Part shown: positions 1 through 64,000 of the stretch, piece by piece
Layout: each line of letters starts with the position of its first letter
Position numbering within the stretch: position 1 is the stretch's first letter
From: Mycolicibacterium monacense
GTDB lineage: Bacteria; Actinomycetota; Actinomycetes; Mycobacteriales; Mycobacteriaceae
Direction of reading: 5' to 3'
Assembly (NCBI RefSeq): GCF_010731575.1
Contig: NZ_AP022617.1
Span: 5,952,001-6,016,000, forward strand
Length of the DNA: 64,000 nucleotides
Notes under the pieces: model-generated
Seen by the model: only the letters and a program-made list of their open reading frames with translations
The model's database searches: none
Told to the model about the DNA's origin: nothing
Made by a program: the position numbers and the translations under genes

Positions 1-1
1 C

Positions 2-361
2 GGGGTGCGTAGCAACGTCATCGTGCCGGCGGCCGTCACCCGGATGGCCGAGGGTATCGACACGTCGGCCTATCCGCCGATGGATCCGGAACTGGTGGCG
101 CCGACCGTCGGCTGGTTGTCACACGAAACCTGTTCGGTGACAGGCGAGATGTTCATCGCGCTGGCCGGCAGGGTGGCCACCGCCGTCCTCGTCGAGACGC
201 CGGGTGTGTACCGGTCGTCGTGGACGGTCGAGGACGTCGCCGCCGACCTCGACGCCATCCGCGACCGTTCACACCCCGTGGTGTTCCCGGTGGTGCCCGA
301 CGGCCACAACGCCCACATCCGCTACAGCTTCGCGATGGCCGCCCAGAAGGCGGGGACCTGA
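2..361 (+). CDS. SDR family oxidoreductase, C-terminal part (5' end outside window)
   Basis: The reading frame is already open at the window edge, so this is the C-terminal ~119 residues of a protein that starts upstream. The segment SNVIVPAAVTRM corresponds to the part of short-chain dehydrogenases just after beta-strand 6. The stretch APTVGWLSHETCSVTGEMF is the usual C-terminal SDR pattern, where the residues before VTG lead into the last strand. The Rossmann and catalytic YxxxK parts are not in view, so substrate cannot be judged. The stop overlaps the ATG of the CoA-transferase (TGATG), which suggests translational coupling and membership of the following catabolic operon. Confidence 0.75.
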   Translation, partial: GVRSNVIVPAAVTRMAEGIDTSAYPPMDPELVAPTVGWLSHETCSVTGEMFIALAGRVATAVLVETPGVYRSSWTVEDVAADLDAIRDRSHPVVFPVVPDGHNAHIRYSFAMAAQKAGT

Positions 362-1575
362 TGAGCGGCCCGCTGGAGGGGGTGCGCGTGGTCGACCTCA
401 CCGCGATGGTGATGGGTCCGTACTGCACCCAGATCATGGCGGACATGGGCGCCGACGTGGTGAAGGTCGAACCGCCGGAGGGGGACAACACCCGCTTCAT
501 CTCCGTCGGCCCCGCCCCCGGGATGAGCGGGGTGTTCGTCAACGTCAACCGCGGTAAGCGCGGCATCGTGCTGAACCTGCGCACCGAGGAGGGCAAGGCG
601 GCGTTGCGAGCGCTGATCGCCGAGGCCGACGTGTTCATCCACTCGATGCGCGCCAAGGCCATCGCCAAGCTCGGATTCGGCTACGACGACGTCGCCGCGC
701 TGAAGCCCGACATCGTCTACACCAACTGCTACGGCTACGGGCGGCGCGGCCCGGACCGGGACCTGCCCGCCTACGACGACACCATCCAGGCCGAATGCGG
801 TATCCCCGCCGTACAGGAACAACTCACCGGCGAGGCCAACTACGTCGGCACCATCATGGCCGACAAGGTCGCGGGTCTGACCGCGCTGTACGCCACCATG
901 ATGGCGCTGTTCCACCGGGAGCGCACGGGCGAGGGGCAGGAGGTCGAGGTCGCCATGTTCGAGACGATGGCCGCCTTCATGCTCGTCGAACACGCCAACG
1001 GCGCCATGTTCGACCCCCCGCTCGGCCCCGCGGTGTATCCGCGCACCGTCGCACCCAACCGCAGGCCGTACGAGACGAAAGACGGTTACATCGCCGCGCT
1101 GATCTACAACGACAAACACTGGAACGCCTTCGTCGAGGCGGTGAAACCGGTGTGGGACAACCACTTGTACGGCACCCTCGAACGGCGGGCGAAGCAGATC
1201 GACACCGTCTACGGCCTGGTGGCCGAGACACTCAAGGAGCGCACCACCGACGAGTGGCTGGCGTTGTTCCGCGAGTTGGAGATCCCCGCCGCCCCGATCC
1301 GGACGCCCGGGGCGCTGTTCGACCACCCGCACCTCAACGCCGTCGGACTGTTCGAGACCGTCGAGACGCCGAACGGGCCGGTGCGCTTCCCCGGTGTGCC
1401 GACGTGGTTCTCGCGCACGCCGGGCCACGTGCGGGGGCCCGCGCCGGAGTTGGGCGCCGACACCGCCGCGGTCCTCGACGAGCTGGGCCTGAGCCGCGCC
1501 GAGCCTCCGGTTGTTGACGGGAATCCCGCGGATCTCGTCGACAACCGTAGTGTCGGCGCCGCGGAGCTGGGATGA
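361..1575 (+). CDS. CaiB/BaiF (class III) CoA-transferase
   Basis: This 404-residue protein opens with PLEGVRVVDLTAMVMGPY and continues with LADMGADVVKVE-like and GKRGIVLNL segments, the standard N-terminal signature of class III acyl-CoA transferases. Candidate catalytic Asp residues lie at 139-140 (AYDDTIQAECG). The family moves CoA between acyl-CoA donors and free carboxylic acids, so this enzyme probably activates the pathway acid. The ATG at 361 overlaps the previous stop; longer in-frame forms would run into the SDR gene. It is followed by a 4-base ATGA overlap with the first acyl-CoA dehydrogenase. Actual donor and acceptor are unknown. Confidence 0.9.
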   Translation: MSGPLEGVRVVDLTAMVMGPYCTQIMADMGADVVKVEPPEGDNTRFISVGPAPGMSGVFVNVNRGKRGIVLNLRTEEGKAALRALIAEADVFIHSMRAKAIAKLGFGYDDVAALKPDIVYTNCYGYGRRGPDRDLPAYDDTIQAECGIPAVQEQLTGEANYVGTIMADKVAGLTALYATMMALFHRERTGEGQEVEVAMFETMAAFMLVEHANGAMFDPPLGPAVYPRTVAPNRRPYETKDGYIAALIYNDKHWNAFVEAVKPVWDNHLYGTLERRAKQIDTVYGLVAETLKERTTDEWLALFRELEIPAAPIRTPGALFDHPHLNAVGLFETVETPNGPVRFPGVPTWFSRTPGHVRGPAPELGADTAAVLDELGLSRAEPPVVDGNPADLVDNRSVGAAELG

Positions 1576-2729
1576 GCATGGACTTCGACATGGGGCCGCG
1601 CGCCGCCGAATTGCGCAGCCGCCTGAGGGAGCTCGTCAGCGAGCACGTTCCCGAGCACTTCCTGGGCGCGTTCACCGACGACCCGGCCGATCTGGAGACC
1701 GCACAACGGTTCTGCCGCCTGCTCGCCGAACAGGATCTGCTGTGCCTGGCGTGGCCGCAGGAGTTCGGCGGCGGGGGAGCGTCGGTGTGGGAGCAGACCG
1801 TCGTACGCGAGGAGATGTGGGCCCACCACGAACCGCGCGGCGCCCAGTACATGGGTGTCAACTGGGTCGGGCCGATCATCATGCGGCACGGCACCGAGGA
1901 GCAGCAGCGCAGACATCTGCCGCCGATCGCGCGCGGTGAGGTGATCTGGTGTCAGGGTTTCTCCGAACCCGAGGCCGGGTCCGATCTCGCGTCGCTGCGC
2001 ACCACCGCGCGTCGTGACGGGGACGGGTGGCTGATCAGCGGGCAGAAGATCTGGACGTCCTACGCGACGATGGCGCAGTGGTGCTTCCTGCTGGCACGGA
2101 CCTCCAGGGGTGAGCGCAAACAGCAGGGCCTGACGATCTTCCTGGTGCCGATGGACGATCCGGCGATCCAGGTCCGGCCGATCCGCGCCATGCTCGGCCC
2201 GCACCACCTCAACGAGGTGTTCTTCGACGATCTGCGGGTGACCGAGGCCGACGTGCTGGGCACCGTGGACGCGGGCTGGTCGATCGTGCAGGACGTGATG
2301 GCGTTCGAACGGGTCGGCATCGCCCGCTACGCCCGGTGTGAGCGGCTGCTCGCTGCTGCGCCAACGGTTCTCGGCGATCGCTGGGGCGACCTGTCCGAGG
2401 AGCTGCGCGGCCGCTGGGTGCGCATGCTCACCCACTGCCGCCGCGCGCGGCTGATGGCCTACCGGGTGGTGTCGCTGCAGAGCAGCGGACGCATCCAGCC
2501 CGGGGACGCCGCCGCCTACCGCATCGCCGTGACCAAACTCGATCAGGACAGCGCGGAGGTGCTGATGGACATCTCGGCCGAGGTGTCCCGCGACGATCCG
2601 CGGGCGGCCTGGTTCCTCGGCGAGGTCGAGGACCACTGGCGGTACTCGCAGGCAGCGACCGTGTCCTCGGGCAGCATCGAGATGCAGCGCATCCTGCTGT
2701 CTCGTGCCCTGCTGGCGGCGGCGAAATGA
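1572..2729 (+). CDS. Acyl-CoA dehydrogenase, large-subunit type
   Basis: A 385-residue flavoprotein of the acyl-CoA dehydrogenase family. Recognisable elements are the helical N-terminus, the FAD/substrate strand motif WCQGFSEPEAGSDLASLRTT, the beta domain (DGWLISGQKIWTS) and the C-terminal SSGSIEMQRILLSR segment. As in the mycobacterial FadE26-type alpha subunits, the C-terminal motif lacks the YEGT glutamate of medium-chain enzymes. The next gene encodes a shorter ACAD-like protein joined by a 4-base overlap, the arrangement known for alpha2beta2 heterotetrameric ACADs in mycobacteria. The acyl chain is not predictable. Confidence 0.9.
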   Translation: MSMDFDMGPRAAELRSRLRELVSEHVPEHFLGAFTDDPADLETAQRFCRLLAEQDLLCLAWPQEFGGGGASVWEQTVVREEMWAHHEPRGAQYMGVNWVGPIIMRHGTEEQQRRHLPPIARGEVIWCQGFSEPEAGSDLASLRTTARRDGDGWLISGQKIWTSYATMAQWCFLLARTSRGERKQQGLTIFLVPMDDPAIQVRPIRAMLGPHHLNEVFFDDLRVTEADVLGTVDAGWSIVQDVMAFERVGIARYARCERLLAAAPTVLGDRWGDLSEELRGRWVRMLTHCRRARLMAYRVVSLQSSGRIQPGDAAAYRIAVTKLDQDSAEVLMDISAEVSRDDPRAAWFLGEVEDHWRYSQAATVSSGSIEMQRILLSRALLAAAK

Positions 2730-3643
2730 TCCTCGACCTCGGCGACGACGCCACCGAATACGGCCGCCAGGCGCTGCGGGCGTTCGAGACCGCGGGCGGT
2801 GACCTGCTGGTGCAGCAGGCGGAAGCCAAACCGGCCGAACGGGAATCGCTGGCCGGTCCGACACTGTCCGAACTGGGTGCGTGGGAACTCGACGTCCGCG
2901 CCGACCCCGACGAACTGGAAGCGGCTGCCGCGCTGTGCCGCAGCGCCGGTTACTGGGCCCTGCCCTACCCGGTGGCCGAACGGCTGGCCCGGCCCGCGGA
3001 CCTCGACGCTGACGGTCTGCTGGTGGTCGCGGACAACCGTCCGGCCGGAACCCTCGCCGGACTGGACTACCGTTGGGCGGCAGTCACTCTCGACGGCGCC
3101 CGTCACAGGGTGACCGGTCAGGGCGCCGCGGGGGATGCGTTCGTCGCCGAACTCGAACTGTCCGCCGTCGACGAGGCCGGCGCAGCCGACCTCGCGCTCG
3201 GGCTCACCCTGCCCTGCTGGACGCTGCTCGGGATGCTCGACCGGGCCATCGAACTGACCACGGCGCACGTCACCCTGCGCAAGCAGTTCGGGGCGCCGCT
3301 GTCGAGTTTCCAGGGCGTGCAGTTCCAGTTGACCGACGCCGAGGTCGAACGCAGCGGCGTCGACATCCTGGCCAAATACGCGCTGTGGAGCATCGCGACC
3401 GGACGGCCCGAGGCGATCGACGACGCGCTGGCGTTGCGGTTGGCGGCGATCGAGGCCGCCGAAGTCGTGTTCCGGGTGTGTCATCAACTGCACGGCGCCG
3501 TCGGCTTCTGCGACGAGACCACGCTGTCGTGGCTGTCGCGCTACAGCCAACCGCTGCGTCGCCTGCCGCTCGGCCTGTCGGCGACGCGGTCGGAGTTGAC
3601 CCGCCGCGCGGGCCGGCACGGGCTGACGGGTCTGTACGCGTGA
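2726..3643 (+). CDS. Acyl-CoA dehydrogenase, small (beta-type) subunit
   Basis: This 305-residue ACAD-like protein is shorter and more divergent than its upstream neighbour. The middle resembles a degenerate ACAD beta domain, and the C-terminal helical domain is clearest: TLRKQFGAPLSSFQGVQFQL followed by CHQLHGAVGFCDET. It overlaps the large subunit by four bases. From the mycobacterial FadE/ChsE heterotetramers I infer that it is the partner of the 1572-2729 product and contributes FAD binding. It overlaps the next gene through GTGA. Confidence 0.85.
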   Translation: MILDLGDDATEYGRQALRAFETAGGDLLVQQAEAKPAERESLAGPTLSELGAWELDVRADPDELEAAAALCRSAGYWALPYPVAERLARPADLDADGLLVVADNRPAGTLAGLDYRWAAVTLDGARHRVTGQGAAGDAFVAELELSAVDEAGAADLALGLTLPCWTLLGMLDRAIELTTAHVTLRKQFGAPLSSFQGVQFQLTDAEVERSGVDILAKYALWSIATGRPEAIDDALALRLAAIEAAEVVFRVCHQLHGAVGFCDETTLSWLSRYSQPLRRLPLGLSATRSELTRRAGRHGLTGLYA

Positions 3644-4593
3644 AGGTCCTCGTCATCGGCACCGGTTTCGGAAAGCACGCCGCCGCACCGGCGTACGAGA
3701 GCGCCGGATTCGACGTGGAGGTCGTCAGTCCCCGCGACGAGTCGGCGGTGGCCCGCGGACTCGGATCCGGCGCCGATCTGGTGTCGGTGCACTCACCGCC
3801 GTTCATGCATGTCGACCACGTGTCGGCGGCCCTGGACCGCGGGCTGGCGGTGATGTGCGACAAACCGTTCGGCCGCACCGCCGACGAAGCCACCGCGATG
3901 CGGGACAGGGCACACGCCGTCGGCGTCCCGACCTTCCTCAACTTCGAGTTCCGCTGCCGCGAATCGTGGGCGAAGGTCAAGGAACTCGCCGACTCCGGCG
4001 CGATCGGCACCCCGAACCACCTGAGCTGGAACTGGTTCGGCAACGGGCTGCGGGGCCGCAGGTACGGATGGATCAACGACGCCGAACTCGGTGGCGGCTG
4101 GATCGGCGCCTTCGGATCGCATCTCATCGACTTCACCCGTTGGTTGTTCGGCAGTGAGATCGTCGACTGCGGCGGTGTCACCCGCATCGACGACCCGATG
4201 CACGCCGACGCCGACGGGACGCCGCGACAGGCGACCGCCGAGGACGCCTACGCGGCCTGGTTCCGGCTGGCCGACGGCGCGACGGCCGCGCAGGACACCG
4301 GGTTCGCCGCGGCGACGTCGACCCTGCCACGCGCGGTGCTGCTGGGCACGGACGGCTCGATCGAACTGACCGCCGACACCACGCTGGTGTTGCGCACCAA
4401 GGGTTCCGAACCCGAGACCTTCGAATTCGACCGCCCGGGCCGGCCCGACCCGGCGCTGGTGACCCTCTTCGGACAGGTCGCCGACGCACTGCGGACGGGC
4501 AGCCGGACCACCCCCTCGTTCGACGACGGACTCGCCGTCGCGCGCGTGATGGACCGATTGCGCGCCAACGCCGTTCGGATGGGCACCCGATGA
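3640..4593 (+). CDS. Gfo/Idh/MocA family NAD(P)-dependent oxidoreductase
   Basis: A 317-residue protein with an N-terminal Rossmann fold (VLVIGTGFGKHAAAPAYES), the CDKPFG motif whose Lys-Pro is characteristic of Gfo/Idh/MocA enzymes, and the alpha/beta C-terminal domain with ELGGGWIGAFGSHLIDF, which carries the usual catalytic His region. The GTG start overlaps the previous stop. The family oxidises or reduces sugars, polyols and other hydroxy compounds, and its presence among acyl-CoA genes is unusual. The role could be dehydrogenation of a cyclic alcohol intermediate, but that is inference. Confidence 0.85.
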   Translation: MKVLVIGTGFGKHAAAPAYESAGFDVEVVSPRDESAVARGLGSGADLVSVHSPPFMHVDHVSAALDRGLAVMCDKPFGRTADEATAMRDRAHAVGVPTFLNFEFRCRESWAKVKELADSGAIGTPNHLSWNWFGNGLRGRRYGWINDAELGGGWIGAFGSHLIDFTRWLFGSEIVDCGGVTRIDDPMHADADGTPRQATAEDAYAAWFRLADGATAAQDTGFAAATSTLPRAVLLGTDGSIELTADTTLVLRTKGSEPETFEFDRPGRPDPALVTLFGQVADALRTGSRTTPSFDDGLAVARVMDRLRANAVRMGTR

Positions 4594-5366
4594 AATACGA
4601 CCTGCCCGACGAACTGACCGTCACCGCCGACGGGGCGGTGCGCACCGTGCTGATCAACCGGCCCGACGACCTGAACTGCGTCAACGAGAACCTGCACTGG
4701 GCGCTGGCCAACGTCTGGCGGCAACTGGCCGCCGACCAGGAGGCCCGCGTGGTGATCCTCTCGGGTGCCGGGCGGGCGTTCTGCGCCGGCGGTGACCTCA
4801 ACTGGATCACATCGTTCCTCGACGACTCCGCCGCCCGCGACGAGAGCATCCGCGAGGGCGCCCAGATCATCGAGGAGATGCTGCGGTTCCCGCTTCCGGT
4901 GATCGCCGCCGTCAACGGCCCCGCGGTCGGCCTGGGCTGCAGTGTCGCCCTGCTCAGCGACATCATGCTGATCGCCGAGGACGCCTACCTGTCCGATCCG
5001 CACGTCGCCGTCGGTCTCGTGGCCGGCGACGGCGGGGCGGCGTTCTGGCCCATGCTCACCCCGATCATGCGGTCACGCGAATACCTGTTCACCGGCGACC
5101 GGATCCCCGCCGCGACGGCCGTCGAACTCGGCTTCGCGAGCCGCCGGGTTCCGGCGGCCGATCTGATGAGCGAGGCCGCCACACTCGCCGGACGGCTCGC
5201 GGCCCAACCCGTCGAGGCCCTGCAGGGCACCAAACGGGTGGTGAACATGTACCTGTCGCAGGCCATGGCCGGACCGCTGCAGGCCGGGTTCGCCGCCGAG
5301 GTCGCCACCATGCGCTCCGAGGACCACCGGCGCAGGCTGCTCGCGTTCCGGGAGGGTGCGACGTGA
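4590..5366 (+). CDS. Enoyl-CoA hydratase/isomerase (crotonase) family protein
   Basis: A 258-residue crotonase. The oxyanion-hole segments are visible as AGRAFCAGGDLNWI and VNGPAVGLGCSVALLSDI. The second catalytic region reads DPHVAVGLVAGDGGAAFW, the GDGG subtype, in which the canonical catalytic Glu positions are not obviously conserved; some other crotonase reaction is therefore possible. It overlaps both neighbours by four bases and lies between the two ACAD pairs, so it likely acts on one of their 2-enoyl-CoA products. Confidence 0.88.
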   Translation: MKYDLPDELTVTADGAVRTVLINRPDDLNCVNENLHWALANVWRQLAADQEARVVILSGAGRAFCAGGDLNWITSFLDDSAARDESIREGAQIIEEMLRFPLPVIAAVNGPAVGLGCSVALLSDIMLIAEDAYLSDPHVAVGLVAGDGGAAFWPMLTPIMRSREYLFTGDRIPAATAVELGFASRRVPAADLMSEAATLAGRLAAQPVEALQGTKRVVNMYLSQAMAGPLQAGFAAEVATMRSEDHRRRLLAFREGAT

Positions 5367-6523
5367 GCATCGACGACTTCCGCGCCACCGTGCGGGCGTG
5401 GTGTGCCGAACACGTGCCGTCGGACTGGCGCGAGAAGCAGACCGGCGTGGGCGAGGAGGAGTTCGTCCGCTTCCAGGAGGCCTGGTTCGCCGAACTGCAC
5501 AGCGCCGGCTACGCGGTCCCGCACTGGCCCGCCGAATGGGGTGGCGGGCTGTCGGTGGCCGAGCAGATCGTGCTGTACCAGGAGTTGGCCGCCCACGACG
5601 CGCCGCGCCTGGTGCTGGCGTTCGTCGGTATCCACCACGCCGCGTCGACGCTGCTGGTGGCCGGCACCGACGAGCAGCGGCGCAGGCACCTGCCTGCGAT
5701 CCTCGACGGCGAGATCTGGGTGCAGGGTTTCTCCGAACCCGAAGCCGGATCCGATCTGGCGAGCCTGCGCACCACCGCGCACCGCACCGGCGACACGTTC
5801 GTCGTCAACGGCCAAAAGCTCTGGGCCAGTGGCGGTATGCACGCCGACTGGTGTCTGCTGCTGGCCCGCACCGACCCGGATGCGCCGAAGCGTAAGGGCA
5901 TCTCGTACTTCCTGCTCGACATGACGACCCCAGGCGTCGACGTGCGGCCGATCCGCAACGCCGTCGGCGACTCCCACTTCTGCGAGATCTTCCTCAACGA
6001 CGTCGAGATCCCGGCCGCCAATCTGGTGGGCGCCGAGAACGCGGGCTGGCAGGTCGCGCAGGCGACCCTCGGCGCCGAGCGGGGGATGACCATGCTCGAA
6101 CTGGCCGAGCGCCTGGCCAACGCCGGCTTCCGCCGACTCGTGCGGACCAGCCCGGTCGACGATCCCGTGGTGGCGGATCGGTTGGCGCAGTTCGAATGCG
6201 AGATCACCGCGCTGCGCGGGCTCTGCCGAAAGGTGGTGGAGGGCCACGACTCCGGTGCGATCGGACCGGCCGACGCGTCGATCGTGAAGCTCTATTACAG
6301 CGAACTGCTGCAGCGGCTCACCGACTTCGGCGCCGAGATCGGCGGTCCGGCCGGCCATACCGAGATCGCCAAACCGATGTCGAGCGGGTGGGAGTCCGGG
6401 TCGTGGGTGCTCGACTTCATCGGCTCCTGGGAGTGGACGATCCCCGGCGGTTCGAGCGAGATCCAGCGCACCATCATCGGTGAGCGCGGCCTCGGCCTGC
6501 CCCGAGAACCGAGCGCAGTCTGA
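5363..6523 (+). CDS. Acyl-CoA dehydrogenase, large-subunit type (second pair)
   Basis: A 386-residue acyl-CoA dehydrogenase with GFSEPEAGSDLASLRTTAH, the strand segment FVVNGQKLWASG and the C-terminal PGGSSEIQRTIIGERGLGLP. It resembles the 1572-2729 product, with the same 'SEPEAGSDLASLRTTA' core. The GTG start at 5363 lies in an ATGTGA-like overlap with the hydratase. It is followed directly by another short ACAD, giving a second large/small pair in one operon. Two distinct dehydrogenation steps are therefore likely. Confidence 0.9.
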   Translation: MSIDDFRATVRAWCAEHVPSDWREKQTGVGEEEFVRFQEAWFAELHSAGYAVPHWPAEWGGGLSVAEQIVLYQELAAHDAPRLVLAFVGIHHAASTLLVAGTDEQRRRHLPAILDGEIWVQGFSEPEAGSDLASLRTTAHRTGDTFVVNGQKLWASGGMHADWCLLLARTDPDAPKRKGISYFLLDMTTPGVDVRPIRNAVGDSHFCEIFLNDVEIPAANLVGAENAGWQVAQATLGAERGMTMLELAERLANAGFRRLVRTSPVDDPVVADRLAQFECEITALRGLCRKVVEGHDSGAIGPADASIVKLYYSELLQRLTDFGAEIGGPAGHTEIAKPMSSGWESGSWVLDFIGSWEWTIPGGSSEIQRTIIGERGLGLPREPSAV

Positions 6524-7482
6524 TGGGCTTCGAGGAGTTCCATGACGAGTTGCGGTCCGTCGCGGCCGACGTGCTGGACAAAGGGCGCGAGGTGGACTGG
6601 CCCGTACTCGTCGACGCAGGGTGGGTGGGCCTCGAGGTGCCCGAGCACCTCGGTGGCGCCGGCGCCACCTTCGCCGAGACCGCGGTGATCTGCCGGGAAA
6701 TGGGCCGCGCCGCCACCGCCGGAAGCTTCCTCGGCAGTGCTGTCCTCGCGGTCGGCACGCTGAATGCGTTGCAGCCGAGCGACATCCGGGACCAACTGCT
6801 GGCCGGCATCGCATCCGGCGACGTCCGGGTCGCCGTCGCACTCGAATCGCTGGACTTCGTCCCCGACGCCGACGGCGCCGACCGGCTTCTGGTGGTGACC
6901 AACGGCGCGGTCGCGGTGGCCGAACTCGATGTGACGCCAGTGCCCGTCGTCGACGAGACACGCCGACTGGGCAAGGTCTCGTCGCGCACGTTGGAGCCAC
7001 CGACGATGCTGCGCTTCGAGGGGGACGCCGACAACGCGGTGCGCCGGCTGCACGACCGGGCCGCCGTCGCCGTCGCCTGCGACAGTCTCGGACTCGCCGA
7101 GGCGATGCTGTCCGCAACCGTCGAATACGCCAAGGTGCGCTCACAATTCGGCAGGCCCATCGGATCTTTCCAGGCGGTCAAACACGCCTGCGCCGACATG
7201 CTCGTGCAGATCGAGGTGTCCCGCCAACTCGTCGAGGCGGCCGTCGACGCCGTCGTCGCCGGCGACGCGACCGCGGCCGCGGCCATGGCGAAGTCCCATG
7301 TCTGCAGTGCGGCGGTCGACGTCGCGGGCAAGGCCATGCAATTGCACGGAGGTATCGGATACACCTGGGAGAGCGGCGTCCACGTCTATCTCAAACGTGC
7401 CGCGCTCAACCGCTCGCTGTTCGGATCCCCTGCGGCACACCGCAGACAACTCGCTCAACGCTATCGGAATCAAGGAGAGTAA
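6523..7482 (+). CDS. Acyl-CoA dehydrogenase, small (beta-type) subunit (second pair)
   Basis: A 319-residue ACAD-like protein. The N-terminal helical domain includes GLEVPEHLGGAGATFAET, and the C-terminal part reads YAKVRSQFGRPIGSFQAVKH and AMQLHGGIGYTWE, the most conserved ACAD C-terminal motif. ATG and preceding stop overlap (TGATG). As with the first pair, it is probably the beta subunit of a heterotetramer with the 5363-6523 product. It is followed by a short gap holding an AAGGAGAG ribosome-binding site for the next gene. Confidence 0.88.
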   Translation: MGFEEFHDELRSVAADVLDKGREVDWPVLVDAGWVGLEVPEHLGGAGATFAETAVICREMGRAATAGSFLGSAVLAVGTLNALQPSDIRDQLLAGIASGDVRVAVALESLDFVPDADGADRLLVVTNGAVAVAELDVTPVPVVDETRRLGKVSSRTLEPPTMLRFEGDADNAVRRLHDRAAVAVACDSLGLAEAMLSATVEYAKVRSQFGRPIGSFQAVKHACADMLVQIEVSRQLVEAAVDAVVAGDATAAAAMAKSHVCSAAVDVAGKAMQLHGGIGYTWESGVHVYLKRAALNRSLFGSPAAHRRQLAQRYRNQGE

Positions 7483-7486
7483 TTCC

Positions 7487-9202
7487 ATGGGTGTCCCCGT
7501 CTACAAACGCATTCTCGACCTGTTCGAGGCTGAGGGTGTGAACACGTTGTTCGGCATCCCGGATCCGAACTTCGTGCACATGTTCACCGAGGCCGAGGCG
7601 CGTGGATGGTCGGTGGTGGCACCGCATCACGAGCTGAGCGCCGGGTTCATGGCCGAGGCGGCGTCCCGGATGACCGGTAAGCCGGGATTGTGCATCGGCA
7701 CGCTCGGGCCGGGCGTGGCCAACATCGCGGGCGCGATGATGTGCGCGCTGGTGGAGAACTCACCGGTGATCTTCCTCGGCGGGCAGCGCGCCCGCATCAC
7801 CGAACGGCGGGCGCGCCGCGGCCGCATCCAATTCGTCCAGCAGGAAGGCCTTTTCACGCCTTCGGTCAAGTTCAGCAGCTCGATCGAATACGCCGACCAG
7901 ACCGACGAGATCATCCGGGAGGCGATCCGCCGCTCGATGTCGGGCACACCGGGACCGAGCTACATCGAGTACCCGTCGCACGTCATCCTCGAAGAGCTCG
8001 ACGTGCCCGAGCCGTTGCCGCCCAACCGTTATCGTCTGGTCAACCAGGGTGCCGGTGAGCGCGAGATCGCCGAGGCCGCCACCCTGATCCGCGAGGCGAA
8101 GAGCCCGATCCTGTTGGTGGGCCACGGCGTTCACACCTCCCGCACCCAGGAACAGGTCAGGGAGCTGGCCGAGCTGATGGCGTGCCCGGTGATCCAGACC
8201 TCGGGTGGGACCTCGTTCATCCCGGGCCTGGAGGACCGGACCTTCCCGTACCTGTTCTCCCCGGCCGCCAACGAGGCCGTCGAGCAGTCCGACCTGTGCG
8301 TGGCGCTGGGCACCGAACTCGGTGAGCCGATGCACTACGGCCGCACGCAGCACTGGGCCGGCAACGACGCCAACCGCAAGTGGGTCTACGTCGAGCAGGA
8401 TCCGACCGCGATCGGCGTGAACCGGCAGTTCGACGTCCCCCTGGTCGGCGATCTGCGTGGGGTGGTGCCGCAACTGGTCGACGCGCTACGGGACGCCCCG
8501 CGCACCCCGTCGGCCACACTGGAGTCCCTGGTCGAAGCCGACGCCGCCGAGATCGCCCGGGTGGCCGAGGAGGCTCCGAGCGGTCGCACCCCGGTCCATC
8601 CGGCCCGCTTCGTCGTCGAGGCCACCAAGGCCTTCAACGAGTACGCCGAGGACGGCATCATGGTCCGCGACGGCGGCGCCACCGTGATCTTCCAGTGGAC
8701 CTACTCGCAGGCCAAACCGCGCGACGTCATCTGGAACCAGAACTTCGGTCACCTCGGCACGGGCCTGCCGTATGCCGTCGGTGCGTCGGTCGCCGAGGGC
8801 CGCAAGCGACCGGTCATGCTGCTCACCAGCGACTCGGCGTTCCTGTTCCACATCGCCGAACTGGAGACCGCCGCCCGCGAGGGCCTGCCGCTGGTCTGCG
8901 TGGTCGGCGTCGACCACCAGTGGGGTCTCGAAGTGGGCGTCTACAAGCGCACATTCGAGCAGCCGTCGCCGCAGCCCGGTGTGCACTGGAGCAAGGACGT
9001 CCGGATGGACAAGATCGCCGAGGGCTTCGGCTGCCACGGCGAGTTCGTCGAGAAGGACGACGAGATCGGCCCGGCGATCCAGCGGGCGTACGCCAGCGGG
9101 AAGACCGCCGTCGTGCACGTCTGCATCGATCCGAAGGCCAACTCCGAGGAGATGCCGAAGTACGACCGATTCCGCACCTGGTATGCAGAAGGCACCCAGT
9201 AG
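7487..9202 (+). CDS. Thiamine diphosphate-dependent lyase/synthase (acetolactate synthase-like) with atypical ThDP motif
   Basis: A 571-residue three-domain ThDP enzyme. The N-terminal PYR domain has the catalytic Glu at residue 49 (HHELSAGFMAEA), a central domain follows (around 190-330), and the C-terminal PP domain has ELETAAREGLPLVCVVGV. The usual GDG...NN cofactor motif is altered: residues 448-450 read SDS and the distal NN position reads DH (476-477). The central Asp449 Mg ligand is kept. The ATG at 7487 has AAGGAGAG eight bases upstream. Relatives include acetolactate synthase, 2-hydroxyacyl-CoA lyase and diketone hydrolases. The downstream aldehyde dehydrogenase suggests that C-C cleavage yields an aldehyde. 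Confidence 0.8.
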   Translation: MGVPVYKRILDLFEAEGVNTLFGIPDPNFVHMFTEAEARGWSVVAPHHELSAGFMAEAASRMTGKPGLCIGTLGPGVANIAGAMMCALVENSPVIFLGGQRARITERRARRGRIQFVQQEGLFTPSVKFSSSIEYADQTDEIIREAIRRSMSGTPGPSYIEYPSHVILEELDVPEPLPPNRYRLVNQGAGEREIAEAATLIREAKSPILLVGHGVHTSRTQEQVRELAELMACPVIQTSGGTSFIPGLEDRTFPYLFSPAANEAVEQSDLCVALGTELGEPMHYGRTQHWAGNDANRKWVYVEQDPTAIGVNRQFDVPLVGDLRGVVPQLVDALRDAPRTPSATLESLVEADAAEIARVAEEAPSGRTPVHPARFVVEATKAFNEYAEDGIMVRDGGATVIFQWTYSQAKPRDVIWNQNFGHLGTGLPYAVGASVAEGRKRPVMLLTSDSAFLFHIAELETAAREGLPLVCVVGVDHQWGLEVGVYKRTFEQPSPQPGVHWSKDVRMDKIAEGFGCHGEFVEKDDEIGPAIQRAYASGKTAVVHVCIDPKANSEEMPKYDRFRTWYAEGTQ

Positions 9203-9229
9203 GCAGGCGATCTAGGGGAGAGTGAACCC

Positions 9230-10666
<1,437 letters not shown>

Positions 10667-10678
10667 AGGTCGCGCTCA

Positions 10679-11575
10679 ATGGTGGCCGGAAGATACGAGT
10701 ACGGAATCGATTTCGCGCGCGTCGGGGCCGTCGACTTCCACACCCACGTGGAGGTCGACGGCCACGGCCACCGGGCCTACGACGATGCCCTCGTCGAGGC
10801 CACCGCCGCGTACTTCAAGCTCGGGGCCGGCGCGCTGTCGAGCGTCGACGCGCTGGCCGATCAGTACCGGCGCCACAACACCGCGGCGGTGGTGTTCACC
10901 ATCGACGCGCGCACCGCGATGCGGCACGCGCCCAACTCGATCGAGGACCTCGTCGCCGGCGCGGTGCGCAACAACGACGTGCTGATCCCGTTCGGCAGCG
11001 TCGACCCGTGGCACGAACGTCGCGCGGTGCATCGGGTGCACGAACTGGTCCGCGACTACGGCGTCCGGGGTTTCAAGTTCCATCCGAGCATGCAGGCGTT
11101 CGAACCCAACGACCGCCGCTTCTATCCGATCTACGAGGCGATCGCCGAGGCCGGGGTGCCTGCGCTGTTCCACACCGGGCAGACCGGGATGGGCGCCGGG
11201 CTGCCCGGCGGGCACGGCATCAAACTCCGCTACTCCGATCCGATGCTGCTCGACGACGTCGCCGCCGACTTCCCCGAGTTGACGATCGTCATGGCCCACC
11301 CCGCGGTGCCGTGGGTGGACGCGCAGATCTCGATCGCCTCGCATAAGGCCAACGTGTTCGTCGACCTGTCCGGCTGGTCGCCGAAGTACTTCCCGCCCCA
11401 GTTGGTCAGCGCCATCGGCCGCCAGTTGCGGACCAAGGTGCTGTTCGGCACCGACTACCCGTACATCCAGCTCGACCGGTGGCAGCGCGACTTCGACGAC
11501 CTCGGCATCGACCCGGCGGTGCGGAGGCTCGTCTACAAGGACAACGCGCTGCGGGTGCTCGGCCTCGCGGGGTAG
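10679..11575 (+). CDS. Amidohydrolase-2 family metal-dependent hydrolase
   Basis: A 298-residue TIM-barrel amidohydrolase of the ACMSD/2-pyrone-4,6-dicarboxylate lactonase group. Metal ligands are visible as HTH near residues 21-23, FHTGQTG, MAHPAVPW and the terminal GTDYPY aspartate. Members hydrolyse lactones or decarboxylate semialdehydes. It sits 12 bases after the aldehyde dehydrogenase and is the last gene before a strong hairpin terminator, so it closes the operon. Confidence 0.85.
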   Translation: MVAGRYEYGIDFARVGAVDFHTHVEVDGHGHRAYDDALVEATAAYFKLGAGALSSVDALADQYRRHNTAAVVFTIDARTAMRHAPNSIEDLVAGAVRNNDVLIPFGSVDPWHERRAVHRVHELVRDYGVRGFKFHPSMQAFEPNDRRFYPIYEAIAEAGVPALFHTGQTGMGAGLPGGHGIKLRYSDPMLLDDVAADFPELTIVMAHPAVPWVDAQISIASHKANVFVDLSGWSPKYFPPQLVSAIGRQLRTKVLFGTDYPYIQLDRWQRDFDDLGIDPAVRRLVYKDNALRVLGLAG

Positions 11576-11581
11576 CGCGAC

Positions 11582-11631
11582 CAGACGCAGAATCGCGTTC
11601 CCGAGGGCCCGGCCACGCGATTCTGTGTCTG
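11582..11631. terminator. Hairpin terminator after the catabolic operon
   Basis: CAGACGCAGAATCGCG (11582-11597) and CGCGATTCTGTGTCTG (11616-11631) form a 16-bp stem with one mismatch around an 18-base loop that can fold further. It begins six bases after the amidohydrolase stop and precedes the rhamnose promoter. There is no U-tract, which is common for mycobacterial terminators. Confidence 0.7.
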
Positions 11632-11641
11632 CTCGGCGGTC

Positions 11642-11700
11642 TTGACGCGCCCGCGCGCCGTGTCCTAGTGTGAGCGCACTCACGTATTGAAACGTTTCAA
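11642..11700 (+). promoter_or_regulatory. Rhamnose operon promoter and LacI-type operator
   Basis: A sigma-A-like promoter reads TTGACG (11642-11647), 18-base spacer, TAGTGT (11666-11671). A perfect 14-bp palindrome TTGAAACGTTTCAA (11687-11700) lies downstream of the predicted start, a typical repressing position for a LacI-family protein. A second near-palindrome with GTGAG/CTCAC arms lies at 11670-11683. The likely ligand protein is the LacI regulator at the end of this operon. Confidence 0.8.
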
Positions 11701-11718
11701 CTCATGGAGGAGCTGCGC

Positions 11719-12045
11719 ATGCCCGCTGACGGCGTCGAACGCGTCTGCTTCCTGCTCCACCTCAAACGTGACCGCATCGACGACTACCTGACCGCCCACG
11801 AACACGTGTGGCCCGAAATGCTCGATGCCCTGCGCCGCGCCGGGTGGCACAACTACTCACTGTTCGTCCGCCCCGAAGACGGTCTGGTCGTCGGCTACTT
11901 CGAGACCGACGACCACGCGGCCGCCACGAAAGCCATGGCAGACACCGAGATCAACGACCGGTGGGAGGCGACCATGGCCGACTACTTCGACAACCGGCCC
12001 GATCACGCGATGGACCGACTCACCCACTATTTCCATCTACCCTGA
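11719..12045 (+). CDS. rhaM: L-rhamnose mutarotase
   Basis: This 108-residue protein matches the small ferredoxin-like L-rhamnose mutarotase family, which interconverts alpha and beta anomers. Seen are VCFLLHLKRDRIDDYLTAH, the HVWPEML motif (His27 matches the catalytic His of E. coli RhaM) and the HNYSLF strand. The start at 11719 is chosen over ATG 11704 because GGAGG sits at the right distance and family members begin just before this point. First gene of the rhamnose operon. Confidence 0.92.
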   Translation: MPADGVERVCFLLHLKRDRIDDYLTAHEHVWPEMLDALRRAGWHNYSLFVRPEDGLVVGYFETDDHAAATKAMADTEINDRWEATMADYFDNRPDHAMDRLTHYFHLP

Positions 12046-12053
12046 GGACTGCC

Positions 12054-13373
12054 GTGAAAGTAGGAGCACGCTCCACCACAGGCTGGAAGGCGACGATCTC
12101 GGTCGCGATGTCGAACTACATCGAGGCGGGGTCGATCATCGCGATCGCCACCAGCCTGGGTTTCTGGCAGGCCGAGTTCGGCATCAGCAACTTCGGCGTC
12201 GGCCTGCTCGCGGCGTTGAGCGCCAACGCCTTCGGCGCCGCGATCGGCGCGATACTCGGCGGCCCGCTGTGTGACCGGTTCGGGCGCAAGGCGATCTACA
12301 CCTACGACCTGCTGGTCTACATGGCCGGTGTGCTGGTGGCCGCCTGCGCGGTGAACTTCACCATGCTGCTGATCGGGTTCATCGTCACCGGCATCGCCGT
12401 CGGGGCCGGGGTCCCTGCCTCGTGGACCTACATCGCCGAACAGGCGCCCTCGGTGCAGCGGGCCAAACACGTCGGCACCGCGCAGCTGGCCTGGTCGACC
12501 GGGCCGCTCGTCGGGTTCGCGCTCGCCGCTGCGCTGGCGCCGCTGGGACTGCTCGGTTCCCGGTTGATCTTCGCCCACCTGTTCGTCGTGGCGGCGATCG
12601 TGTGGTGGGTCCGCCAGGGCCTGCAGGAATCGCAGATCTGGCAGGACGAGGGACGGGACGAGCCGACGCAGGTCGCCTCCGCGGTGGGGGTCCGCGGGCT
12701 GCGGGGCCTGTTCTCGCGCCGGGTCAACATCACCGCGCTGCTCTTCCTCGGCGGGATCTACCTGTTCTGGAACACCGTCGCCGGGCAGGCCGGAATCTTC
12801 ATGCCCCGCGTTTACGACACCGCAGGCCTGCACAGCGCGGTCCAGCAGAACCTGCTGCAGGTGCTGGTGTGGGGGTGCACGGTGCTCGCCACCTACTTCG
12901 GGTTCATGGGACTCGCCGACCGGATGTCGCAGCGGCTGCTGTACGTCATCGGCGCCGCGCTGGGCATCGTCGGCTGGATCGTGCTGGTCGCGTTCACCGA
13001 CAGCGGCGTGCCGACGATGCTGATCTTCGCGGTGCTGTGGGGTGTCTCCAGCGGCATCGGCGCGCAGGCGTTCTACAGCCTGTGGACCAGTGAACTGTTC
13101 GCCACCCCGTACCGCGCGAGCGCACAGGGCGTCATGTTCTTCGTCGTCCGCACCGCCACCGGCCTGCTGTCCTACTTCTTCCCGACGATGCTCGCCGTCA
13201 CCGGCCTCACCGGCGTCGGGTTGCTGCTCGTCGGGCTGCTCACCATCGCACTGGTCATCGGTGCGGTCTGGGCGCCGCAGACCCGCGGTAAGACCCTCAA
13301 ACAGATCGAAGCCGAACGCTACGGCGCCCCCGTCTCACCGGCGAACGTCGAGAAAGCAGCTGTCACACCATGA
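12054..13373 (+). CDS. MFS sugar transporter (probable L-rhamnose permease)
   Basis: A 439-residue polytopic membrane protein of the major facilitator superfamily with about 12 hydrophobic segments. The signature GGPLCDRFGRKAIYTYDLL, typical of the sugar-porter loop between helices 2 and 3, is visible, and LADRMSQRLLYV is its C-half counterpart. The GTG start follows rhaM by eight bases, and the end overlaps rhaI by four. Location between mutarotase and isomerase makes rhamnose the likely substrate. It is not homologous in arrangement to E. coli RhaT. Confidence 0.85.
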   Translation: MKVGARSTTGWKATISVAMSNYIEAGSIIAIATSLGFWQAEFGISNFGVGLLAALSANAFGAAIGAILGGPLCDRFGRKAIYTYDLLVYMAGVLVAACAVNFTMLLIGFIVTGIAVGAGVPASWTYIAEQAPSVQRAKHVGTAQLAWSTGPLVGFALAAALAPLGLLGSRLIFAHLFVVAAIVWWVRQGLQESQIWQDEGRDEPTQVASAVGVRGLRGLFSRRVNITALLFLGGIYLFWNTVAGQAGIFMPRVYDTAGLHSAVQQNLLQVLVWGCTVLATYFGFMGLADRMSQRLLYVIGAALGIVGWIVLVAFTDSGVPTMLIFAVLWGVSSGIGAQAFYSLWTSELFATPYRASAQGVMFFVVRTATGLLSYFFPTMLAVTGLTGVGLLLVGLLTIALVIGAVWAPQTRGKTLKQIEAERYGAPVSPANVEKAAVTP

Positions 13374-14518
13374 ATGCCGTCCTCGACCACCTCGCGATCG
13401 AATTGCCGTCCTGGGCGTTCGGCAACTCCGGCACCCGCTTCAAGGTGTTCGGCACGCCCGGCACCGCCCGCACCGTGCAGGAGAAGATCGCCGACGCCGC
13501 GATGGTGCACCGGGTGACCGGGCTGGCGCCGACGGTCGCGCTGCACATCCCGTGGGACACCGTCGACGACTACGCCGCATTGTCGGCCTACGCCCAGGAC
13601 CACGGGGTGACGCTGGGCACGGTCAACTCCAACACCTTCCAGGACGACGACTACAAGTTCGGCAGCCTCACCCACACCGACAAAGCCGTGCGGCAGAAAG
13701 CGATCGACCACCACCTGCACTGCATCGAGGTGATGAACCAGACCGGTTCGCGCGACCTCAAGGTGTGGCTGGCCGACGGCACCAACTATCCGGGCCAGGG
13801 CGACATCCGCGGCCGCCAGGACCGCCTCGCCGATTCGCTGGCCGCGATCTACCAGCATATCGGCCCGAACCAGCGAATGGTGTTGGAGTACAAGTTCTTC
13901 GAACCGGCGATGTACATGACCGACGTCCCGGACTGGGGGACGTCCTACGCCCACGTCACCGCGCTGGGGGAGCGGGCGATGGTCTGCCTGGACACGGGCC
14001 ATCACGCGCCCGGCACCAACATCGAGTTCATCGTGGCGCAGCTGCTGCGGCTGGGGCGGCTGGGCTCGTTCGACTTCAACTCCCGCTTCTACGCCGACGA
14101 CGACCTCATCGTGGGGGCGGCCGATCCGTTCCAGCTGTTCCGCATCATGTTCGAGGTCATCCGGGGCGGCGGGCTGGACCCGAAGTCGGGTGTCGCGCTG
14201 ATGCTCGACCAGTGCCACAACGTCGAGGCGAAGATCCCCGGGCAGATCCGGTCGGTGCTCAACGTGCTGGAGATGACCGCGCGGGCGCTGCTCGTCGACA
14301 CCGACGCACTGACCGCCGCGCAGGAGGCCTCGGACGTGCTGGGCGCCAACGCGATCCTCATGGACGCGTTCTACACCGACGTGCGGCCGCAGCTGGCGCA
14401 GTGGCGCTCCGAACGGGGGCTGCCGGCCGACCCGATGACGGCCTTCGCCGAATCGGGCTATCAGGAGACCATCAACGCCGACCGCGTCGGCGGCACACAA
14501 TCGAGCTGGGGAGCGTGA
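13370..14518 (+). CDS. rhaI: L-rhamnose isomerase
   Basis: A 382-residue TIM-barrel sugar isomerase converting L-rhamnose to L-rhamnulose. Family features include HIPWDTVDD, VLEYKFFEPAMY, the metal-site segment CLDTGHHAPGTNIEF and FDFNSRFYADDDL. It resembles the Pseudomonas stutzeri/actinobacterial RhaI type rather than the longer enterobacterial RhaA. It overlaps the permease gene by ATGA and lies three bases before the aldolase gene. Confidence 0.92.
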   Translation: MNAVLDHLAIELPSWAFGNSGTRFKVFGTPGTARTVQEKIADAAMVHRVTGLAPTVALHIPWDTVDDYAALSAYAQDHGVTLGTVNSNTFQDDDYKFGSLTHTDKAVRQKAIDHHLHCIEVMNQTGSRDLKVWLADGTNYPGQGDIRGRQDRLADSLAAIYQHIGPNQRMVLEYKFFEPAMYMTDVPDWGTSYAHVTALGERAMVCLDTGHHAPGTNIEFIVAQLLRLGRLGSFDFNSRFYADDDLIVGAADPFQLFRIMFEVIRGGGLDPKSGVALMLDQCHNVEAKIPGQIRSVLNVLEMTARALLVDTDALTAAQEASDVLGANAILMDAFYTDVRPQLAQWRSERGLPADPMTAFAESGYQETINADRVGGTQSSWGA

Positions 14519-14521
14519 CAC

Positions 14522-16555
14522 ATGACTGACATCGTGAGAGAACTGATCGACCGCTCCAACCGTCTGGGCGCCGACCCGAAGAACACCAACTACGCCGGCG
14601 GCAACACCTCGGCCAAGGGCACCGAGACCGACCCGGTCACCGGTGCGCCCGTGGAGTTGTTGTGGGTCAAGGGTTCCGGCGGTGACCTCGGCACGTTGAC
14701 CGAGAAGGGGCTGGCCGTGCTGCGGCTGGATCGGATGCGCGCGCTCGTCGACGTCTACCCGGGTGTCGAGCGTGAGGACGAAATGGTCGCCGCGTTCGAC
14801 TACTGCCTGCACGGCCGCGGCGGCGCGGCACCGTCGATCGACACCGCCATGCACGGTCTGGTCGACGCCACGCACGTCGACCACCTGCACCCCGACTCGG
14901 GTATCGCGATCGCGACCGCGGCCGATGGGGAAGCCTTGACCAAGCAGATCTTCGGCGACCGGGTGGTGTGGGTGCCGTGGCGGCGGCCCGGCTTCCAGCT
15001 GGGTCTCGACATCGCGGAGATCAAACGGGCCAACCCGCAGGCCATCGGCACCATCCTCGGCGGCCACGGCATCACCGCGTGGGGTGACACGTCGGCCGAG
15101 GCCGAGGCGCATTCGCTGGAGATCATCGAAACCGCGGAGCGCCACATCGCCGAACACGGCCGCCGCTATCCGTTCGGCGCGCCTCTGGCGGGCTACGGGG
15201 CCCTCCCCGAGGGGCAGCGCCGGGACAAGGCCGCTGCACTCGCACCGTTCCTGCGTGGGCTGGTCTCCACCGACAAACCCCAGGTCGGCCATTTCACCGA
15301 TGATCCGCGCGTGCTCGAATTCCTCAGCTGCGGTGAGCATCCGCGACTGGCCGCCCTCGGCACCAGCTGCCCCGACCACTTCCTGCGCACCAAGGTCAAA
15401 CCGCTGGTGCTCGACCTGCCCGCCGACACCTCGGTCGAGGACTGCAAGGCGCGACTGGCCGAACTGCACGAGGCGTACCGCGCCGACTACCGCGCCTACT
15501 ACGAGCGGCACGCCGGACCCGACAGCCCCGCGATGCGCGGCGCCGACCCGGCCATCGTGCTGATCCCCGGTGTCGGGATGTTCAGCTACGGCAAGGACAA
15601 GCAGACCGCGCGGGTCGCGGGCGAGTTCTACCTCAACGCGATCAACGTCATGCGGGGTGCCGAGGCGATCTCCGCGTACGCGCCGATCGACGAGGCGGAG
15701 AAGTTCCGCATCGAGTACTGGGCGCTGGAGGAAGCCAAACTCCAGCGCATGCCGAAGCCCAAACCGCTGGCCACCCGCATCGCGTTGGTGACGGGCGCAG
15801 CCTCGGGTATCGGCAAGGCCATCGCCACCCGGCTGGCCGCCGAGGGCGCCTGCGTGGTGATCGCGGATCTGGATGCCGGAAAGGCCGCGGCCGCAGCGGA
15901 AGAGCTCGGGAACACCGACGTGGCGGTGGGGATCGCCGCCGACGTCACCGACGAAGCGGCGGTGCAGGCCGCCGTCGACGCCACCGTCCTGGCGTTCGGC
16001 GGCATCGACATCGTCGTCAACAACGCCGGTCTCTCCCTGTCGAAGTCGCTGCTCGAGACCACCGCCGCGGACTGGGACCTCCAGCACGATGTGATGTCGC
16101 GCGGGTCCTTCCTGGTGTCCAAGGCCGCGGCCAGGGCGCTGATCGACCAGGGGCTCGGCGGCGACATCATCTACATCTCGTCGAAGAACTCGGTGTTCGC
16201 CGGGCCGAACAACATCGCGTACTCGGCGACCAAGGCTGATCAGGCCCACCAGGTGCGGCTGCTCGCGGCCGAACTCGGTGAGCACGGCGTCAAGGTCAAC
16301 GGCATCAACCCCGACGGCGTGGTGCGCGGTTCGGGCATCTTCGCCGGCGGCTGGGGCGCCAAACGGGCCGCGGTCTACGGGGTTCCAGAGGAGGAGCTCG
16401 GCGCCTACTACGCGCAGCGCACCCTGCTCAAGCGTGAGGTGCTGCCCGAGAACGTCGCCAACGCCGCGTTCGCGCTGTGCACGTCGGACTTCTCGCACAC
16501 CACCGGGTTGCATGTGCCGGTCGACGCGGGCGTCGCCGCGGCTTTCTTGCGATGA
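14522..16555 (+). CDS. Bifunctional rhamnulose-1-phosphate aldolase / L-lactaldehyde dehydrogenase (SDR)
   Basis: A 677-residue fusion. Residues 1 to about 410 are a class II aldolase/adducin-type domain with zinc ligands at HLHPDSG (His121, His123) and the GGHGITAWG segment. Residues from about 418 form a short-chain dehydrogenase with TGAASGIG (424-431), NNAG and YSATK. The protein would split L-rhamnulose-1-phosphate into DHAP and L-lactaldehyde and oxidise the latter to L-lactate. This links it directly to the neighbouring lutABC genes. Confidence 0.93.
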   Translation: MTDIVRELIDRSNRLGADPKNTNYAGGNTSAKGTETDPVTGAPVELLWVKGSGGDLGTLTEKGLAVLRLDRMRALVDVYPGVEREDEMVAAFDYCLHGRGGAAPSIDTAMHGLVDATHVDHLHPDSGIAIATAADGEALTKQIFGDRVVWVPWRRPGFQLGLDIAEIKRANPQAIGTILGGHGITAWGDTSAEAEAHSLEIIETAERHIAEHGRRYPFGAPLAGYGALPEGQRRDKAAALAPFLRGLVSTDKPQVGHFTDDPRVLEFLSCGEHPRLAALGTSCPDHFLRTKVKPLVLDLPADTSVEDCKARLAELHEAYRADYRAYYERHAGPDSPAMRGADPAIVLIPGVGMFSYGKDKQTARVAGEFYLNAINVMRGAEAISAYAPIDEAEKFRIEYWALEEAKLQRMPKPKPLATRIALVTGAASGIGKAIATRLAAEGACVVIADLDAGKAAAAAEELGNTDVAVGIAADVTDEAAVQAAVDATVLAFGGIDIVVNNAGLSLSKSLLETTAADWDLQHDVMSRGSFLVSKAAARALIDQGLGGDIIYISSKNSVFAGPNNIAYSATKADQAHQVRLLAAELGEHGVKVNGINPDGVVRGSGIFAGGWGAKRAAVYGVPEEELGAYYAQRTLLKREVLPENVANAAFALCTSDFSHTTGLHVPVDAGVAAAFLR

Positions 16556-16583
16556 GCGCTTGCGCGAAGAGCCGAGGATGCCG

Positions 16584-18029
16584 ATGAGGAGCGGGCAGGT
16601 CGCGGCGGTCGACCTCGGCGCCACCAGCGGCCGCGTCATGCTCGCCGATGTCGGGCCCGACCGCCTCGACATGACGGCGGTGGTTCGCTTCCCCAATGAC
16701 CCGGTGCGGGTGTGGAACGGGCGGCGCAACGCGCTGCACTGGGACATCACCGGCCTCTACGGCCGGGTGTGCCAGGGATTGTCGGCCGCCGCGAGAGCGG
16801 CCGACGGGCTGGTCGGGATCGGGGTGGACTCGTGGGCGGTGGATTACGGGTTGCTGCGCGAGGGACGGCTGCTCGGCACCCCGCACCACTACCGGGATGA
16901 CCGCACCGCCACCGGCGTGGACCTCGTACACGCCGTGGTCGACCCCGAGGAACTGTACCGGCGCAACGGCATTCAGTTCCTGCCGTTCAACACGGTCTAC
17001 CAGTTGGCGGTGGAACGCGCCGACGGGCTGCTCGACTCGGCCGATACGGTGCTGCTCGTACCTGATCTCGTCAACTACTGGCTCACCGGCCGCGCCGCCG
17101 CCGAGCGGACCAACGCGTCGACCACCGGACTGCTCGGGCTCGACGGCCACTGGGACACCACCCTCATGCGTCGGATCGGGCTGCGGCCGAGCCTGTTCCG
17201 TGAACTCGTCGAGCCCGGAAGTGTGCTCGGCCCGCTGCGACCGGAGGTCGGTACGCCGCTCGGGCTCACCGACGCCGTGCAGGTGGTCGCGGTCGGTTCG
17301 CACGATACGGCGTCGGCGGTCGCGGCGATCCCGATGCGCCCGCAGGAGGCGGCCTACATCTCCTGCGGCACCTGGGGTCTGGTCGGCGTCGAGTTGCCCG
17401 CACCGGTGGTCTCCGACGAGAGCCGCACCGCCAACTTCACCAACGAGATCGGGGTCGAGGGCCGGGTCCGGTTCCTGCGCAACGTGATGGGCACCTGGCT
17501 GCTGTCGGAGACGGTGCGGCAGTACGAACGTGACGGCGCGCCTGGCGATCTGGCGGTGCTGCTCGATCAGGCGGCCGCGGCGTCCGCCCCCGCCGACGTG
17601 TTCGACACCGACGACCCTCGGTTCATGCCGCCCGGTGATATGCCTGCCCGGATCGGGTCCTGGTACCGCGAACGCGGCCTGCCCGCCCCTGACGGGCCCG
17701 CGGAAACCGTGCGCGCCATCGTCGAAAGCCTCGCCGCCGCGTTCGCCGCGGCGGTCGACACCGCGGCGCGGCTGTCCGGTGTGGACGTCGCGACGGTGCA
17801 CATGGTCGGCGGCGGATGCCGGAACACATTGCTGTGCCAGCTGACCGCCGACCGGCTCGGCAGACCCCTGCTGGCCGGCCCCGTCGAGGCCACCGCGCTG
17901 GGTAACGTGCTGCTCACCGCCCGCGCCACCGGACTCGTCGACGGGGGCCTCGACGCACTGCGCACGCTGGTCGCCGACCGGTTCCCCGCGACCCGCTACG
18001 TCCCGTCTGGTGCAATGGTGTCGTGGTGA
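16584..18029 (+). CDS. rhaB: L-rhamnulokinase
   Basis: A 481-residue FGGY-family kinase phosphorylating L-rhamnulose at O1. The ATPase fold is shown by VAAVDLGATSGRVML at the N-terminus, GVDSWAVDYGLL in the middle and the C-terminal MVGGGCRNTLLCQL. ATG 16584 is preferred because GAGGA lies five bases upstream; ATG 16578 is an in-frame alternative adding Met-Pro. It overlaps the LacI gene at its 3' end. Confidence 0.9.
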   Translation: MRSGQVAAVDLGATSGRVMLADVGPDRLDMTAVVRFPNDPVRVWNGRRNALHWDITGLYGRVCQGLSAAARAADGLVGIGVDSWAVDYGLLREGRLLGTPHHYRDDRTATGVDLVHAVVDPEELYRRNGIQFLPFNTVYQLAVERADGLLDSADTVLLVPDLVNYWLTGRAAAERTNASTTGLLGLDGHWDTTLMRRIGLRPSLFRELVEPGSVLGPLRPEVGTPLGLTDAVQVVAVGSHDTASAVAAIPMRPQEAAYISCGTWGLVGVELPAPVVSDESRTANFTNEIGVEGRVRFLRNVMGTWLLSETVRQYERDGAPGDLAVLLDQAAAASAPADVFDTDDPRFMPPGDMPARIGSWYRERGLPAPDGPAETVRAIVESLAAAFAAAVDTAARLSGVDVATVHMVGGGCRNTLLCQLTADRLGRPLLAGPVEATALGNVLLTARATGLVDGGLDALRTLVADRFPATRYVPSGAMVSW

Positions 18030-19021
18030 GTATGCGGGAGGTGGCCGCCGCGGCGGCCGTCTCCGTCGGCACGGTGTCCAACGTGCTCAACTCACCCGAC
18101 AAGGTCGCCCCGGCCACCGTCGCCCGCGTGCACGCGGCCATCGAGGAACTGGGGTTCGTCCGTAACGACGCCGCGCGCCAACTCAAGGCCGGCCGGTCGC
18201 GCAGCGTCGGGCTGGTGGTGCTCGACGTCGGCAACCCGTTCTTCACCGACATCGCCCGCGCCGCGGAGCATCGCGCGGGCGAACACAACCTCACCGTGCT
18301 GCTCGGTACGTCCGACGACGACCCCCGCCGCGAACGCGCCTACCTCGACGCCTTCGACGAACAACGGGTCTTCGGACTGCTGGTGTCGCCGATCGGCGAC
18401 GACCTCAGCCGGTTGCGCGCCTCCCAGCAGCGGGGGACGCCGGTGGTGCTGGTCGACCGCGACGGTAGCGGCACACCGTTCGATTCGGTGGCGGTCGACG
18501 ACGTCGCGGGCGCCCGGTTGGCCGTCGATCACCTGTGCGCCACCGGACGTCGGCGGATCGCGTTCGTCAGCGGGCCGACCGAACTGCGGCAGGTGCGCGA
18601 CCGGCTTCGCGGTGCGCGCGAGGCGGTCGCCGAGGTTGCGGGTGCCACCCTCGAGGTGATCGAGACCCCGGCGCTGACCGTGCTGGAGGGCCGTGCCGCG
18701 GGGGAACGGTTGCGGGAACGGCCGCCCGGTCGTCGCCCCGACGCGGTGTTCTGCGCCAACGATCTACTGGCCATCGGCGTGCTGCAGGCGTTGGCGCTGA
18801 TCGGGGACATCCGGGTACCCGACGACATCGCGCTGGTCGGCTACGACGACATCGATTTCGCGCGTTCGGCCGTGGTGCCGCTGACGTCGGTGCGTCAGCC
18901 CACCCGGGCGATCGGGACGACGGCGATCGACCTGCTGATGGCCGCCGCCGACGCGGGCGCTGCGCACCGCCCCGGACACATCGTGTTCCAGCCCGAACTC
19001 GTGACGCGCGACTCGACCTAA
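18023..19021 (+). CDS. LacI-family transcriptional regulator (probable rhamnose operon repressor)
   Basis: A 332-residue LacI-type regulator. The N-terminal HTH plus hinge reads MREVAAAAAVSVGTVSNVLN and the periplasmic-binding-like effector domain follows (GLVVLDVGNPFFTDIA, PDAVFCANDLLAIG). Starts at GTG 18023, GTG 18026 or ATG 18032 are all possible; all overlap rhaB. It likely binds the perfect palindrome at 11687-11700. It converges with lutC and the two stop codons overlap. Confidence 0.88.
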   Translation: MVSMREVAAAAAVSVGTVSNVLNSPDKVAPATVARVHAAIEELGFVRNDAARQLKAGRSRSVGLVVLDVGNPFFTDIARAAEHRAGEHNLTVLLGTSDDDPRRERAYLDAFDEQRVFGLLVSPIGDDLSRLRASQQRGTPVVLVDRDGSGTPFDSVAVDDVAGARLAVDHLCATGRRRIAFVSGPTELRQVRDRLRGAREAVAEVAGATLEVIETPALTVLEGRAAGERLRERPPGRRPDAVFCANDLLAIGVLQALALIGDIRVPDDIALVGYDDIDFARSAVVPLTSVRQPTRAIGTTAIDLLMAAADAGAAHRPGHIVFQPELVTRDST

Positions 19022-19629
19022 CCGTCGACGATCAGCACGTCCAGCAGGCGGGGACCGTGCACACCCTCGACCCGGTTGAGTTCGATGTCGCTGGTGGCAC
19101 TCGGACCGGAGATGAACGTCAACGGCCGCAACGGATCCAGCGCCGCGAACGCCTGCGGGACGGTGTCGACGATCTGCCGGGTGAACACCACGCAGATGTG
19201 GTGGTCGGGGATCAGTGTCAGTGCTCGCCTGCCCTGCGCGACGCCCGCGTCGAGCACGATCGTCCCCGTCGCGGCGATCCCCACCGCGCATCCGGTCAAC
19301 ACCGCATCCGCGGCGTCGAGATCGGCGTTCGACAGCGGCGGCGAGTCGGACAGCACGTCGAGGCCGTCGACCCAGTCGCCGGGTACGTCGGCGGGCACCG
19401 CCAACTGTCCGCCGCGGGGGACCAGCATCGCGACCGCCGCCCCCACCGCACCACTGACCCGGTGCACGCGCGCCCGGTACTCACCGACTGTCTCCGCGAA
19501 ACGGGCCACATCCCCGCGCCCGTCCAGCGGTGCCCGGTCGTACTCGCGCGGAACGGACACCGGCGGCGGCGGTGCCGCGGCGAGCGCATCCCTGATCCGG
19601 CTCAGGACAACCGATTTCGCATCAGCCAT
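19018..19629 (-). CDS. lutC: LutC/YkgG family lactate utilisation protein
   Basis: A 203-residue member of the LUD domain family, the third component of the LutABC L-lactate oxidation complex. The diagnostic part is ADAVLTGCAVGIAATGTIVLD followed by LTLIPDHHICVV. The ATG lies inside the end of lutB (eight-base overlap). The stop overlaps that of the LacI gene on the other strand. Confidence 0.9.
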   Translation of the reverse strand: MADAKSVVLSRIRDALAAAPPPPVSVPREYDRAPLDGRGDVARFAETVGEYRARVHRVSGAVGAAVAMLVPRGGQLAVPADVPGDWVDGLDVLSDSPPLSNADLDAADAVLTGCAVGIAATGTIVLDAGVAQGRRALTLIPDHHICVVFTRQIVDTVPQAFAALDPLRPLTFISGPSATSDIELNRVEGVHGPRLLDVLIVDG

Positions 19630-21076
19630 GGGTGCGGCTCCACCACTGGCGGAACGTCTCGGCCGGCGGTTCGGGCATGTCGCGGCTGGCGGTCCACTTC
19701 GACCCCGGCCACGGCAGGGTAGTGATCCGGTGGTCGGCGTTGGCGGCGAATCGCCCCGCGGCCAGCGCCTTCTCGGCGAGCGCGAACCGGCGCGGTGACG
19801 CCATCGCCCACGCCGCGGCCCTCATGGCCAGATCCTGTCCGCCGGGGATGCCGCCGCGCTGGGCGTCCACCTGCTTCGCCCGCAGATGCACCAGGATCGA
19901 CGGGATGTCGATGCGGACGGGGCAGGCGTCGAAGCAGGCGCCGCACAGCGACGAGGCGTACGGCAGGGAGGCGTTGGGGTCGTCGTGCCCGGTGGTCCCG
20001 GTCAGCTGCGGGGACAGGATCGCCCCGATCGGACCCGGATAGACCGATCCGTAGGCGTGCCCGCCGGTGCGCTCGTAGACCGGGCACACGTTGAGGCAGG
20101 CGCTGCACCGGATGCAGTGCAGCGCGGCACGGCCCACCTCGTCGGCGAGCACGCTGGTGCGGCCGTTGTCGAGCAGTACCAGGTGGAACTCCTGCGGGCC
20201 GTCGCCGGGGTGCACGCCGGTCCACATCGAGGTGTACGGGTTCATCCGCTCGGCGGTCGAGGAGCGCGGCAGCAACTGCATGAACACCTCGAGGTCGGTG
20301 AACCTCGGCACGATCTTCTCGATCCCCATGACGGTGATCAGGGTCTGCGGCAGCGTCAGGCACATCCGGCCGTTGCCCTCGGATTCGACCACGGCGAGCG
20401 TACCCGTCTCGGCCACACCGAAATTCGCGCCGCTGACCGCCACCTTCGCGGACAGGAACTTGCGGCGCAGGTGGGCGCGGGCGGCCATGGCGAGGGCACG
20501 GGGCTCATCGGTCAGGTCCGCGGTACCCGGCATCTCACGCCGGAAGATCTCGCGGATCTCGGCGCGGTTGCGATGGATCGCCGGGACCAGGATGTGGCTC
20601 GGCTTGTCGTGTCCGAGTTGGACGATGAGCTCGGCGAGATCGGTTTCGACCGCCGAGATCCCGATGGATTCGAGGTACTCGTTGAGCCCGATCTCCTGGG
20701 TGGCCATCGATTTGACCTTGACCACCTCGTCGGCCCCGGCCGCCCGGGTCAACTCGCCCACGATGCGGTTGGCCTCATCGGCGTCGCGGGCCCAGTGCAC
20801 CACCCCACCGCGGGCGGTGACGTTGCGCTCGAGGTCGTCGAGCAGTTCGGGAAGCCGAGCGAGCACATCCTGTTTGAGCGCACTGCCCGCCGCGCGCAAC
20901 TCCTCCCAGTCCGCGCACTCACCGACCGCGTGCAGGCGTTTGGTCCGGATGGTGCGGGTGGCGTGTCCGACGTTGCGCCGCATTTGGGTGTCCTGCAACG
21001 CCTTTCGCGCGGCCCGCGGGAACGCTTCGTTTCCGCGCAGGTTGCCGGTGCCGGGAGTGCCGAGGAATGTGCTCAC
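19622..21076 (-). CDS. lutB: LutB-type iron-sulfur lactate oxidation subunit
   Basis: A 484-residue protein with an N-terminal LUD domain and C-terminal 4Fe-4S clusters, seen as CIRCSACLNVCPVY and CGACFDACPVRIDIP. The GTG start at 21076 (STFLGTPGTGNLRG) matches where homologues begin and overlaps lutA by four bases; a longer 520-residue in-frame form would run far into lutA and is rejected. It acts in the membrane-associated oxidation of L-lactate to pyruvate. Confidence 0.92.
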   Translation of the reverse strand: MSTFLGTPGTGNLRGNEAFPRAARKALQDTQMRRNVGHATRTIRTKRLHAVGECADWEELRAAGSALKQDVLARLPELLDDLERNVTARGGVVHWARDADEANRIVGELTRAAGADEVVKVKSMATQEIGLNEYLESIGISAVETDLAELIVQLGHDKPSHILVPAIHRNRAEIREIFRREMPGTADLTDEPRALAMAARAHLRRKFLSAKVAVSGANFGVAETGTLAVVESEGNGRMCLTLPQTLITVMGIEKIVPRFTDLEVFMQLLPRSSTAERMNPYTSMWTGVHPGDGPQEFHLVLLDNGRTSVLADEVGRAALHCIRCSACLNVCPVYERTGGHAYGSVYPGPIGAILSPQLTGTTGHDDPNASLPYASSLCGACFDACPVRIDIPSILVHLRAKQVDAQRGGIPGGQDLAMRAAAWAMASPRRFALAEKALAAGRFAANADHRITTLPWPGSKWTASRDMPEPPAETFRQWWSRTHG

Positions 21077-21828
21077 CGCGCACCCGCCACGGCGTCGTCG
21101 GTGGAGGCCAGGATCTCGGCGAGGTGGACGGTGCGCACCCCGGACCGGATTCGGCTCAGCCCACCCCCGATGTGCATGAGGCACGACGAATCGCCCGCGC
21201 TGCAGATCTCCGCACCCGAGTCGATCACATGGGCCATCTTGTCGGCCAGCATGGCCGTCGAGGTGTCGGCGTTCTTCAGAGCGAAGGTCCCCCCGAAACC
21301 GCAGCAGGACTCGGCGTCGGGCAGTTCGACCAACGTCAGCCCCCGCACGTGACGCAGCAGCTCCAACGGTTTCTCACCCACCCGCAGCATCCGCAGGGAA
21401 TGGCAGGTGGGGTGGTAGGTGACCCGGTGCGGGTAGTAGGCGCCTACGTCGCGCACGCCGAGCACGTCGACCAGCAGTTCGGACAGTTCGTAGGTGCGCG
21501 CCGCGACGGCCTCCGCGCGGGCGGCCAACCGTTCGTCACCGGCCCGGCGGGCGACCATCGAGTGCTGGTGGCGGACCGAGCCCACGCAGGATCCCGACGG
21601 GGCCACGACGGCCTCGCACCCGGCCTGTTCGAACACGTCGGCGTGGTGGCGCACCAGCGCCGTGGCCTCGTCGAGATACCCGGTGTTGACGTGCATCTGA
21701 CCGCAACAGGTCTGTTTCTCCGGGAAGACGACCTCGTGGCCGAGCCGTTCGAGCAGCCGCACCGTGGCGACGGCCGCCTGCGGGAACATGGCGTCGGCCA
21801 GGCAGGTCGCGAACAAGGCGATACGCAT
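21073..21828 (-). CDS. lutA: LutA-type (Fe-S)-binding CCG-domain protein
   Basis: A 251-residue protein with two CCG domains: the first around KQTCCGQMHVNTGY and the second around DAESCCGFGGTFALK. These Cys-rich segments bind the noncubane cluster in the glycolate oxidase F/LutA family. The ATG start at 21828 (RIALFATCLADAMFP) is the normal family N-terminus. First gene of the lut operon, transcribed divergently from the FadR-type regulator across a double operator. Confidence 0.92.
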   Translation of the reverse strand: MRIALFATCLADAMFPQAAVATVRLLERLGHEVVFPEKQTCCGQMHVNTGYLDEATALVRHHADVFEQAGCEAVVAPSGSCVGSVRHQHSMVARRAGDERLAARAEAVAARTYELSELLVDVLGVRDVGAYYPHRVTYHPTCHSLRMLRVGEKPLELLRHVRGLTLVELPDAESCCGFGGTFALKNADTSTAMLADKMAHVIDSGAEICSAGDSSCLMHIGGGLSRIRSGVRTVHLAEILASTDDAVAGAR

Positions 21829-21849
21829 GACGGCTCCGGGACGTGGGGC

Positions 21850-21888
21850 TGTGGTCTGACCACAGTACGTCAATGTGGTCGGACCACA
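21850..21888. promoter_or_regulatory. Tandem FadR/LldR-type operators between lutA and its regulator
   Basis: Two nearly identical 15-bp palindromes occupy the 86-bp divergent intergenic region: TGTGGTCTGACCACA (21850-21864) and TGTGGTCGGACCACA (21874-21888). Their centres are 24 bp apart, close to two and a half helical turns. The TGGTC-N-GACCA core is what FadR-subfamily GntR proteins such as LldR recognise. They could control both lutABC and the regulator itself. Confidence 0.85.
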
Positions 21889-21914
21889 CCAGGGTGGATG
21901 GTTATCCTCATCGC

Positions 21915-22601
21915 ATGCGCGCCCACGAACTCGTCCTCGAGCGGATCGAACGCGATCTCGCCGACGGCGCGCTGGCGATCGGGGACCGGCTGCCGGGGGA
22001 GCGGGCACTGGCCGAGGAGCTGTCGGTCAGCCGGTCCTCGGTGCGTGAGGCGATCCGGGTGCTCGAGGCGATGGGGGTGGTGCGCACCGCGGTGGGCTCC
22101 GGACCCGACGCGGGGGCCACCGTCGTCGCCGATCCGAGCAGTTCGATCGGATCGGCACTGCGGCTGCACACCGCGACCCGGCACCTGCCGATCGCCGACC
22201 TCGTCGACACCCGAATCCTGTTGGAGAGCTGGGCGTTACGTGAGGCCGCGCACCGCAGGCCGCGGCCGGACCTGACCGCAGTGGAAGCGATCCTCGATGC
22301 GATGGACGAGGTCGCGCTGAGCCCCGAGGAGTTTCTGCGCCTCGATGCGGCGTTCCACGTCGCGATGTCGGAGTTGGCGGGCAACGTCGTCGTGGGCGCG
22401 ATGATGGCGGCGCTGCGGGACTCCATCCACGGTTACGTGCTGGCCGGTGTGCCGTTGCTCGACGACTGGCCCGTCGTCGCGACGACGTTGTGCGCGGAGC
22501 ATCGCGCGATCCTGAACGCGGTGCGCCGCGGCCACGGGGCCCGGGCCGGGAAGTTGGTGGACGCGCACATCCACGGTTACGTCGACCTGATCCGGCGGTG
22601 A
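21915..22601 (+). CDS. FadR-subfamily GntR regulator (lactate-responsive, LutR/LldR-like)
   Basis: A 228-residue regulator with an N-terminal winged helix (LPGERALAEELSVSRSSVREA) and an all-helical FCD effector domain. The FCD metal/ligand residues are suggested by DLVDTRILLES, RLDAAFHVAMSELAGN and AEHRAILNAV. It is divergent from lutA with two palindromes in between, so I infer autoregulation and control of lactate use. Confidence 0.9.
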   Translation: MRAHELVLERIERDLADGALAIGDRLPGERALAEELSVSRSSVREAIRVLEAMGVVRTAVGSGPDAGATVVADPSSSIGSALRLHTATRHLPIADLVDTRILLESWALREAAHRRPRPDLTAVEAILDAMDEVALSPEEFLRLDAAFHVAMSELAGNVVVGAMMAALRDSIHGYVLAGVPLLDDWPVVATTLCAEHRAILNAVRRGHGARAGKLVDAHIHGYVDLIRR

Positions 22602-22627
22602 CGGCCGGCTGCGGCCAAGATGGAGCC

Positions 22628-23356
22628 ATGGCCTCCAAGTCACCGACCTACGTCCAGGCGTGCATCAACGGTGCCCGCACCCCCGACGAGCACCCCGCTC
22701 TCCCGGCCACCCCTGACGAACTCGCGGCGGCCGCCGTCGCCGCCCACGAAGCCGGAGCGCAGTCGGTACATCTGCACCCCAAGGGGACCGACGGCGCCGA
22801 CTCGCTCGATCCCGAGGTCGTCGGGGCGGCGGTGGCCGCGGTCCGCCACGCCGCACCGGGTCTCCCGCTCGGGGTGACGACGGGCTTCTGGGCGCTGCCG
22901 GACGCGGGGCGCCGGCACCGCGCGGTGGACAGCTGGTCGGTGCTGCCGGACTTCACCTCGCTGAACTGGCACGAGCCGGGGTCGCCGGAATTGGCGGAAC
23001 TGCTGCTGAGCAAGGGTCTCGGGGTCGAGGTGGGCATCTTCCACGCCGAGGCCGCCGAGTCGTGGGCGGCCTCGGAACTCGCACCGCACTGTCTGCGGGT
23101 GATGATCGAACTGCAGGGCGACGGTGACACCGACACCGCCGACACGCTGCTCGGAATCGTGCGGTCCGCCGGATCACCCGCGCCGGTGCTCTTGCACGGT
23201 CTCGACGAAAGCTGTTGGCCGCTGCTGAAACACGCGGGCCTGCGCGGCCTGCAGACGCGCATCGGGCTGGAGGACACGCTGCGGCTCCCCGACGGCTCCG
23301 AGGCTCCCGACAACGCCGCGCTGGTGGCGGCCGCCATCGACCTGCTCAGTCGCTGA
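22628..23356 (+). CDS. BKACE (beta-keto acid cleavage enzyme, DUF849) family protein
   Basis: A 242-residue protein related to 3-keto-5-aminohexanoate cleavage enzymes, which split beta-keto acids with acetyl-CoA. Visible are YVQACINGARTPDEHP, the AGAQSVHLHPKG histidine motif and a GLEDTLRLPDG-like C-terminal metal region. It is shorter than typical DUF849 proteins (about 270-300 residues), missing part of the usual C-terminus. It follows the GntR gene by 26 bases and may be cotranscribed with it. The substrate is unknown. Confidence 0.75.
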   Translation: MASKSPTYVQACINGARTPDEHPALPATPDELAAAAVAAHEAGAQSVHLHPKGTDGADSLDPEVVGAAVAAVRHAAPGLPLGVTTGFWALPDAGRRHRAVDSWSVLPDFTSLNWHEPGSPELAELLLSKGLGVEVGIFHAEAAESWAASELAPHCLRVMIELQGDGDTDTADTLLGIVRSAGSPAPVLLHGLDESCWPLLKHAGLRGLQTRIGLEDTLRLPDGSEAPDNAALVAAAIDLLSR

Positions 23357-23792
23357 CAGCGCCCAATTCGAAGTCGGCGAAGTCGAAGCCGGGCACCACC
23401 ACGCAACTCACCAGGCTGGGCTCGTCGTCGCGGGGACGGGCGCGCTGCCAGTGCCGGGCGGGCACGATCAGCTGCGGACTCGCGCCGCCATCGATGTCGC
23501 TGCCGAGCAGATGCGTTGTCGCCGAATCATGTTCGGGCCCCATTTCGAGTAGCAGCGGGCTGCCGCGGTGGTACATCCACAACTCGGCGCTGCGCACGGT
23601 GTGCCACGCCGACTGCTGACCCGGCATGAGGAGGAAGAGGATCGCGGTACCCGCGCTACGCGGACCGGTGTAGTCCGGCGGCAGCGCGGACTGGGTGACC
23701 GTCAGATCGCTGCGCCACGTCTCCCGATACCAACCGCCTTCTGGGTGCGGCGCCAGGTCGAGCCGCTGCGCCCACGCCGGGAGATCGCTCAT
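23346..23792 (-). CDS. Cupin family protein (DUF985)
   Basis: A 148-residue single-domain cupin. The conserved DUF985 start LDLAPHPEGGWYRETWRS is visible, as is the beta-barrel segment AWHTVRSAELWMYHRG. GTG/ATG choices exist; ATG 23792 is preferred and 23819 is an in-frame alternative adding nine residues. Its 3' end overlaps the convergent BKACE gene by 11 bases. The function of the family is not established. Confidence 0.8.
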   Translation of the reverse strand: MSDLPAWAQRLDLAPHPEGGWYRETWRSDLTVTQSALPPDYTGPRSAGTAILFLLMPGQQSAWHTVRSAELWMYHRGSPLLLEMGPEHDSATTHLLGSDIDGGASPQLIVPARHWQRARPRDDEPSLVSCVVVPGFDFADFELGAVSD

Positions 23793-23886
23793 CGCATGCA
23801 CCGCCTTCGTCGAGGTCACCTCAGCCTAGAGACGATCGGTCCGGTGGTCGACGCGGACGCGCGGCCGCGCACGCTACTCTCATCGC

Positions 23887-24306
23887 ATGCTGCGTCCCGG
23901 GTGGCTCGTCGCGTTCTGTGCGGCGGTGCTGGCCGTGAGTGCGTGGCTGCCTTGGCTGACCACCGACGCCGACGGTGGTGGACGCGCCAGCGCGATCGGT
24001 GGGACCGTGGGCAGCCTGGTGCTTCCGCCTCGGTTCGGGGCCGGACAGTTGATCGTCCTGCTGGCGTCGATCCTGGTCGTCGCCGGCGCGATGGCGGCGC
24101 GGGGTCTGTCCGAGCGTGCGGCTTCGGTTGCCGCCATGGCGATTTCGCTGCTGATCCTCGGGATGACGGCGTGGTACTACCGCATCAACGTCCAGACTCC
24201 GGTGGAACCCGGCTACGGGCTCTATGTCGGGGGCGGCGTGGCCGTCGCCGCCCTGCTGTGCTCAGTGTGGTCGTTCGTCGCGGCGATGTCGCGAGGCTCC
24301 CGCTGA
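23887..24306 (+). CDS. Four-helix integral membrane protein, function unknown
   Basis: A 139-residue protein with four hydrophobic segments: WLVAFCAAVLAVSAWLPWL, LIVLLASILVVAGAMAA, AASVAAMAISLLILGM and VAVAALLCSVWSFVAAM. The architecture resembles the many small actinobacterial membrane proteins that carry a Trp-Leu-Pro-Trp turn after helix 1. No catalytic motif is seen. It ends just before a strong hairpin shared with the convergent Hsp20 gene. Confidence 0.7.
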   Translation: MLRPGWLVAFCAAVLAVSAWLPWLTTDADGGGRASAIGGTVGSLVLPPRFGAGQLIVLLASILVVAGAMAARGLSERAASVAAMAISLLILGMTAWYYRINVQTPVEPGYGLYVGGGVAVAALLCSVWSFVAAMSRGSR

Positions 24307-24311
24307 TATGG

Positions 24312-24342
24312 CGAGGCCGCGGGCGCACTGCCCGCGGCCTCG
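24312..24342. terminator. Bidirectional hairpin terminator
   Basis: A perfect 13-bp stem (CGAGGCCGCGGGC, loop GCACT, complementary arm) lies between two convergent genes, six bases after the membrane-protein stop and 14 bases before the Hsp20 stop. It would serve both directions. Confidence 0.8.
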
Positions 24343-24355
24343 AATCGGGTAACCG

Positions 24356-24805
24356 TTATTCGGCGTCGACGGTGGTCGGCTGAATGGACTTCTGCCCGCC
24401 GCCGTGGGCGACTTCGATCTTGCGTGGTTTCGCGCGTTCGGCCATCGGGATGGTGACGGTCAGGACACCGTTCTCGTAGGTCGCCGAGATCGCCGCCGAA
24501 TCGACGCCCTCACCGAGCGACAGCTGCCGCCGGTAGCTGCCGAAGAACCGCTCGTTGGCGAGCCACTGCGCGGATTCCTCGGATCGGGCGGTGCGACGCG
24601 CCGAGATGGTGAGCGTGCCGTTGTCGACGTTGACGTCGACCGAGCCGGGGTCGACGCCGGGAAGGTCGGCGGTCAGCACGTAGTGGTCGTCGATCTTGCA
24701 GAGGTCCATCGGCATGAACCGGGGTGTGCGATCCGATCCGGTCTGACTGCTCAGCAAACCGCGGGTCCAGGTGTCCAAGTCACTGAACGGATCAAAGCGA
24801 AGCAC
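24356..24805 (-). CDS. Hsp20/alpha-crystallin small heat-shock protein
   Basis: A 149-residue ATP-independent holdase. The alpha-crystallin domain spans about residues 35-130 with YVLTADLPGVDPGSVDVNV and the hallmark ATYENGVLTVTIPMAER. It resembles mycobacterial Hsp18-type proteins. The GTG start is supported by AGGAGG nine bases upstream. A CIRCE operator 73 bp further upstream indicates HrcA repression and heat induction. Confidence 0.93.
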   Translation of the reverse strand: MLRFDPFSDLDTWTRGLLSSQTGSDRTPRFMPMDLCKIDDHYVLTADLPGVDPGSVDVNVDNGTLTISARRTARSEESAQWLANERFFGSYRRQLSLGEGVDSAAISATYENGVLTVTIPMAERAKPRKIEVAHGGGQKSIQPTTVDAE

Positions 24806-24877
24806 AGCAATTCACCTCCTCGTCGATCCGAAAGCCCGCCACCCTGGCGGGCAGCCAAATCACTGTGCATCATCAGA

Positions 24878-24904
24878 TTAGCACTCGACACATGCGAGTG
24901 CTAG
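24878..24904 (-). promoter_or_regulatory. CIRCE element (HrcA operator) upstream of hsp20
   Basis: The sequence is TTAGCACTC (24878-24886), nine bases, then GAGTGCTAG (24896-24904). This matches the CIRCE consensus TTAGCACTC-N9-GAGTGCTAA in all but the last base. It lies upstream of the minus-strand hsp20 gene, so HrcA control is inferred. Confidence 0.92.
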
Positions 24905-25199
24905 TCCCGATTTTTCCGGATCGGTGCAGATGAGGACCTGTTTTCGAGGCGGATGAGGGGCAGTGGCGTGCTCGTGACACAGCATCGCGGAGGTCGATGG
25001 CCGTGACCGGGGGAGGTGTCGATTCGCGGGAGTGACCCGACTGGTTCAGGGCGGCCCCGCCGGCTCGATGTCTGAACCGACGAGACCTTGGCGGGTGTGG
25101 TGGTCGACCGCCACACCTGCCCCCGGCAGCAATGCCCAGACTCGGAGATCACAAACGTAATCGGTGTGCGTTGCGCCCACATCGGGAAGACTGCTCCAT
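24905..25199. other. Intergenic region with two inverted repeats upstream of GAF-ANTAR gene
   Basis: No gene is supported here. Two inverted repeats are present: GGTTCAG (25043-25049) with CTGAACC (25072-25078), and GGTGTGG (25094-25100) with CCACACC (25111-25117), the latter spaced by ten bases around GGTCGACC. They could be a terminator and an operator for the downstream regulator. No clear sigma-A promoter could be assigned. Confidence 0.4.
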
Positions 25200-25883
25200 A
25201 TGACGGAGCCGCATACGCACGACCTCGCCATGCGGATGGCGGAATTGGCGCGAACGCTCGCCTCTCCTCGCGACCTCAACGAGATTCTGTCCGGAGTCAC
25301 CGCGGCGGCCGAGGAACTCATCCCGGGCGTCGACACCGCGGGCATCCTGCTCGTCGGCCGTGGGGGAACGTTCGAATCGATCGCCGAGATCACCGCGCTG
25401 CCCCACGAACTCGACGAACTGCAGATGAAATACGGCGAGGGGCCGTGCGTACAGGCCGCACTGGACGACGTCGTCGTGCGCACCGACGACTTCCGCGAGG
25501 AGACCCGCTGGCCGAACTATTCGCCGGCGTGCGTCGAACGGGGTGTGCTGAGCGGATTGTCGTTCAAGCTCTACACCGCCGATCGCACCGCAGGCGCGCT
25601 GAACTTGTTCAGCTTCCGCCCGCGGGTCTGGGACAGCGAAGCCGAGACGACCGGGACGGTGCTGGCCGCGCACGCGGCGGCCGCGTTGCTCGCGCACCGC
25701 GAAGGTGAGCAGCTGAGGTCCGCGCTGTCCACCCGTGACCGCATCGGTCAGGCCAAGGGCATCATCATGGAGCGCTACAAGGTCGACGACGTGCAGGCGT
25801 TCGAGATGATGCGCCGCCTGTCGCAGGACAGCAACAAGAAGCTGACCGAGATCGCGCAGCAGGTGATCGACACCCGCGCCTGA
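25200..25883 (+). CDS. GAF and ANTAR domain RNA-binding antiterminator-type regulator
   Basis: A 227-residue protein with an N-terminal GAF domain (about 15-160; VDTAGILLVGRGGTFESIA, YGEGPCVQAALDD) and a C-terminal ANTAR domain (about 165-227; STRDRIGQAKGIIMERYKVD). ANTAR domains bind two-hexaloop RNA hairpins to prevent termination. The ATG at 25200 is preferred over GTG 25164, which adds 12 residues of unlikely sequence. No histidine kinase is adjacent, so the GAF domain probably senses the signal directly. The stop abuts the stop of the next, convergent gene. Confidence 0.88.
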   Translation: MTEPHTHDLAMRMAELARTLASPRDLNEILSGVTAAAEELIPGVDTAGILLVGRGGTFESIAEITALPHELDELQMKYGEGPCVQAALDDVVVRTDDFREETRWPNYSPACVERGVLSGLSFKLYTADRTAGALNLFSFRPRVWDSEAETTGTVLAAHAAAALLAHREGEQLRSALSTRDRIGQAKGIIMERYKVDDVQAFEMMRRLSQDSNKKLTEIAQQVIDTRA

Positions 25884-26117
25884 TCAGTCGTGGTGGCCGT
25901 GCTTCCAGTGGCCGTTGCCCCGGCCGCGCGGCCCGTCGTCGTACCACTCCACCCATCGCGGGGTGTCGACGCAGGCGTAGGCGAACCCGTACGGGCCGCT
26001 GACGCAGACGTCCGGTCCGGCCGACGCGGGGGCTGCGCCGGCGAGTGCGACGCCGACGGGCAGGGCCGCCGCGCCGATACCCATTGCCATGGTCTTCAGC
26101 AGTTTCGCTCGGATCAC
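25884..26117 (-). CDS. Small exported protein, function unknown
   Basis: A 77-residue protein with an N-terminal signal peptide: basic MIRAKLLK, a hydrophobic core, then a likely signal-peptidase site after APASA. The mature part has two Cys (VCVSGPYGFAYACV) that could form a disulfide, and a Trp/Gly/His-rich tail ending HWKHGHHD, which could bind metal. GTG start at 26117. In the ancestral chromosome it would lie just beyond tRNA-Arg. Confidence 0.7.
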   Translation of the reverse strand: MIRAKLLKTMAMGIGAAALPVGVALAGAAPASAGPDVCVSGPYGFAYACVDTPRWVEWYDDGPRGRGNGHWKHGHHD

Positions 26118-26262
26118 GGGGCTTACCTTAGTACGGCTATCGAACGACCAACAACCTTGGCTGGCTTACGCTTTCGTCAATTGCGCCGAGGCTGCTGTGA
26201 GATCATGGATTCGGTTCCGAGCGTGATCTGGCAGCAGTTTCGGCGTCGAAAAAAATCACGAA

Positions 26263-26284
26263 GTGCCCCCGGCAGGATTCGAAC
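26263..26284. repeat. attL core (22-bp duplicate of tRNA-Arg 3' end)
   Basis: This stretch is identical over 22 bases to 41371-41392, which covers the acceptor and T-stem end of the minus-strand tRNA-Arg gene. Identity stops exactly at 26285 (T versus C). Only the tRNA 3' fragment is present, so it is an att duplicate and not a tRNA gene. Confidence 0.92.
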
Positions 26285-26376
26285 TAGCCGGATGGGCCGA
26301 TCTGTAACCCGTCTCGACGTGCGCTGATGGCGCTATAATCGCTGACAGCAGGACATATTGACCGTTGCCGATGTTA

Positions 26377-26424
26377 GGTTCTGTTGGGTTCTGTTTAGGC
26401 CCGTTATAGCCCGCTTATAGCCCG
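26377..26424. repeat. Left-end arm-type integrase site candidates and integrase leader
   Basis: Between attL and the integrase ATG are two copies of GGTTCTGTT (26377-26385, 26387-26395) and two copies of TTATAGCCCG (26404-26413, 26415-26424) with an 11-bp period. TTATAGCCCG recurs at the right end (41323-41332). Direct repeats near both ends that flank the core are typical of arm-type integrase-binding sites. A TATAAT at 26334-26339 is a candidate -10 for the integrase promoter. Confidence 0.7.
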
Positions 26425-26450
26425 AAAGTCGCCCGTTAGGAGCTGCCGCG

Positions 26451-27638
26451 ATGCCGCAGAAGAAGCCCGCCACCGCCACCACTGCTCGCAGCCGCCGAGG
26501 ATTCGGGCGGCTCCGCCAACGCGGGTCGGGCCGCTGGCAGGCGAGCTACCCGCACCACGGCGCGCTGCACTACGCCCCGGCGACGTTCCCGACGAAGGAC
26601 TCCGGCGCGTCGTGGCTGCAGAACGAGCGGGATCTGATCGACCTCGACCGCCGCAAGCCGGGCACCTGGACCCCGCCCGCCGAGCGGGTGACCAAGGGGG
26701 CGGCGCGCAAGCTCACGCTGCGCGACTACGCGAAGCCCTGGTTGGAGCACCGCAACCTCTCACCGCGCACCCGCGACAATTACGAGTACCACCTTGAGCG
26801 GAATATCTTGCCGACGCTGGGGGATTCGGCGCTTGCGGAGATCACCCCCGAGGACGTGCGCGTTTGGTTCACCGGGCTGGGCACCGAGCACCGGACCCGC
26901 AACGCACAGGCCTACGGCGTCCTGCAGGCTGTGCTAAACACCGCCGTGGATGACGGGCTGATGGACCGCAGCCCCGCCCGCATCAAGGGCGCGGCGGCGG
27001 TGAAGCACACCAAGCGGTCGGTGGTGCTGTTGGAGCCGGAGGAGTTGGTGGCGTTGGCCGACGCGATGCCCGAGGCGCTGCGGCTGACCGTGCTGCTCGC
27101 GGGATGGTGTGGACTCCGCCGAGGAGAGTTGTTCGCGTTGACGAGGGCCGACGTCACCGCCGACGCCACCGCACTGCGGGTGAGTAAGGCGGTGACGTTC
27201 CGGCACGGCAAGTTCGAGGCCGGGCCGACCAAGACCAAGGAGTCCAACCGCACCGTCACCGTGCCGCCTCACCTGCGCCCGATCATCGCCGCGCACCTCC
27301 GCCAGCACGTCGGCGAGGCCAAGACGGCATTGCTGTTCCCCGACCCGGTGACGGGCGGGTACTACGCCGAGGGCCGGTACCGCACACCGTTCTTCAACGC
27401 CCGGCAGGCCATCGGCAAGGATGATCTGCACTTCCACGATCTGCGGCACTTCGGCGGCGTGATGGCGGCAGTCGCCGGAGGCACAACCAAGGAGGTCATG
27501 GCGCGCCTCGGTCACGTCACCAGCGGCACGGCAATGCGCTATCAGCATGTCGCCGCCGGGCGCGCCGACGTGTTGGCTGATCGCCTGTCGGCACTCGCCG
27601 TCCCGGCGCGGTCGGGCGACGCGCCAGTATCGGCATGA
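26451..27638 (+). CDS. int: Tyrosine recombinase (phage-type integrase)
   Basis: A 395-residue integrase. The order is an N-terminal arm-binding region (about 1-85), a SAM-like core-binding domain (about 88-175; LSPRTRDNYEYHLERNILP) and the catalytic domain (about 190-380). Active-site residues visible are Arg223 (GLRRGEL), His329 and Arg332 (HFHDLRHFGG), His355 (ARLGHVT) and the nucleophile Tyr364 (AMRYQHV). It is the leftmost element gene, 166 bases inside attL, and should catalyse insertion into tRNA-Arg. The ATG has a good GTTAGGAG site upstream. Confidence 0.95.
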   Translation: MPQKKPATATTARSRRGFGRLRQRGSGRWQASYPHHGALHYAPATFPTKDSGASWLQNERDLIDLDRRKPGTWTPPAERVTKGAARKLTLRDYAKPWLEHRNLSPRTRDNYEYHLERNILPTLGDSALAEITPEDVRVWFTGLGTEHRTRNAQAYGVLQAVLNTAVDDGLMDRSPARIKGAAAVKHTKRSVVLLEPEELVALADAMPEALRLTVLLAGWCGLRRGELFALTRADVTADATALRVSKAVTFRHGKFEAGPTKTKESNRTVTVPPHLRPIIAAHLRQHVGEAKTALLFPDPVTGGYYAEGRYRTPFFNARQAIGKDDLHFHDLRHFGGVMAAVAGGTTKEVMARLGHVTSGTAMRYQHVAAGRADVLADRLSALAVPARSGDAPVSA

Positions 27639-27817
27639 AACCCCCACCGAAGCAACGGCTCTCAGATAGCAGTCGATATCTCAACGGAACCACTCGCGCC
27701 CTAAGCTATTCTTAGCGAGCCGGTCGCGTAGCCCCAGACCCGCTCTCACACTCCGTCTCAGTCTCCGCCCCCTCCAATTCCAGCCGGGGAAGATCACCAG
27801 ACGACGGAGCAAAACCA
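27639..27817. other. Intergenic region between integrase and first HTH gene
   Basis: This 179-bp stretch has no supported ORF on the coding strand. It contains a short palindrome CTAAG-CTATT-CTTAG (27701-27715) in a locally AT-rich segment and weak AGATA/TATCT arms just upstream. It is a reasonable place for the early promoter and an operator of the element, but no consensus promoter could be assigned. Confidence 0.35.
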
Positions 27818-28051
27818 GTGAGCGCGAAGACCGCCACCCCGCACTTCATTTCCCTGCAGGACGCCGCCACCCGCACCGGGTTCTCGGTGTTCACCTTCCG
27901 CGAGAAGATCGCCAGCGGCGAGCTACCCGCCTACCGGCTGTCCGACAAGCCCGGCAGCGCCATCCGCGTGAAGGTCGCCGACGTCGACGCGATGATGAAG
28001 CCGCTCATCCCGGCTGAGATTTACGCCGATCGCCAAGCCGGTGCTCGATGA
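27818..28051 (+). CDS. Small helix-turn-helix protein (excisionase-like)
   Basis: A 77-residue basic protein with one HTH of the MerR/excisionase kind: LQDAATRTGFSVFTFREKIASGELPAYRLS, ending in an IRVKVADVDAMMK wing. This matches the short helix-turn-helix 17 proteins often encoded beside tyrosine integrases. It could be the recombination directionality factor or an early regulator. GTG start with a GGGGAAG site further upstream. Confidence 0.65.
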   Translation: MSAKTATPHFISLQDAATRTGFSVFTFREKIASGELPAYRLSDKPGSAIRVKVADVDAMMKPLIPAEIYADRQAGAR

Positions 28052-28187
28052 CACCGGCTAGCTTGATAGCCGAAATCAGCAGCGCGACAACCCCTCCGGT
28101 GTCGGGTAGCGCGACTCTCGCTCGCTGCAAGTCTGCACCATCACTGAATAACGTCAACAGAAGCAACCCTATTCACAGAGAAGATGG

Positions 28188-28421
28188 GTGTGGCGCATGA
28201 CTGCTCTCGCCTTCGACAATCCCGATCTGCTGTGTCCGCCCAAGGACGTGGCCGAGTACCAGCACACCTCCGAAACGGCGCTGGCGCAGGAGCGGTGGCG
28301 CGGTGTTGGGCCGCGCTACCTCAAGCTCGGCAAGCGAGTGTTCTACCGCGCCGGTGACCTCAAGGCGTGGATGGACGACAACACGATCGAGCCGGGAGCA
28401 CCAGTGCCGCAACAGGAGTGA
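28188..28421 (+). CDS. Small helix-turn-helix protein (AlpA-like)
   Basis: A 77-residue protein with a winged HTH of the AlpA/excisionase type: LCPPKDVAEYQHTSETALAQERWRG, then GPRYLKLGKRVFYRAGDLKAWM. The YxKxGxxVxYRxxDLxxW pattern is diagnostic of helix-turn-helix 17 domains. GTG 28188 follows AGAGAAG; ATG 28197 is an alternative. It is the second such protein in the element and either one might be the directionality factor. Confidence 0.75.
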   Translation: MWRMTALAFDNPDLLCPPKDVAEYQHTSETALAQERWRGVGPRYLKLGKRVFYRAGDLKAWMDDNTIEPGAPVPQQE

Positions 28422-28539
28422 GAAACAGCGATGCCGCCCAGCGCGTCGTTTGCCTCGGACGCATGTGCCAGGCGGCATCACCACCAACGACTCCACCGCA
28501 GAGTCACGCCCTTCCGACGTCAACGAGAGGTACGGCCCG

Positions 28540-31077
28540 ATGTCCGACCAGAAGAACAACGCCCAGTCTAGCAATCGCGCTGCCGATCTGACGGCGCTGC
28601 TGAATCACGCGCCGAAGGCCGACGACCACAACGGCGTGCGCGACCACCTGCACGCGCTGGCGGGGCTGGGCTGCGCGCCGCTGCTGGTCTACCCGGCTAG
28701 CAAGAAGCCTGCCGATGTGCGCACACCGCAGCGGCGCAGCGCCGACGACCGCGCCGCCCGCGAGGCTGCTCAGGCGGCGGGTAACCCGAACCCGCAAAAG
28801 GTCAAGTCCGCCGCCGGGGTCCACCTCGCCAGCACCGACGTCGACACGCTCGACCGCTACCTGGACCACTACGTGAGGACGTTCGGCGATGCCGTGGAGG
28901 TCAACGTCGCGGTGTCGCTGGGGCGTAGCCGCCTGGTCGTGGTCGATTGCGACACCGCCGCGCAGCTCGGGGCGTTCCTGGCCGACGCCGAGGCCGACCC
29001 CGACACGGTGCCGACGGTGCGCACGCCCGGCCAACTCGGGCCGGACGGCGTGACGCTGGTCCACCGCGACGGCGGTCACTTCTACTTCACGGTGCCCGAA
29101 GGCATTGAGCTGCCGGAGCAGCCGGGGTCGATGAAGGTCGGCGGTGACGACGGGTATGCGGTCATCTGGGGCACCGGCAACTACGTCTTGACGCCTCCGA
29201 GCGTGCGGCCCGAGGGCACCTATGAGGCGACCGGCGAGCCGGTCTATGAGCTGCCTGGCTGGCTGGCCGAGGCGATCACCACGTACGGGCAGGGCTACGT
29301 CAGCCGCGCCACCGACGGTCACGCCCGCGCCGACACCAGTGCCGACCCGGTGGCGCGGTGGGGTGCTGGCGTGAGCTGGGCGGCGATCTTGGAGCCTGCC
29401 GGGTGGGTGGCGACGGGAAAGGCTGACGGCTGCGGGTGCCCGGTGTGGACCGCGCCGGGCGTACACGGCAGCCCGAAATCCGCCACCGCTCATGAGCCGG
29501 GCTGCCCGCAGTGGACCGACTCGCCGGACCCGCCGCTGCACATCTGGACCGACAACCCCGGTGAGCCGTTCGTCGGGCACATCGCCCGGCGCGGCACCGC
29601 CACCGTCAGCAAGCTGCAGGCGGTCGCGCTGCTCCACTACGACGACGACATGGGAGCCGCGATGACCGCGCTCGACCTCACCCCCGACATCGACGCCTTG
29701 GCGCTGGACGATGACCTGCCCGTCGACTTTGGGCGCACGGTCAAGGCAGACGACGACAGCAGCACTCCGCAGCTGCCCGAGGAGTTCTGGTCGGCGCATC
29801 CGACGCTGGAACACATCAGGCAGTTCGCCCACTACGGCGTCAACTCCGCCGACGCGGTGCTGGGTGCGGCGCTGGTGCGGCTGTCGGCGCACCTCGACCC
29901 GTGCGTGCGCATCGTGACCGGCGTCAAGCGCCCCCTGCCGCTCAACACGTTCGTCGGCATCGTCGGCTCGGCGGGCACCGGCAAATCGTCGGCCTACCAG
30001 GCGTCGGCTGACCTGCTCGACCTCAAGTTCGGTGATCCGATGCTCGGTGACCTCATCGCGCCCGCCGACCAGTGCCCGCCGGAGTTGCCGGTCGGCTCCG
30101 GCCCCGGCGTCGCCGAGGCCTTCATGGGCACGGTGATCGACCCCGGTGACCCGACGATGAAGACCAAGGTGCGCCGTCAGGTCCGGCACAAGGTTCTGCT
30201 GCACTCGGACGAGGGCGCGGGTCTGGTGTCGGGGATCATCGACACCAAGCGCGGCCAGGACATCGGCCCGACGCTGCGCGCTGCGTGGACGGGCGCGGTG
30301 CTGGGGCAGGCCAATGCGAGCGCCGAGCGCACCCGCGAGGTCCGCGACTACAGCCTGGGGCTGTGCGTCGGGTTCCAGTTGGAGGCGTTGGCGGCGCTGT
30401 CGACCGCCGAGCAGCTTGAGTACGGCACGCCGCAGCGGTTCGTGTACGTCTCGGCGACCGACCCCACCATCCCCGACGACGCACCGGATGACCCCGGCCC
30501 GCTGACCGTGCCGCTGCCTCACGGGCCGCTGCGCTACGACGCTGAGTTGCGTGCTCGGGCACGCCGGGAGGCTCTGGCGCGGGCGCGGGGTGACGGCGGG
30601 AACGACACCGACGACGACATGATGCAGGCCCACCGCCCGGCGCTCGTCGCCCGGTGCGCGGCGCTGCTTGTGGTGCTGTGCGATCCCGGTCGCACGGAGG
30701 TCAACGCGGGCGACGTCGCGTTGGCGGAGATGCTGCTGGACACCTCGGCGCAGCTGCACGGGATCGCGATGGAGTGGCGGCGGGAACGCGAAGCCTCCGA
30801 GCGTGAGCGCCAGTTGCAGGGCCGCATTCGTGAGCAGGTCGCCACCGCCGTCGCCCTCGACGGTCGGGCCGACGACATGGCGCGCCTCAACGAACGCATC
30901 CTGGCCTACGTCGATGACGCGGGCGGTTCCGTCGAGTGGGCGGGGCGCGCTGGGCTGCGCAAGACGAAGTTCAATGCCGGTGACCGCCCGCTGGCCGATG
31001 CGGCGTTGGTGCGGTTGGTAGTTGAGGACGGGCCGCTGGTGCGCGACGGCAACACTGTGCGTCGCCGTGTTAGCTGA
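28540..31077 (+). CDS. Primase-polymerase and P-loop ATPase replication protein
   Basis: An 845-residue protein. The first ~280 residues look like the bifunctional primase/polymerase domain of plasmids and phages: GCAPLLVYPASKKP, VAVSLGRSRLVVVDCD, DGYAVIWGTGNYVLTPPS. A small Cys/His cluster follows (DGCGCPVW through HEPGCPQW). The second half carries a Walker A at 476-484 (GSAGTGKSS) and a LLHSDEGAG segment resembling DUF3987-type helicase/ATPases. ATG 28540 is chosen for its GAGAGG site. It likely starts autonomous replication of the excised element at the repeats directly downstream. Confidence 0.82.
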   Translation: MSDQKNNAQSSNRAADLTALLNHAPKADDHNGVRDHLHALAGLGCAPLLVYPASKKPADVRTPQRRSADDRAAREAAQAAGNPNPQKVKSAAGVHLASTDVDTLDRYLDHYVRTFGDAVEVNVAVSLGRSRLVVVDCDTAAQLGAFLADAEADPDTVPTVRTPGQLGPDGVTLVHRDGGHFYFTVPEGIELPEQPGSMKVGGDDGYAVIWGTGNYVLTPPSVRPEGTYEATGEPVYELPGWLAEAITTYGQGYVSRATDGHARADTSADPVARWGAGVSWAAILEPAGWVATGKADGCGCPVWTAPGVHGSPKSATAHEPGCPQWTDSPDPPLHIWTDNPGEPFVGHIARRGTATVSKLQAVALLHYDDDMGAAMTALDLTPDIDALALDDDLPVDFGRTVKADDDSSTPQLPEEFWSAHPTLEHIRQFAHYGVNSADAVLGAALVRLSAHLDPCVRIVTGVKRPLPLNTFVGIVGSAGTGKSSAYQASADLLDLKFGDPMLGDLIAPADQCPPELPVGSGPGVAEAFMGTVIDPGDPTMKTKVRRQVRHKVLLHSDEGAGLVSGIIDTKRGQDIGPTLRAAWTGAVLGQANASAERTREVRDYSLGLCVGFQLEALAALSTAEQLEYGTPQRFVYVSATDPTIPDDAPDDPGPLTVPLPHGPLRYDAELRARARREALARARGDGGNDTDDDMMQAHRPALVARCAALLVVLCDPGRTEVNAGDVALAEMLLDTSAQLHGIAMEWRREREASERERQLQGRIREQVATAVALDGRADDMARLNERILAYVDDAGGSVEWAGRAGLRKTKFNAGDRPLADAALVRLVVEDGPLVRDGNTVRRRVS

Positions 31078-31082
31078 CGACC

Positions 31083-31286
31083 GTCCCCCCGAGGCCGGGG
31101 GGACTGCGGGGGGACGGTCCCCCCCGACCCCCTCGCGGGCGCGCTCTATACGATTCAAATGACCTACCTATATTACCTGGTCAGAGAGTTGAACACCTTT
31201 GTCGGGCAAAAGGATTCGACCTCTCTCGCGCCCGTATGGCCGTCCCCCCGTCCCCCCGTCCCCCCGGTTAACGGGGTCGGGGGGAC
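31083..31286. other. Candidate replication origin: GTCCCCCC iterons around an AT-rich core
   Basis: In the 346-bp gene-free gap after the primase gene, the octamer GTCCCCCC occurs eight times. Direct copies start at 31083, 31117, 31242, 31250 and 31258 (the last three exactly in tandem); inverted copies lie at 31097-31104, 31108-31115 and 31279-31286. The copies form hairpins on each side of a markedly AT-rich segment (about 31145-31220). Iterons flanking an unwinding region next to a rep/primase gene is the layout of satellite and plasmid origins. Termination hairpins are an alternative for the left block. Confidence 0.55.
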
Positions 31287-31423
31287 TGTCGTTTCGGGCC
31301 GGAATCGAAGCGCGTCACGGTTAGCGGGCGGGAGCTGCGGGGTCGGGGCGGCGGGCGTCACCTCACCCGACCTCTGCACGGTCATGCGGTACGAATGCGG
31401 TAGGCGGAGAGGAGAACCGGACC

Positions 31424-31885
31424 ATGCCACCCAAGATGCCCACCTATGCGTCGCGTGAGCGTGCCGCCGAGGCGTTCCAGCTGCGGGCGTCGCGGTACTC
31501 CTGGCGCGAGGTCGCCGACCGCCTCGGGTACCGCTCGATCGGCGCGGCGCAGACCGCCGTCAATCGTCACGTCGAGCGGCTGCGGAGAGAACCGACAGCC
31601 ACCTCGATCGAGGCGCACAAGTTCGCGATCGAGACCCGCACCCGTGCGATGTCCGCCCGCTTCACCCAAGCGTTCAAGGCGGGTGATGACGACACCCTCG
31701 TCACGCTCAACCGTGAGATCGCCCGCAACGAGGCAGAGTTGGCGAAGCTGGCCGGGCTGTACGCACCCGAGAGGGTCGACGTGAACGTGACCCAGACACT
31801 GCCCGCGCTGATCGCCGACACGCGACAGCGGATGCTCGAAGTGCTCGACGCCGAAGTTGTTGACCCGAAGGAGATCACCCGATGA
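31424..31885 (+). CDS. Small terminase subunit-like DNA-binding protein
   Basis: A 153-residue protein. An N-terminal HTH (YSWREVADRLGYRSIGAAQTAV) is followed by helical segments with TLVTLNREIARNEAELAKLAG, then LYAPERVDVNVTQ, a C-terminal tail resembling those of actinophage small terminases. TerS proteins choose the DNA for packaging. A strong GGAGAGGAG site precedes the ATG. It overlaps the next gene by four bases. The call rests on fold pattern and the presence of TerL in the same element. Confidence 0.55.
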   Translation: MPPKMPTYASRERAAEAFQLRASRYSWREVADRLGYRSIGAAQTAVNRHVERLRREPTATSIEAHKFAIETRTRAMSARFTQAFKAGDDDTLVTLNREIARNEAELAKLAGLYAPERVDVNVTQTLPALIADTRQRMLEVLDAEVVDPKEITR

Positions 31886-32418
31886 CCACCATGACCAAGC
31901 GCGATGCCGTCGATGCAGCTATGTCCGTTGCGCAGCAGATCGCCGAGGGTCGACTGGACCCGGCCACGTTGCAGCAGCAGGCCGTCGCCGAGTGCCGCGC
32001 CCTGGCCGGTGAGGTGAGCGGGCCGGACAGTCCGCTGTGGAGCCTGCAGGTCGACATCGCCCGCCAAGTGCTGTCGCTCGGCGGCATCCCCGCCACCGAG
32101 TTGGCCGAGTGGGCAGCCGTGTTCCGCCGTCGTGCGCCAGAAGCGTCGGAACCGCCCGTTCCACACGATGATCCATTGCCGGCGGTTTCGTCGCTCTCCG
32201 TTGCGCCTAGCCATGATTCCGGTGATGCGGAGGCCGACGTCAGCGACGACGAACCCGAACCCGCTGCACTGCAGGGCACCTCGATCGTGTCGGCACTGGC
32301 CGCGCTCGCTTCCGCTGCCCAGCAGGCTCACGCCGAGCCTGCACCGCAGCGTCGGGCCGACGGCGACGGTTACGACCCGCTGCGCGGTTTCAACCCCGGC
32401 GCAACGCGGCGGCGTTGA
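31882..32418 (+). CDS. Protein of unknown function in satellite-like element
   Basis: A 178-residue protein overlapping the TerS-like gene by ATGA. The N-terminal ~75 residues are helical (AVDAAMSVAQQIAEGRLD) and the middle is acidic and Pro-rich (DVSDDEPEPAA), so it is probably disordered there. The tail is basic (GFNPGATRRR). No known domain is recognised. A packaging accessory or scaffold-like role is possible only by position. Confidence 0.6.
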   Translation: MTTMTKRDAVDAAMSVAQQIAEGRLDPATLQQQAVAECRALAGEVSGPDSPLWSLQVDIARQVLSLGGIPATELAEWAAVFRRRAPEASEPPVPHDDPLPAVSSLSVAPSHDSGDAEADVSDDEPEPAALQGTSIVSALAALASAAQQAHAEPAPQRRADGDGYDPLRGFNPGATRRR

Positions 32419-32447
32419 CTCCACCCCAACAGAGGAGAATGAATCAC

Positions 32448-32624
32448 ATGGCAAATGACAGCGGACTCAACGATGCGGACTGGCGCGCCTCGGGGTCGAA
32501 TCGCGGCTCGACGGCTGAGCCGACGTCCGACCTCGGCGATGACTGGCGGGCCACGCGCCCGAACGATGCGTTCATCGCGTCGCTGGCGACGACGGGTGAG
32601 CCGGGCTGGCGTCCGAGTCGCTGA
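32448..32624 (+). CDS. Small hydrophilic protein with internal DWRA repeat
   Basis: A 58-residue protein starting at an ATG preceded by AGAGGAG ten bases away. It contains two similar units, DADWRASGSNRG and GDDWRATRPND, and a third weaker GEPGWRPSR. It is very polar and likely unstructured. Function unknown. Confidence 0.5.
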   Translation: MANDSGLNDADWRASGSNRGSTAEPTSDLGDDWRATRPNDAFIASLATTGEPGWRPSR

Positions 32625-32671
32625 CCTGAGACCCGTTCAGCAGCAAGGCAATTGCTCGACGTCTAGCTAGG

Positions 32672-32767
32672 GCGTACCCCTACGCGACGCCCGGCACGGC
32701 GGCATCGAGCGTCTACCTAGGTTGGTAGACGGCTTGATAGGCGGTCGTCTAATATGAGTCTTAGACG
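32672..32767. promoter_or_regulatory. Inverted repeats upstream of serine recombinase (res-like site)
   Basis: Three inverted repeats precede the recombinase ATG: GCGTA-CCCC-TACGC (32672-32685), CGTCTACC-N6-GGTAGACG (32710-32731) and CGTCTAA-N8-TTAGACG (32746-32767). The last two share the CGTCTA arm and their centres are 36 bp apart. Serine resolvases act at sites made of several such dimer-binding subsites, often next to their own gene, where binding also represses transcription. Confidence 0.6.
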
Positions 32768-32793
32768 TTAAACCAACAGACTCAGGAGACACG

Positions 32794-33363
32794 ATGACCA
32801 AGGGCCAGACCGTCGGCTACGTGCGGGTTAGCACCGTCGACCAGAACACCGACCGCCAGCTAGACGGGCTTGAGTTGGACAAGGTGTTCACCGATCGCGC
32901 CAGCGGCAAGGACACCAACCGGCCCGAGATGCAGGCGTGCCTCAAGTACCTGCGCGACGGCGACCAGCTGGTAGTCCACTCGATGGACCGGCTGGCCCGG
33001 TCGCTGGTGGACCTGCGCCGCACTGTCGATGAGCTGACCGGGCGCGGCGTGACCATCCGGTTCGTCAAGGAGGGTTTGACCTTCACCCGCGACACCAACG
33101 ACCCCTGCGCGGTGCTGATGCTGTCGGTCATGGGTGCGGTGGCCGAGTTCGAGCGCAGCCTGCTGCTCGAACGGCAGCGTGAGGGCATCGCCATCGCCAA
33201 GACCAAGGGCGTCTACAAGGGTCGAGTGCCGTCACTGACCGACGACCAGGCGCAGCTGGTCGCGACCCGTCTCGCTGAGGGCGAGTCCGCCTCGGCGCTG
33301 GCCCGCGAGTTCGGCGTGAGCCGGGCGACGGTCTACAACACCCGCAATCGCGTGCCCGCCTGA
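32794..33363 (+). CDS. Small serine recombinase (resolvase/invertase)
   Basis: A 189-residue recombinase. The catalytic domain starts GYVRVSTVDQ with nucleophile Ser13 and includes DRASGKDTNRPEM, HSMDRLARSLVDLR and MGAVAEFERSLLLERQREG. The C-terminal Hin-type HTH reads SALAREFGVSRATVYNTRN. The size fits Tn3-type resolvases and DNA invertases, not large serine integrases. With a tyrosine integrase in the same element, its job is more likely multimer resolution or a switch than integration. Confidence 0.92.
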   Translation: MTKGQTVGYVRVSTVDQNTDRQLDGLELDKVFTDRASGKDTNRPEMQACLKYLRDGDQLVVHSMDRLARSLVDLRRTVDELTGRGVTIRFVKEGLTFTRDTNDPCAVLMLSVMGAVAEFERSLLLERQREGIAIAKTKGVYKGRVPSLTDDQAQLVATRLAEGESASALAREFGVSRATVYNTRNRVPA

Positions 33364-33545
33364 CGCGGTAATGGGCGGCAATGTCCGCTCGACGCGCCAA
33401 CGGACCTCGGTTGATTTTGGTCAGCCGGGGTCTTTGCGTTTGCCCTGGATCGAGGCAGTTTCCACCCTCGCATCCGGTTAGTTTGGTTACCGTAACAGCG
33501 TGTCCCGCAACGGATTTGGCCGTGTTGCTTGCACTGTCGAGTGGC

Positions 33546-33845
33546 ATGATTGGCGCTATGACAGCGACCACGCCCACCCCCGACCACCCCCGCACCAGGC
33601 CGATGGAAAGCTGGCGTGGCCGCAAGGCCGTGCTCGCCAGCCGAGGCGAGGTCGACGGGCCTCGGGTTGCCGAATGTGATGCGGCCCTTGCCTGGTGGCG
33701 CATCCGCAGTCGCTTGGTCGTGGAGATGGGCATCACCGAGGAGCGCGCTGAGTCGCTGCTGGACTTGATCGTCCCGCCTCCCGAGGGTGCCGCCGTGCAG
33801 CCGTCGGAGGCTGCCGAGGCCGACGCTGCGGTGGTGACCCCGTGA
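33546..33845 (+). CDS. Protein of unknown function in satellite-like element
   Basis: A 99-residue protein; ATG 33558 is an equally possible start. The middle (SWRGRKAVLASRGEVDGPRV, CDAALAWWRIRSRLVVEMG) looks helical and the C-terminus is acidic and Ala/Glu-rich. It overlaps the following GTG by four bases. In the ~180 bp upstream, a GTTAC-C-GTAAC palindrome (33486-33496) may be an operator for this gene group. No domain recognised. Confidence 0.55.
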   Translation: MIGAMTATTPTPDHPRTRPMESWRGRKAVLASRGEVDGPRVAECDAALAWWRIRSRLVVEMGITEERAESLLDLIVPPPEGAAVQPSEAAEADAAVVTP

Positions 33846-34576
33846 CCACCAGCGAGGAGGCGACCGAGAAGTTGCAGCGGCGCATCCCCGAGCCGGGAGA
33901 TGGGCGGAGCCGGGGCGCAGTGATCAGCTACAACACCCCCGCCCACCGTGCCGAGCACCGTCCGCAGTCCCGGCCCGTCTACACGCAGTCCGACCTTCGC
34001 GAGCGTCGCCGGGCACAACTGCCGGTCACGCTCGAAACCGGTTGGTCGTTGTCGACGGAGGTGGCTGCGATCTGCGCCCCGCTCGCCGAGGCGGTCGCCG
34101 CCGCGAAGTGCCCGGCGGGACACTGGCGCGCCGTGGATCAGCTCACCGATGCCGTGCATGAGACCGTCAGCGCCGCTGTCGGATTGCTCGCCAGGGCCGA
34201 CGCCGAGCGTCGGTGCCGACACCTCGGAGTCGATGACCGGGGCAGGTCGATTCAGGCGCTGGTCGATCTGGCCGAGCGGCCCAAGCTGCCCGAGATCACC
34301 GACGACGACCTGGCGGCGGGCACCTGGGCGGCGACGCTGACTGCATTGGCGCAGCCGTACTCCGCAGACCTGTCCGGCCTCCTCGGACGGGCGAGGACCA
34401 CGACGGTCTCCGATCGGATGCTGACGGCGCTGCGGGAGGTCGATCTGGCCGCACTCGCCCTGCAACGTCGCCTCGATCGCGACGGCAAGGCGCAGGCCCG
34501 CGCCCCCAAGCCCGCCGCTGAGACCGAGGCCGACCGCAAGCGCGCCGAACTCGCCGCGATGGGAGTCCAGCTGTGA
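33842..34576 (+). CDS. Predicted helical protein of unknown function
   Basis: A 244-residue protein. A disordered basic N-terminus (about 1-60) precedes helical segments such as STEVAAICAPLAEAVAAAK and ALREVDLAALALQRRLD. The C-terminus is charged (ETEADRKRAELAAMG). It overlaps the gene before and after by four bases, so it is translationally tied to the 34573-35370 product. Position before a capsid-like gene could fit a scaffold or head accessory role, but nothing in the sequence proves it. Confidence 0.55.
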   Translation: MTTSEEATEKLQRRIPEPGDGRSRGAVISYNTPAHRAEHRPQSRPVYTQSDLRERRRAQLPVTLETGWSLSTEVAAICAPLAEAVAAAKCPAGHWRAVDQLTDAVHETVSAAVGLLARADAERRCRHLGVDDRGRSIQALVDLAERPKLPEITDDDLAAGTWAATLTALAQPYSADLSGLLGRARTTTVSDRMLTALREVDLAALALQRRLDRDGKAQARAPKPAAETEADRKRAELAAMGVQL

Positions 34577-35370
34577 CCGCGCCCGTGACCACCTACGACA
34601 GGCCGTTGCCGGTGTCGTTCGAGCCGCCGGTGCAGAATCCGGCACCCCACGGGCTGTATGCGGCGACCACCTGGACCGACATCGCCCCCAATCAGCCCTC
34701 GCGCCACCTGAGCGGTGTCGAGGTGCGGCCCGTCGGCAACTACGGCGGCGAGGGCGCATCCGGCATCTGGCCCAACGACTCCTGCGCCACCGGCACGGAG
34801 CCGGACCCGGCGTTGCGCAAGGAGGGCACCCGCCCCGAAGGTGTGGACCCGTTCGAGTCGGTGACGGTGTGGGCCTACGACGAGTGCGACCTGACCGCGC
34901 CGAGCCGCGAGGAGGTGCAGGCCCGCGCCCTGCAGATCATGCGGTTGGAGGAGCAGACCGCCGTCGAGCGTGAGTTCGCCGAGCGCATGAAGGCCGACGT
35001 CGGTGTCATCGACCAGACCGCCGCCAGCCTCAAGCTCGCCGTCGGCTACCTCGAAGGCCTCTTCGCGCTCTCCAACACCGTCGGCTTCATCCACGCCGGG
35101 GCGCAGTGGGCCTCGCAGGAGTTCGGTCTGGTGATCCGCTCCGGCACCCGCCTGGTGTCCCCGTTGGGCCATACGTGGGTGTTCGGCGGCGGGTACGTGG
35201 ACGCTCTGGACCATGTGCTGATCGCGACCTCGCCCACGTTCGGGTGGCGCGACGAGGTGCAGTTGCGCACCGCAATTGATGAGCGCCACAACACGTTCGC
35301 CGCCGTCGCCGAGCGCACGGTGCTGGTCGGCTATGAGGCCGTGATCGGTGCAGTGGAGATAGTGCCGTGA
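34573..35370 (+). CDS. Candidate phage capsid-like structural protein
   Basis: A 265-residue protein. The N-terminal half has SRHLSGVEVRPVGNYG and PFESVTVWAYDECDL, and the C-terminal half has NTVGFIHAGAQWASQEFGL, HTWVFGGGYVDAL and AERTVLVGYEAVIGAVEI. This order of strands and Gly-rich turns resembles actinophage head proteins often annotated as major capsid or hypothetical. The similarity is from pattern memory, without a search, so the call is tentative. If right, the island could build its own small head. Confidence 0.4.
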   Translation: MTAPVTTYDRPLPVSFEPPVQNPAPHGLYAATTWTDIAPNQPSRHLSGVEVRPVGNYGGEGASGIWPNDSCATGTEPDPALRKEGTRPEGVDPFESVTVWAYDECDLTAPSREEVQARALQIMRLEEQTAVEREFAERMKADVGVIDQTAASLKLAVGYLEGLFALSNTVGFIHAGAQWASQEFGLVIRSGTRLVSPLGHTWVFGGGYVDALDHVLIATSPTFGWRDEVQLRTAIDERHNTFAAVAERTVLVGYEAVIGAVEIVP

Positions 35371-35681
35371 CCGCCACTGCCGCTGTCGATTACGCCGCGC
35401 CCGAGGTCTACACCGGGCCGCGCTGCCAGGCGTGCGACGGGCCGTGCTGGCAGTGGAAGGGCAACGTGTGGGGCTACACCTGCACCGCCTGCATCGAGCG
35501 CCACCTCGCCGAGAGCGCGGCGAAGGGCGCTGAGCGCGACCGCCGGGACCGTCAGAAGTTGGCGCGCAAACGGCTGGACGCCCACGACGACAACGACTAC
35601 TCCTCTGTCGATGGCGGGCGTCGGGGTGGTGCTGGAACTGCTGCTATGTGCCGCAGCGCCGCCCCGACGTCTCGCCGATAA
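35367..35681 (+). CDS. Small zinc-binding protein
   Basis: A 104-residue protein overlapping the previous stop. Two Cys pairs (CQACDGPCW and YTCTACIERH) form a likely zinc-binding knuckle in the first half. The second half is strongly basic and charged (ERDRRDRQKLARKRL), which suggests nucleic-acid contact. Unrecognised family. Confidence 0.55.
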   Translation: MTATAAVDYAAPEVYTGPRCQACDGPCWQWKGNVWGYTCTACIERHLAESAAKGAERDRRDRQKLARKRLDAHDDNDYSSVDGGRRGGAGTAAMCRSAAPTSRR

Positions 35682-35708
35682 GTGAACAACCAACCGAAAG
35701 GACACCCG

Positions 35709-36290
35709 ATGACAACCAAGAAGCGCCGCCTGACACGCGCCGACCTGACCGACCGCGAGCGGCGGCACCTCGCCGCCTGCGTCCATGAAGCAGGACACGC
35801 CGTGGCCTGTGCGATGCTCGGCGGCGAGATTCACTCGGCTGTCGTCTCCAACGGTCGCATCTTCGGCCTGCAGGGGTCGACCACCTTCGCGCAGCTGCCC
35901 GACACCATCGACGCCCGAGTGACATATGCGGGTCTGTGGGCCGAAGCGCGGTGGGAACACGGGCCGCGCCCGACGACAGCCCAGCTGCGGCACCTGCGCC
36001 GGACGAACGGTCACGACGACGCCCGGCTGTGCGCCGCCGCTACCGCTGACGTGTACGGCTACGGCGACCCGTCGAGGGAGGCGCGCAGTGCGGTGCCGCC
36101 GCTGCTCGATCGCGCATGGCCTGCGGTCGTGCGGGTTGCACAGCAGCTGTTCACCAGCGGTGAGGCGACCCACGACGACGTGTGCAAGGCGCTGGGCATC
36201 ACCGACGGCGGCGGGACGGGCAGCAGCCAGATCGCCAGCCTGCGTGCCGGTCTGCGATCGGTGCCCAAGATCGCCGCCGTGCCCGCATAG
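35709..36290 (+). CDS. HEAGH zincin-like protein (M41-type protease fold)
   Basis: A 193-residue protein with the metalloprotease motif HEAGH at residues 26-30 in the context CVHEAGHAVACAMLGGEI, as in FtsH (M41) and related zincins. A distal Glu/Asp ligand may lie in YAGLWAEARWE. No AAA domain is present. Such short HEAGH proteins occur in actinobacterial phages and plasmids. ATG 35709 follows AAAGGA. It might be a maturation or anti-host protease; its substrate is unknown. Confidence 0.7.
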   Translation: MTTKKRRLTRADLTDRERRHLAACVHEAGHAVACAMLGGEIHSAVVSNGRIFGLQGSTTFAQLPDTIDARVTYAGLWAEARWEHGPRPTTAQLRHLRRTNGHDDARLCAAATADVYGYGDPSREARSAVPPLLDRAWPAVVRVAQQLFTSGEATHDDVCKALGITDGGGTGSSQIASLRAGLRSVPKIAAVPA

Positions 36291-36377
36291 GCCTTCCGAT
36301 CACCGCGTCGAACCTCGGCGGTGCGGTGGTCGGCCCACTCCAACGACACCAACGACAACACCACCGAGGAGAACACC

Positions 36378-36650
36378 ATGTCCGTCATCACCATTGACCG
36401 CCGTCCTGGCAGCCGCCGTCTCGACTATCTGCCCGACTACTGCCCCCGCTGCAACCCGGCGGGCGACCGGGCCGACCGCCCGGTTCGGCTCGCCTCGCTG
36501 ACGGAGCCGACCTCAATCACCTGGCCCGGTGGGCGGCGGCTGATCTGCGAGTACCAGTGCAATGCCTGCAGCCACCAGTGGGTGCGCACCGACTTGTGGA
36601 GCGCCGAGCAGGCCGGGTTCGACCCCAAGCAACGGAGGACTGCCGCATGA
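36378..36650 (+). CDS. Small zinc-ribbon protein
   Basis: A 90-residue protein with a zinc ribbon built from YCPRCNP (about residues 21-25) and YQCNACSHQW (about 61-68). ATG 36378 follows GAGGAGAA. It overlaps terL by ATGA, so the two are coupled. A packaging or transcription accessory role is possible. Confidence 0.65.
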   Translation: MSVITIDRRPGSRRLDYLPDYCPRCNPAGDRADRPVRLASLTEPTSITWPGGRRLICEYQCNACSHQWVRTDLWSAEQAGFDPKQRRTAA

Positions 36651-38164
36651 GCGCCGCAACCGAAAGCCCGATCACGCTACTGAGCGCCGCTGCCGCGCTC
36701 CGGCGGGCCTACGGTCGGCGGCTGCCCGACAACCCTGCTGACCTGGCGCGGCTGCTGGACCGCAAGTTCGTGGTGACGCCTACGGTCAGGCTGCTCTCGG
36801 ACATCGCCGTGTGCGCCGTCGAGGAACCCGACTGCCGCGATATCGTGACCACCCCGCCGCGCACCGGCAAGAGTCGCCTGCTGGCGATCTGGACAGCCGT
36901 GTGGGCGCTGTCGCGCAACCCCGACCTCGAAGTGGTGATCGTCAGCTACTCCGACGAGTTGGCCCAGGCACACAGCCGCGAGGCCCGGCGGATCATCGCC
37001 GAGCACTCCGACTCCCTCGGCATCCGGCTGGCCCAGGATGCCCGCGCAGTGGGTCGGTGGCAGGTGGAGGGTCGGCGCGGCGGGCTGCTGGCGACCGGAA
37101 TCAACAGCGGCGTCACGGGTTTCGGTGCCGACCTGCTGGTGATAGATGACCCGGTGAAGGATGCCCAAGAGGCCGACTCCGCTGCCCACCGCCGCCGAGT
37201 CGAGGGCGAATACCGCTCCACGCTCGCGCCGCGTGTTCACCCCGGCGGGTCCACCCTGCTAGTCATGACCCGCTGGCACCCCAACGATCTGGCCGGAGTG
37301 CTGCTCGATGACGAACCCGACGTGTGGCGGCACACCAACGTGCCCGCCGTCGCCGAGACCGGCATCCACGATGCGCTGGGGCGCGCACCCGGCACAGCGA
37401 TGACCTCTGCACTCGGCTTCACGGCGGACCACTACGCAGCCGCTCGCCGCACCTCCGGCGAACGCGCCTGGTACGCCCTGTATGAAGGGGTGCCCGCGAC
37501 ACCCGAAGGCGGTCTGATCAAACGAGAGTGGCTGGAACGGTGGCGTCTCCCGGCTGCACCGACCGGCGCGGTGAAGACAGTGATCGGCGTCGACCCGTCA
37601 GACTCCGGCTCCGGCGACTCCTGCGGCATCGTGGCGGCGAGCCTCACGGCGGAGGGCGTGGTGGCGGTGATCGCGGACGTCTCCGCACCAATGACGAGCG
37701 ATCAATGGGCCAGGGCTGCTGTCGATCTCGCAGTCGATGTCGGAGCCAGTGAGATTGCGGTGGAGGGCTTCGCGGCCCGGTCGACGTACCGCCGTGTCGT
37801 CACCGATGCGCTGCGCCGGGCCAAGCTCAACCGCCCCATCAACGTGACCACCTGGCCTCCCAAGGGCAGCGGGCGCGGAGGCGGCGATTCGATGGCCCGG
37901 TCGTCGGCGCTGCTGCAGGGTCTCGAAGTCGGCACCACCCGCATCGCCGGGCACCTGCCCGACCTCGAACAGTCAGCGGTGACCTGGCAGGCCGGACAGC
38001 ATCAACCCGACAGCCTCGCCGCGACGGTCGTGGCCCACGACGTGTTGGTCCACTCGATCGGTCAGCAGTGGGGTTTCGCGTCACCTCTGGACAGCGAGCG
38101 CCGCGCCCGCGAGGGCACGATCACGTCGATTCCGGCGTACATGCGCCGTCGGGTGGGCGGGTGA
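36647..38164 (+). CDS. terL: Phage terminase large subunit
   Basis: A 505-residue packaging motor. The N-terminal ATPase has Walker A at 69-76 (TPPRTGKS), Walker B at 163-168 (LLVIDD) and a coupling segment LLVMTRWHPND. The C-terminal RNase H-like nuclease starts at GVDPSDSGSGDS (about 314-325) with the first acidic residue at Asp316, followed by EIAVEGFA. It cuts and pumps DNA into procapsids. No portal gene follows, which is unusual for a complete phage. Confidence 0.92.
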   Translation: MSAATESPITLLSAAAALRRAYGRRLPDNPADLARLLDRKFVVTPTVRLLSDIAVCAVEEPDCRDIVTTPPRTGKSRLLAIWTAVWALSRNPDLEVVIVSYSDELAQAHSREARRIIAEHSDSLGIRLAQDARAVGRWQVEGRRGGLLATGINSGVTGFGADLLVIDDPVKDAQEADSAAHRRRVEGEYRSTLAPRVHPGGSTLLVMTRWHPNDLAGVLLDDEPDVWRHTNVPAVAETGIHDALGRAPGTAMTSALGFTADHYAAARRTSGERAWYALYEGVPATPEGGLIKREWLERWRLPAAPTGAVKTVIGVDPSDSGSGDSCGIVAASLTAEGVVAVIADVSAPMTSDQWARAAVDLAVDVGASEIAVEGFAARSTYRRVVTDALRRAKLNRPINVTTWPPKGSGRGGGDSMARSSALLQGLEVGTTRIAGHLPDLEQSAVTWQAGQHQPDSLAATVVAHDVLVHSIGQQWGFASPLDSERRAREGTITSIPAYMRRRVGG

Positions 38165-38175
38165 CCAACGGAGTG

Positions 38176-38263
38176 TGCCCGTGGGCAGTGTCTGGAATGT
38201 CGGACCCGCCCGGTACTAGATAGGCGACACTCTGATGAGCTTGCGGGCGTATGCACCGCCCGC
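38176..38263. other. Hairpins between terL and methyltransferase
   Basis: TGCCC-GT-GGGCA lies at 38176-38187, just after the terL stop, and GCGGGCG (38243-38249) pairs with CGCCCGC (38257-38263) around a 7-base loop. Between them are AT-rich possible -10 boxes such as TACTAG (38214-38219). This 150-bp gap likely ends the packaging operon and starts an independent transcript for the methyltransferase cassette. Confidence 0.45.
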
Positions 38264-38314
38264 CTGCATAACATCCGGCTAACACCCTCTCAGCAGACAG
38301 GAACTAAGCCCAAG

Positions 38315-39454
38315 ATGGCCGCACGCCCCGCCCGTAAGGAGAGAAAATCGGCGACGCCGAAACGGCTGCTCCGCGTGGTTGAAGACCAAGACCAGCCAGC
38401 CTCGGATCGACCGTTCAACCTGCATCGTGGTGATGTCCGTGAGGCCTATGCGAACTGGCCGCAGCCTGCAACGATCGTCAGTGACGGCGCTTACGGGGTC
38501 CGTGGGTTCCACGGCGATACCACTGATGCTGCTGGCTTGGTCGATTGGTACTCGGGCCATATCAAGATGTGGACGCAAGCGGCCAGTCCTGGCACCACGT
38601 TGTGGTTCTGGAACACAGAGGTCGGCTGGGCCACAGTCCACGCGGAACTAGACCGGCAAGGGTGGGACTACGTTCAAACCGTCATCTGGGACAAGGGGCT
38701 ATCCCACATCGCCGGCAATGTGAACGGGAAGACGATCAGACAGTTCCCTGTCGTGACAGAGGTGTGCGCCCTCTATCAACGGCGGTTCGAGGTGCCCACC
38801 GAATCTGGCGAGTTGATCGGGGTCCAGAACTGGCTACGCCATGAGTGGATGAGGTCGGGTCTTCCCCTGTATCTCTCCAACGAGGCGTGTGCAGTGCGCA
38901 ACGCTGCAACGCGCAAGTACCTGACCAAAGATTGGCTTTGGTACTTCCCGCCCGGCGTGATGGTGGAGCGGATGGCTGCCTATTGCCATGAGAATGGCTT
39001 CGAGTCAGGTAGACCGTATTTTTCCATTGACGGCGAGAACTCGGTGACAGCCGAGGAGTGGGACCGGATGCGTTACCCATGGACGCACGCCCACGGTCTG
39101 ACCAACGTGTGGAGGCGTGGGCCGCTGCACGACGGAGAGCGATTAAAGGGGTCGATGCGGCGGTCTGCTCCCCGCGTCTATCGGCCAACCAGGGCGTCCG
39201 CTACGCACCTGAACCAGAAGCCCTTGGAGTTCATGGAGCGCTTGGTCCATGCAGTGACCAAAGAAGGCGACGTGGTTTGGGAGCCATTCGGCGGATTGGC
39301 GTCGGCTTCGGTGGCCGCTGTCGCACTGGGACGCCGGGCCTTCGTCGCCGAACGCGACCCCCACTTCGCCGACATCGCAGGCGAACGTTTGAACGACGCC
39401 GTGGCCAATCGCCAGATCGACGCCGAGACAGCTGCGCTTGGGGATTCTGAGTGA
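38315..39454 (+). CDS. DNA methyltransferase, N4/N6 (beta-class) type
   Basis: A 379-residue MTase with catalytic motif IV first: SDGAYG at residues 56-61 in place of the usual SPPY/DPPY. A C-terminal motif X-like HLNQKPLEFMERLV follows, then motif I as VWEPFGGLASASVAAVALG (about 321-339) with ERDP. The IV-to-I order indicates the beta class, which modifies adenine or cytosine amino groups. Codon use is less GC-biased than in neighbours (for example a TTA codon near 39144), pointing to separate acquisition. It overlaps the next gene by GTGA. Confidence 0.9.
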   Translation: MAARPARKERKSATPKRLLRVVEDQDQPASDRPFNLHRGDVREAYANWPQPATIVSDGAYGVRGFHGDTTDAAGLVDWYSGHIKMWTQAASPGTTLWFWNTEVGWATVHAELDRQGWDYVQTVIWDKGLSHIAGNVNGKTIRQFPVVTEVCALYQRRFEVPTESGELIGVQNWLRHEWMRSGLPLYLSNEACAVRNAATRKYLTKDWLWYFPPGVMVERMAAYCHENGFESGRPYFSIDGENSVTAEEWDRMRYPWTHAHGLTNVWRRGPLHDGERLKGSMRRSAPRVYRPTRASATHLNQKPLEFMERLVHAVTKEGDVVWEPFGGLASASVAAVALGRRAFVAERDPHFADIAGERLNDAVANRQIDAETAALGDSE

Positions 39455-40461
39455 GTCCCGGCGACGCGTCCGGTGAATCGCCCGCACTTGAGGGTGACGG
39501 CGCACTCCCAACAAGAGAAGAACTCGACTTAGAGACCAAACGAGGCAAGCTCGTCCGCAATGTGCGCGATGCCATGGCGGCCCTGCCTGTGCATTTCTCC
39601 TCCCAGACCTACATAGAGGGGCTAGAGGCAGGTGATCTGTTCTCGCTCAACTCGATGCTGGGCGGCAGCATCGAAATCCAAGTGGTCCAAACGTTAAACC
39701 GCCTGCGAGCGGTGTGGGACCCTGACGAGGAGTGGGAGGAGTACGCCTTCATCCGCTCGTCACAGACATTCCCAGACGTGCGCCTGGTGACCAATAGCGC
39801 CCAGTTAATCGCACAAGGTGACCAGTTCGGCATGGGTATTGAGCTGAAAGGCTGGTACTTACTCAGCCGTGAAGGGGAGCCGTCATTCCGCTACACCGTG
39901 ACGAGGGACGCCTGCGACATCCATGACCTATTGGTGGTGGTGCCTTGGCATCTCAAGAATGTCCTGAGCGGCGAGCCAACGGTCTACAAGCCATTTGTGG
40001 AATCAGCTCGTTTTGCAGCCGACATGCGTAATCACTATTGGTCGGTCGGCAGGAGGGCGAAAGATAAGGCTAGAGGCGCTGAGAAAGCAGACAACTACTA
40101 CGAAATCACGCCGCCTGCCGGAGCCACGCCTTACCCACCGCCGAGGATGAATATCGCCGACCATGCCAACACCGACGGCGGCAAGAACTTCGGAAGAGTA
40201 GCTCGATCCGAGGGGCTAATGGACGGTTACGTGCTCGAAACTTTGAGCACGGCGGTGTCGGGCATTGAGGCCCGGCACTGGGTGGGGTTCTTCAAAACGT
40301 ATGCCGAAAGCTCGCAGCGCGATGAACTGCACGCCAGGATCGCCCGACAACTGGCCAGGGACCGTCTGGCCCAGAACATCGACAACGACGACCTTCAAGG
40401 GATGCTTCGAGAGTGGATCAGCAGACTGCCGCTGGCAGGGGACGAGGCGGATAGTGATTAG
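39451..40461 (+). CDS. Candidate restriction endonuclease partner of the methyltransferase
   Basis: A 336-residue protein overlapping the methyltransferase stop by four bases. A PD-(D/E)xK-like core is suggested by FPDVRLVTNS, then GIELKGWYLL with an ExK in a strand, then HDLLVVVPWHL. Base composition is low for the region and includes TTA and AGA codons. Coupling to a beta-class MTase makes a type II restriction enzyme the best guess. No search was possible, and a nuclease-free modification accessory is the alternative. Confidence 0.65.
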   Translation: MSPGDASGESPALEGDGALPTREELDLETKRGKLVRNVRDAMAALPVHFSSQTYIEGLEAGDLFSLNSMLGGSIEIQVVQTLNRLRAVWDPDEEWEEYAFIRSSQTFPDVRLVTNSAQLIAQGDQFGMGIELKGWYLLSREGEPSFRYTVTRDACDIHDLLVVVPWHLKNVLSGEPTVYKPFVESARFAADMRNHYWSVGRRAKDKARGAEKADNYYEITPPAGATPYPPPRMNIADHANTDGGKNFGRVARSEGLMDGYVLETLSTAVSGIEARHWVGFFKTYAESSQRDELHARIARQLARDRLAQNIDNDDLQGMLREWISRLPLAGDEADSD

Positions 40462-40500
40462 CCGCCACGTTGTTGCCCCATCGCCGGATGAACCGTAGCT

Positions 40501-41190
40501 ATGTCGGAGGATCCAGGAATACTGCCGTCCATGACGGACGCGGGGGAAGAGAAGGCGTACGACAACTGGGCGAAGTATCGGTCGGCATGGTGGACGCGCT
40601 ACCTCACCGGAGACCTCGCACACTTCTGGCCGTCGCAACTCGACCAGTACGAGCCGGACTCAGGCGGCTACCGCTGGATATCGCGGACCGGCGTATTCGA
40701 CATTGCAGCCACCCAATCCGAACACCGCGAGCTTCACACAGCAGTCGCCGCCTACGTCTGGGGTGTCGGCTTCACCGCTCGCATGTCCATTGGCCGACTT
40801 GTCCGCGCCTTCACGGCCAACGCCACCACCGTGGAGGGTAACTTGCGCCGCGCCGCGGCGATCCTCGCTGATGGTGGCCCGGTCGCGGCTTACGAGTCGA
40901 TGCTGGCGGGCGGCCCGAATCGGACCAAGTTCATGGGTCCGGCGTACTTCACCAAGTTCCTGTTCTTCACCGGCTACCGCGACGTGGGTGCCGAGCTGCG
41001 CCCCCTGATCCTCGACAGGCGGGTGGCTATCGCACTGCGCGAGCGCGGCGTATTCGGCCCCAAGGCAGGCAACGCCGATTGGCCCAGCGAGCTTTACCGG
41101 CGGTATCTAACCTTCTGCCACGAACAGAACCCGACCGACCCTGCGGCAGTCGAGGCCGATCTGTTCAATGAAGGTCGCGATCCCGGTTGA
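40501..41190 (+). CDS. OGG-fold (8-oxoguanine DNA glycosylase-like) protein
   Basis: A 229-residue protein with an HhH-GPD-like arrangement: WAKYRSAWWTRYL, AAYVWGVGFTARMSI, AAAILADGGPVAAYESML, then KFMGPAYFTKFLFFTGY and PLILDRRVAIAL. This matches the bacterial proteins annotated as OGG fold, where GPAxFTKFLYF carries the helix-hairpin-helix region. It is the third gene of the methyltransferase cassette, 39 bases after the endonuclease. ATG 40501 is used; ATG 40531 is an alternative. It may act on modified bases or as a defence effector. Confidence 0.65.
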   Translation: MSEDPGILPSMTDAGEEKAYDNWAKYRSAWWTRYLTGDLAHFWPSQLDQYEPDSGGYRWISRTGVFDIAATQSEHRELHTAVAAYVWGVGFTARMSIGRLVRAFTANATTVEGNLRRAAAILADGGPVAAYESMLAGGPNRTKFMGPAYFTKFLFFTGYRDVGAELRPLILDRRVAIALRERGVFGPKAGNADWPSELYRRYLTFCHEQNPTDPAAVEADLFNEGRDPG

Positions 41191-41322
41191 CGGGCGGCTG
41201 CACCGCTACGGGGCGCAGCAATTCGCGAAGACGGGCGCGCTGCTCTGCGTCAGCGGTGGGGCGGCGTCCACGATCTTCTTGATGTACTCGCGGTGGTCGT
41301 CGGTCGCCACGGCGAGACCCCC

Positions 41323-41343
41323 TTATAGCCCGGATGTAGCCCG
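41323..41343. repeat. Right-end arm-type integrase site candidates
   Basis: TTATAGCCCG at 41323-41332 is identical to the two left-end repeats, and a second, variant copy ATGTAGCCCG follows at 41334-41343 with the same 11-bp period. They lie 28 bp from the attR core. The gap 41191-41322 holds no supported gene. Confidence 0.7.
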
Positions 41344-41370
41344 GTATCGGTGAAAACCCACATCTACATG

Positions 41371-41392
41371 GTGCCCCCGGCAGGATTCGAAC
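41371..41392. repeat. attR core within tRNA-Arg 3' end
   Basis: These 22 bases equal 26263-26284. Starting one base outside the tRNA, they cover the discriminator, acceptor 3' strand and most of the T arm. Insertion therefore restored an intact tRNA at this end. Confidence 0.92.
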
Positions 41393-41444
41393 CTGCGACA
41401 CCGGCTTTAGGAGAGCCGTGCTCTATCCCCTGAGCTACGGGGGC
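41372..41444 (-). tRNA. tRNA-Arg (anticodon CCT)
   Basis: The minus strand folds into a full cloverleaf of 73 bases: acceptor GCCCCCG/CGGGGGC, D arm GCTC/GAGC, anticodon stem CGGCT/AGCCG around loop CTCCTAA (anticodon CCT), T stem GCAGG/CCTGC with TTCGAAT loop, discriminator A. CCA is not encoded. It is the integration site of the island. Confidence 0.96.
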
Positions 41445-41542
41445 GGCCGTGGCAGTTTACCGCCCCGTGAAACGCCGCGAGCCACGACGCAGTTTCGGCA
41501 AATTTGTCAAAACGCGTCGGTTGGGCCGGTAGCGTCCCACGC

Positions 41543-42259
41543 GTGGAGCTGACGCTGCAGCGCATCGGTGCCTGGTCGGGGACCGTGATGATCCTGCTCT
41601 ACGGCACCTGCTTCTCGGGTATCGCCCGGCTGTTCCCGCCGCTGTCGCCGACCGCGTCGGCCGAGGAGATCGCCCGGTTCTTCGCCGACCACACGGTCGC
41701 GATCCGGGTCGGCGTGGCCGGCGCGATGCTGACCTCCGTCCTTGCCCTGCCCTTCCTGGCCGCGATCTGCCTGCGCATCCGCCGGGTCGAGGGCGGCTGG
41801 GGCATGCTGTCGGTCACCCAGCTGTTCGCCGCGACGATCTTCGTGCCCGCCCTGCTCTTCCCCCAGCTGATGCTGGCCACCGCCGCCTTCCGGCCGCAGG
41901 ACCGCCCGGCCGAACTCACCCAGGCGTTCAACGATCTGTTCTGGCTGTGGTTCATCGGCATCGTCGGCACCATCGTCATCCAGAACGCCACGCTGGCGAT
42001 CGCAGCCTTCGTCGACACCACCGACCCGCCGACGTTCCCGCGCTGGTACGGCTACCTCAACCTGTGGGTGGCGACGCTGTCCATGCCCGGCTGCGTGGTG
42101 GTCGTGTGCACCGACGGACCGCTGGCGTGGAACGGTGTGTTCGCCTTCTACATCCCCGGCCTGGTGCTGGTGGTGTGGATCTTCGCGACCACCGCGGTCA
42201 TCAACCGGTCCGTCGTCGCGCAGCAGGCCGTCGAGTCGGCACGGGTCGCCGCCGCGTGA
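41543..42259 (+). CDS. Six-helix integral membrane protein, function unknown
   Basis: A 238-residue membrane protein with six hydrophobic segments, for example TSVLALPFLAAICL and VIQNATLAIAAF. GTG 41543 is chosen; an in-frame start at 41504 would add 13 residues. Its stop region overlaps the following COX3-like gene start (GTGA), so it likely forms one operon with the two oxidase-like genes. No catalytic motif is seen. Confidence 0.7.
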   Translation: MELTLQRIGAWSGTVMILLYGTCFSGIARLFPPLSPTASAEEIARFFADHTVAIRVGVAGAMLTSVLALPFLAAICLRIRRVEGGWGMLSVTQLFAATIFVPALLFPQLMLATAAFRPQDRPAELTQAFNDLFWLWFIGIVGTIVIQNATLAIAAFVDTTDPPTFPRWYGYLNLWVATLSMPGCVVVVCTDGPLAWNGVFAFYIPGLVLVVWIFATTAVINRSVVAQQAVESARVAAA

Positions 42260-42837
42260 CGGCCACCGCGAGCTCAGCGCGCGCACGTCGCATCCCCGGC
42301 GAGGCCGGCACGTGGGTGTTCCTCTTCGGCGACATGCTCGTCTTCGGGGTGTTCTTCGGCACCTTCCTGGTCGCCCGCGCCGGGGATCCGGAGCTCTTCG
42401 AACGGTCCCGCGCGACGCTGCACATCGGCATCGGCTTGGCCGACACCCTCGTCCTGCTGACCAGTTCACTGTGCGTGGTGGTGGCCCTCGGTGCGGTACG
42501 CGCCGGTGCGGGCGCCCTCGCCCGGCGCGCGGTGATCGCGGCGATCGGACTCGGCGTCGTGTTCGTCGGGCTCAAGGTGTCCGAGTACCTGTCTCTCGGC
42601 GCCGCCGGACACGGGCCGGGCGCCAACGACTTCTACCTCTACTACTTCATCCTCACCGGGCTGCATCTGTTCCACGTCGCGATCGGTCTGACGGTGCTGG
42701 CGGTCGTCGCGGACCAAGTGCGCCGACCGCCCCTGACTCCCGGGCGTACCGCGCTGGTCGAGGGCGGCGCATGCTTCTGGCACCTGGTCGACCTGCTGTG
42801 GATCGTCCTGTTCGCGCTGCTGTACCTGGTGAGCTGA
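42256..42837 (+). CDS. Cytochrome c oxidase subunit III-like (NorE-type) membrane protein
   Basis: A 193-residue protein with five predicted helices. Subunit III features are GEAGTWVFLFGDMLVFGVFFG at the start, FYLYYFILTGLHLFHVAIGL in the middle and FWHLVDLLWIVLFALLYL at the end, the typical HLxDLxW motif. Its short length matches NorE-like proteins. There is no subunit I or II gene next to it, so the complex it serves is unknown. Confidence 0.88.
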   Translation: MTATASSARARRIPGEAGTWVFLFGDMLVFGVFFGTFLVARAGDPELFERSRATLHIGIGLADTLVLLTSSLCVVVALGAVRAGAGALARRAVIAAIGLGVVFVGLKVSEYLSLGAAGHGPGANDFYLYYFILTGLHLFHVAIGLTVLAVVADQVRRPPLTPGRTALVEGGACFWHLVDLLWIVLFALLYLVS

Positions 42838-43115
42838 TGGCCACCCCGTCGGTGTCGCGACTGGTCCGGAACCGGGCCGGCCTGACCTGGCTCATCCTGG
42901 TGGCGGCCACGGTGGTCTCGTGGCTCGTCGGCGCCGACCACGGCACCGGTTCGCTGCTCGCGGTCCTCGTGCTGGCCATCGCCGCCGTGAAGGTCCGGCT
43001 GGTCGGCCTGGACTTCATGGAACTGCGTCAGGCGCCGCTGCCGCTGCGGGCGGCGTTCGAGTGCTACTGCCTCGGCCTGTGGGCGGTGCTGGCCGGTCTC
43101 TACCTGTGGGCATGA
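42837..43115 (+). CDS. Prokaryotic cytochrome c oxidase subunit IV-like membrane protein
   Basis: A 92-residue protein with three hydrophobic helices (LTWLILVAATVVSWLVGAD, LLAVLVLAIAAVKVRLV, CYCLGLWAVLAGLYLW). The segment VKVRLVGLDFMELRQAP resembles the YKaxlIxxxFMELrxaP motif of COX4_pro/NorF-type proteins. TGATG overlap with the COX3-like gene. Last gene of the operon, followed by a hairpin. Confidence 0.82.
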   Translation: MATPSVSRLVRNRAGLTWLILVAATVVSWLVGADHGTGSLLAVLVLAIAAVKVRLVGLDFMELRQAPLPLRAAFECYCLGLWAVLAGLYLWA

Positions 43116-43121
43116 CGTCTC

Positions 43122-43158
43122 AACGCAGCTGCGCTGATTTGTTTAGCGCAGCTGCGTT
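43122..43158. terminator. Perfect 14-bp hairpin terminator overlapping the LLM gene 3' end
   Basis: AACGCAGCTGCGCT (43122-43135) and AGCGCAGCTGCGTT (43145-43158) form a perfect 14-bp stem with a 9-base loop. The right arm includes the last four codons and stop of the minus-strand LLM gene. It would stop both convergent transcripts. Confidence 0.75.
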
Positions 43159-43967
43159 ATCACCTTCGCGAACGCGTCTTCGTGCGGCGCCTGCACGATG
43201 ACGTAGGAGATGCCGTAGCGGTCGCGGTACTCACGTAGCCGGTCGGCCATGTCCTGCGGTGTTCCGGACAGCACGCCGGGGTGTCGCAGCAGCTGGTCGT
43301 CGGAGAGCCCCGGCAGGAAGCGGCGGGGGATGGTCAGATCCGGGCGTCCCGAATCGTCGAGCGGCATCGCGGTGATCGCGATGTTGAGTTCCAGCTCGTC
43401 GAACCGCTCACCGGCCGCCGCCCGGACGAACGCGATCCGCTCGGCCAGCGGGTCGTCGTCACCCTCGGCCGCGCGGTCCCCGCCGGTGAGCCCGATGATG
43501 TCGGCGTGGCGGGCGGCCACCGTCAGCAGGCGGTCGCCGTTGCCCGCGATCAGCATCCTCATCCCGGGCACGTGCTCGGCGAGGTAGGTCGTGGTGTGTT
43601 CGAGGTGGTCGACGCGCTCACGTGCCGTCGGGAACGGCAGCTCGGCGGCCTCGAACTCCTTGCGCACGTATCCGGCGCCCAGGCCGAGTTCGAGCCGGTC
43701 TCCGGACAGATCGCGTAGTGCCGCGGCGTCGCGGGCGAGCAGGGCCGGCCGGTAGAACCCGGCGTTGAGGACGAATGTGCCGAGGTGCAGCGTGCTCGTC
43801 GCGGCCGCCGCGGCGGTCAGCACCGGGAAGGGGGCCGGGGCGCCGAGGTGGTCGGGCACGTGCAGGACGTCGAAGCCGCGGTCCTCGGCCCGTCGTGCCG
43901 CGTCCTGCACTTTCGGCATCAAGGCGGCCGAATGCAGACCGATACCGAAACGGAAATCCCTGCTCAT
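43143..43967 (-). CDS. LLM-class (luciferase-like) oxidoreductase, probably F420-dependent
   Basis: A 274-residue TIM-barrel flavin/F420 oxidoreductase. Features are RRAEDRGFDVLHVPDHLG, STLHLGTFVLNAGFYRP and LELGLGAGYVRKEFEAAEL. It belongs to the mycobacterial-rich TIGR03621-like group. ATG 43967 is used; GTG 43970 is adjacent. The substrate is unknown. Confidence 0.88.
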   Translation of the reverse strand: MSRDFRFGIGLHSAALMPKVQDAARRAEDRGFDVLHVPDHLGAPAPFPVLTAAAAATSTLHLGTFVLNAGFYRPALLARDAAALRDLSGDRLELGLGAGYVRKEFEAAELPFPTARERVDHLEHTTTYLAEHVPGMRMLIAGNGDRLLTVAARHADIIGLTGGDRAAEGDDDPLAERIAFVRAAAGERFDELELNIAITAMPLDDSGRPDLTIPRRFLPGLSDDQLLRHPGVLSGTPQDMADRLREYRDRYGISYVIVQAPHEDAFAKVITQLR

Positions 43968-44040
43968 CACCGAATCCTATGCGCGCCGGAGAAATTCGAT
44001 GTTTGATCGGGTGAGCGGGTGGTTACTAATGATCCGCACG

Positions 44041-44117
44041 CTCCGCGCCGCCGCGGAGACAACCGAAAAGCCACACCCAGATCCGGCCCGTCGTGAGTAC
44101 GCCCGACGGGCCGGATC
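44041..44117. promoter_or_regulatory. Two strong hairpins upstream of the GCS2 gene
   Basis: CTCCGCG/CGCGGAG (44041-44047, 44052-44058) is followed by a perfect 14-bp inverted repeat, GATCCGGCCCGTCG (44080-44093) with its complement (44104-44117), spacer ten bases. The second ends 30 bases before the ATG. They could be a terminator plus leader structure or a large operator. No upstream ORF makes a simple terminator necessary. Confidence 0.5.
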
Positions 44118-44147
44118 AATGTTTCGAGAAGGGGTCGACGCGACACC

Positions 44148-45242
44148 ATGGCCGCCCATCCCACCGTCGGGGTCGAGGAGGAGTTCCTGCTCGTCGACCC
44201 CGATTCCGGCGCGCCGATCGCCCGCAACCGCGACGTCGCCCGGCACGCCGCCGATCGCGGAGTCGACCTGCAACTCGAGCTGACGTCGTGTCAGGTGGAG
44301 ACGGCGACCGGGGTGGCGAGCAGCATGGCCGATGTACGTGAGCAGCTGACCCACCTGCGGTCCACCGTCGCGCGCGCCGCCGACGACAGCGGGGCGCGGC
44401 TGCTGGCGGTCGCCGTACCGCCGACCGTGCCGCACGAATTTCCCGTCACCGACAATCCGCGCTACCACCGCATCGCCGAACGGTTCGGGATGCTGGCGCG
44501 CGAACAGGGGATCTGCGGTGCCCACGTCCACGTCGCCGTCCCCACCCGGGAGGTGGCCATCCGGGTGAGCAACCGGCTGCGCCCCTGGCTGCCGGTGCTG
44601 CTCGCGCTGACCGCCAACTCCGCGATCTACCGCAACGCTGACAGCGGCTACGCCAGTTGGCGGCGCATGCTGTGGGCGCGGTGGCCCAGCGCCGGGCCGC
44701 CGCCACACTTCGACTCCGCCGACGAGTTCGACGCGATGGTGCGGATGCTGCTGCAGTCCGGCGCCATGCTCGACGAGGGGCAGGTCTACTGGGACGTGCG
44801 CCCGTCGGCCGATTTCCCCACCATCGAGGTGCGCGTCGCCGACGTTCCCGCCACGGTCGCCGACACCGTGCTGTTCGCCGCGATCGTGCGCGCAACCGTC
44901 ATGACGCTGCTCGGGGACGAACGCGACGGCGCCGGGGTGCCCCGCATCTCGGCGCATGCGCTCGACGCCGCCTACTGGCGCTCGGCCCGTGACGGGCTGG
45001 ACGGGATAGCGATCGACCTGGCCGAGTCACACGCCCCGATGCCCGCGCGCGATCTGCTCGGCGTCCTCGTCGACCGCATCACCCCGGCGCTGCGCGCGGT
45101 CGGCGACCACGACCTGGTCCGCGACGGACTGGCACGGCTCGACGACGAGGGCAACGGCGCGATGCGTCAGCGCGCGGCGTGGCGGCGTCGCGGCGAGATC
45201 GCCGACGTGATCGACGCGGTCGCCGAGGCGACGCTGGCTTAA
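44148..45242 (+). CDS. GCS2/YbdK-family carboxylate-amine ligase
   Basis: A 364-residue ATP-dependent ligase of the glutamate-cysteine ligase 2 family. The N-terminal signature [26 protein letters not shown] and [13 protein letters not shown] are visible, along with [20 protein letters not shown]. It resembles the mycobacterial Rv0433-like ligases. Mycobacteria make mycothiol and ergothioneine, so glutathione synthesis is not assumed. Its stop overlaps that of convergent rskA. Confidence 0.88.
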
Positions 45243-45970
45243 GTCAGGGGCAGTTCCGCGAACGCCGGCGACGTGGGCCGCTGCGAGCCGCCGGGTGGTT
45301 CGACGGTGAACGCCAGCGCCTGTGACGTCCCGATGTCGGACAGCACGGCGGTGGTCGACGGCGAGATCGCCTTGTCGTCCATCGTGCCCGCCGAATGCGG
45401 GCCGTCGGAGCCGACCAGCCACATCTGGTAGACGGTGCCCGGCTTCGGCGGAGCGACGTCGTTCATCACCAGCACCCCGGCGTCCCGTTCCTTGGAGAAC
45501 ACCACGGTCGCGGTGCCGCCGCCGGGGATCGGCCCCGACACGGTCTGGACATCCGGTGCGGCGAACACCTGATCCGCCGTCGTCGGGGAGACGGCAGGCC
45601 GCAGCGCCAGCCCCACGCCGAGCGCACCGAGGCCGACCACCGCCACCGCCGCGGCCGCCAGCACGGCCGTGCGCCAGCGCGACTCACCGCCCCGCCGTCG
45701 ACGCGCGCTGCCGAGGTCACGCACCGGATCGTCGGCGACCATCGCGAGCACGTTGTCGCGCAGGTGAGCGGGCGGTTCGGTGGCCGTGGCCGCCGACAGC
45801 ACCGCCATCGTCTCCCGGACCGAGCGCACCTCGTCGGTGAAGGCGTCCGCCACCTCGGGCGGTGCGGTGGCCAGCCACCGGTCGATCTCGAAGCGCTCGT
45901 CGATGGACACCGCATGCAGCGCATACGGCGTCGCGAGGTCGAGGAGATCGGTGTTGTTCGGCTCGGTCAT
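45239..45970 (-). CDS. rskA: Anti-sigma-K factor RskA
   Basis: A 243-residue membrane anti-sigma factor. The cytoplasmic N-terminal anti-sigma domain ([21 protein letters not shown]) is followed by one transmembrane helix ([19 protein letters not shown], about residues 105-125) and the extracytoplasmic RskA domain ([18 protein letters not shown]). The ATG overlaps the sigK stop by four bases. Release through regulated proteolysis is known for the family. Confidence 0.93.
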
Positions 45971-46548
45971 GACATGCCCAGACAGTTCTTGAGACCGCGG
46001 ATGCCGTCGCGCATCCGCGATTTGATTGTGGCCAGATTCGCCGACAGACGCTCGGAGACCTGGACATACGTCAGTCCCTCGTAATACGCCAGCTGGATCG
46101 CTTCGCGTTGCAGATCCGACAGCGATCCCATGCAGTCGACGACGCGACGGCGTTCGTCGAGCAGGATCACCGAGTCGGCGACGTGGTCGACGGGCGGGTC
46201 GACGCTCGCGGCGCCGTACCGGGACTCCCGCTGCGAGGCGGCCTCCTCCGAACGCACCCGGTCGACGGCGCGACGGTGCGCCAACGTCAGCAGCCACGCC
46301 ATCGGCGACCCGGCCTTGGGGTCGTAGCTGCCGGCCGACCGCCACACCTGCAGGTAGATGTCCTGAGTGGTCTCTTCGCTGTAGCCCGGATCCCGCAGCA
46401 CCCGGGTGACCATCCCGTACACCCGCGACCGGGTCCGGTCGTAGAGGGCCGCGAACGCATCGACATCCCGCTCGGCCACCTGCCGTAACAGTACGTCGAG
46501 GTCAGTGGTCACGAACGGTAGCCTAACCGGCTGGGTCAGGGCGGTCAT
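45967..46548 (-). CDS. sigK: ECF RNA polymerase sigma factor SigK
   Basis: A 193-residue ECF sigma factor closely resembling mycobacterial Sig[53 protein letters not shown] and [14 protein letters not shown] for region 4. It pairs with the adjacent RskA. An in-frame GTG at 46512 has TAGGCT eight bases before it, which would suit a leaderless start and remove 12 residues; the longer form is reported. Confidence 0.93.
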
Positions 46549-46612
46549 CGATATGGCCGTCCCCGGACCCGGTGGCCCGAACAGATTGTCCCCGAACCCG
46601 TTCCGTGCGTCG

Positions 46613-47392
46613 TCACGCCTTTGCTCCCGAGTGCGCCACGGTGGCGGTCCTCAGCTGGGGCGCCCGCACGACCGCCCGGGGGGTGACGGGCACCCGGCGC
46701 GCCCGCAGGATCAGACCCTGCACCCGCAGGCTCAACGCGGTCATCTGCGGTGCCATTGGTTTGGTCATCTGCATCCGCAGCACCTGGGCTACGGTCGCGG
46801 GTCGGCGGGTGCCGCGCAACGTGTTGACGATGGCCGGCTGGTTCTCGCGGTGCAGGGAGATCGTCACGTCGAGGCCGTCATCGGGCCGGGGCGCCCGCAC
46901 CAGGTAGTAGCCGTCCATCCCGTTGAACGGCGAGGCGTAGAACCGTTTGCGCACCATCGTCGGGGTCGGACCGTCCGGCGGCATCAGGTAGGCGTGCCAC
47001 TCACCGTGGGTGTTGTGCACCTCGGCGATGACGTGACACAGCACACCGCGGGCGTCGTGACACCAGTACAGGCTCAGCGGTTTGAAGGCGTAACCGAACA
47101 CGCGCGGTTGCAGCAGTGCGGTGATCCGCCCGCCGCCGAGGTCGATCCCCCGCTGGGCCAGGAAGGCGTCGACCCGCGCCCGCAGCGTGTCACCGGCGAC
47201 GCCGTCGAAGTGGTCGCGGGCGTCGAACCGGGCGAGGGATCGCAGTCCGAGGGGCAGCTGCGGCAGTTCGTCGAGGTCGACGTACCAGCTGTAACTGTTC
47301 AGCTCGAAGTAGTGATGCACGGGTGCCCGGCGCAGGTGGGTGACGCGGGTCCGGTACAGCGCGGGCGTCGTTTTCGGTTCCACATCCTTCAT
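46613..47392 (-). CDS. DUF1365 family protein (Rv0448c-like)
   Basis: A 259-residue protein of the DUF1365 family (ALYRTRVTHLRRAPVHHYFEL, FGYAFKPLSLYWCHD, YLMPPDGPTPTMVRKRFYASPF). In M. tuberculosis its relative Rv0448c sits near sigK with a cyclopropane synthase-like and an FAD oxidoreductase gene, which are missing here. ATG 47392 is given; GTG 47383 may be the true start if the overlapping SigK-type promoter is used. Confidence 0.85.
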   Translation of the reverse strand: MKDVEPKTTPALYRTRVTHLRRAPVHHYFELNSYSWYVDLDELPQLPLGLRSLARFDARDHFDGVAGDTLRARVDAFLAQRGIDLGGGRITALLQPRVFGYAFKPLSLYWCHDARGVLCHVIAEVHNTHGEWHAYLMPPDGPTPTMVRKRFYASPFNGMDGYYLVRAPRPDDGLDVTISLHRENQPAIVNTLRGTRRPATVAQVLRMQMTKPMAPQMTALSLRVQGLILRARRVPVTPRAVVRAPQLRTATVAHSGAKA

Positions 47393-47417
47393 TCGGAGCC
47401 GATGTGCGGATGGATGG
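47389..47417 (-). promoter_or_regulatory. Candidate SigK-type promoter of the DUF1365 gene
   Basis: On the minus strand CCATCC (47412-47417) is followed after 15 bases by CCGAATGA (47389-47396), close to the mycobacterial SigK pattern CCATCC...CCGAATCA. A second CCATCC overlaps at 47408-47413. The -10 overlaps the annotated ATG. Transcription would start near GTG 47383. Confidence 0.55.
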
Positions 47418-47432
47418 TTATAGTTCCCTGCC

Positions 47433-49079
47433 GTGGCAGCGACCCTGTTCCGGAACGGGACGATCTGGACCGGTACGTCAGAATCCGTCGCCGAGGCGCT
47501 GCTGGTGGTCGACGGCGCCGTCGCCGCGGTCGGTGCGGACGCCACCGCCCGCACGGCCGACGAGGAGGTCGACCTCGACGGCGGGTTCCTGATGCCGTCG
47601 TTCGGTGACGGCCACGCCCACCCGCTGCTCGGTGGCCTGGAGGAGGTCGGCCCGCCGGTCCGTGGCTGCGGTTCGGTGGACGAGATCGTCGAGGCGGTGC
47701 GCGGGTACGCCGAGCGCCACCCCGAGGCCGAGTGGATCGTCGGCGCCTCCTACGACGGCAGCCTCGCCGAAGGTGGACTGTTCGACGCGCGCTGGCTCGA
47801 CGCGGCGGTGCCGGACCGCCCGGTCGTGCTGCGGGCCTGGGACTACCACACGGTGTGGTGCAACTCGGTGGCCCTGCAGCGCGCCGGCATCACCGCCGAC
47901 ACCCCCGACCCGGTGCTGGGGGAGATCCCGCACCGAGAGGACGGGTCGGTGCTCGGCACACTGCGCGAGTGGGGTGCCGTCGACCTCGTCACCGCGGCGA
48001 TGCCCGAACGCGACGAGGACATCCGGGTGGCCGCGCTCGGCACCGCGGCCGACTACTACCTCGCCCGCGGCGTGACGTGGGTGCAGGACGCCTGGGTCGA
48101 ACCCGGCGACGTCGAGACCTACCTCGCCGCCGCCCGTCGCGACGCGCTGCGCATCCGGTTCAACCTCGCGCTCTACGCCGATCCCCGGCACTTCGACGCC
48201 CAGCTGCCGCAGTTCGCCGAGGCCCGTCGCCGTGTCGACGAGCTGGCCGCCCCGCTGTTGACCGCGCAGACCGTGAAGTTCTTCGCCGACGGGGTGGTGG
48301 AGAACGAGACCGGTGCGTTGATCGAGCCGTACTGCTCGGGGCTGCACAACCATTCCAGGGGGCAGGAGCGTAGCGACCCGGGGGACAAACGGGGCATGCA
48401 GGTGTGGGAGGGCGATTCGCTGGCCGAATCCGTGCGCCGCGTCGACGAACTCGGCTTCCAGATCCACATCCACGCCATCGGCGACGCGGCGGTCCGCCAG
48501 GCCCTCGACGCCATCGAACACGCGATCACCGTCAACGGTCCGCGGGACCGCCGCCCCGTCATCGCCCACGCCCAACTCGTCGACGACGCCGACATCGACC
48601 GCTTCGCCCGGCTCGGCGTGATCGCGAACATGCAGCCGCTGTGGGCGCAGCTCGATCCGTTGATGACGGTGCTGACCGTGCCGCGGCTGGGCCCCGAACG
48701 CGCCGACCGGCAGTACCGGATGCGCACGCTCGACGAGGCCGGTGTGCTGGCCTTCGGATCGGACTGGCCGGTGTCCTCGGGCGCCCCGCTGGACGGGATC
48801 GCCGTCGCGGCGTCGCGGCGCACTGTCGACGGCACCCCGGAGGGTGGCTGGACCCCGCAGGAGATCGTGCCGGTCGAACGGGCCATGCGGGCCTACACCG
48901 CGGGCGTCGCGCGCCAGGCGTTCGCCGAAGGGCGGTGGGGCATACTCACTCCGGGCGCCAGTGCGGACCTGGTGTGGCTGAGCGCCGACCCGAGATCGAC
49001 GCCCGCGCTGGAGATTCCGGCGATCGAGGTGCGCGGAACGTGTCTGGCGGGCAAGCTCGTAGGGCCGTCGGCCCGCTGA
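47433..49079 (+). CDS. YtcJ-like amidohydrolase (amidohydrolase-3 family)
   Basis: A 548-residue metal-dependent hydrolase. Metal ligands are DGHAHPL (His61, His63), IHIHAIGDAAV, VIAHAQLVD and GSDWPVSSG. The C-terminal strand ILTPGASADLVWLSADP is typical. The family hydrolyses N-substituted amino acids or amides. It lies 11 bases upstream of an APC permease, so uptake and hydrolysis of an amino-acid derivative is a likely unit. GTG start. Confidence 0.87.
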   Translation: MAATLFRNGTIWTGTSESVAEALLVVDGAVAAVGADATARTADEEVDLDGGFLMPSFGDGHAHPLLGGLEEVGPPVRGCGSVDEIVEAVRGYAERHPEAEWIVGASYDGSLAEGGLFDARWLDAAVPDRPVVLRAWDYHTVWCNSVALQRAGITADTPDPVLGEIPHREDGSVLGTLREWGAVDLVTAAMPERDEDIRVAALGTAADYYLARGVTWVQDAWVEPGDVETYLAAARRDALRIRFNLALYADPRHFDAQLPQFAEARRRVDELAAPLLTAQTVKFFADGVVENETGALIEPYCSGLHNHSRGQERSDPGDKRGMQVWEGDSLAESVRRVDELGFQIHIHAIGDAAVRQALDAIEHAITVNGPRDRRPVIAHAQLVDDADIDRFARLGVIANMQPLWAQLDPLMTVLTVPRLGPERADRQYRMRTLDEAGVLAFGSDWPVSSGAPLDGIAVAASRRTVDGTPEGGWTPQEIVPVERAMRAYTAGVARQAFAEGRWGILTPGASADLVWLSADPRSTPALEIPAIEVRGTCLAGKLVGPSAR

Positions 49080-49090
49080 AGGGAGTTCTC

Positions 49091-50464
49091 ATGTCCTCGA
49101 CCACACCCCTGAACCCGTCCGTCGGGGAGGGTGAGGGACAGCTTCGCCGCGTGCTCGGCGTGCCGTCCCTGGTGCTGTTCGGCCTGGTCTACATGGTGCC
49201 GCTCACCGTGTTCACCACCTACGGGATCGTCACCGTGGAATCCGGTGGCCGCGTACCGCTGGCCTACGTGGTGACGCTGGCGGCGATGATCTTCACCGCG
49301 CGGTCGTATGCGCGGATGGCGGCCGCGTACCCGGTCGCCGGGTCGGCGTATGCCTACACGCAGAAGACGTTCGGCGCGCCCGTCGGATTCCTCGCCGGCT
49401 GGTCGCTGCTGCTGGACTACCTGTTCCTGCCGATGCTCAACTACCTCGTCATCGGCCTCTACCTCAATGCCGCGGTGCCCGCGATCCCGCAGTGGCTCAT
49501 CGTGGTGGTGACCATCGCCATCGTGACGGTGCTCAACATCATCGGCATCGTGTCCGTGGCGCGGGCCAACCTGCTCATCATCGCGATCCAGGCGATCTTC
49601 ATCGTGGTGTTCATCGTCATGGCGGTTGCGGCGGTCTCGGGTTCGGGAAGCGTCGACGTGATGGCGCCGTTCCGCGGCGACGGCACCGCGGACGGGATGG
49701 CCCCCGTCTTGGCGGGTGCGGCGATCCTGTGCCTGTCGTTCCTCGGGTTCGACGCCGTGTCAACGCTTTCCGAGGAGGCCAGGGACGCGCGACGCGATGT
49801 GCCCAAGGCCATCATGCTGGCGACGATCATCTGCGGCGTGCTGTTCATCATCCTGTCCTACGTATCGCAGCTGGTGTTCCCGTCGAATGCGTTCACCGAC
49901 GTCGACTCGGGTTCGCTCGACGTCATGCAGTCCGCGGGCGGGGCGTTCCTGGCGGCGTTCTTCACCGCGGCGTACGTCGCGGGCGCGTCGGGGTCGGCGC
50001 TCACGTCGCAGGCGTCGGTGGCGCGCATCCTGTACGCGATGGGGCGCGACGGTGTGTTGCCCCGCAAGGTGTTCGGGCATGTCTCGGTGAAGTTCGGCAC
50101 GCCGACGTGGGCGGTCCTGGTGATCTCGATCGTCTCGCTGCTGGCACTCGTGATCGACCTGGCGATCCTGGCCTCGGTCGTGAGCTTCGGTGCGCTGGTG
50201 GCTTTCTCGGCGGTCAACCTGACCGTGATCAAGCACTACTTCGTCGACGCCGGCGAGAAGAACGTGGTCAACAACCTGGTCTTGCCGTTGATCGGCTTCG
50301 TGCTGACGGTGTGGCTGTGGACGAGCCTGTCGGCCGAGTCGCTCACGATCGGATTGATCTGGCTGGCGATCGGCTTCCTGTGGCTGCTCGGCGTCACCCG
50401 CGGCTTCCGTCGCCCGACACCGGTCCTCGACCTGGAGGAGCTGCCGGCTCAGCCGGCGAAGTAG
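49091..50464 (+). CDS. APC superfamily amino-acid/polyamine permease
   Basis: A 457-residue transporter with about 12 helices. The helix-1 Gly region (FGLVYMVPLTVFTTYGIV), SYARMAAAYPVAGSAYAYTQ and SFLGFDAVSTLSEEARDARRDVP are typical of APC permeases. It follows the amidohydrolase in an operon with GGGAG before the ATG. Substrate unknown. Confidence 0.88.
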   Translation: MSSTTPLNPSVGEGEGQLRRVLGVPSLVLFGLVYMVPLTVFTTYGIVTVESGGRVPLAYVVTLAAMIFTARSYARMAAAYPVAGSAYAYTQKTFGAPVGFLAGWSLLLDYLFLPMLNYLVIGLYLNAAVPAIPQWLIVVVTIAIVTVLNIIGIVSVARANLLIIAIQAIFIVVFIVMAVAAVSGSGSVDVMAPFRGDGTADGMAPVLAGAAILCLSFLGFDAVSTLSEEARDARRDVPKAIMLATIICGVLFIILSYVSQLVFPSNAFTDVDSGSLDVMQSAGGAFLAAFFTAAYVAGASGSALTSQASVARILYAMGRDGVLPRKVFGHVSVKFGTPTWAVLVISIVSLLALVIDLAILASVVSFGALVAFSAVNLTVIKHYFVDAGEKNVVNNLVLPLIGFVLTVWLWTSLSAESLTIGLIWLAIGFLWLLGVTRGFRRPTPVLDLEELPAQPAK

Positions 50465-50465
50465 C

Positions 50466-51527
50466 TCACCAGGATCTTGCGGCCGCGACCAGCCCCTGCA
50501 CCAGCGCCGAGGTGGCGGGGGAGAGACCGTCGTCGCCCGGCAGCGGGCTGCGCGGGCTCAGGCCGCGCACCCGGGAGGTCAGTTCGAGTTGGGCGCCGCC
50601 GCCGCGCACCCGGTTGACCGGGTTGTCGGCGTGCAGCCCCCGCAACTCCGGCGGGATGTCGTCGAGGTCGGTGACGATCCGGTAGCCGGGGATCTCGACG
50701 TGCGCGGCGAGGTGCGCGGCCAGGGCCCGGTTGCCGCCGCCGGCCAGCAGTTCGGTGCTGCGCCCGATGCGGCCGTAGCCGTGCAGTGAGACGGCCACTT
50801 CGACGTGGTCGAGGAACTCCGCGAGTCGCGCCGACTCCGCGGCCAGGTACCGCGCCGACGGCAGATGGTGGGGGTACTGCGCGGGATGGCGCACCACGTA
50901 CACCGACGCGTCGGCGGCTTCGGCGGCGCGTTCGGCGATGACGTCGGTCATCTGCTCCAGCCCGCCGCCGTGGATCGCCAGGAACCCGAAGCGTGACCGC
51001 AGCACACTGTGTTCGGTGACCGCGGGGTCGGTGAGCAGCTCCGAAAGCGATTTGGGACCTTCGGTGTCCGCATGGTGCGGACGGTGCGGCCAGTGCATCG
51101 GATCCCACCGCCGCAGGAACTCCACCCAGCGGTGCGGCAGCCCGTGATGCAGTGCGCCGTCGATGATGCGTTCCAGGTAGCCGGGTCGCGGCGGGCCCGG
51201 TTCGATGCGGTGGTCGATGTACACCCACGCCGGTGCCGGACCGTCGTCCGTCTGCACGGTGAGCCGGTCGCGGCGGTACCGCACCGGAACCCCCTCGGCG
51301 CTGTCGAGTGTCGCGAGGTCGTGATCGGACACCTGCCACAGCACGCCGTGCACCTGTGCGCCGTCGACCGGTTCGACCGTGGCGACACCGCGTTCGTTGA
51401 TCAGCCAGTCGTGGTCGGCGAGGGTGGCCGGACGCGGGTCGGCGGCGTCGGGGCAGCGCTGCGCCATCTGCTGCACGCACAGGTTGGACCCGTACGCGAA
51501 GTAGGCGTGTCGACCAGGGCGCAGCAT
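50466..51527 (-). CDS. Fusion of gamma-glutamylcyclotransferase-like and poly-gamma-glutamate hydrolase domains
   Basis: A 353-residue protein with two parts. Residues 1 to about 130 are GGCT-like (FAYGSNL at 9-15, GVLWQVSDHDLATLDSAEG). Residues about 160-353 match the PGA hydrolase/phage-derived DUF867 type: FLAIHGGGLEQMTDVIAE, VAVSLHGYGR, GGNRALAAHL and DNPVNRVRGGGAQLELT. Both domains act on gamma-glutamyl bonds. One base separates it from mntH. Confidence 0.8.
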   Translation of the reverse strand: MLRPGRHAYFAYGSNLCVQQMAQRCPDAADPRPATLADHDWLINERGVATVEPVDGAQVHGVLWQVSDHDLATLDSAEGVPVRYRRDRLTVQTDDGPAPAWVYIDHRIEPGPPRPGYLERIIDGALHHGLPHRWVEFLRRWDPMHWPHRPHHADTEGPKSLSELLTDPAVTEHSVLRSRFGFLAIHGGGLEQMTDVIAERAAEAADASVYVVRHPAQYPHHLPSARYLAAESARLAEFLDHVEVAVSLHGYGRIGRSTELLAGGGNRALAAHLAAHVEIPGYRIVTDLDDIPPELRGLHADNPVNRVRGGGAQLELTSRVRGLSPRSPLPGDDGLSPATSALVQGLVAAARSW

Positions 51528-52754
51528 TCAGCCTGTCACGGTCAGATAGATGAGCACCACGTTCAAAAGACTAATCAAACCCGCGACAACCCAGCCCAGT
51601 GTGGTGGTGATGCGGTGGTTGACGTCGTCACCCATCACGGCCCGATCGCTGGTCAGCCGGATGAGCGGGATCAGCGCGAACGGGATCCCGAACGACAGCA
51701 CCACCTGCGACAGCACCAGGGCACGGGTGGGGTCCACGCCGATCGCGAGGATCGCCAGGGCAGGCACCAGCGTGACGAGGCGGCGCACCAGCAGCGGGTA
51801 GGTGCGGCGCAGCAGTCCGCCCATGATCATCGCGCCGGCGTAGGCGCCCACCGACGTCGACGCCAGACCGGATGCCAGCAGGCCGATCGCGAAGCACAGT
51901 GCCACGGCCGGGCCGAGCGTCTGCTGCACCGCGGCATGCGCGCCCTCGAGGGTGTCGGTATCGGACATTCCCTGCAGGTTGGTGGCGGCGACCAGCAGCA
52001 TCGACATGTTCACCGCCCCGGCGATCAGCATCGCCAGGCCCACATCGATGCGGGTGGCCTTGAGCAGCAGGCGCCGCCGGGCGCCGGGTTCGGCGTGGCC
52101 GTGGCGGTCGCGGGCCAGCCCGGAGTGCAGATAGACCGCGTGCGGCATCACGGTCGCGCCCAGCATCGCGGTCGCCAGCAGGACGCTGTCGGTGCCTTCG
52201 AAGAGCGGGATGAGGCCGCCGGCGACGTCGGCGACGGGCGGCGGTTCGACGAACACGCTCGTCAGGAAGCCGATGGCGATGATCAGCAGCAGACCGCTGA
52301 TCACCCGCTCGAAGTGCCGTTGACCGCGGCGGTTCTGCACCGCCAGCAGGGCCAGCGACACCGCGCCCGTGATCACGCCGCCGATCAGCAGCGGCAGGTC
52401 GAACAACAGGTACAGCGCGATCGCGCCGCCCACCACTTCCGCGAGATCCGTTGCCATGGCGACCAATTCGGCCTGTAGCCAGTAGGCGATGCGGGTCGGC
52501 GTGCGGGTGCGGCCCGCGACGGATTCGGGCAGCGATCGGCCGGTGACCAGACCCAGCTTCGCCGACAGGTACTGCACCAATCCGGCCATCACGTTGGCCA
52601 GCACGATGACCCAGACGAGCAGGAAGCCGAACTGGGCGCCGGCGCTGACGTTGGCCGCGACGTTGCCCGGATCGACGTAGGCGATCGCGGCGACGAACGC
52701 CGGGCCCAGGAGCAGCCACGTCGATCTGGTCCGACGGTCGGTGTCCGGCAGCAC
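51528..52754 (-). CDS. mntH: Nramp-family Mn2+/metal-proton symporter
   Basis: A 408-residue transporter with about 11 helices. Helix 1 carries the metal-binding DPGN (YVDPGNVAANV) and helix 6 the MPH motif (TVMPHAVYLHSGL). GTG start preceded by AAGGAA. An IdeR/MntR-like half-site lies 35 bp upstream. Metal specificity (Mn versus Fe) is inferred from the family. Confidence 0.92.
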   Translation of the reverse strand: MLPDTDRRTRSTWLLLGPAFVAAIAYVDPGNVAANVSAGAQFGFLLVWVIVLANVMAGLVQYLSAKLGLVTGRSLPESVAGRTRTPTRIAYWLQAELVAMATDLAEVVGGAIALYLLFDLPLLIGGVITGAVSLALLAVQNRRGQRHFERVISGLLLIIAIGFLTSVFVEPPPVADVAGGLIPLFEGTDSVLLATAMLGATVMPHAVYLHSGLARDRHGHAEPGARRRLLLKATRIDVGLAMLIAGAVNMSMLLVAATNLQGMSDTDTLEGAHAAVQQTLGPAVALCFAIGLLASGLASTSVGAYAGAMIMGGLLRRTYPLLVRRLVTLVPALAILAIGVDPTRALVLSQVVLSFGIPFALIPLIRLTSDRAVMGDDVNHRITTTLGWVVAGLISLLNVVLIYLTVTG

Positions 52755-52788
52755 CCTTTTCCTTCCTGCGGAGCAGCGAATAGAAAAG

Positions 52789-52799
52789 TTAGGTTAGCC
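52789..52799. promoter_or_regulatory. IdeR/MntR-like half operator upstream of mntH
   Basis: TTAGGTTAGCC matches the left half of the mycobacterial iron box TTAGGTTAGGCTAACCTAA; the right half is not conserved (GAAAACT follows). It sits 35 bp upstream of the mntH start. Metal-dependent repression is plausible but unproven. Confidence 0.45.
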
Positions 52800-52832
52800 G
52801 AAAACTCCCGTCAGGCGTAGGTGGGTACCGGC

Positions 52833-53069
52833 TCAGATGCCGAAGCCGATGATCAGGCCGCCGTAGCCCCAGCCGCCGTACGGCCAACCGTTGTTGGTCT
52901 CCGGTGGTGTGGTGACGATCTGTGTGCTGCCACCGGTCTCGCACTGCGTCGTGCGCGGACCGGTGTTCACGCACTCGGGCGCAGCCGTCGCAACGGGTGC
53001 CGTCAGGACGGTTGCGCCCACGATCGCAAAGGTGGAAAGTGTTGTGGCCGTAGGTAACCCGATGTACAT
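52833..53069 (-). CDS. Small exported protein of tandem family (member 1)
   Basis: A 78-residue protein with a signal peptide cleaved probably after APVATA. The mature part has ECVNTGPRTTQCET with two Cys, then TQIVTTPPETN and a Trp/Tyr/Gly-rich end (WPYGGWGYGG). The layout matches the two genes upstream, so the three form a tandem paralogous set. Function unknown. Confidence 0.75.
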   Translation of the reverse strand: MYIGLPTATTLSTFAIVGATVLTAPVATAAPECVNTGPRTTQCETGGSTQIVTTPPETNNGWPYGGWGYGGLIIGFGI

Positions 53070-53108
53070 CGGTGACCTCCAGGTACGGCCGGGTTGTCGT
53101 GGTGGCGA

Positions 53109-53354
53109 CTACCAACCGAAGACCAGTGCCGGTCCGTAGTAGTAGTCGTTCCACGGGTACAGGTAGTTGGTCTGCCCCGGCGAGGTGACGATCTGTGTGT
53201 TGCCCGGACTGCTGCACTGCGTGGTGGACCCACCGTAAGCGCCCTGACCGGTGGTCACGCAGTTCGGCTGGGCTGCCGCGGCAGGCGCCATCAGTACCGC
53301 CGCGCCGATACCCGCGGCTACGGCGAGCGGCGCGAAGCCGATGAACTTGTTCAC
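53109..53354 (-). CDS. Small exported protein of tandem family (member 2)
   Basis: An 81-residue protein, GTG start. The signal peptide ends near APAAAA. The mature part has NCVTTGQ and TTQCSSPGNTQIVTSPGQ, then LYPWNDYYYGPALVFGW. The Cys pair, TQIVTSP box and YPW-D-YYGPA ending are shared with its neighbours. Confidence 0.75.
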   Translation of the reverse strand: MNKFIGFAPLAVAAGIGAAVLMAPAAAAQPNCVTTGQGAYGGSTTQCSSPGNTQIVTSPGQTNYLYPWNDYYYGPALVFGW

Positions 53355-53360
53355 GATTCT

Positions 53361-53636
53361 CTAGCCCCAGTCGACGACGGTGGCAGGCCCGTAGTAGGAG
53401 TCGCCCCACGGGTACAGGAAGGTGCTCTGGTTGTGGATGTCCTTGGGCTGCGTGGCGAACTGCGTCTCCCACGGCGGGCAGGTGCTTCCCTGGCCCAGCG
53501 CGTTGGGCGCCACGTTGAGGCATTTGCCGTCGTCGTCGCCGCTGGGTTGGGCGACGGCGACCGGCGCCGCGAGGATCGCGCCGGCGATGCCGGCGGCGAC
53601 GGCGAATGGGGTGAGGTAGCGCAGAGAGGTCCGCAT
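53361..53636 (-). CDS. Small exported protein of tandem family (member 3)
   Basis: A 91-residue protein; ATG 53636 with GAAGGA seven bases upstream is preferred over TTG 53651. After the signal peptide (likely cut after APVAVA) come KCLNVAPN and TCPPWETQFATQP, then LYPWGDSYYGPATVVDWG. It is the most divergent of the three tandem members but keeps the aromatic C-terminal box. Confidence 0.75.
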   Translation of the reverse strand: MRTSLRYLTPFAVAAGIAGAILAAPVAVAQPSGDDDGKCLNVAPNALGQGSTCPPWETQFATQPKDIHNQSTFLYPWGDSYYGPATVVDWG

Positions 53637-53666
53637 AGCCACGTCCTTCAATCGAGTGTTCGCTAG

Positions 53667-54740
53667 TCAGGAAGCGTACAGCCCTTTCCCAGTTAAGAGA
53701 GGCAAGTCGAGAGTTGTCCGTATGCCCGGTTCCGCAGCGACCACGGCGGGAATGGCGTTGACGATGCGTGCGGCCGTCGCGACGAGACCGGCCCGGTTGT
53801 GATCGCCGTGCGGACTGCTCTGACACAGATCCAGGGTGTAGGTCGGTTCACCGGTGATCTCGATGCGGTAGGAGCCGCCGGGTTGTGCGGGCTGGGGCCA
53901 GTCCGGGCACAGGTCCTCACGCAACCGGGTGACGTGTTCGAGCACCACCGCGACCTTCCCGTCGCGTATCCCGCGCACCTCGAAACGCAGTGCGGCGGCA
54001 GTGCCTTTCGCGATCGGACCGGACGCGATGTCGAAGTCCTCCGGCGCGGGCTCGCGCACGTAGGTCTCGGTCACCTCGTCGAGTTCGATGCCCAGCCCGG
54101 CGGCGAGCTGGCGGACCACCGAACCCCAGGCCAGGCTCAGCACGCCGGGCTGCAGCAGCATCGGCAGATCGTCGAGCGGTTTGCCGAACCCCATGACGTC
54201 GAACATCACCGTCGGGCTGTCGTAGGTGGCGTAGTCGATGATCTCCATGCACCGGATCTGCTCGATGCGCTGACAGGTGCCGGCCAGCGCGAGGGGAAGC
54301 AGATCGTTGGCGAAGCCGGGGTCGATGCCGCCGACGAAGACACTGGAGCCGCCGGTGCGCGTGGCCTCCTCGATCGGCGCGATCAGTTCCTCGGGCAGCA
54401 CCTGCCACGGGTACTGCAGAAAGACCGGGCCGCTGCCGACCATGTTCACCCCGGCCGACAGGATGCGCCGGTAGTCCTCGAGCGCCTCGGGCAACCGGTT
54501 GTCGGCCATGGCGGTGTAGACGACGCACTCCGGTTTCGCGGCCAGCACCTCGTCGAGGTCGTTGGTGGCCGTGACGCCCGTCGGCTCGTCGAGTCCGGCG
54601 AGTTCCGCGGCGTCCTTCCCGGCCTTGGCCGCCGACGAGACCCAGACGCCGGTCAGCTCGAACTGCGGGTCGATGATCAGCTGGGTGAGCGCGTGACTGC
54701 CGACGTTGCCGGTGCCGATCTGCGCGACGCGTATCGCCAT
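53667..54740 (-). CDS. DapB-like NAD(P)-dependent dehydrogenase
   Basis: A 357-residue protein with an N-terminal Rossmann fold (RVAQIGTGNVGSHALTQLI), the segment DYRRILSAGVNMVGSGP and a C-terminal domain of the dihydrodipicolinate reductase-like group that also includes 2,4-diaminopentanoate dehydrogenases. Such paralogues are numerous in mycobacteria. It lies eight bases after the SDR gene and is probably cotranscribed under the KstR-type box. Confidence 0.82.
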   Translation of the reverse strand: MAIRVAQIGTGNVGSHALTQLIIDPQFELTGVWVSSAAKAGKDAAELAGLDEPTGVTATNDLDEVLAAKPECVVYTAMADNRLPEALEDYRRILSAGVNMVGSGPVFLQYPWQVLPEELIAPIEEATRTGGSSVFVGGIDPGFANDLLPLALAGTCQRIEQIRCMEIIDYATYDSPTVMFDVMGFGKPLDDLPMLLQPGVLSLAWGSVVRQLAAGLGIELDEVTETYVREPAPEDFDIASGPIAKGTAAALRFEVRGIRDGKVAVVLEHVTRLREDLCPDWPQPAQPGGSYRIEITGEPTYTLDLCQSSPHGDHNRAGLVATAARIVNAIPAVVAAEPGIRTTLDLPLLTGKGLYAS

Positions 54741-54748
54741 CGAATCTC

Positions 54749-55540
54749 CTAGAGGTCCGGGAAGGGCATGTCGAGGTTGGGGAACGTCAGCCCGCCGTCG
54801 ACCTCGAGGGTCTTACCGGTCAGGTAGCTCGCCGCCGGCGAGGCCAGGTAGACCGCAGCGGCGGCGATGTCCTCGGGATCGCCGAGCCGGCGCATCGGCG
54901 TCGCCTTCTCCATGGGTTCGCGAAGGTCGTCGTTGCTGGCGACGATGTCGAGCGCGGAGGTGAGGATGGAACCGGGCGCGATCGCGTTGACCCGGATCCG
55001 CGGGCAGAGGTCGAGCGCGGCGAGCCGGGTGTAGTGCGCGAGCGCGGCTTTCGCGGTGCCGTAGGCGGCGAAGCCGCGGCCGGCGAGGCGGCCCATCGTC
55101 GAGGTGATGTTGATGACGCTGCCGCCGCCGGAGTGCTCGAGCATCAACGGAACCGCGGCCGTGGTCAGCGCGTGGGCGGTGGCGACGTTGAAGGTGAACG
55201 CGTCCTTGAGATCCTTCGCGGAGGTGTCGGTCAGGGCGGCCGGCATGGTGCCGCCGACGTTGTTGACGACGATGTCTAGTTTTCCGAAGGCCTCCACCGC
55301 GGCCGGTGCGAGCCCGGCCGTCGACTCGGGGTGGGCGAGGTCGGCGACGACGACGTGGGCGCGCCGTCCGGTCGCCCGGATCCGCTCGGCGACCTCGTCG
55401 AGTTGCGATTCGGTGCGGGCCGCGATCACCACGTCCGCACCGGCTTCCGCGAACGCCACCGCGATGGCGGCGCCCAGTCCTCGGCCCGCGCCGGTGACGG
55501 TGGCGACCTGTCCGTCGAGCCGGAATCTGTCCAGGATCAC
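54749..55540 (-). CDS. SDR family oxidoreductase, KstR-box controlled
   Basis: A 263-residue classical short-chain dehydrogenase: TGAGRGLG for cofactor binding, NNVGG in place of NNAG, Ser in [15 protein letters not shown] catalytic motif, and the [10 protein letters not shown]-terminus. GTG 55540 is the proper start; the longer open frame upstream is low-complexity shadow. A perfect KstR consensus lies 66 bp upstream, suggesting action on a steroid intermediate. Confidence 0.88.
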
Positions 55541-55605
55541 GTGTGCCTCACTCCCTTCGACCGGCGTCACCGTAGCAAGGCGCGCTTCGCGGGGAGAGAG
55601 GTTTC

Positions 55606-55619
55606 TGAAACACGTTCTA
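55606..55619. promoter_or_regulatory. KstR-type operator upstream of SDR gene
   Basis: On the minus strand the sequence TAGAACGTGTTTCA fits the KstR consensus TNNAACNNGTTNNA at every fixed position. It lies 66 bp before the SDR start, within a 229-bp gap that otherwise has no gene. KstR represses cholesterol catabolic genes in mycobacteria. Confidence 0.7.
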
Positions 55620-55769
55620 ATTGATGCGGCGGGTGCCCTGGCATGGGGAGGTGTGTGGTGCTTGCCGGATCTGATGGCGCATGCGCTATCAGATAGCGCG
55701 GGTGATATCGCTTCTCGAAGAGAATGCAGGCTTGTCGGCGCGAAGTGCCGCCACAGGTCACGCAAACGG

Positions 55770-56720
55770 TCAGGACTTCTTGGCGGCGGCCTTCTTCGCA
55801 GCGGACTTCTTGGCCGGTGCCTTCTTCGCGGCGGTCTTCTTGGCCGCCGACCTCTTGGCCGGGGCCTTCTTCGCCGGCTTGTCGTCGGCGGAGTCGCCGT
55901 CATCGGAGTCACTGCCGGAGCTCGAACCCGAGCGCCGCGCCTTCACGCTGGCCTCCAGCTTCGCCAGCAGGTCGGACACGTCCTCGGTCTCGTCGAGTTC
56001 GGTCGGCTGTTCCTCGACGGCGAACGCCTCACCGCCTTCGAGCTTGGCCTCCACCAACTCCCGCAGCTGATCCTGGTAGTCGTCGTGGTACCGGTCCGGG
56101 TTGAAGTCGTCGGTCATCGACTCGACCACCTGACCGGCCATCTTCAACTCGGCGGGTTTGATCTCGACTTCCTTGTCCAGCACGGGGAAATCGGGATCGC
56201 GGATCTCGTCGGGCCACAGCAGCGTGTGGATCATCATCACGTCACGCTTGGAGAAGTCCTTGACGCGCAGGGCGGCCAACCGCGTCTTGTTGCGCAACGC
56301 GAAGTGCACGATCGCCACGCGATCGGTCTCCGACAGCGTCTTGGCAAGCAGCACATAGGATTTCGACGACTTCCCGTCGGGCTCGAGGAAGTAGCTGCGG
56401 TCGTACATCAGCGGGTCGAGGTCGCTGGCCGGGACGAACTCCAGCACCTCGATCTCCCGGCTGCGTTCCTCCGGCAGCGTGGCGATGTCCTCGTCGGTGA
56501 TGACGACCATCTGACCGTCGTCGGATTCGAAGGCCTTGGCGATGTCGCGGTACTCGACCACTTCACCGCAGACCTCGCAGGTCCGCTTGTAGCGGATCCG
56601 GCCGTTGTCCTTCGCGTGCACCTGGTGGAACTTGATGTCATGGTCCTCGGTCGCGCTGTAGACCTTGACCGGTACGTTCACCAGGCCGAAGGCGATCGAA
56701 CCCTTCCAGATGGATCGCAT
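55770..56720 (-). CDS. ku: Ku protein for non-homologous end joining
   Basis: A 316-residue bacterial Ku. The N-terminus [18 protein letters not shown] and the bridge region ([29 protein letters not shown]) are canonical. The C-terminus beyond about residue 270 is an Asp/Ser stretch followed by a Lys/Ala-rich tail ([12 protein letters not shown] repeats) that helps DNA binding and threading in mycobacterial Ku. ATG 56720 matches the family start. No LigD gene is in view. Confidence 0.95.
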
Positions 56721-56742
56721 ACGCCCAGTATGGCCCACATCA

Positions 56743-57696
56743 TCAGCGGCGACGGTCGATCAGCGTCGCGGGTTCGCGCGCCGCGGCGTCGCGGGTGGCC
56801 CGATCCGGAAGGTCCGCACCGGCGCGGGTGACCGTCAACGCCGAGGACAGTGCGGCGGTCTGCAGCACGTCGTGCAGTGCGTCGAGGCGGATTGCGCGCA
56901 GTTCCCGGCGCTTTTCGGCGCCCAGCAGACCGTGGGCCCACAGCGCGTCGATGAGCCCCGACATGAAGGCGTCACCGGCCCCGACGGTGTCGACCACCTC
57001 GACCGGCAGCGCGGCCACGCGCGCCGAACCCGCCGCGCACACCGCGAAGGCGCCCTGGCCGCCCTCGGTCACCGCGACGATCGACGGCCCGAGTTGCAGC
57101 CATGCCCGGGCGATCTGTTTCGGCGTCCGGTTCGGGTCGAGCCACCGCAGATCCTCGTCGCTGGCCTTGATGACGTCGGCGCGTTCGACCAGTCGGTCGA
57201 TCCGGGCGCGGGCCGCGTCGGCGTCGTCGATGAGCGCCGGGCGGATGTTGGGGTCGAACGTGATGGTCGCCGACAGGTGGTAGGCGTCGAGCAGGGCTGC
57301 CGTCGCGCGGCACCCGGGTTCGAGCACCGTGGCGATCGACCCGGTGTGGGCGACCAGCGGAGGCGCCGCCTCGGGGGTTCCGGTGAGGTTCCAGTCGATG
57401 TCGAATTCGTAACGGGCCGAACCCTTGTCGTCGAGCATGGCCCGCGCCGTCGGGGTGCGGGCGGCGTTTCTGCTGCCGGCTACGAGGTGTACCCCGGCGG
57501 CTTCGAGGTGCTCGACGATCCGTCGTCCGCGCGCGTCGTCGGCGATGTGGGTGAGGAAGTCGACTCGGCGCCCGAGCCGGGACAATCCGACGGCGACGTT
57601 GAGTGGACTGCCGCCGACGTGTTCACCCTGGACCTCACCGTCACGCTCGACGATGTCGATCAGTGCCTCTCCGATGACCAGCGCGTGCGGGCTCAT
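56743..57696 (-). CDS. PfkB-family carbohydrate kinase (fructokinase-like)
   Basis: A 317-residue ribokinase-fold kinase. Features are LVIGEALIDIVERDG, the GGSPLNVAVGLSRLG motif and DTVGAGDAFMSGLIDAL with catalytic Asp. It overlaps the polyol dehydrogenase gene by four bases, so it probably phosphorylates the ketose made by that enzyme, such as fructose from mannitol. Confidence 0.9.
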   Translation of the reverse strand: MSPHALVIGEALIDIVERDGEVQGEHVGGSPLNVAVGLSRLGRRVDFLTHIADDARGRRIVEHLEAAGVHLVAGSRNAARTPTARAMLDDKGSARYEFDIDWNLTGTPEAAPPLVAHTGSIATVLEPGCRATAALLDAYHLSATITFDPNIRPALIDDADAARARIDRLVERADVIKASDEDLRWLDPNRTPKQIARAWLQLGPSIVAVTEGGQGAFAVCAAGSARVAALPVEVVDTVGAGDAFMSGLIDALWAHGLLGAEKRRELRAIRLDALHDVLQTAALSSALTVTRAGADLPDRATRDAAAREPATLIDRRR

Positions 57697-59111
57697 GGCT
57701 TTCCCACCAGCGCTTCGAGCGTGGCGCGGGCGCCGACCCGGTGCAGCGACTCCAGCGTCGCCACGTATTCGTCGACGAATCGTTTCTCGTCGACGAGATC
57801 GCCGAAGACCGAGCGGTTCTCGATGAACGACGTCGGGTTGTCGCGTTGGGCGCGCGCCAGCGGTACCAACTCGTCGGCGAGCTGGTCCTGTACGTCGATC
57901 GGCTGGCCCTGCTCGTCGACCCCCTCGGCGTACCGCGCCCAACTCGCGACGACGGCGGCCGACAATTGGATCGGCGCGCCGGTCCGCAGATTCTCCCGCA
58001 CCACCGGAAGCAGCCACTTCGGGATCCGGTCGGACGAGCCGTAACACAGCCGTGCGATGGTGTCGCGCACACCGGGATTGGCGAAACGTTCGATGAGAGT
58101 GCGCTTGTAGTCGGGCAGGTCGATACCGGGCACCGGCCGCAGCGTCGGCGTCGCCTCGGAATCCATGTACCGGCGCAGCAGTTCGGCGAACAGCGGATCG
58201 GCCGCGGCGTCGTGCACGAGCCGGTAGCCGGCCAGGTAGCCGAAATAGCACAGTGCCTGGTGACTGGCGTTGAGCAGCCGCAACTTCATCAGTTCGTACG
58301 GGGTGACGTCGTCGACCAGCAGCACGCCGACGTCCTCGAACGGTGGCCGACCGTCGGTGAAGGTGTCCTCGAGCACCCATGAGGTGAAGGGTTCGGCGAC
58401 CACCGGCCACGCGTCGTCGACACCGAATTCGTCTCGTACGGTGGCGATCACCTCCGGCGTGGTCACCGGGGTGATGCGGTCGACCATCGAGTTGGGGAAG
58501 CGCGTGTTCGCGCCGATCCACTCGGACAGGCCGGGATGGGTCCGGTCGGCGTAGCACATGAACGCCGCGCGGGCCACGTCGCCGTTGCCCTCGATGTTGT
58601 CGCACGACACGATCGTCGGCGGGCGGACCCCGCGGTCCCGCCGCAGCGCGAGCGCATCGGTGATCAGGCCGAAGACGTTGACGGAATCGGCGTCCACCTT
58701 GTCCACCTCGTACCCGCCCTCGGTGATGGTCAGCGAGACGATGCGGGTGCTCGGCGCGGCCAGCAGCTCGACGACGCCCTCGGGATCGTCTGGCGCGTAG
58801 CGATAGTCGACGATGGATCCGATCACCCGGGCGTCGCGGGTCCCGTCCGGCTTCTCCAGCAGCAGCGTGTAGAGCCCGTCCTGGGCGCCCAGTGCATCGG
58901 CCATCTTGCGGTCACCGGGTAGCACGCCGACCCCGCAGATGCCCCACTCTGCGGCGAGGCCTTTCTCGAGGAGTGCGTCGACGTACATGGCCTGGTGTGC
59001 GCGGTGGAAACCGCCGACACCGAAGTGCACGATGCCGACGGAGACGTCGCCGCGGGCGTAGGTCGGCTTGGCGATGGGGATGTCGGGCAGGGTCGACCCG
59101 TCGAGTTTCAT
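57693..59111 (-). CDS. Mannitol-type polyol 2-dehydrogenase
   Basis: A 472-residue long-chain polyol dehydrogenase. Visible are IVHFGVGGFHRAHQA, SCDNIEGNGDVARAAFM, DRITPVTTP and the catalytic Lys region KLRLLNASHQALCYFGYL. It oxidises D-mannitol, D-arabitol or a similar polyol to a ketose. First gene of the leftward polyol operon, divergent from the SorC regulator. Confidence 0.92.
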   Translation of the reverse strand: MKLDGSTLPDIPIAKPTYARGDVSVGIVHFGVGGFHRAHQAMYVDALLEKGLAAEWGICGVGVLPGDRKMADALGAQDGLYTLLLEKPDGTRDARVIGSIVDYRYAPDDPEGVVELLAAPSTRIVSLTITEGGYEVDKVDADSVNVFGLITDALALRRDRGVRPPTIVSCDNIEGNGDVARAAFMCYADRTHPGLSEWIGANTRFPNSMVDRITPVTTPEVIATVRDEFGVDDAWPVVAEPFTSWVLEDTFTDGRPPFEDVGVLLVDDVTPYELMKLRLLNASHQALCYFGYLAGYRLVHDAAADPLFAELLRRYMDSEATPTLRPVPGIDLPDYKRTLIERFANPGVRDTIARLCYGSSDRIPKWLLPVVRENLRTGAPIQLSAAVVASWARYAEGVDEQGQPIDVQDQLADELVPLARAQRDNPTSFIENRSVFGDLVDEKRFVDEYVATLESLHRVGARATLEALVGKP

Positions 59112-59184
59112 GACACCGTCACCATCGTTTCGAAGTTACCGGGCAGAAAAGTGTTGTCTGCGTCACATTCACCATGTTAGCGTG

Positions 59185-59220
59185 GTGAGCATCTACTCGC
59201 ACCAGTGAGCATCTGCTCAC
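59185..59220. promoter_or_regulatory. Tandem operator-like repeats for the polyol locus
   Basis: GTGAGCATCTACTC (59185-59198) and GTGAGCATCTGCTCAC (59205-59220) are direct repeats spaced by exactly 20 bp, and the second is an inverted repeat with TGAGCA/TGCTCA arms. They lie in the divergent 133-bp region in front of the SorC gene. Likely binding sites for that regulator. Confidence 0.75.
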
Positions 59221-59244
59221 GGTAATCCGAGAGGTAGGTAGCGC

Positions 59245-60264
59245 GTGGCGATACCGACGTCAACTCCCGCAGTGAACGGCCGGGCGCCGCATCGCTCGCC
59301 GGAGGACCTGCGGTTGGCGCTGCGCGCGGCCACGCTGTACTACCTCGACGGACTCACCCAGGCCGAGATCGCCGGCCGCCTCGGGGTCTCCCGTCCCACC
59401 GCCGGCCGACTCGTCGCGCGCGCCAAAGCCCGCGGCCTCGTGCGGATCGACATCGTGGTCCCGCCGGACCTGCAGGATGATCTGCACGCCGACGAGGAAC
59501 GCGAACTCGAGGTGCGCTTCGGCCTCACCGAAGTGGTGATCGCCGGCCACGGTGTCGACATCAGTGCACCCGGGCGGCCCGCCGCGTACGCCAGCGTCGG
59601 GCGCGCGGCCGCCGCGCTGCTGATGCGCCGGCTGGAGGCCGACGATGTCCTGGGCTTCACCTGGGGGCCCGAACAGGTGGCTGTCGCGACCGCGCTGACA
59701 CCGGGAATGGCGACCTGCCGCGCGGTGGTTCAACTCGACGGCGCCATGTCCAGCGCCGCCTATCAGACCGGCGTCGAGCTGATCCTCGGCCGATGCGCGG
59801 ACATACTGCACGCCAACACCATTCGCCTGCCTGCACCGCTCTACGCCGATCCGTCCACCGTCGCATCCATGCGCAGCGACTCGGTCATCTCCCGCACGCT
59901 GGAGGCGGGCCGGCACGCCGACGTGATGATGTTCGGGGTCGGCGCGGTCTCGACCTCGACCACTCTGTTCGAGGGCAGCTACCTCGACACCCGGATGCTC
60001 GACGAGCAGATCGCCGCCGGTGCGGTCGGTGAGATCGGCGGCCGGTTCTTCGACGAGCGCGGCGTCCCCGTCGACACCGAACTCCAGCAGCGCGCGGTGT
60101 CCGTTCCGCTCGAGGACGTCCGGGCCTGCGAGAAGACGATCCTGATCGCCAGCGGCGCCGAGAAACACCGGGCCACTCTCGCCGCGCTCCGCGGCCGGCT
60201 GGCCCGGATGTTGGTATGTGACATCGATTGTGCACGTTGGCTTCTCGACCACGGAAAGGGGTGA
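59245..60264 (+). CDS. SorC/DeoR-family sugar-binding transcriptional regulator
   Basis: A 339-residue regulator. The HTH reads LTQAEIAGRLGVSRPTAGRLV, and the C-terminal sugar-binding domain includes DVLGFTWGPEQVAVATAL, MMFGVGAVSTSTTLFEG and GAVGEIGGRFFDERG. It divides the divergent kinase/dehydrogenase and ABC transporter genes and probably controls both in response to a phosphorylated sugar. Confidence 0.92.
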   Translation: MAIPTSTPAVNGRAPHRSPEDLRLALRAATLYYLDGLTQAEIAGRLGVSRPTAGRLVARAKARGLVRIDIVVPPDLQDDLHADEERELEVRFGLTEVVIAGHGVDISAPGRPAAYASVGRAAAALLMRRLEADDVLGFTWGPEQVAVATALTPGMATCRAVVQLDGAMSSAAYQTGVELILGRCADILHANTIRLPAPLYADPSTVASMRSDSVISRTLEAGRHADVMMFGVGAVSTSTTLFEGSYLDTRMLDEQIAAGAVGEIGGRFFDERGVPVDTELQQRAVSVPLEDVRACEKTILIASGAEKHRATLAALRGRLARMLVCDIDCARWLLDHGKG

Positions 60265-60266
60265 CG

Positions 60267-61634
60267 GTGAAAGCGCAGACAATAGCGCGCCGGCTGGCGG
60301 GAGGTCTGGCCGCTGCCGGGCTGGTGTTCACGTCCGGCTGCTCCGGGGCCGGCAGCCTCGGATCGTCAGACAACGAGGTGACGATCGCCCTGGTGTCCAA
60401 CTCGCAGATGACCGACGCGCAGCAGCTGTCTTCGGAGTTCGAGAAGAAGAACCCGGGCACGAAGCTCAAGTTCATCACGCTGTCGGAGAACCAGGCGCGC
60501 GCCAAGATCACCATGTCGGCCGCGATGGGCGGCAGTGAGTTCGACGTCGTGATGATCAGTAACTTCGAGACGCCGCAGTGGGCCAAAGACGGCTGGCTGG
60601 TGAATCTCTCGGATTACGCGGAGAACACCCCAGGATATGACCAGGACGACTTCATCTCGTCGCTGCGGGAATCGTTGTCGTACGAGGGAGACATGTACGC
60701 GGTTCCCTTCTACGGCGAATCGTCGTTTCTGATGTACCGGAAGGACCTGTTCGAGCAGGCGGGCATCAAGGTCGACCAGAACCCGGACTATCAGCCCACC
60801 TGGCCTGAGGTCGCCCAGTGGGCCGAGACGCTCAAGACCGACGACCGCGCCGGCATCTGTCTGCGGGGAAAGCCCGGCTGGGGTGAGGTACTCGCACCGC
60901 TGGACACCGTCATCAACACCTTCGGCGGGCGCTGGTTCGACGAGCAGTGGAACGCCCAACTCGACAGCCCCGAGGTCAAGAAGGCCGTCAACTTCTACGT
61001 CGACACGGTCAAGAACTTCGGTGAACTGGGTGCGGCGTCAACAGGATTCCAGGAGTGCGCGAACCTGTTCGGCCAGGGTCAGACCGCGATGTGGTACGAC
61101 GCGACGTCGGCGGTCTCGGTGCTCGAGGACCCCAAGGAGTATCCCGACCTGGTCGGCAAGATCGGATACCTGCCCGCCCCGATCCTCGTGAAGCCCAACT
61201 CGGGCTGGCTCTACACCTGGGCGCTGGGCATCCCCAAGGCTGCCAAGAATCCAGACGGCGCATGGGAGTTCATCTCGTGGATGACCAGTAAGGATTACAT
61301 GAAACTGGTCGGGGAGAGGCTCGGCTGGGCGCGTGTCCCACCGGGCAGCCGGACGTCGACCTACACCGACCTGCCCGAGTACGAGGCCATCTCGAAGTCC
61401 TATGGGCCGCTGACGCTGAAGTCGATCGAGAGCGCGACCCCGAATCAGCCAACGGTGCAACCGGTTCCGTACACCGGCATCCAGTTCGTCGGCATCCCGG
61501 AGTTCCAGGATCTCGGGACCCGGGTGAGCCAGCAGATCAGCGCGGCGATCGCCGGACAGAAGTCGGTGGACGACGCGCTCGCCCAGGCACAGGAATACGC
61601 CGAGGTCGTCGGCCGCACGTATCAGGAGAAGTGA
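60267..61634 (+). CDS. ABC transporter substrate-binding lipoprotein (sugar/polyol type)
   Basis: A 455-residue extracellular binding protein. The signal peptide ends in the lipobox LVFTSGC, so it is membrane-anchored. Family 1 solute-binding features are SEFEKKNPGTKLKFITLS and VPFYGESSFLMYRKDLFEQAG. GTG 60267 has AAAGGGG six bases upstream; GTG 60261 is possible. Polyol specificity follows from the dehydrogenase and kinase nearby. Confidence 0.92.
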   Translation: MKAQTIARRLAGGLAAAGLVFTSGCSGAGSLGSSDNEVTIALVSNSQMTDAQQLSSEFEKKNPGTKLKFITLSENQARAKITMSAAMGGSEFDVVMISNFETPQWAKDGWLVNLSDYAENTPGYDQDDFISSLRESLSYEGDMYAVPFYGESSFLMYRKDLFEQAGIKVDQNPDYQPTWPEVAQWAETLKTDDRAGICLRGKPGWGEVLAPLDTVINTFGGRWFDEQWNAQLDSPEVKKAVNFYVDTVKNFGELGAASTGFQECANLFGQGQTAMWYDATSAVSVLEDPKEYPDLVGKIGYLPAPILVKPNSGWLYTWALGIPKAAKNPDGAWEFISWMTSKDYMKLVGERLGWARVPPGSRTSTYTDLPEYEAISKSYGPLTLKSIESATPNQPTVQPVPYTGIQFVGIPEFQDLGTRVSQQISAAIAGQKSVDDALAQAQEYAEVVGRTYQEK

Positions 61635-62611
61635 TGACCGTTACCGCTGAGACCGACGCCGCCGGCACCGACGAAAAAGCTGTCGCCGAACGCGTCCGCA
61701 AGATCAAGGAGGCCCAGGGCCTCGGCGTGAGCCGCGCCGAGGGCTGGCGACGGCGTGGACCGCTGCTCCCGGCGCTGATCTTCATGATCGTCGTCACGCA
61801 GATCCCGTTCCTGTTCACCCTCTACTACTCGACCCTGTCGTGGAACCTGGTGCGCCCCGGGTCCCGGCAGTTCGTCGGGTTCCAGAACTACATCGCCGTC
61901 GTCAAGGACAGCCAGTTCTGGTCGGTGGCGTTCAACACCGTCATCCTCATCGTCGGCGTGGTGCTCATCTCGGCGTTCCTGGGTCTGTTGCTGGCGCTGT
62001 TGCTGGACCGGGCATTCCTCGGCCGCGGCGTCGTCCGCACGCTGCTCATCACCCCGTTCCTCGTCACTCCTGTTGCGGCGGCGTTGATCTGGAAGACGAC
62101 CATCCTCGATCCCAACAACGGCATCCTGAACTGGCTGCTGTCGCTGGTGGGCATCGGCAGGGTCGACTGGATCGGACAGTTCCCGCTGACGATGGTGATG
62201 GTCGAACTGATCTGGCAGTGGACGCCGTTCATGATGCTTCTGATCCTCGCCGGCCTCCAGTCGATGCCTCGCGACATCCTGGAGGCCGGTCGAGTCGACG
62301 GTGCGGGCGCCGTTCAACTCTTCCGTGAGCTGACGCTGCCCCACCTTCGGCGCTTCATCGAACTGGGGGTCGTCCTCGGGGCGATCTACCTGATGAACAC
62401 CTTCGACGCCATCTACATGATGACCCAGGGTGGACCCGGCATCGCGAGTGCGAACCTGCCGTTCTACATCTATCAGCGCGCGTTCCTGGGCTTCGACATG
62501 GGCCAGGCGGCGGCGATGGGCGTGGTGGTGGTCATCTTCACCATCGTCATCGCCAACTTCGCTCTGCGGTTGATCTTCAAATCGTTCTCCGGCAAGGAAG
62601 AGGCAGTCTGA
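61634..62611 (+). CDS. ABC transporter permease (sugar/polyol, MalF type)
   Basis: A 325-residue membrane protein with six main helices. The cytoplasmic EAA loop is seen as DILEAGRVDGAGAVQLFREL. ATG 61634 overlaps the previous stop and has AGGAGAA upstream. Partner of the next permease. Confidence 0.92.
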   Translation: MTVTAETDAAGTDEKAVAERVRKIKEAQGLGVSRAEGWRRRGPLLPALIFMIVVTQIPFLFTLYYSTLSWNLVRPGSRQFVGFQNYIAVVKDSQFWSVAFNTVILIVGVVLISAFLGLLLALLLDRAFLGRGVVRTLLITPFLVTPVAAALIWKTTILDPNNGILNWLLSLVGIGRVDWIGQFPLTMVMVELIWQWTPFMMLLILAGLQSMPRDILEAGRVDGAGAVQLFRELTLPHLRRFIELGVVLGAIYLMNTFDAIYMMTQGGPGIASANLPFYIYQRAFLGFDMGQAAAMGVVVVIFTIVIANFALRLIFKSFSGKEEAV

Positions 62612-63480
62612 TGACCACCACAGTCGAGGAGACCACGCCGACAACGGGTTCCGATATCACGGCGAAGAAGAAGTCCCGCAAGTTCTCCGTCTGGGGCGTG
62701 CTGGCATGGCTCGTCGGGCTCGGGTTCTTCTTCCCGGTGTTCTGGATGATCCTGACGTCGTTCAAACAGGAGGGTGACGCGGCGACCGATCCGCCGAAGT
62801 TGTTCTTCACCCCGACGCTCGACCAGTACGGCGCGGTGTTCGATCAGGGCATCGGACCGGCGATGCTGAACTCGTTGTTCGCCACCGGACTCTCGACGAT
62901 CCTGGTGCTGCTGCTGGGTACCCCCGCGGCGTTCGCGCTGTCGCTGCGCCCGGTGCGCAAGACACAGGACGCGTTGTTCTTCTTCATGAGCACGAAGATG
63001 CTGCCCATCGTGGCGGTGATCCTGCCGCTGTACGTGATCGTGTCGAACATCGGTCTGCTCGACAACATCTGGGCGCTGGTGATCCTCTACACCGCGATGA
63101 ACCTGCCGATCGCGGTGTGGATGATGCGGTCGTTCTTCCTCGAGGTGCCGGCTGAACTGCTCGAGGCGGCCAGCCTCGACGGTGCGAGCCTGTGGCGGTC
63201 GGTGCGTGAGGTGATCCTCCCGCTGGTCTCACCCGGCATCGCGGCGACGGCGTTGATCTGTGTGATCTTCGCCTGGAACGAGTTCTTCTTCGCGGTGAAC
63301 CTGACCGCCGTGAACGCCCAGACCATGCCCGTGTACCTCGTGGGCTTCATCGCCGGTGAGGGTCAGTACTGGGCCGTTCTCTCGGCGGCCGCGACCATGG
63401 CCGCACTCCCCGTCATCATCTGCGGATGGCTGGCGCAGAACAAGCTGGTGCGCGGGCTTTCCTTCGGCGCGATCAAGTAA
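62611..63480 (+). CDS. ABC transporter permease (sugar/polyol, MalG type)
   Basis: A 289-residue membrane protein with six helices; the EAA loop reads [20 protein letters not shown] and the end [16 protein letters not shown] is characteristic of MalG-type subunits. TGATG overlap with the first permease. Confidence 0.92.
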
Positions 63481-63509
63481 ACGGATTCACAGGAGACACG
63501 GAGAACGCA

Positions 63510-64000
63510 ATGGCTGCAATCACGTACAAGAACGCGTCGTGCATCTACGAGGGCTCGGACAAGCTCGCGGTGGACTCGCTCAACCTCGATATCGCCGACG
63601 GCGAGTTCGTCGTGCTGGTCGGACCGTCCGGCTCGGGCAAGAGCACCGCACTGCGCATGCTTGCCGGCCTGGAGGACATCGACGAAGGCGCCATCGAGAT
63701 CGGTGGCAAGGACATGACCGGTGTCCCGTCCAAGGACCGCGACATCGCCATGGTGTTCCAGAATTACGCGCTCTACCCGAACAAGACCGTCGCCGAGAAC
63801 ATGGGCTTCGCGCTGAAGTTGCGCGGAGTGTCGGCCGACGAACGGCGTCGCAAGGTCGAGGAGGCCGCCAAGATCCTCGACCTCACCGAATTCCTGGACC
63901 GCAAACCCGCCAAGCTGTCCGGCGGCCAACGCCAGCGGGTGGCCATGGGGCGCGCCATCGTCCGTGAACCGCAGGTGTTCTGCATGGACGAACCGCTTTC
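63510..64000 (+). CDS. ABC transporter ATP-binding protein (UgpC/MsiK type), 3' truncated by window end
   Basis: The first 163 codons are visible and open to the window edge. Walker A (GPSGSGKST, about 39-47), Q-loop ([17 protein letters not shown]), signature [14 protein letters not shown] and Walker B (VFCMDEPLS) are present. GGAGACACGGAGA precedes the ATG. It energises the preceding two permeases. Confidence 0.93.

Follow-up and report, generated by a model that had tools for sequence, protein, structure and literature searches.

The Island and Its Genes

The DNA analysed here, a 64,000-nucleotide window of the Mycolicibacterium monacense chromosome (NZ_AP022617.1), contains an island of 15,130 bp. 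It is a real element, bounded by a 22-bp direct repeat (GTGCCCCCGGCAGGATTCGAAC) at a tRNA-Arg(CCT) gene. The left copy of the repeat, attL, occupies positions 26263-26284 and the right copy, attR, positions 41371-41392, so that the two lie 15,108 bp apart. attR falls within the 3' part of the tRNA gene (41369-41444, minus strand), which is the integration target and is intact, in agreement with an earlier note on this DNA. By our own arithmetic, about 1e-4 chance repeats of 22 bp are expected per 64-kb window, and this figure does not yet require a tRNA gene or an adjacent integrase. No excised or circular form of the island was seen, the record of L079, a related island at the same site, being classed as linear.

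All of the island genes described here lie on the plus strand. Counts refer, unless stated otherwise, to a set of 41 satellites (40 distinct) that comprises 32 satellite-type places, our own two islands, and seven viral contigs. The left end encodes a tyrosine integrase (26451-27638; PF00589, E 1e-11; phrog_1, E 3e-56), an excisionase-family HTH protein (27818-28051; TIGR01764; dN/dS 0.04 against L079), and a second small HTH-like protein (28197-28421) with relatives at 12 of 34 satellite loci. These are followed by a replication gene for a PrimPol-type primase/polymerase with a DUF3987-type part (28540-31077; PF09250; phrog_906, E 1e-136), a type present in 11/41 satellites. The next product (31424-31885; phrog_645) is an HTH DNA-binding protein found in 38/41 satellites. 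Its relatives occur in seven phage records, limited to Dori, Mao1, and the prophiT46-2 type, and its matches are phage DNA-binding or "RNase E" proteins with no annotated TerS among them; the TerS-like role proposed for it earlier is thus possible but unproven. Adjoining it is a conserved protein (31882-32418; phrog_27872; 37/41 satellites), and beyond this lie a small serine resolvase/invertase (32794-33363; PF00239, E 2e-36) and a conserved protein of unassigned function (33381-33845).

The center of the island is occupied by a compact group of genes around a capsid protein. An all-helical protein (33842-34576) is encoded directly upstream of the capsid pentamer, or vertex, protein (34573-35370; PHROG 779, E 4e-100), which is followed by a small cysteine-rich, zinc-ribbon-like protein (35367-35681; assigned from sequence; relatives at 24/34 loci), an HExxH zinc-protease-like protein (35682-36290), a second small zinc-ribbon-like protein (36321-36650; likewise assigned; relatives at 17/34 loci), and the terminase large subunit, TerL (36647-38164; PF03237; phrog_38, E 4e-82). 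The integrase, primase, and TerL named in the earlier note are therefore borne out by Pfam and PHROG matches, one of its HTH proteins is of the excisionase family, and its capsid-like candidate is the PHROG 779 protein.

The slot between TerL and attR holds restriction-modification-like cargo of lower GC (38315-41190). It consists of a type II N6/N4 DNA methyltransferase (38315-39454; PF01555; PADLOC MTase_II, E 3e-18), a putative type II restriction enzyme with a weak match (39451-40461; PADLOC REase_II, E 2e-4), and an OGG-like protein (40501-41190; PF21790, E 1e-41) whose gene is also present in L041/L178 and L043/L175. The cargo, the serine resolvase, and the HExxH protein had been absent from the earlier gene list.

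The Pentamer Protein and Its Partners

The pentamer protein is 62-65% identical to proteins of mycobacteriophage records that are named major capsid pentamer protein. This name is an annotation of the phage records, and the sequence itself has no sequence match in the PDB; its structure model is a predicted HK97 fold. The pentamer HMM matches all 41 satellites, and the helical and HExxH genes lie on either side of the pentamer gene. The helical protein is found in 40/41 satellites and the HExxH protein in 39/41, compared with 0/9 full prophages for each, and neither has a match in 50,697 phage records. The helical protein was modeled with a pLDDT of 87, has no fold match in the PDB, and is a candidate scaffold or size factor. 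The HExxH motif is present in all 39 satellite copies of its protein. In L067 and L069, this protein starts with approximately 65 N-terminal residues of a phage hexamer, a fusion that points to a role in head assembly. No alignment position distinguishes the pentamers of satellites from those of phages in a consistent way (for the best column, picked post hoc, median p 0.06); capsid size may therefore not be determined by the pentamer itself.

A Family of Related Satellites

A search for relatives in other mycobacteria, as the earlier note had suggested, found the pentamer protein in 41 of 297 genomes of the genus. Of 41 places examined outside our own islands, most are of satellite type (32), the remaining nine being full prophages. 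HMMs for the missing genes were built from 59-73 phage sequences each (8 for the tape measure). In the stretches examined, portal, MuF, tail tube, and adaptor were found in 0/41 satellites vs. 9/9 prophages, the tape measure in 0/41 vs. 7/9, and the hexamer in satellites only as an N-terminal piece (2/41). The absence of recognizable portal and tail genes noted earlier thus extends to the 41 satellites, and no complete set of head and tail genes was detected among the unknown ORFs. Likewise, a complete prophage of the Dori or cluster B type does not fit the island, as portal, MuF, a whole hexamer, and tail genes were not found. At one GTDB locus, L198, exceptionally, a long tape-measure ORF lies right behind the HExxH gene (E 1e-198).

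The reduced gene set recurs at dozens of loci, also in other genera. Of the 24 islands anchored at a tRNA gene, 20 have lengths of 14.2-16.5 kb. L079 lacks the cargo, yet its record measures 14,979 bp. A few relatives are shortened (8.7, 8.3, and 5.1 kb). Nine island genes have dN/dS values of 0.04-0.53 against L079, which indicates purifying selection, TerL included. One sister island shares 99.6-99.7% identity with an island of Mycolicibacterium tusciae, and the two sit at different tRNA-Arg genes. As the chromosomes compared at the window's site are only about 71% alike, these identities indicate that the sister island was transferred recently between species.

TerL was detected in 32/41 satellites. 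It went undetected in the other nine and in 12 of the 30 GTDB loci of satellite type; some members of both groups are cut by contig ends. Since the TerL-less L068, L070, L190, and L192 span 14.6-16.3 kb, an own TerL is not universal. The TerL of the island is 65% identical to that of prophiT46-2. Compared with phages, the order of TerL and the pentamer gene is inverted in the window and most satellites, where the pentamer gene comes first; TerL is the upstream gene in a minority (L064, L073, L075, L077, L173, L186, L195, and L201). On the same 70 loci, the pentamers reject a single satellite clade (p-AU 0.0001), whereas TerL does not (p-AU 0.2). The satellite TerLs are thus compatible with one lineage; the pentamers are not.

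How the Island May Spread

As an integrated, bounded, and mobile element without a complete set of head and tail genes, the island matches a phage satellite in the general sense. We consider it probable that it is an intact, tRNA-integrating vertex-protein satellite, which combines its own pentamer and TerL with the hexamers of a helper to form small heads that package itself. The integrase and the excisionase-like protein would mediate integration and excision, and the primase would copy the island. The helper would be a phage with a two-protein shell, that is, with separate hexamer and pentamer proteins, such as a cluster B or Dori-type phage. Upon infection, it would provide the hexamer, portal, protease, and tail, and the island would supply the vertex protein, probably together with the helical and HExxH proteins encoded on either side of it, and its own TerL of presumed specificity. 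Assembly would be steered toward small heads, with T=4 predicted by our own arithmetic; these would hold about 15 kb of satellite DNA, too little for a helper genome of 60-70 kb. Two phage hexamers gave no match in the host genome, and thus no resident helper is known, although an empty search alone proves nothing.

A more tentative extension, to which we give somewhat less than even weight, is that the pentamer acts as an exchangeable adaptor in Mycobacteriales satellites, re-acquired from phages to fit the hexamers of the current helper while the satellites' own partner proteins and, where present, TerL lineage are kept. The HExxH protease, hexamer-fused in one lineage, may then enter the procapsid and help to build or mature the small head.

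An alternative is that the pentamer is a compatibility or sabotage part that poisons or blocks helper heads as an anti-phage measure, with multimers of the island entering full-size helper heads. The many pentamer exchanges with phages, the lack of a consistent satellite signature, and the defense-type cargo that adjoins TerL in several islands would suit such a role. However, the 14-16.5 kb size range is what a small-head limit would lead one to expect, and almost every satellite has kept the pentamer together with the helical and HExxH genes, which makes this alternative unlikely.

Far less probable is an eroded prophage in which integrase, primase, one capsid gene, and terminase survived by chance. 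TerL and the pentamer are clearly of tailed-phage origin, and the few truncated relatives and the tape-measure ORF kept in L198 are in line with decay; however, the recurrence of the gene set across genera, the satellite-only genes, the inverted gene order, purifying selection, narrow sizes, and the recent movement of the sister island largely refute this reading and contradict the concern, raised in the earlier note, that all relatives might be eroded copies of one prophage. The cargo beside attR could also suggest an integrative defense island that moves solely by conjugation or generalized transduction and keeps phage genes as decoys or regulators, but this is just as improbable, given that a Pfam scan of 16 island ORFs found no relaxase or transfer gene while TerL is constrained, and that islands differing in cargo have the pentamer, helical, and HExxH genes in common.

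Relation to Known Satellites

A vertex-protein satellite would most closely resemble SaPIbov5, whose satellite-encoded Ccm makes the pentamers of small capsids (PMC8569155). There, an HK97-fold protein of the satellite occupies the pentamers and the helper protein the hexamers, an arrangement that is predicted for the island. As described in that work, Ccm is homologous (24% identity) to the one capsid protein that the helper has, whereas the island protein corresponds to a pentamer protein distinct from the hexamer protein, as in two-protein shells; moreover, many members of the island family carry TerL, and nearly all the HExxH protein. The island may therefore be likened to the Ccm-type SaPIs in its mode of action without being filed as a member. 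With cf-PICIs it shares its own terminase, a capsid-related gene, an integrase (PMC10690885), and the HK97 fold (EcCI2 capsid, 9gyi). These elements are described as encoding major capsid, protease, portal, and connectors (PMC10690885), but HMMs found no portal, MuF/protease, adaptor, or whole hexamer in the satellites.

Candidate Mycobacterium PICIs have already been reported (Abad et al., 2023; PMC10654092). Like the island, they combine an integrase with a capsid gene, some at tRNA genes and some with terminase and replication genes. They are defined by a major capsid gene, and the main text does not use the word pentamer; the island has an integrase and a pentamer-type capsid protein. Its family may overlap with the candidates of their Data Set S4. 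The earlier proposal of a mycobacterial satellite family is supported by the recurring gene set, but members of the family may in part be described already. MulchRoom and MiniFlayer of Streptomyces are also satellites of phages that infect actinobacteria, and they too bring packaging genes of their own; they are reported to carry portal, major capsid, and scaffold genes and to be without primase, unlike the island (PMC10690885). phiRv1 and phiRv2 of M. tuberculosis are likewise small integrated elements and have been termed PICI-like (PMC10654092); no M. tuberculosis record was among 35 pentamer loci in a pattern-limited scan.

The satellite family is present in roughly one-tenth of the 297 genomes sampled and is open to experiment, and mycobacteriophages of cluster B and the Dori-type groups are well collected. 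Because the pentamer should match the shell type of the helper, helper range would be predictable from one gene. If the proposed reading is true, this would be a second case, after Ccm, of capsid control through the vertices, here by a vertex protein that is a separate gene, and the role of vertices in capsid size would thereby be directly testable. The varied restriction-type cargo of the satellites could also influence the phage susceptibility of their hosts.

A Probable Satellite Island in tRNA-Arg(CCT) and Its Relatives

The island spans 15,130 bp and is bounded, as the earlier note described, by two copies of a 22-bp direct repeat (26263-26284 and 41371-41392), the right one lying inside the 3' part of an intact tRNA-Arg(CCT). 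All assigned genes are on one strand and point rightward, in the order integrase, excisionase-like HTH, second HTH, primase/polymerase, HTH protein (phrog_645, a possible TerS; 31424..31885), phrog_27872 (31882..32418), serine resolvase, two unknowns, capsid pentamer protein (34573..35370), cysteine-rich protein, HExxH protein (35682..36290), zinc-ribbon-like protein and TerL (36647..38164). A cargo block of methyltransferase, putative restriction enzyme and OGG-like protein follows, with a GC content of 61-62% against 65-72% in the surroundings. The integrase, primase, TerL, two HTH proteins and capsid-like candidate listed in that note are all present, the candidate being the pentamer protein.

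A search with this protein in 297 genomes of the genus matched 41 genomes at 44 places, three of them in the M. monacense genome itself. The 41 other places were all retrieved (up to 20 kb each) and typed by tblastn and HMMs built from phage sequences, giving 9 full prophages and 32 satellite-type loci. The related islands sought in other mycobacteria were found: 32 of the 297 genomes (M. monacense and 31 others) carry satellite-type loci, a few of them truncated. Together with two islands of M. monacense and seven satellite-type loci from IMG/VR (80 loci, the other 73 phage-like), these form a set of 41 satellites, 40 of them distinct because L048 and L108 are one element. A GTDB contig scan gave 35 loci, part of them from genomes already sampled; 30 are satellite-type, including loci from Gordonia (L180, L187), Rhodococcus (L182) and Tsukamurella (L186, L189), L181, L191, L197 and L203 are phages, and L204 was counted as neither. 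Some loci look composite: the pentamer gene is present twice in L057, in opposing orientations and alongside two gene sets, L074 resembles two adjacent or rearranged elements, and beyond the OGG gene at the right end of L041 (oriented 19186) lies a second integrase, which suggests a neighboring element at the same site.

Gene Content of Satellites and Prophages

The pentamer is detected in all 41 satellites and all nine prophages, and TerL in 32 of 41 and 9 of 9, respectively. The claimed absence of portal and tail genes holds across this set, within the stretches retrieved: the phage-derived HMMs for portal, MuF, tail tube and adaptor match 0/41 satellites versus 9/9 prophages, that for tape measure 0/41 versus 7/9, and that for the hexamer only a fragment in 2/41 versus 9/9. 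Conversely, the helical protein encoded upstream of the pentamer gene (33842..34576) occurs in 40 of the 41 satellites, the HExxH protein in 39 (the exceptions, L051 and L053, are contig ends), the phrog_645-type protein in 38, the phrog_27872-type in 37, and integrase and primase of the window type in 29 and 11; none of the six was found in the nine prophage stretches. Among the 30 satellite-type GTDB loci, portal, MuF, tail tube and adaptor are likewise absent, TerL is present in 18, and a hexamer fragment in one (L192, from the same genome as L067). Only L198 (Mycolicibacterium canariasense) has a tape measure, a long ORF (11524-14436, E 1e-198) that directly follows the HExxH gene and reaches the end of the stretch; it may be a tail gene within the satellite or belong to an adjoining prophage.

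The HExxH motif is kept in 39/39 HExxH proteins. Neither this protein nor the helical protein has a match among 50,697 phage records, and the latter is confidently predicted (pLDDT 87.1) to adopt a structure for which comparison returned no recognized fold. In two loci, L067 (12907-13731) and L069 (12968-13762, both in oriented copies), the HExxH protein starts with about 65 N-terminal residues of a phage hexamer (E 5e-9 and 5e-14; N-terminal profile, 1e-15 and 2e-25), probably through one fusion event, since the two are close relatives. In HK97-type phages such an N-terminus serves as a scaffold domain; by analogy, the fusion suggests a route for the HExxH protein into the procapsid.

Histories of Pentamer and TerL

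Quick trees, with several long branches, were built for TerL and pentamer from the same 70 loci. The TerL tree has two satellite/phage label changes and is compatible with a single satellite clade (p-AU 0.2), whereas the pentamer tree has eight, five forced by well-supported branches, and there a single clade is rejected (p-AU 0.0001). A tree of all 115 pentamers, of the same quick kind, requires 11 changes, seven of them forced. Among phages, the closest relatives of the window TerL are of the Dori/prophiT46-2 type, and those of the window pentamer are LilMcDreamy and the Acadian group; packaging and vertex parts thus differ in history. No residue distinguishing satellite from phage pentamers was found.

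Island Size and Proposed Assembly

Among 24 satellites with a tRNA-anchored repeat (four duplicates between two measurement sets excluded), the length lies between 14.2 and 16.5 kb in 20. Three others are truncated, at 8.7, 8.3 and 5.1 kb, and a 4.5-kb tandem duplication brings the second M. monacense island to 20.3 kb. In one measurement set, the mean over the 16 full islands is 15,470 bp (SD 697). The related L079, inserted at the same tRNA-Arg as the window island, has no methyltransferase block, yet its record too is close to 15 kb. Rosebush (cluster B2) packs 67.5 kb into a T=9 head (PMC7150772). Scaled simply by volume, a T=4 head would take about 20 kb and a T=3 head 13 kb; 15-16.5 kb would thus suit T=4, not T=3.

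Most likely, the satellite would provide the vertices and, in the window island, the packaging motor (TerL), and a helper would provide hexamer, portal, protease and tail, yielding small heads. Such vertex supply would work like that of Ccm, the capsid homologue of SaPIbov5, which makes pentamers and moves assembly to T=4 (PMC8569155). Two phage hexamers used as queries had no match in the host genome; the helper is therefore probably an incoming phage. As TerL is absent from part of the family, those members may use the helper's motor.

Candidate Mycobacterium PICIs, defined by integrase and major capsid gene, were reported in 2023; they include tRNA-inserted ones, and some have a terminase (PMC10654092). 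The main text of that report, on which the distinction is drawn, makes no mention of pentamers. As far as literature searches show, a coherent family whose defining trait is to contribute only the pentamer to the shell is new, as are the satellite-only genes with a putative role in assembly, the pentamer exchange with phages and the recent movement.

Movement, Selection and Cargo

The second M. monacense island (C1, ~703.1-723.4 kb) lies at tRNA-Arg CCG and includes the tandem duplication (C1:709483-718476, L007/L008; 99.87% identity), with two pentamer genes. Along its length it is 99.6-99.7% identical to an island of Mycolicibacterium tusciae DSM 44338 that sits in tRNA-Arg TCT, without the duplication; the two chromosomes share ~71-72% identity around the window's tRNA-Arg(CCT). 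On their sequences, the islands represent a recent interspecies transfer with a switch of site. The M. tusciae tRNA-Arg(CCT) site is without such an island, with 2.0 kb from flanking gene to tRNA.

Nine island genes have dN/dS values of 0.04-0.53 against L079, the primase value covering only 391 of 845 codons that could be aligned. Elsewhere, the slot between TerL and attR is filled by other nucleases, the right cargo boundary being a guess for some loci. Of 30 predicted cargo ORFs, Pfam was run on 20, 11 of which gave a match and 9 none, and PADLOC on 10, with 4 matches. In three islands the gene closest to attR encodes an OGG-like protein (PF21790), each time next to a different nuclease system: type II R-M-like in the window (40501-41190), an Mrr type IV enzyme in L175 (15100-15783) and an HNH/McrA-like type IV enzyme in L178 (16029-16739). 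L202 (13914-15508, minus strand) and L179 instead carry an M78/HTH protein (RmrA-like in PADLOC for L202) paired with DUF4411, an arrangement reminiscent of toxin-antitoxin or regulator pairs.
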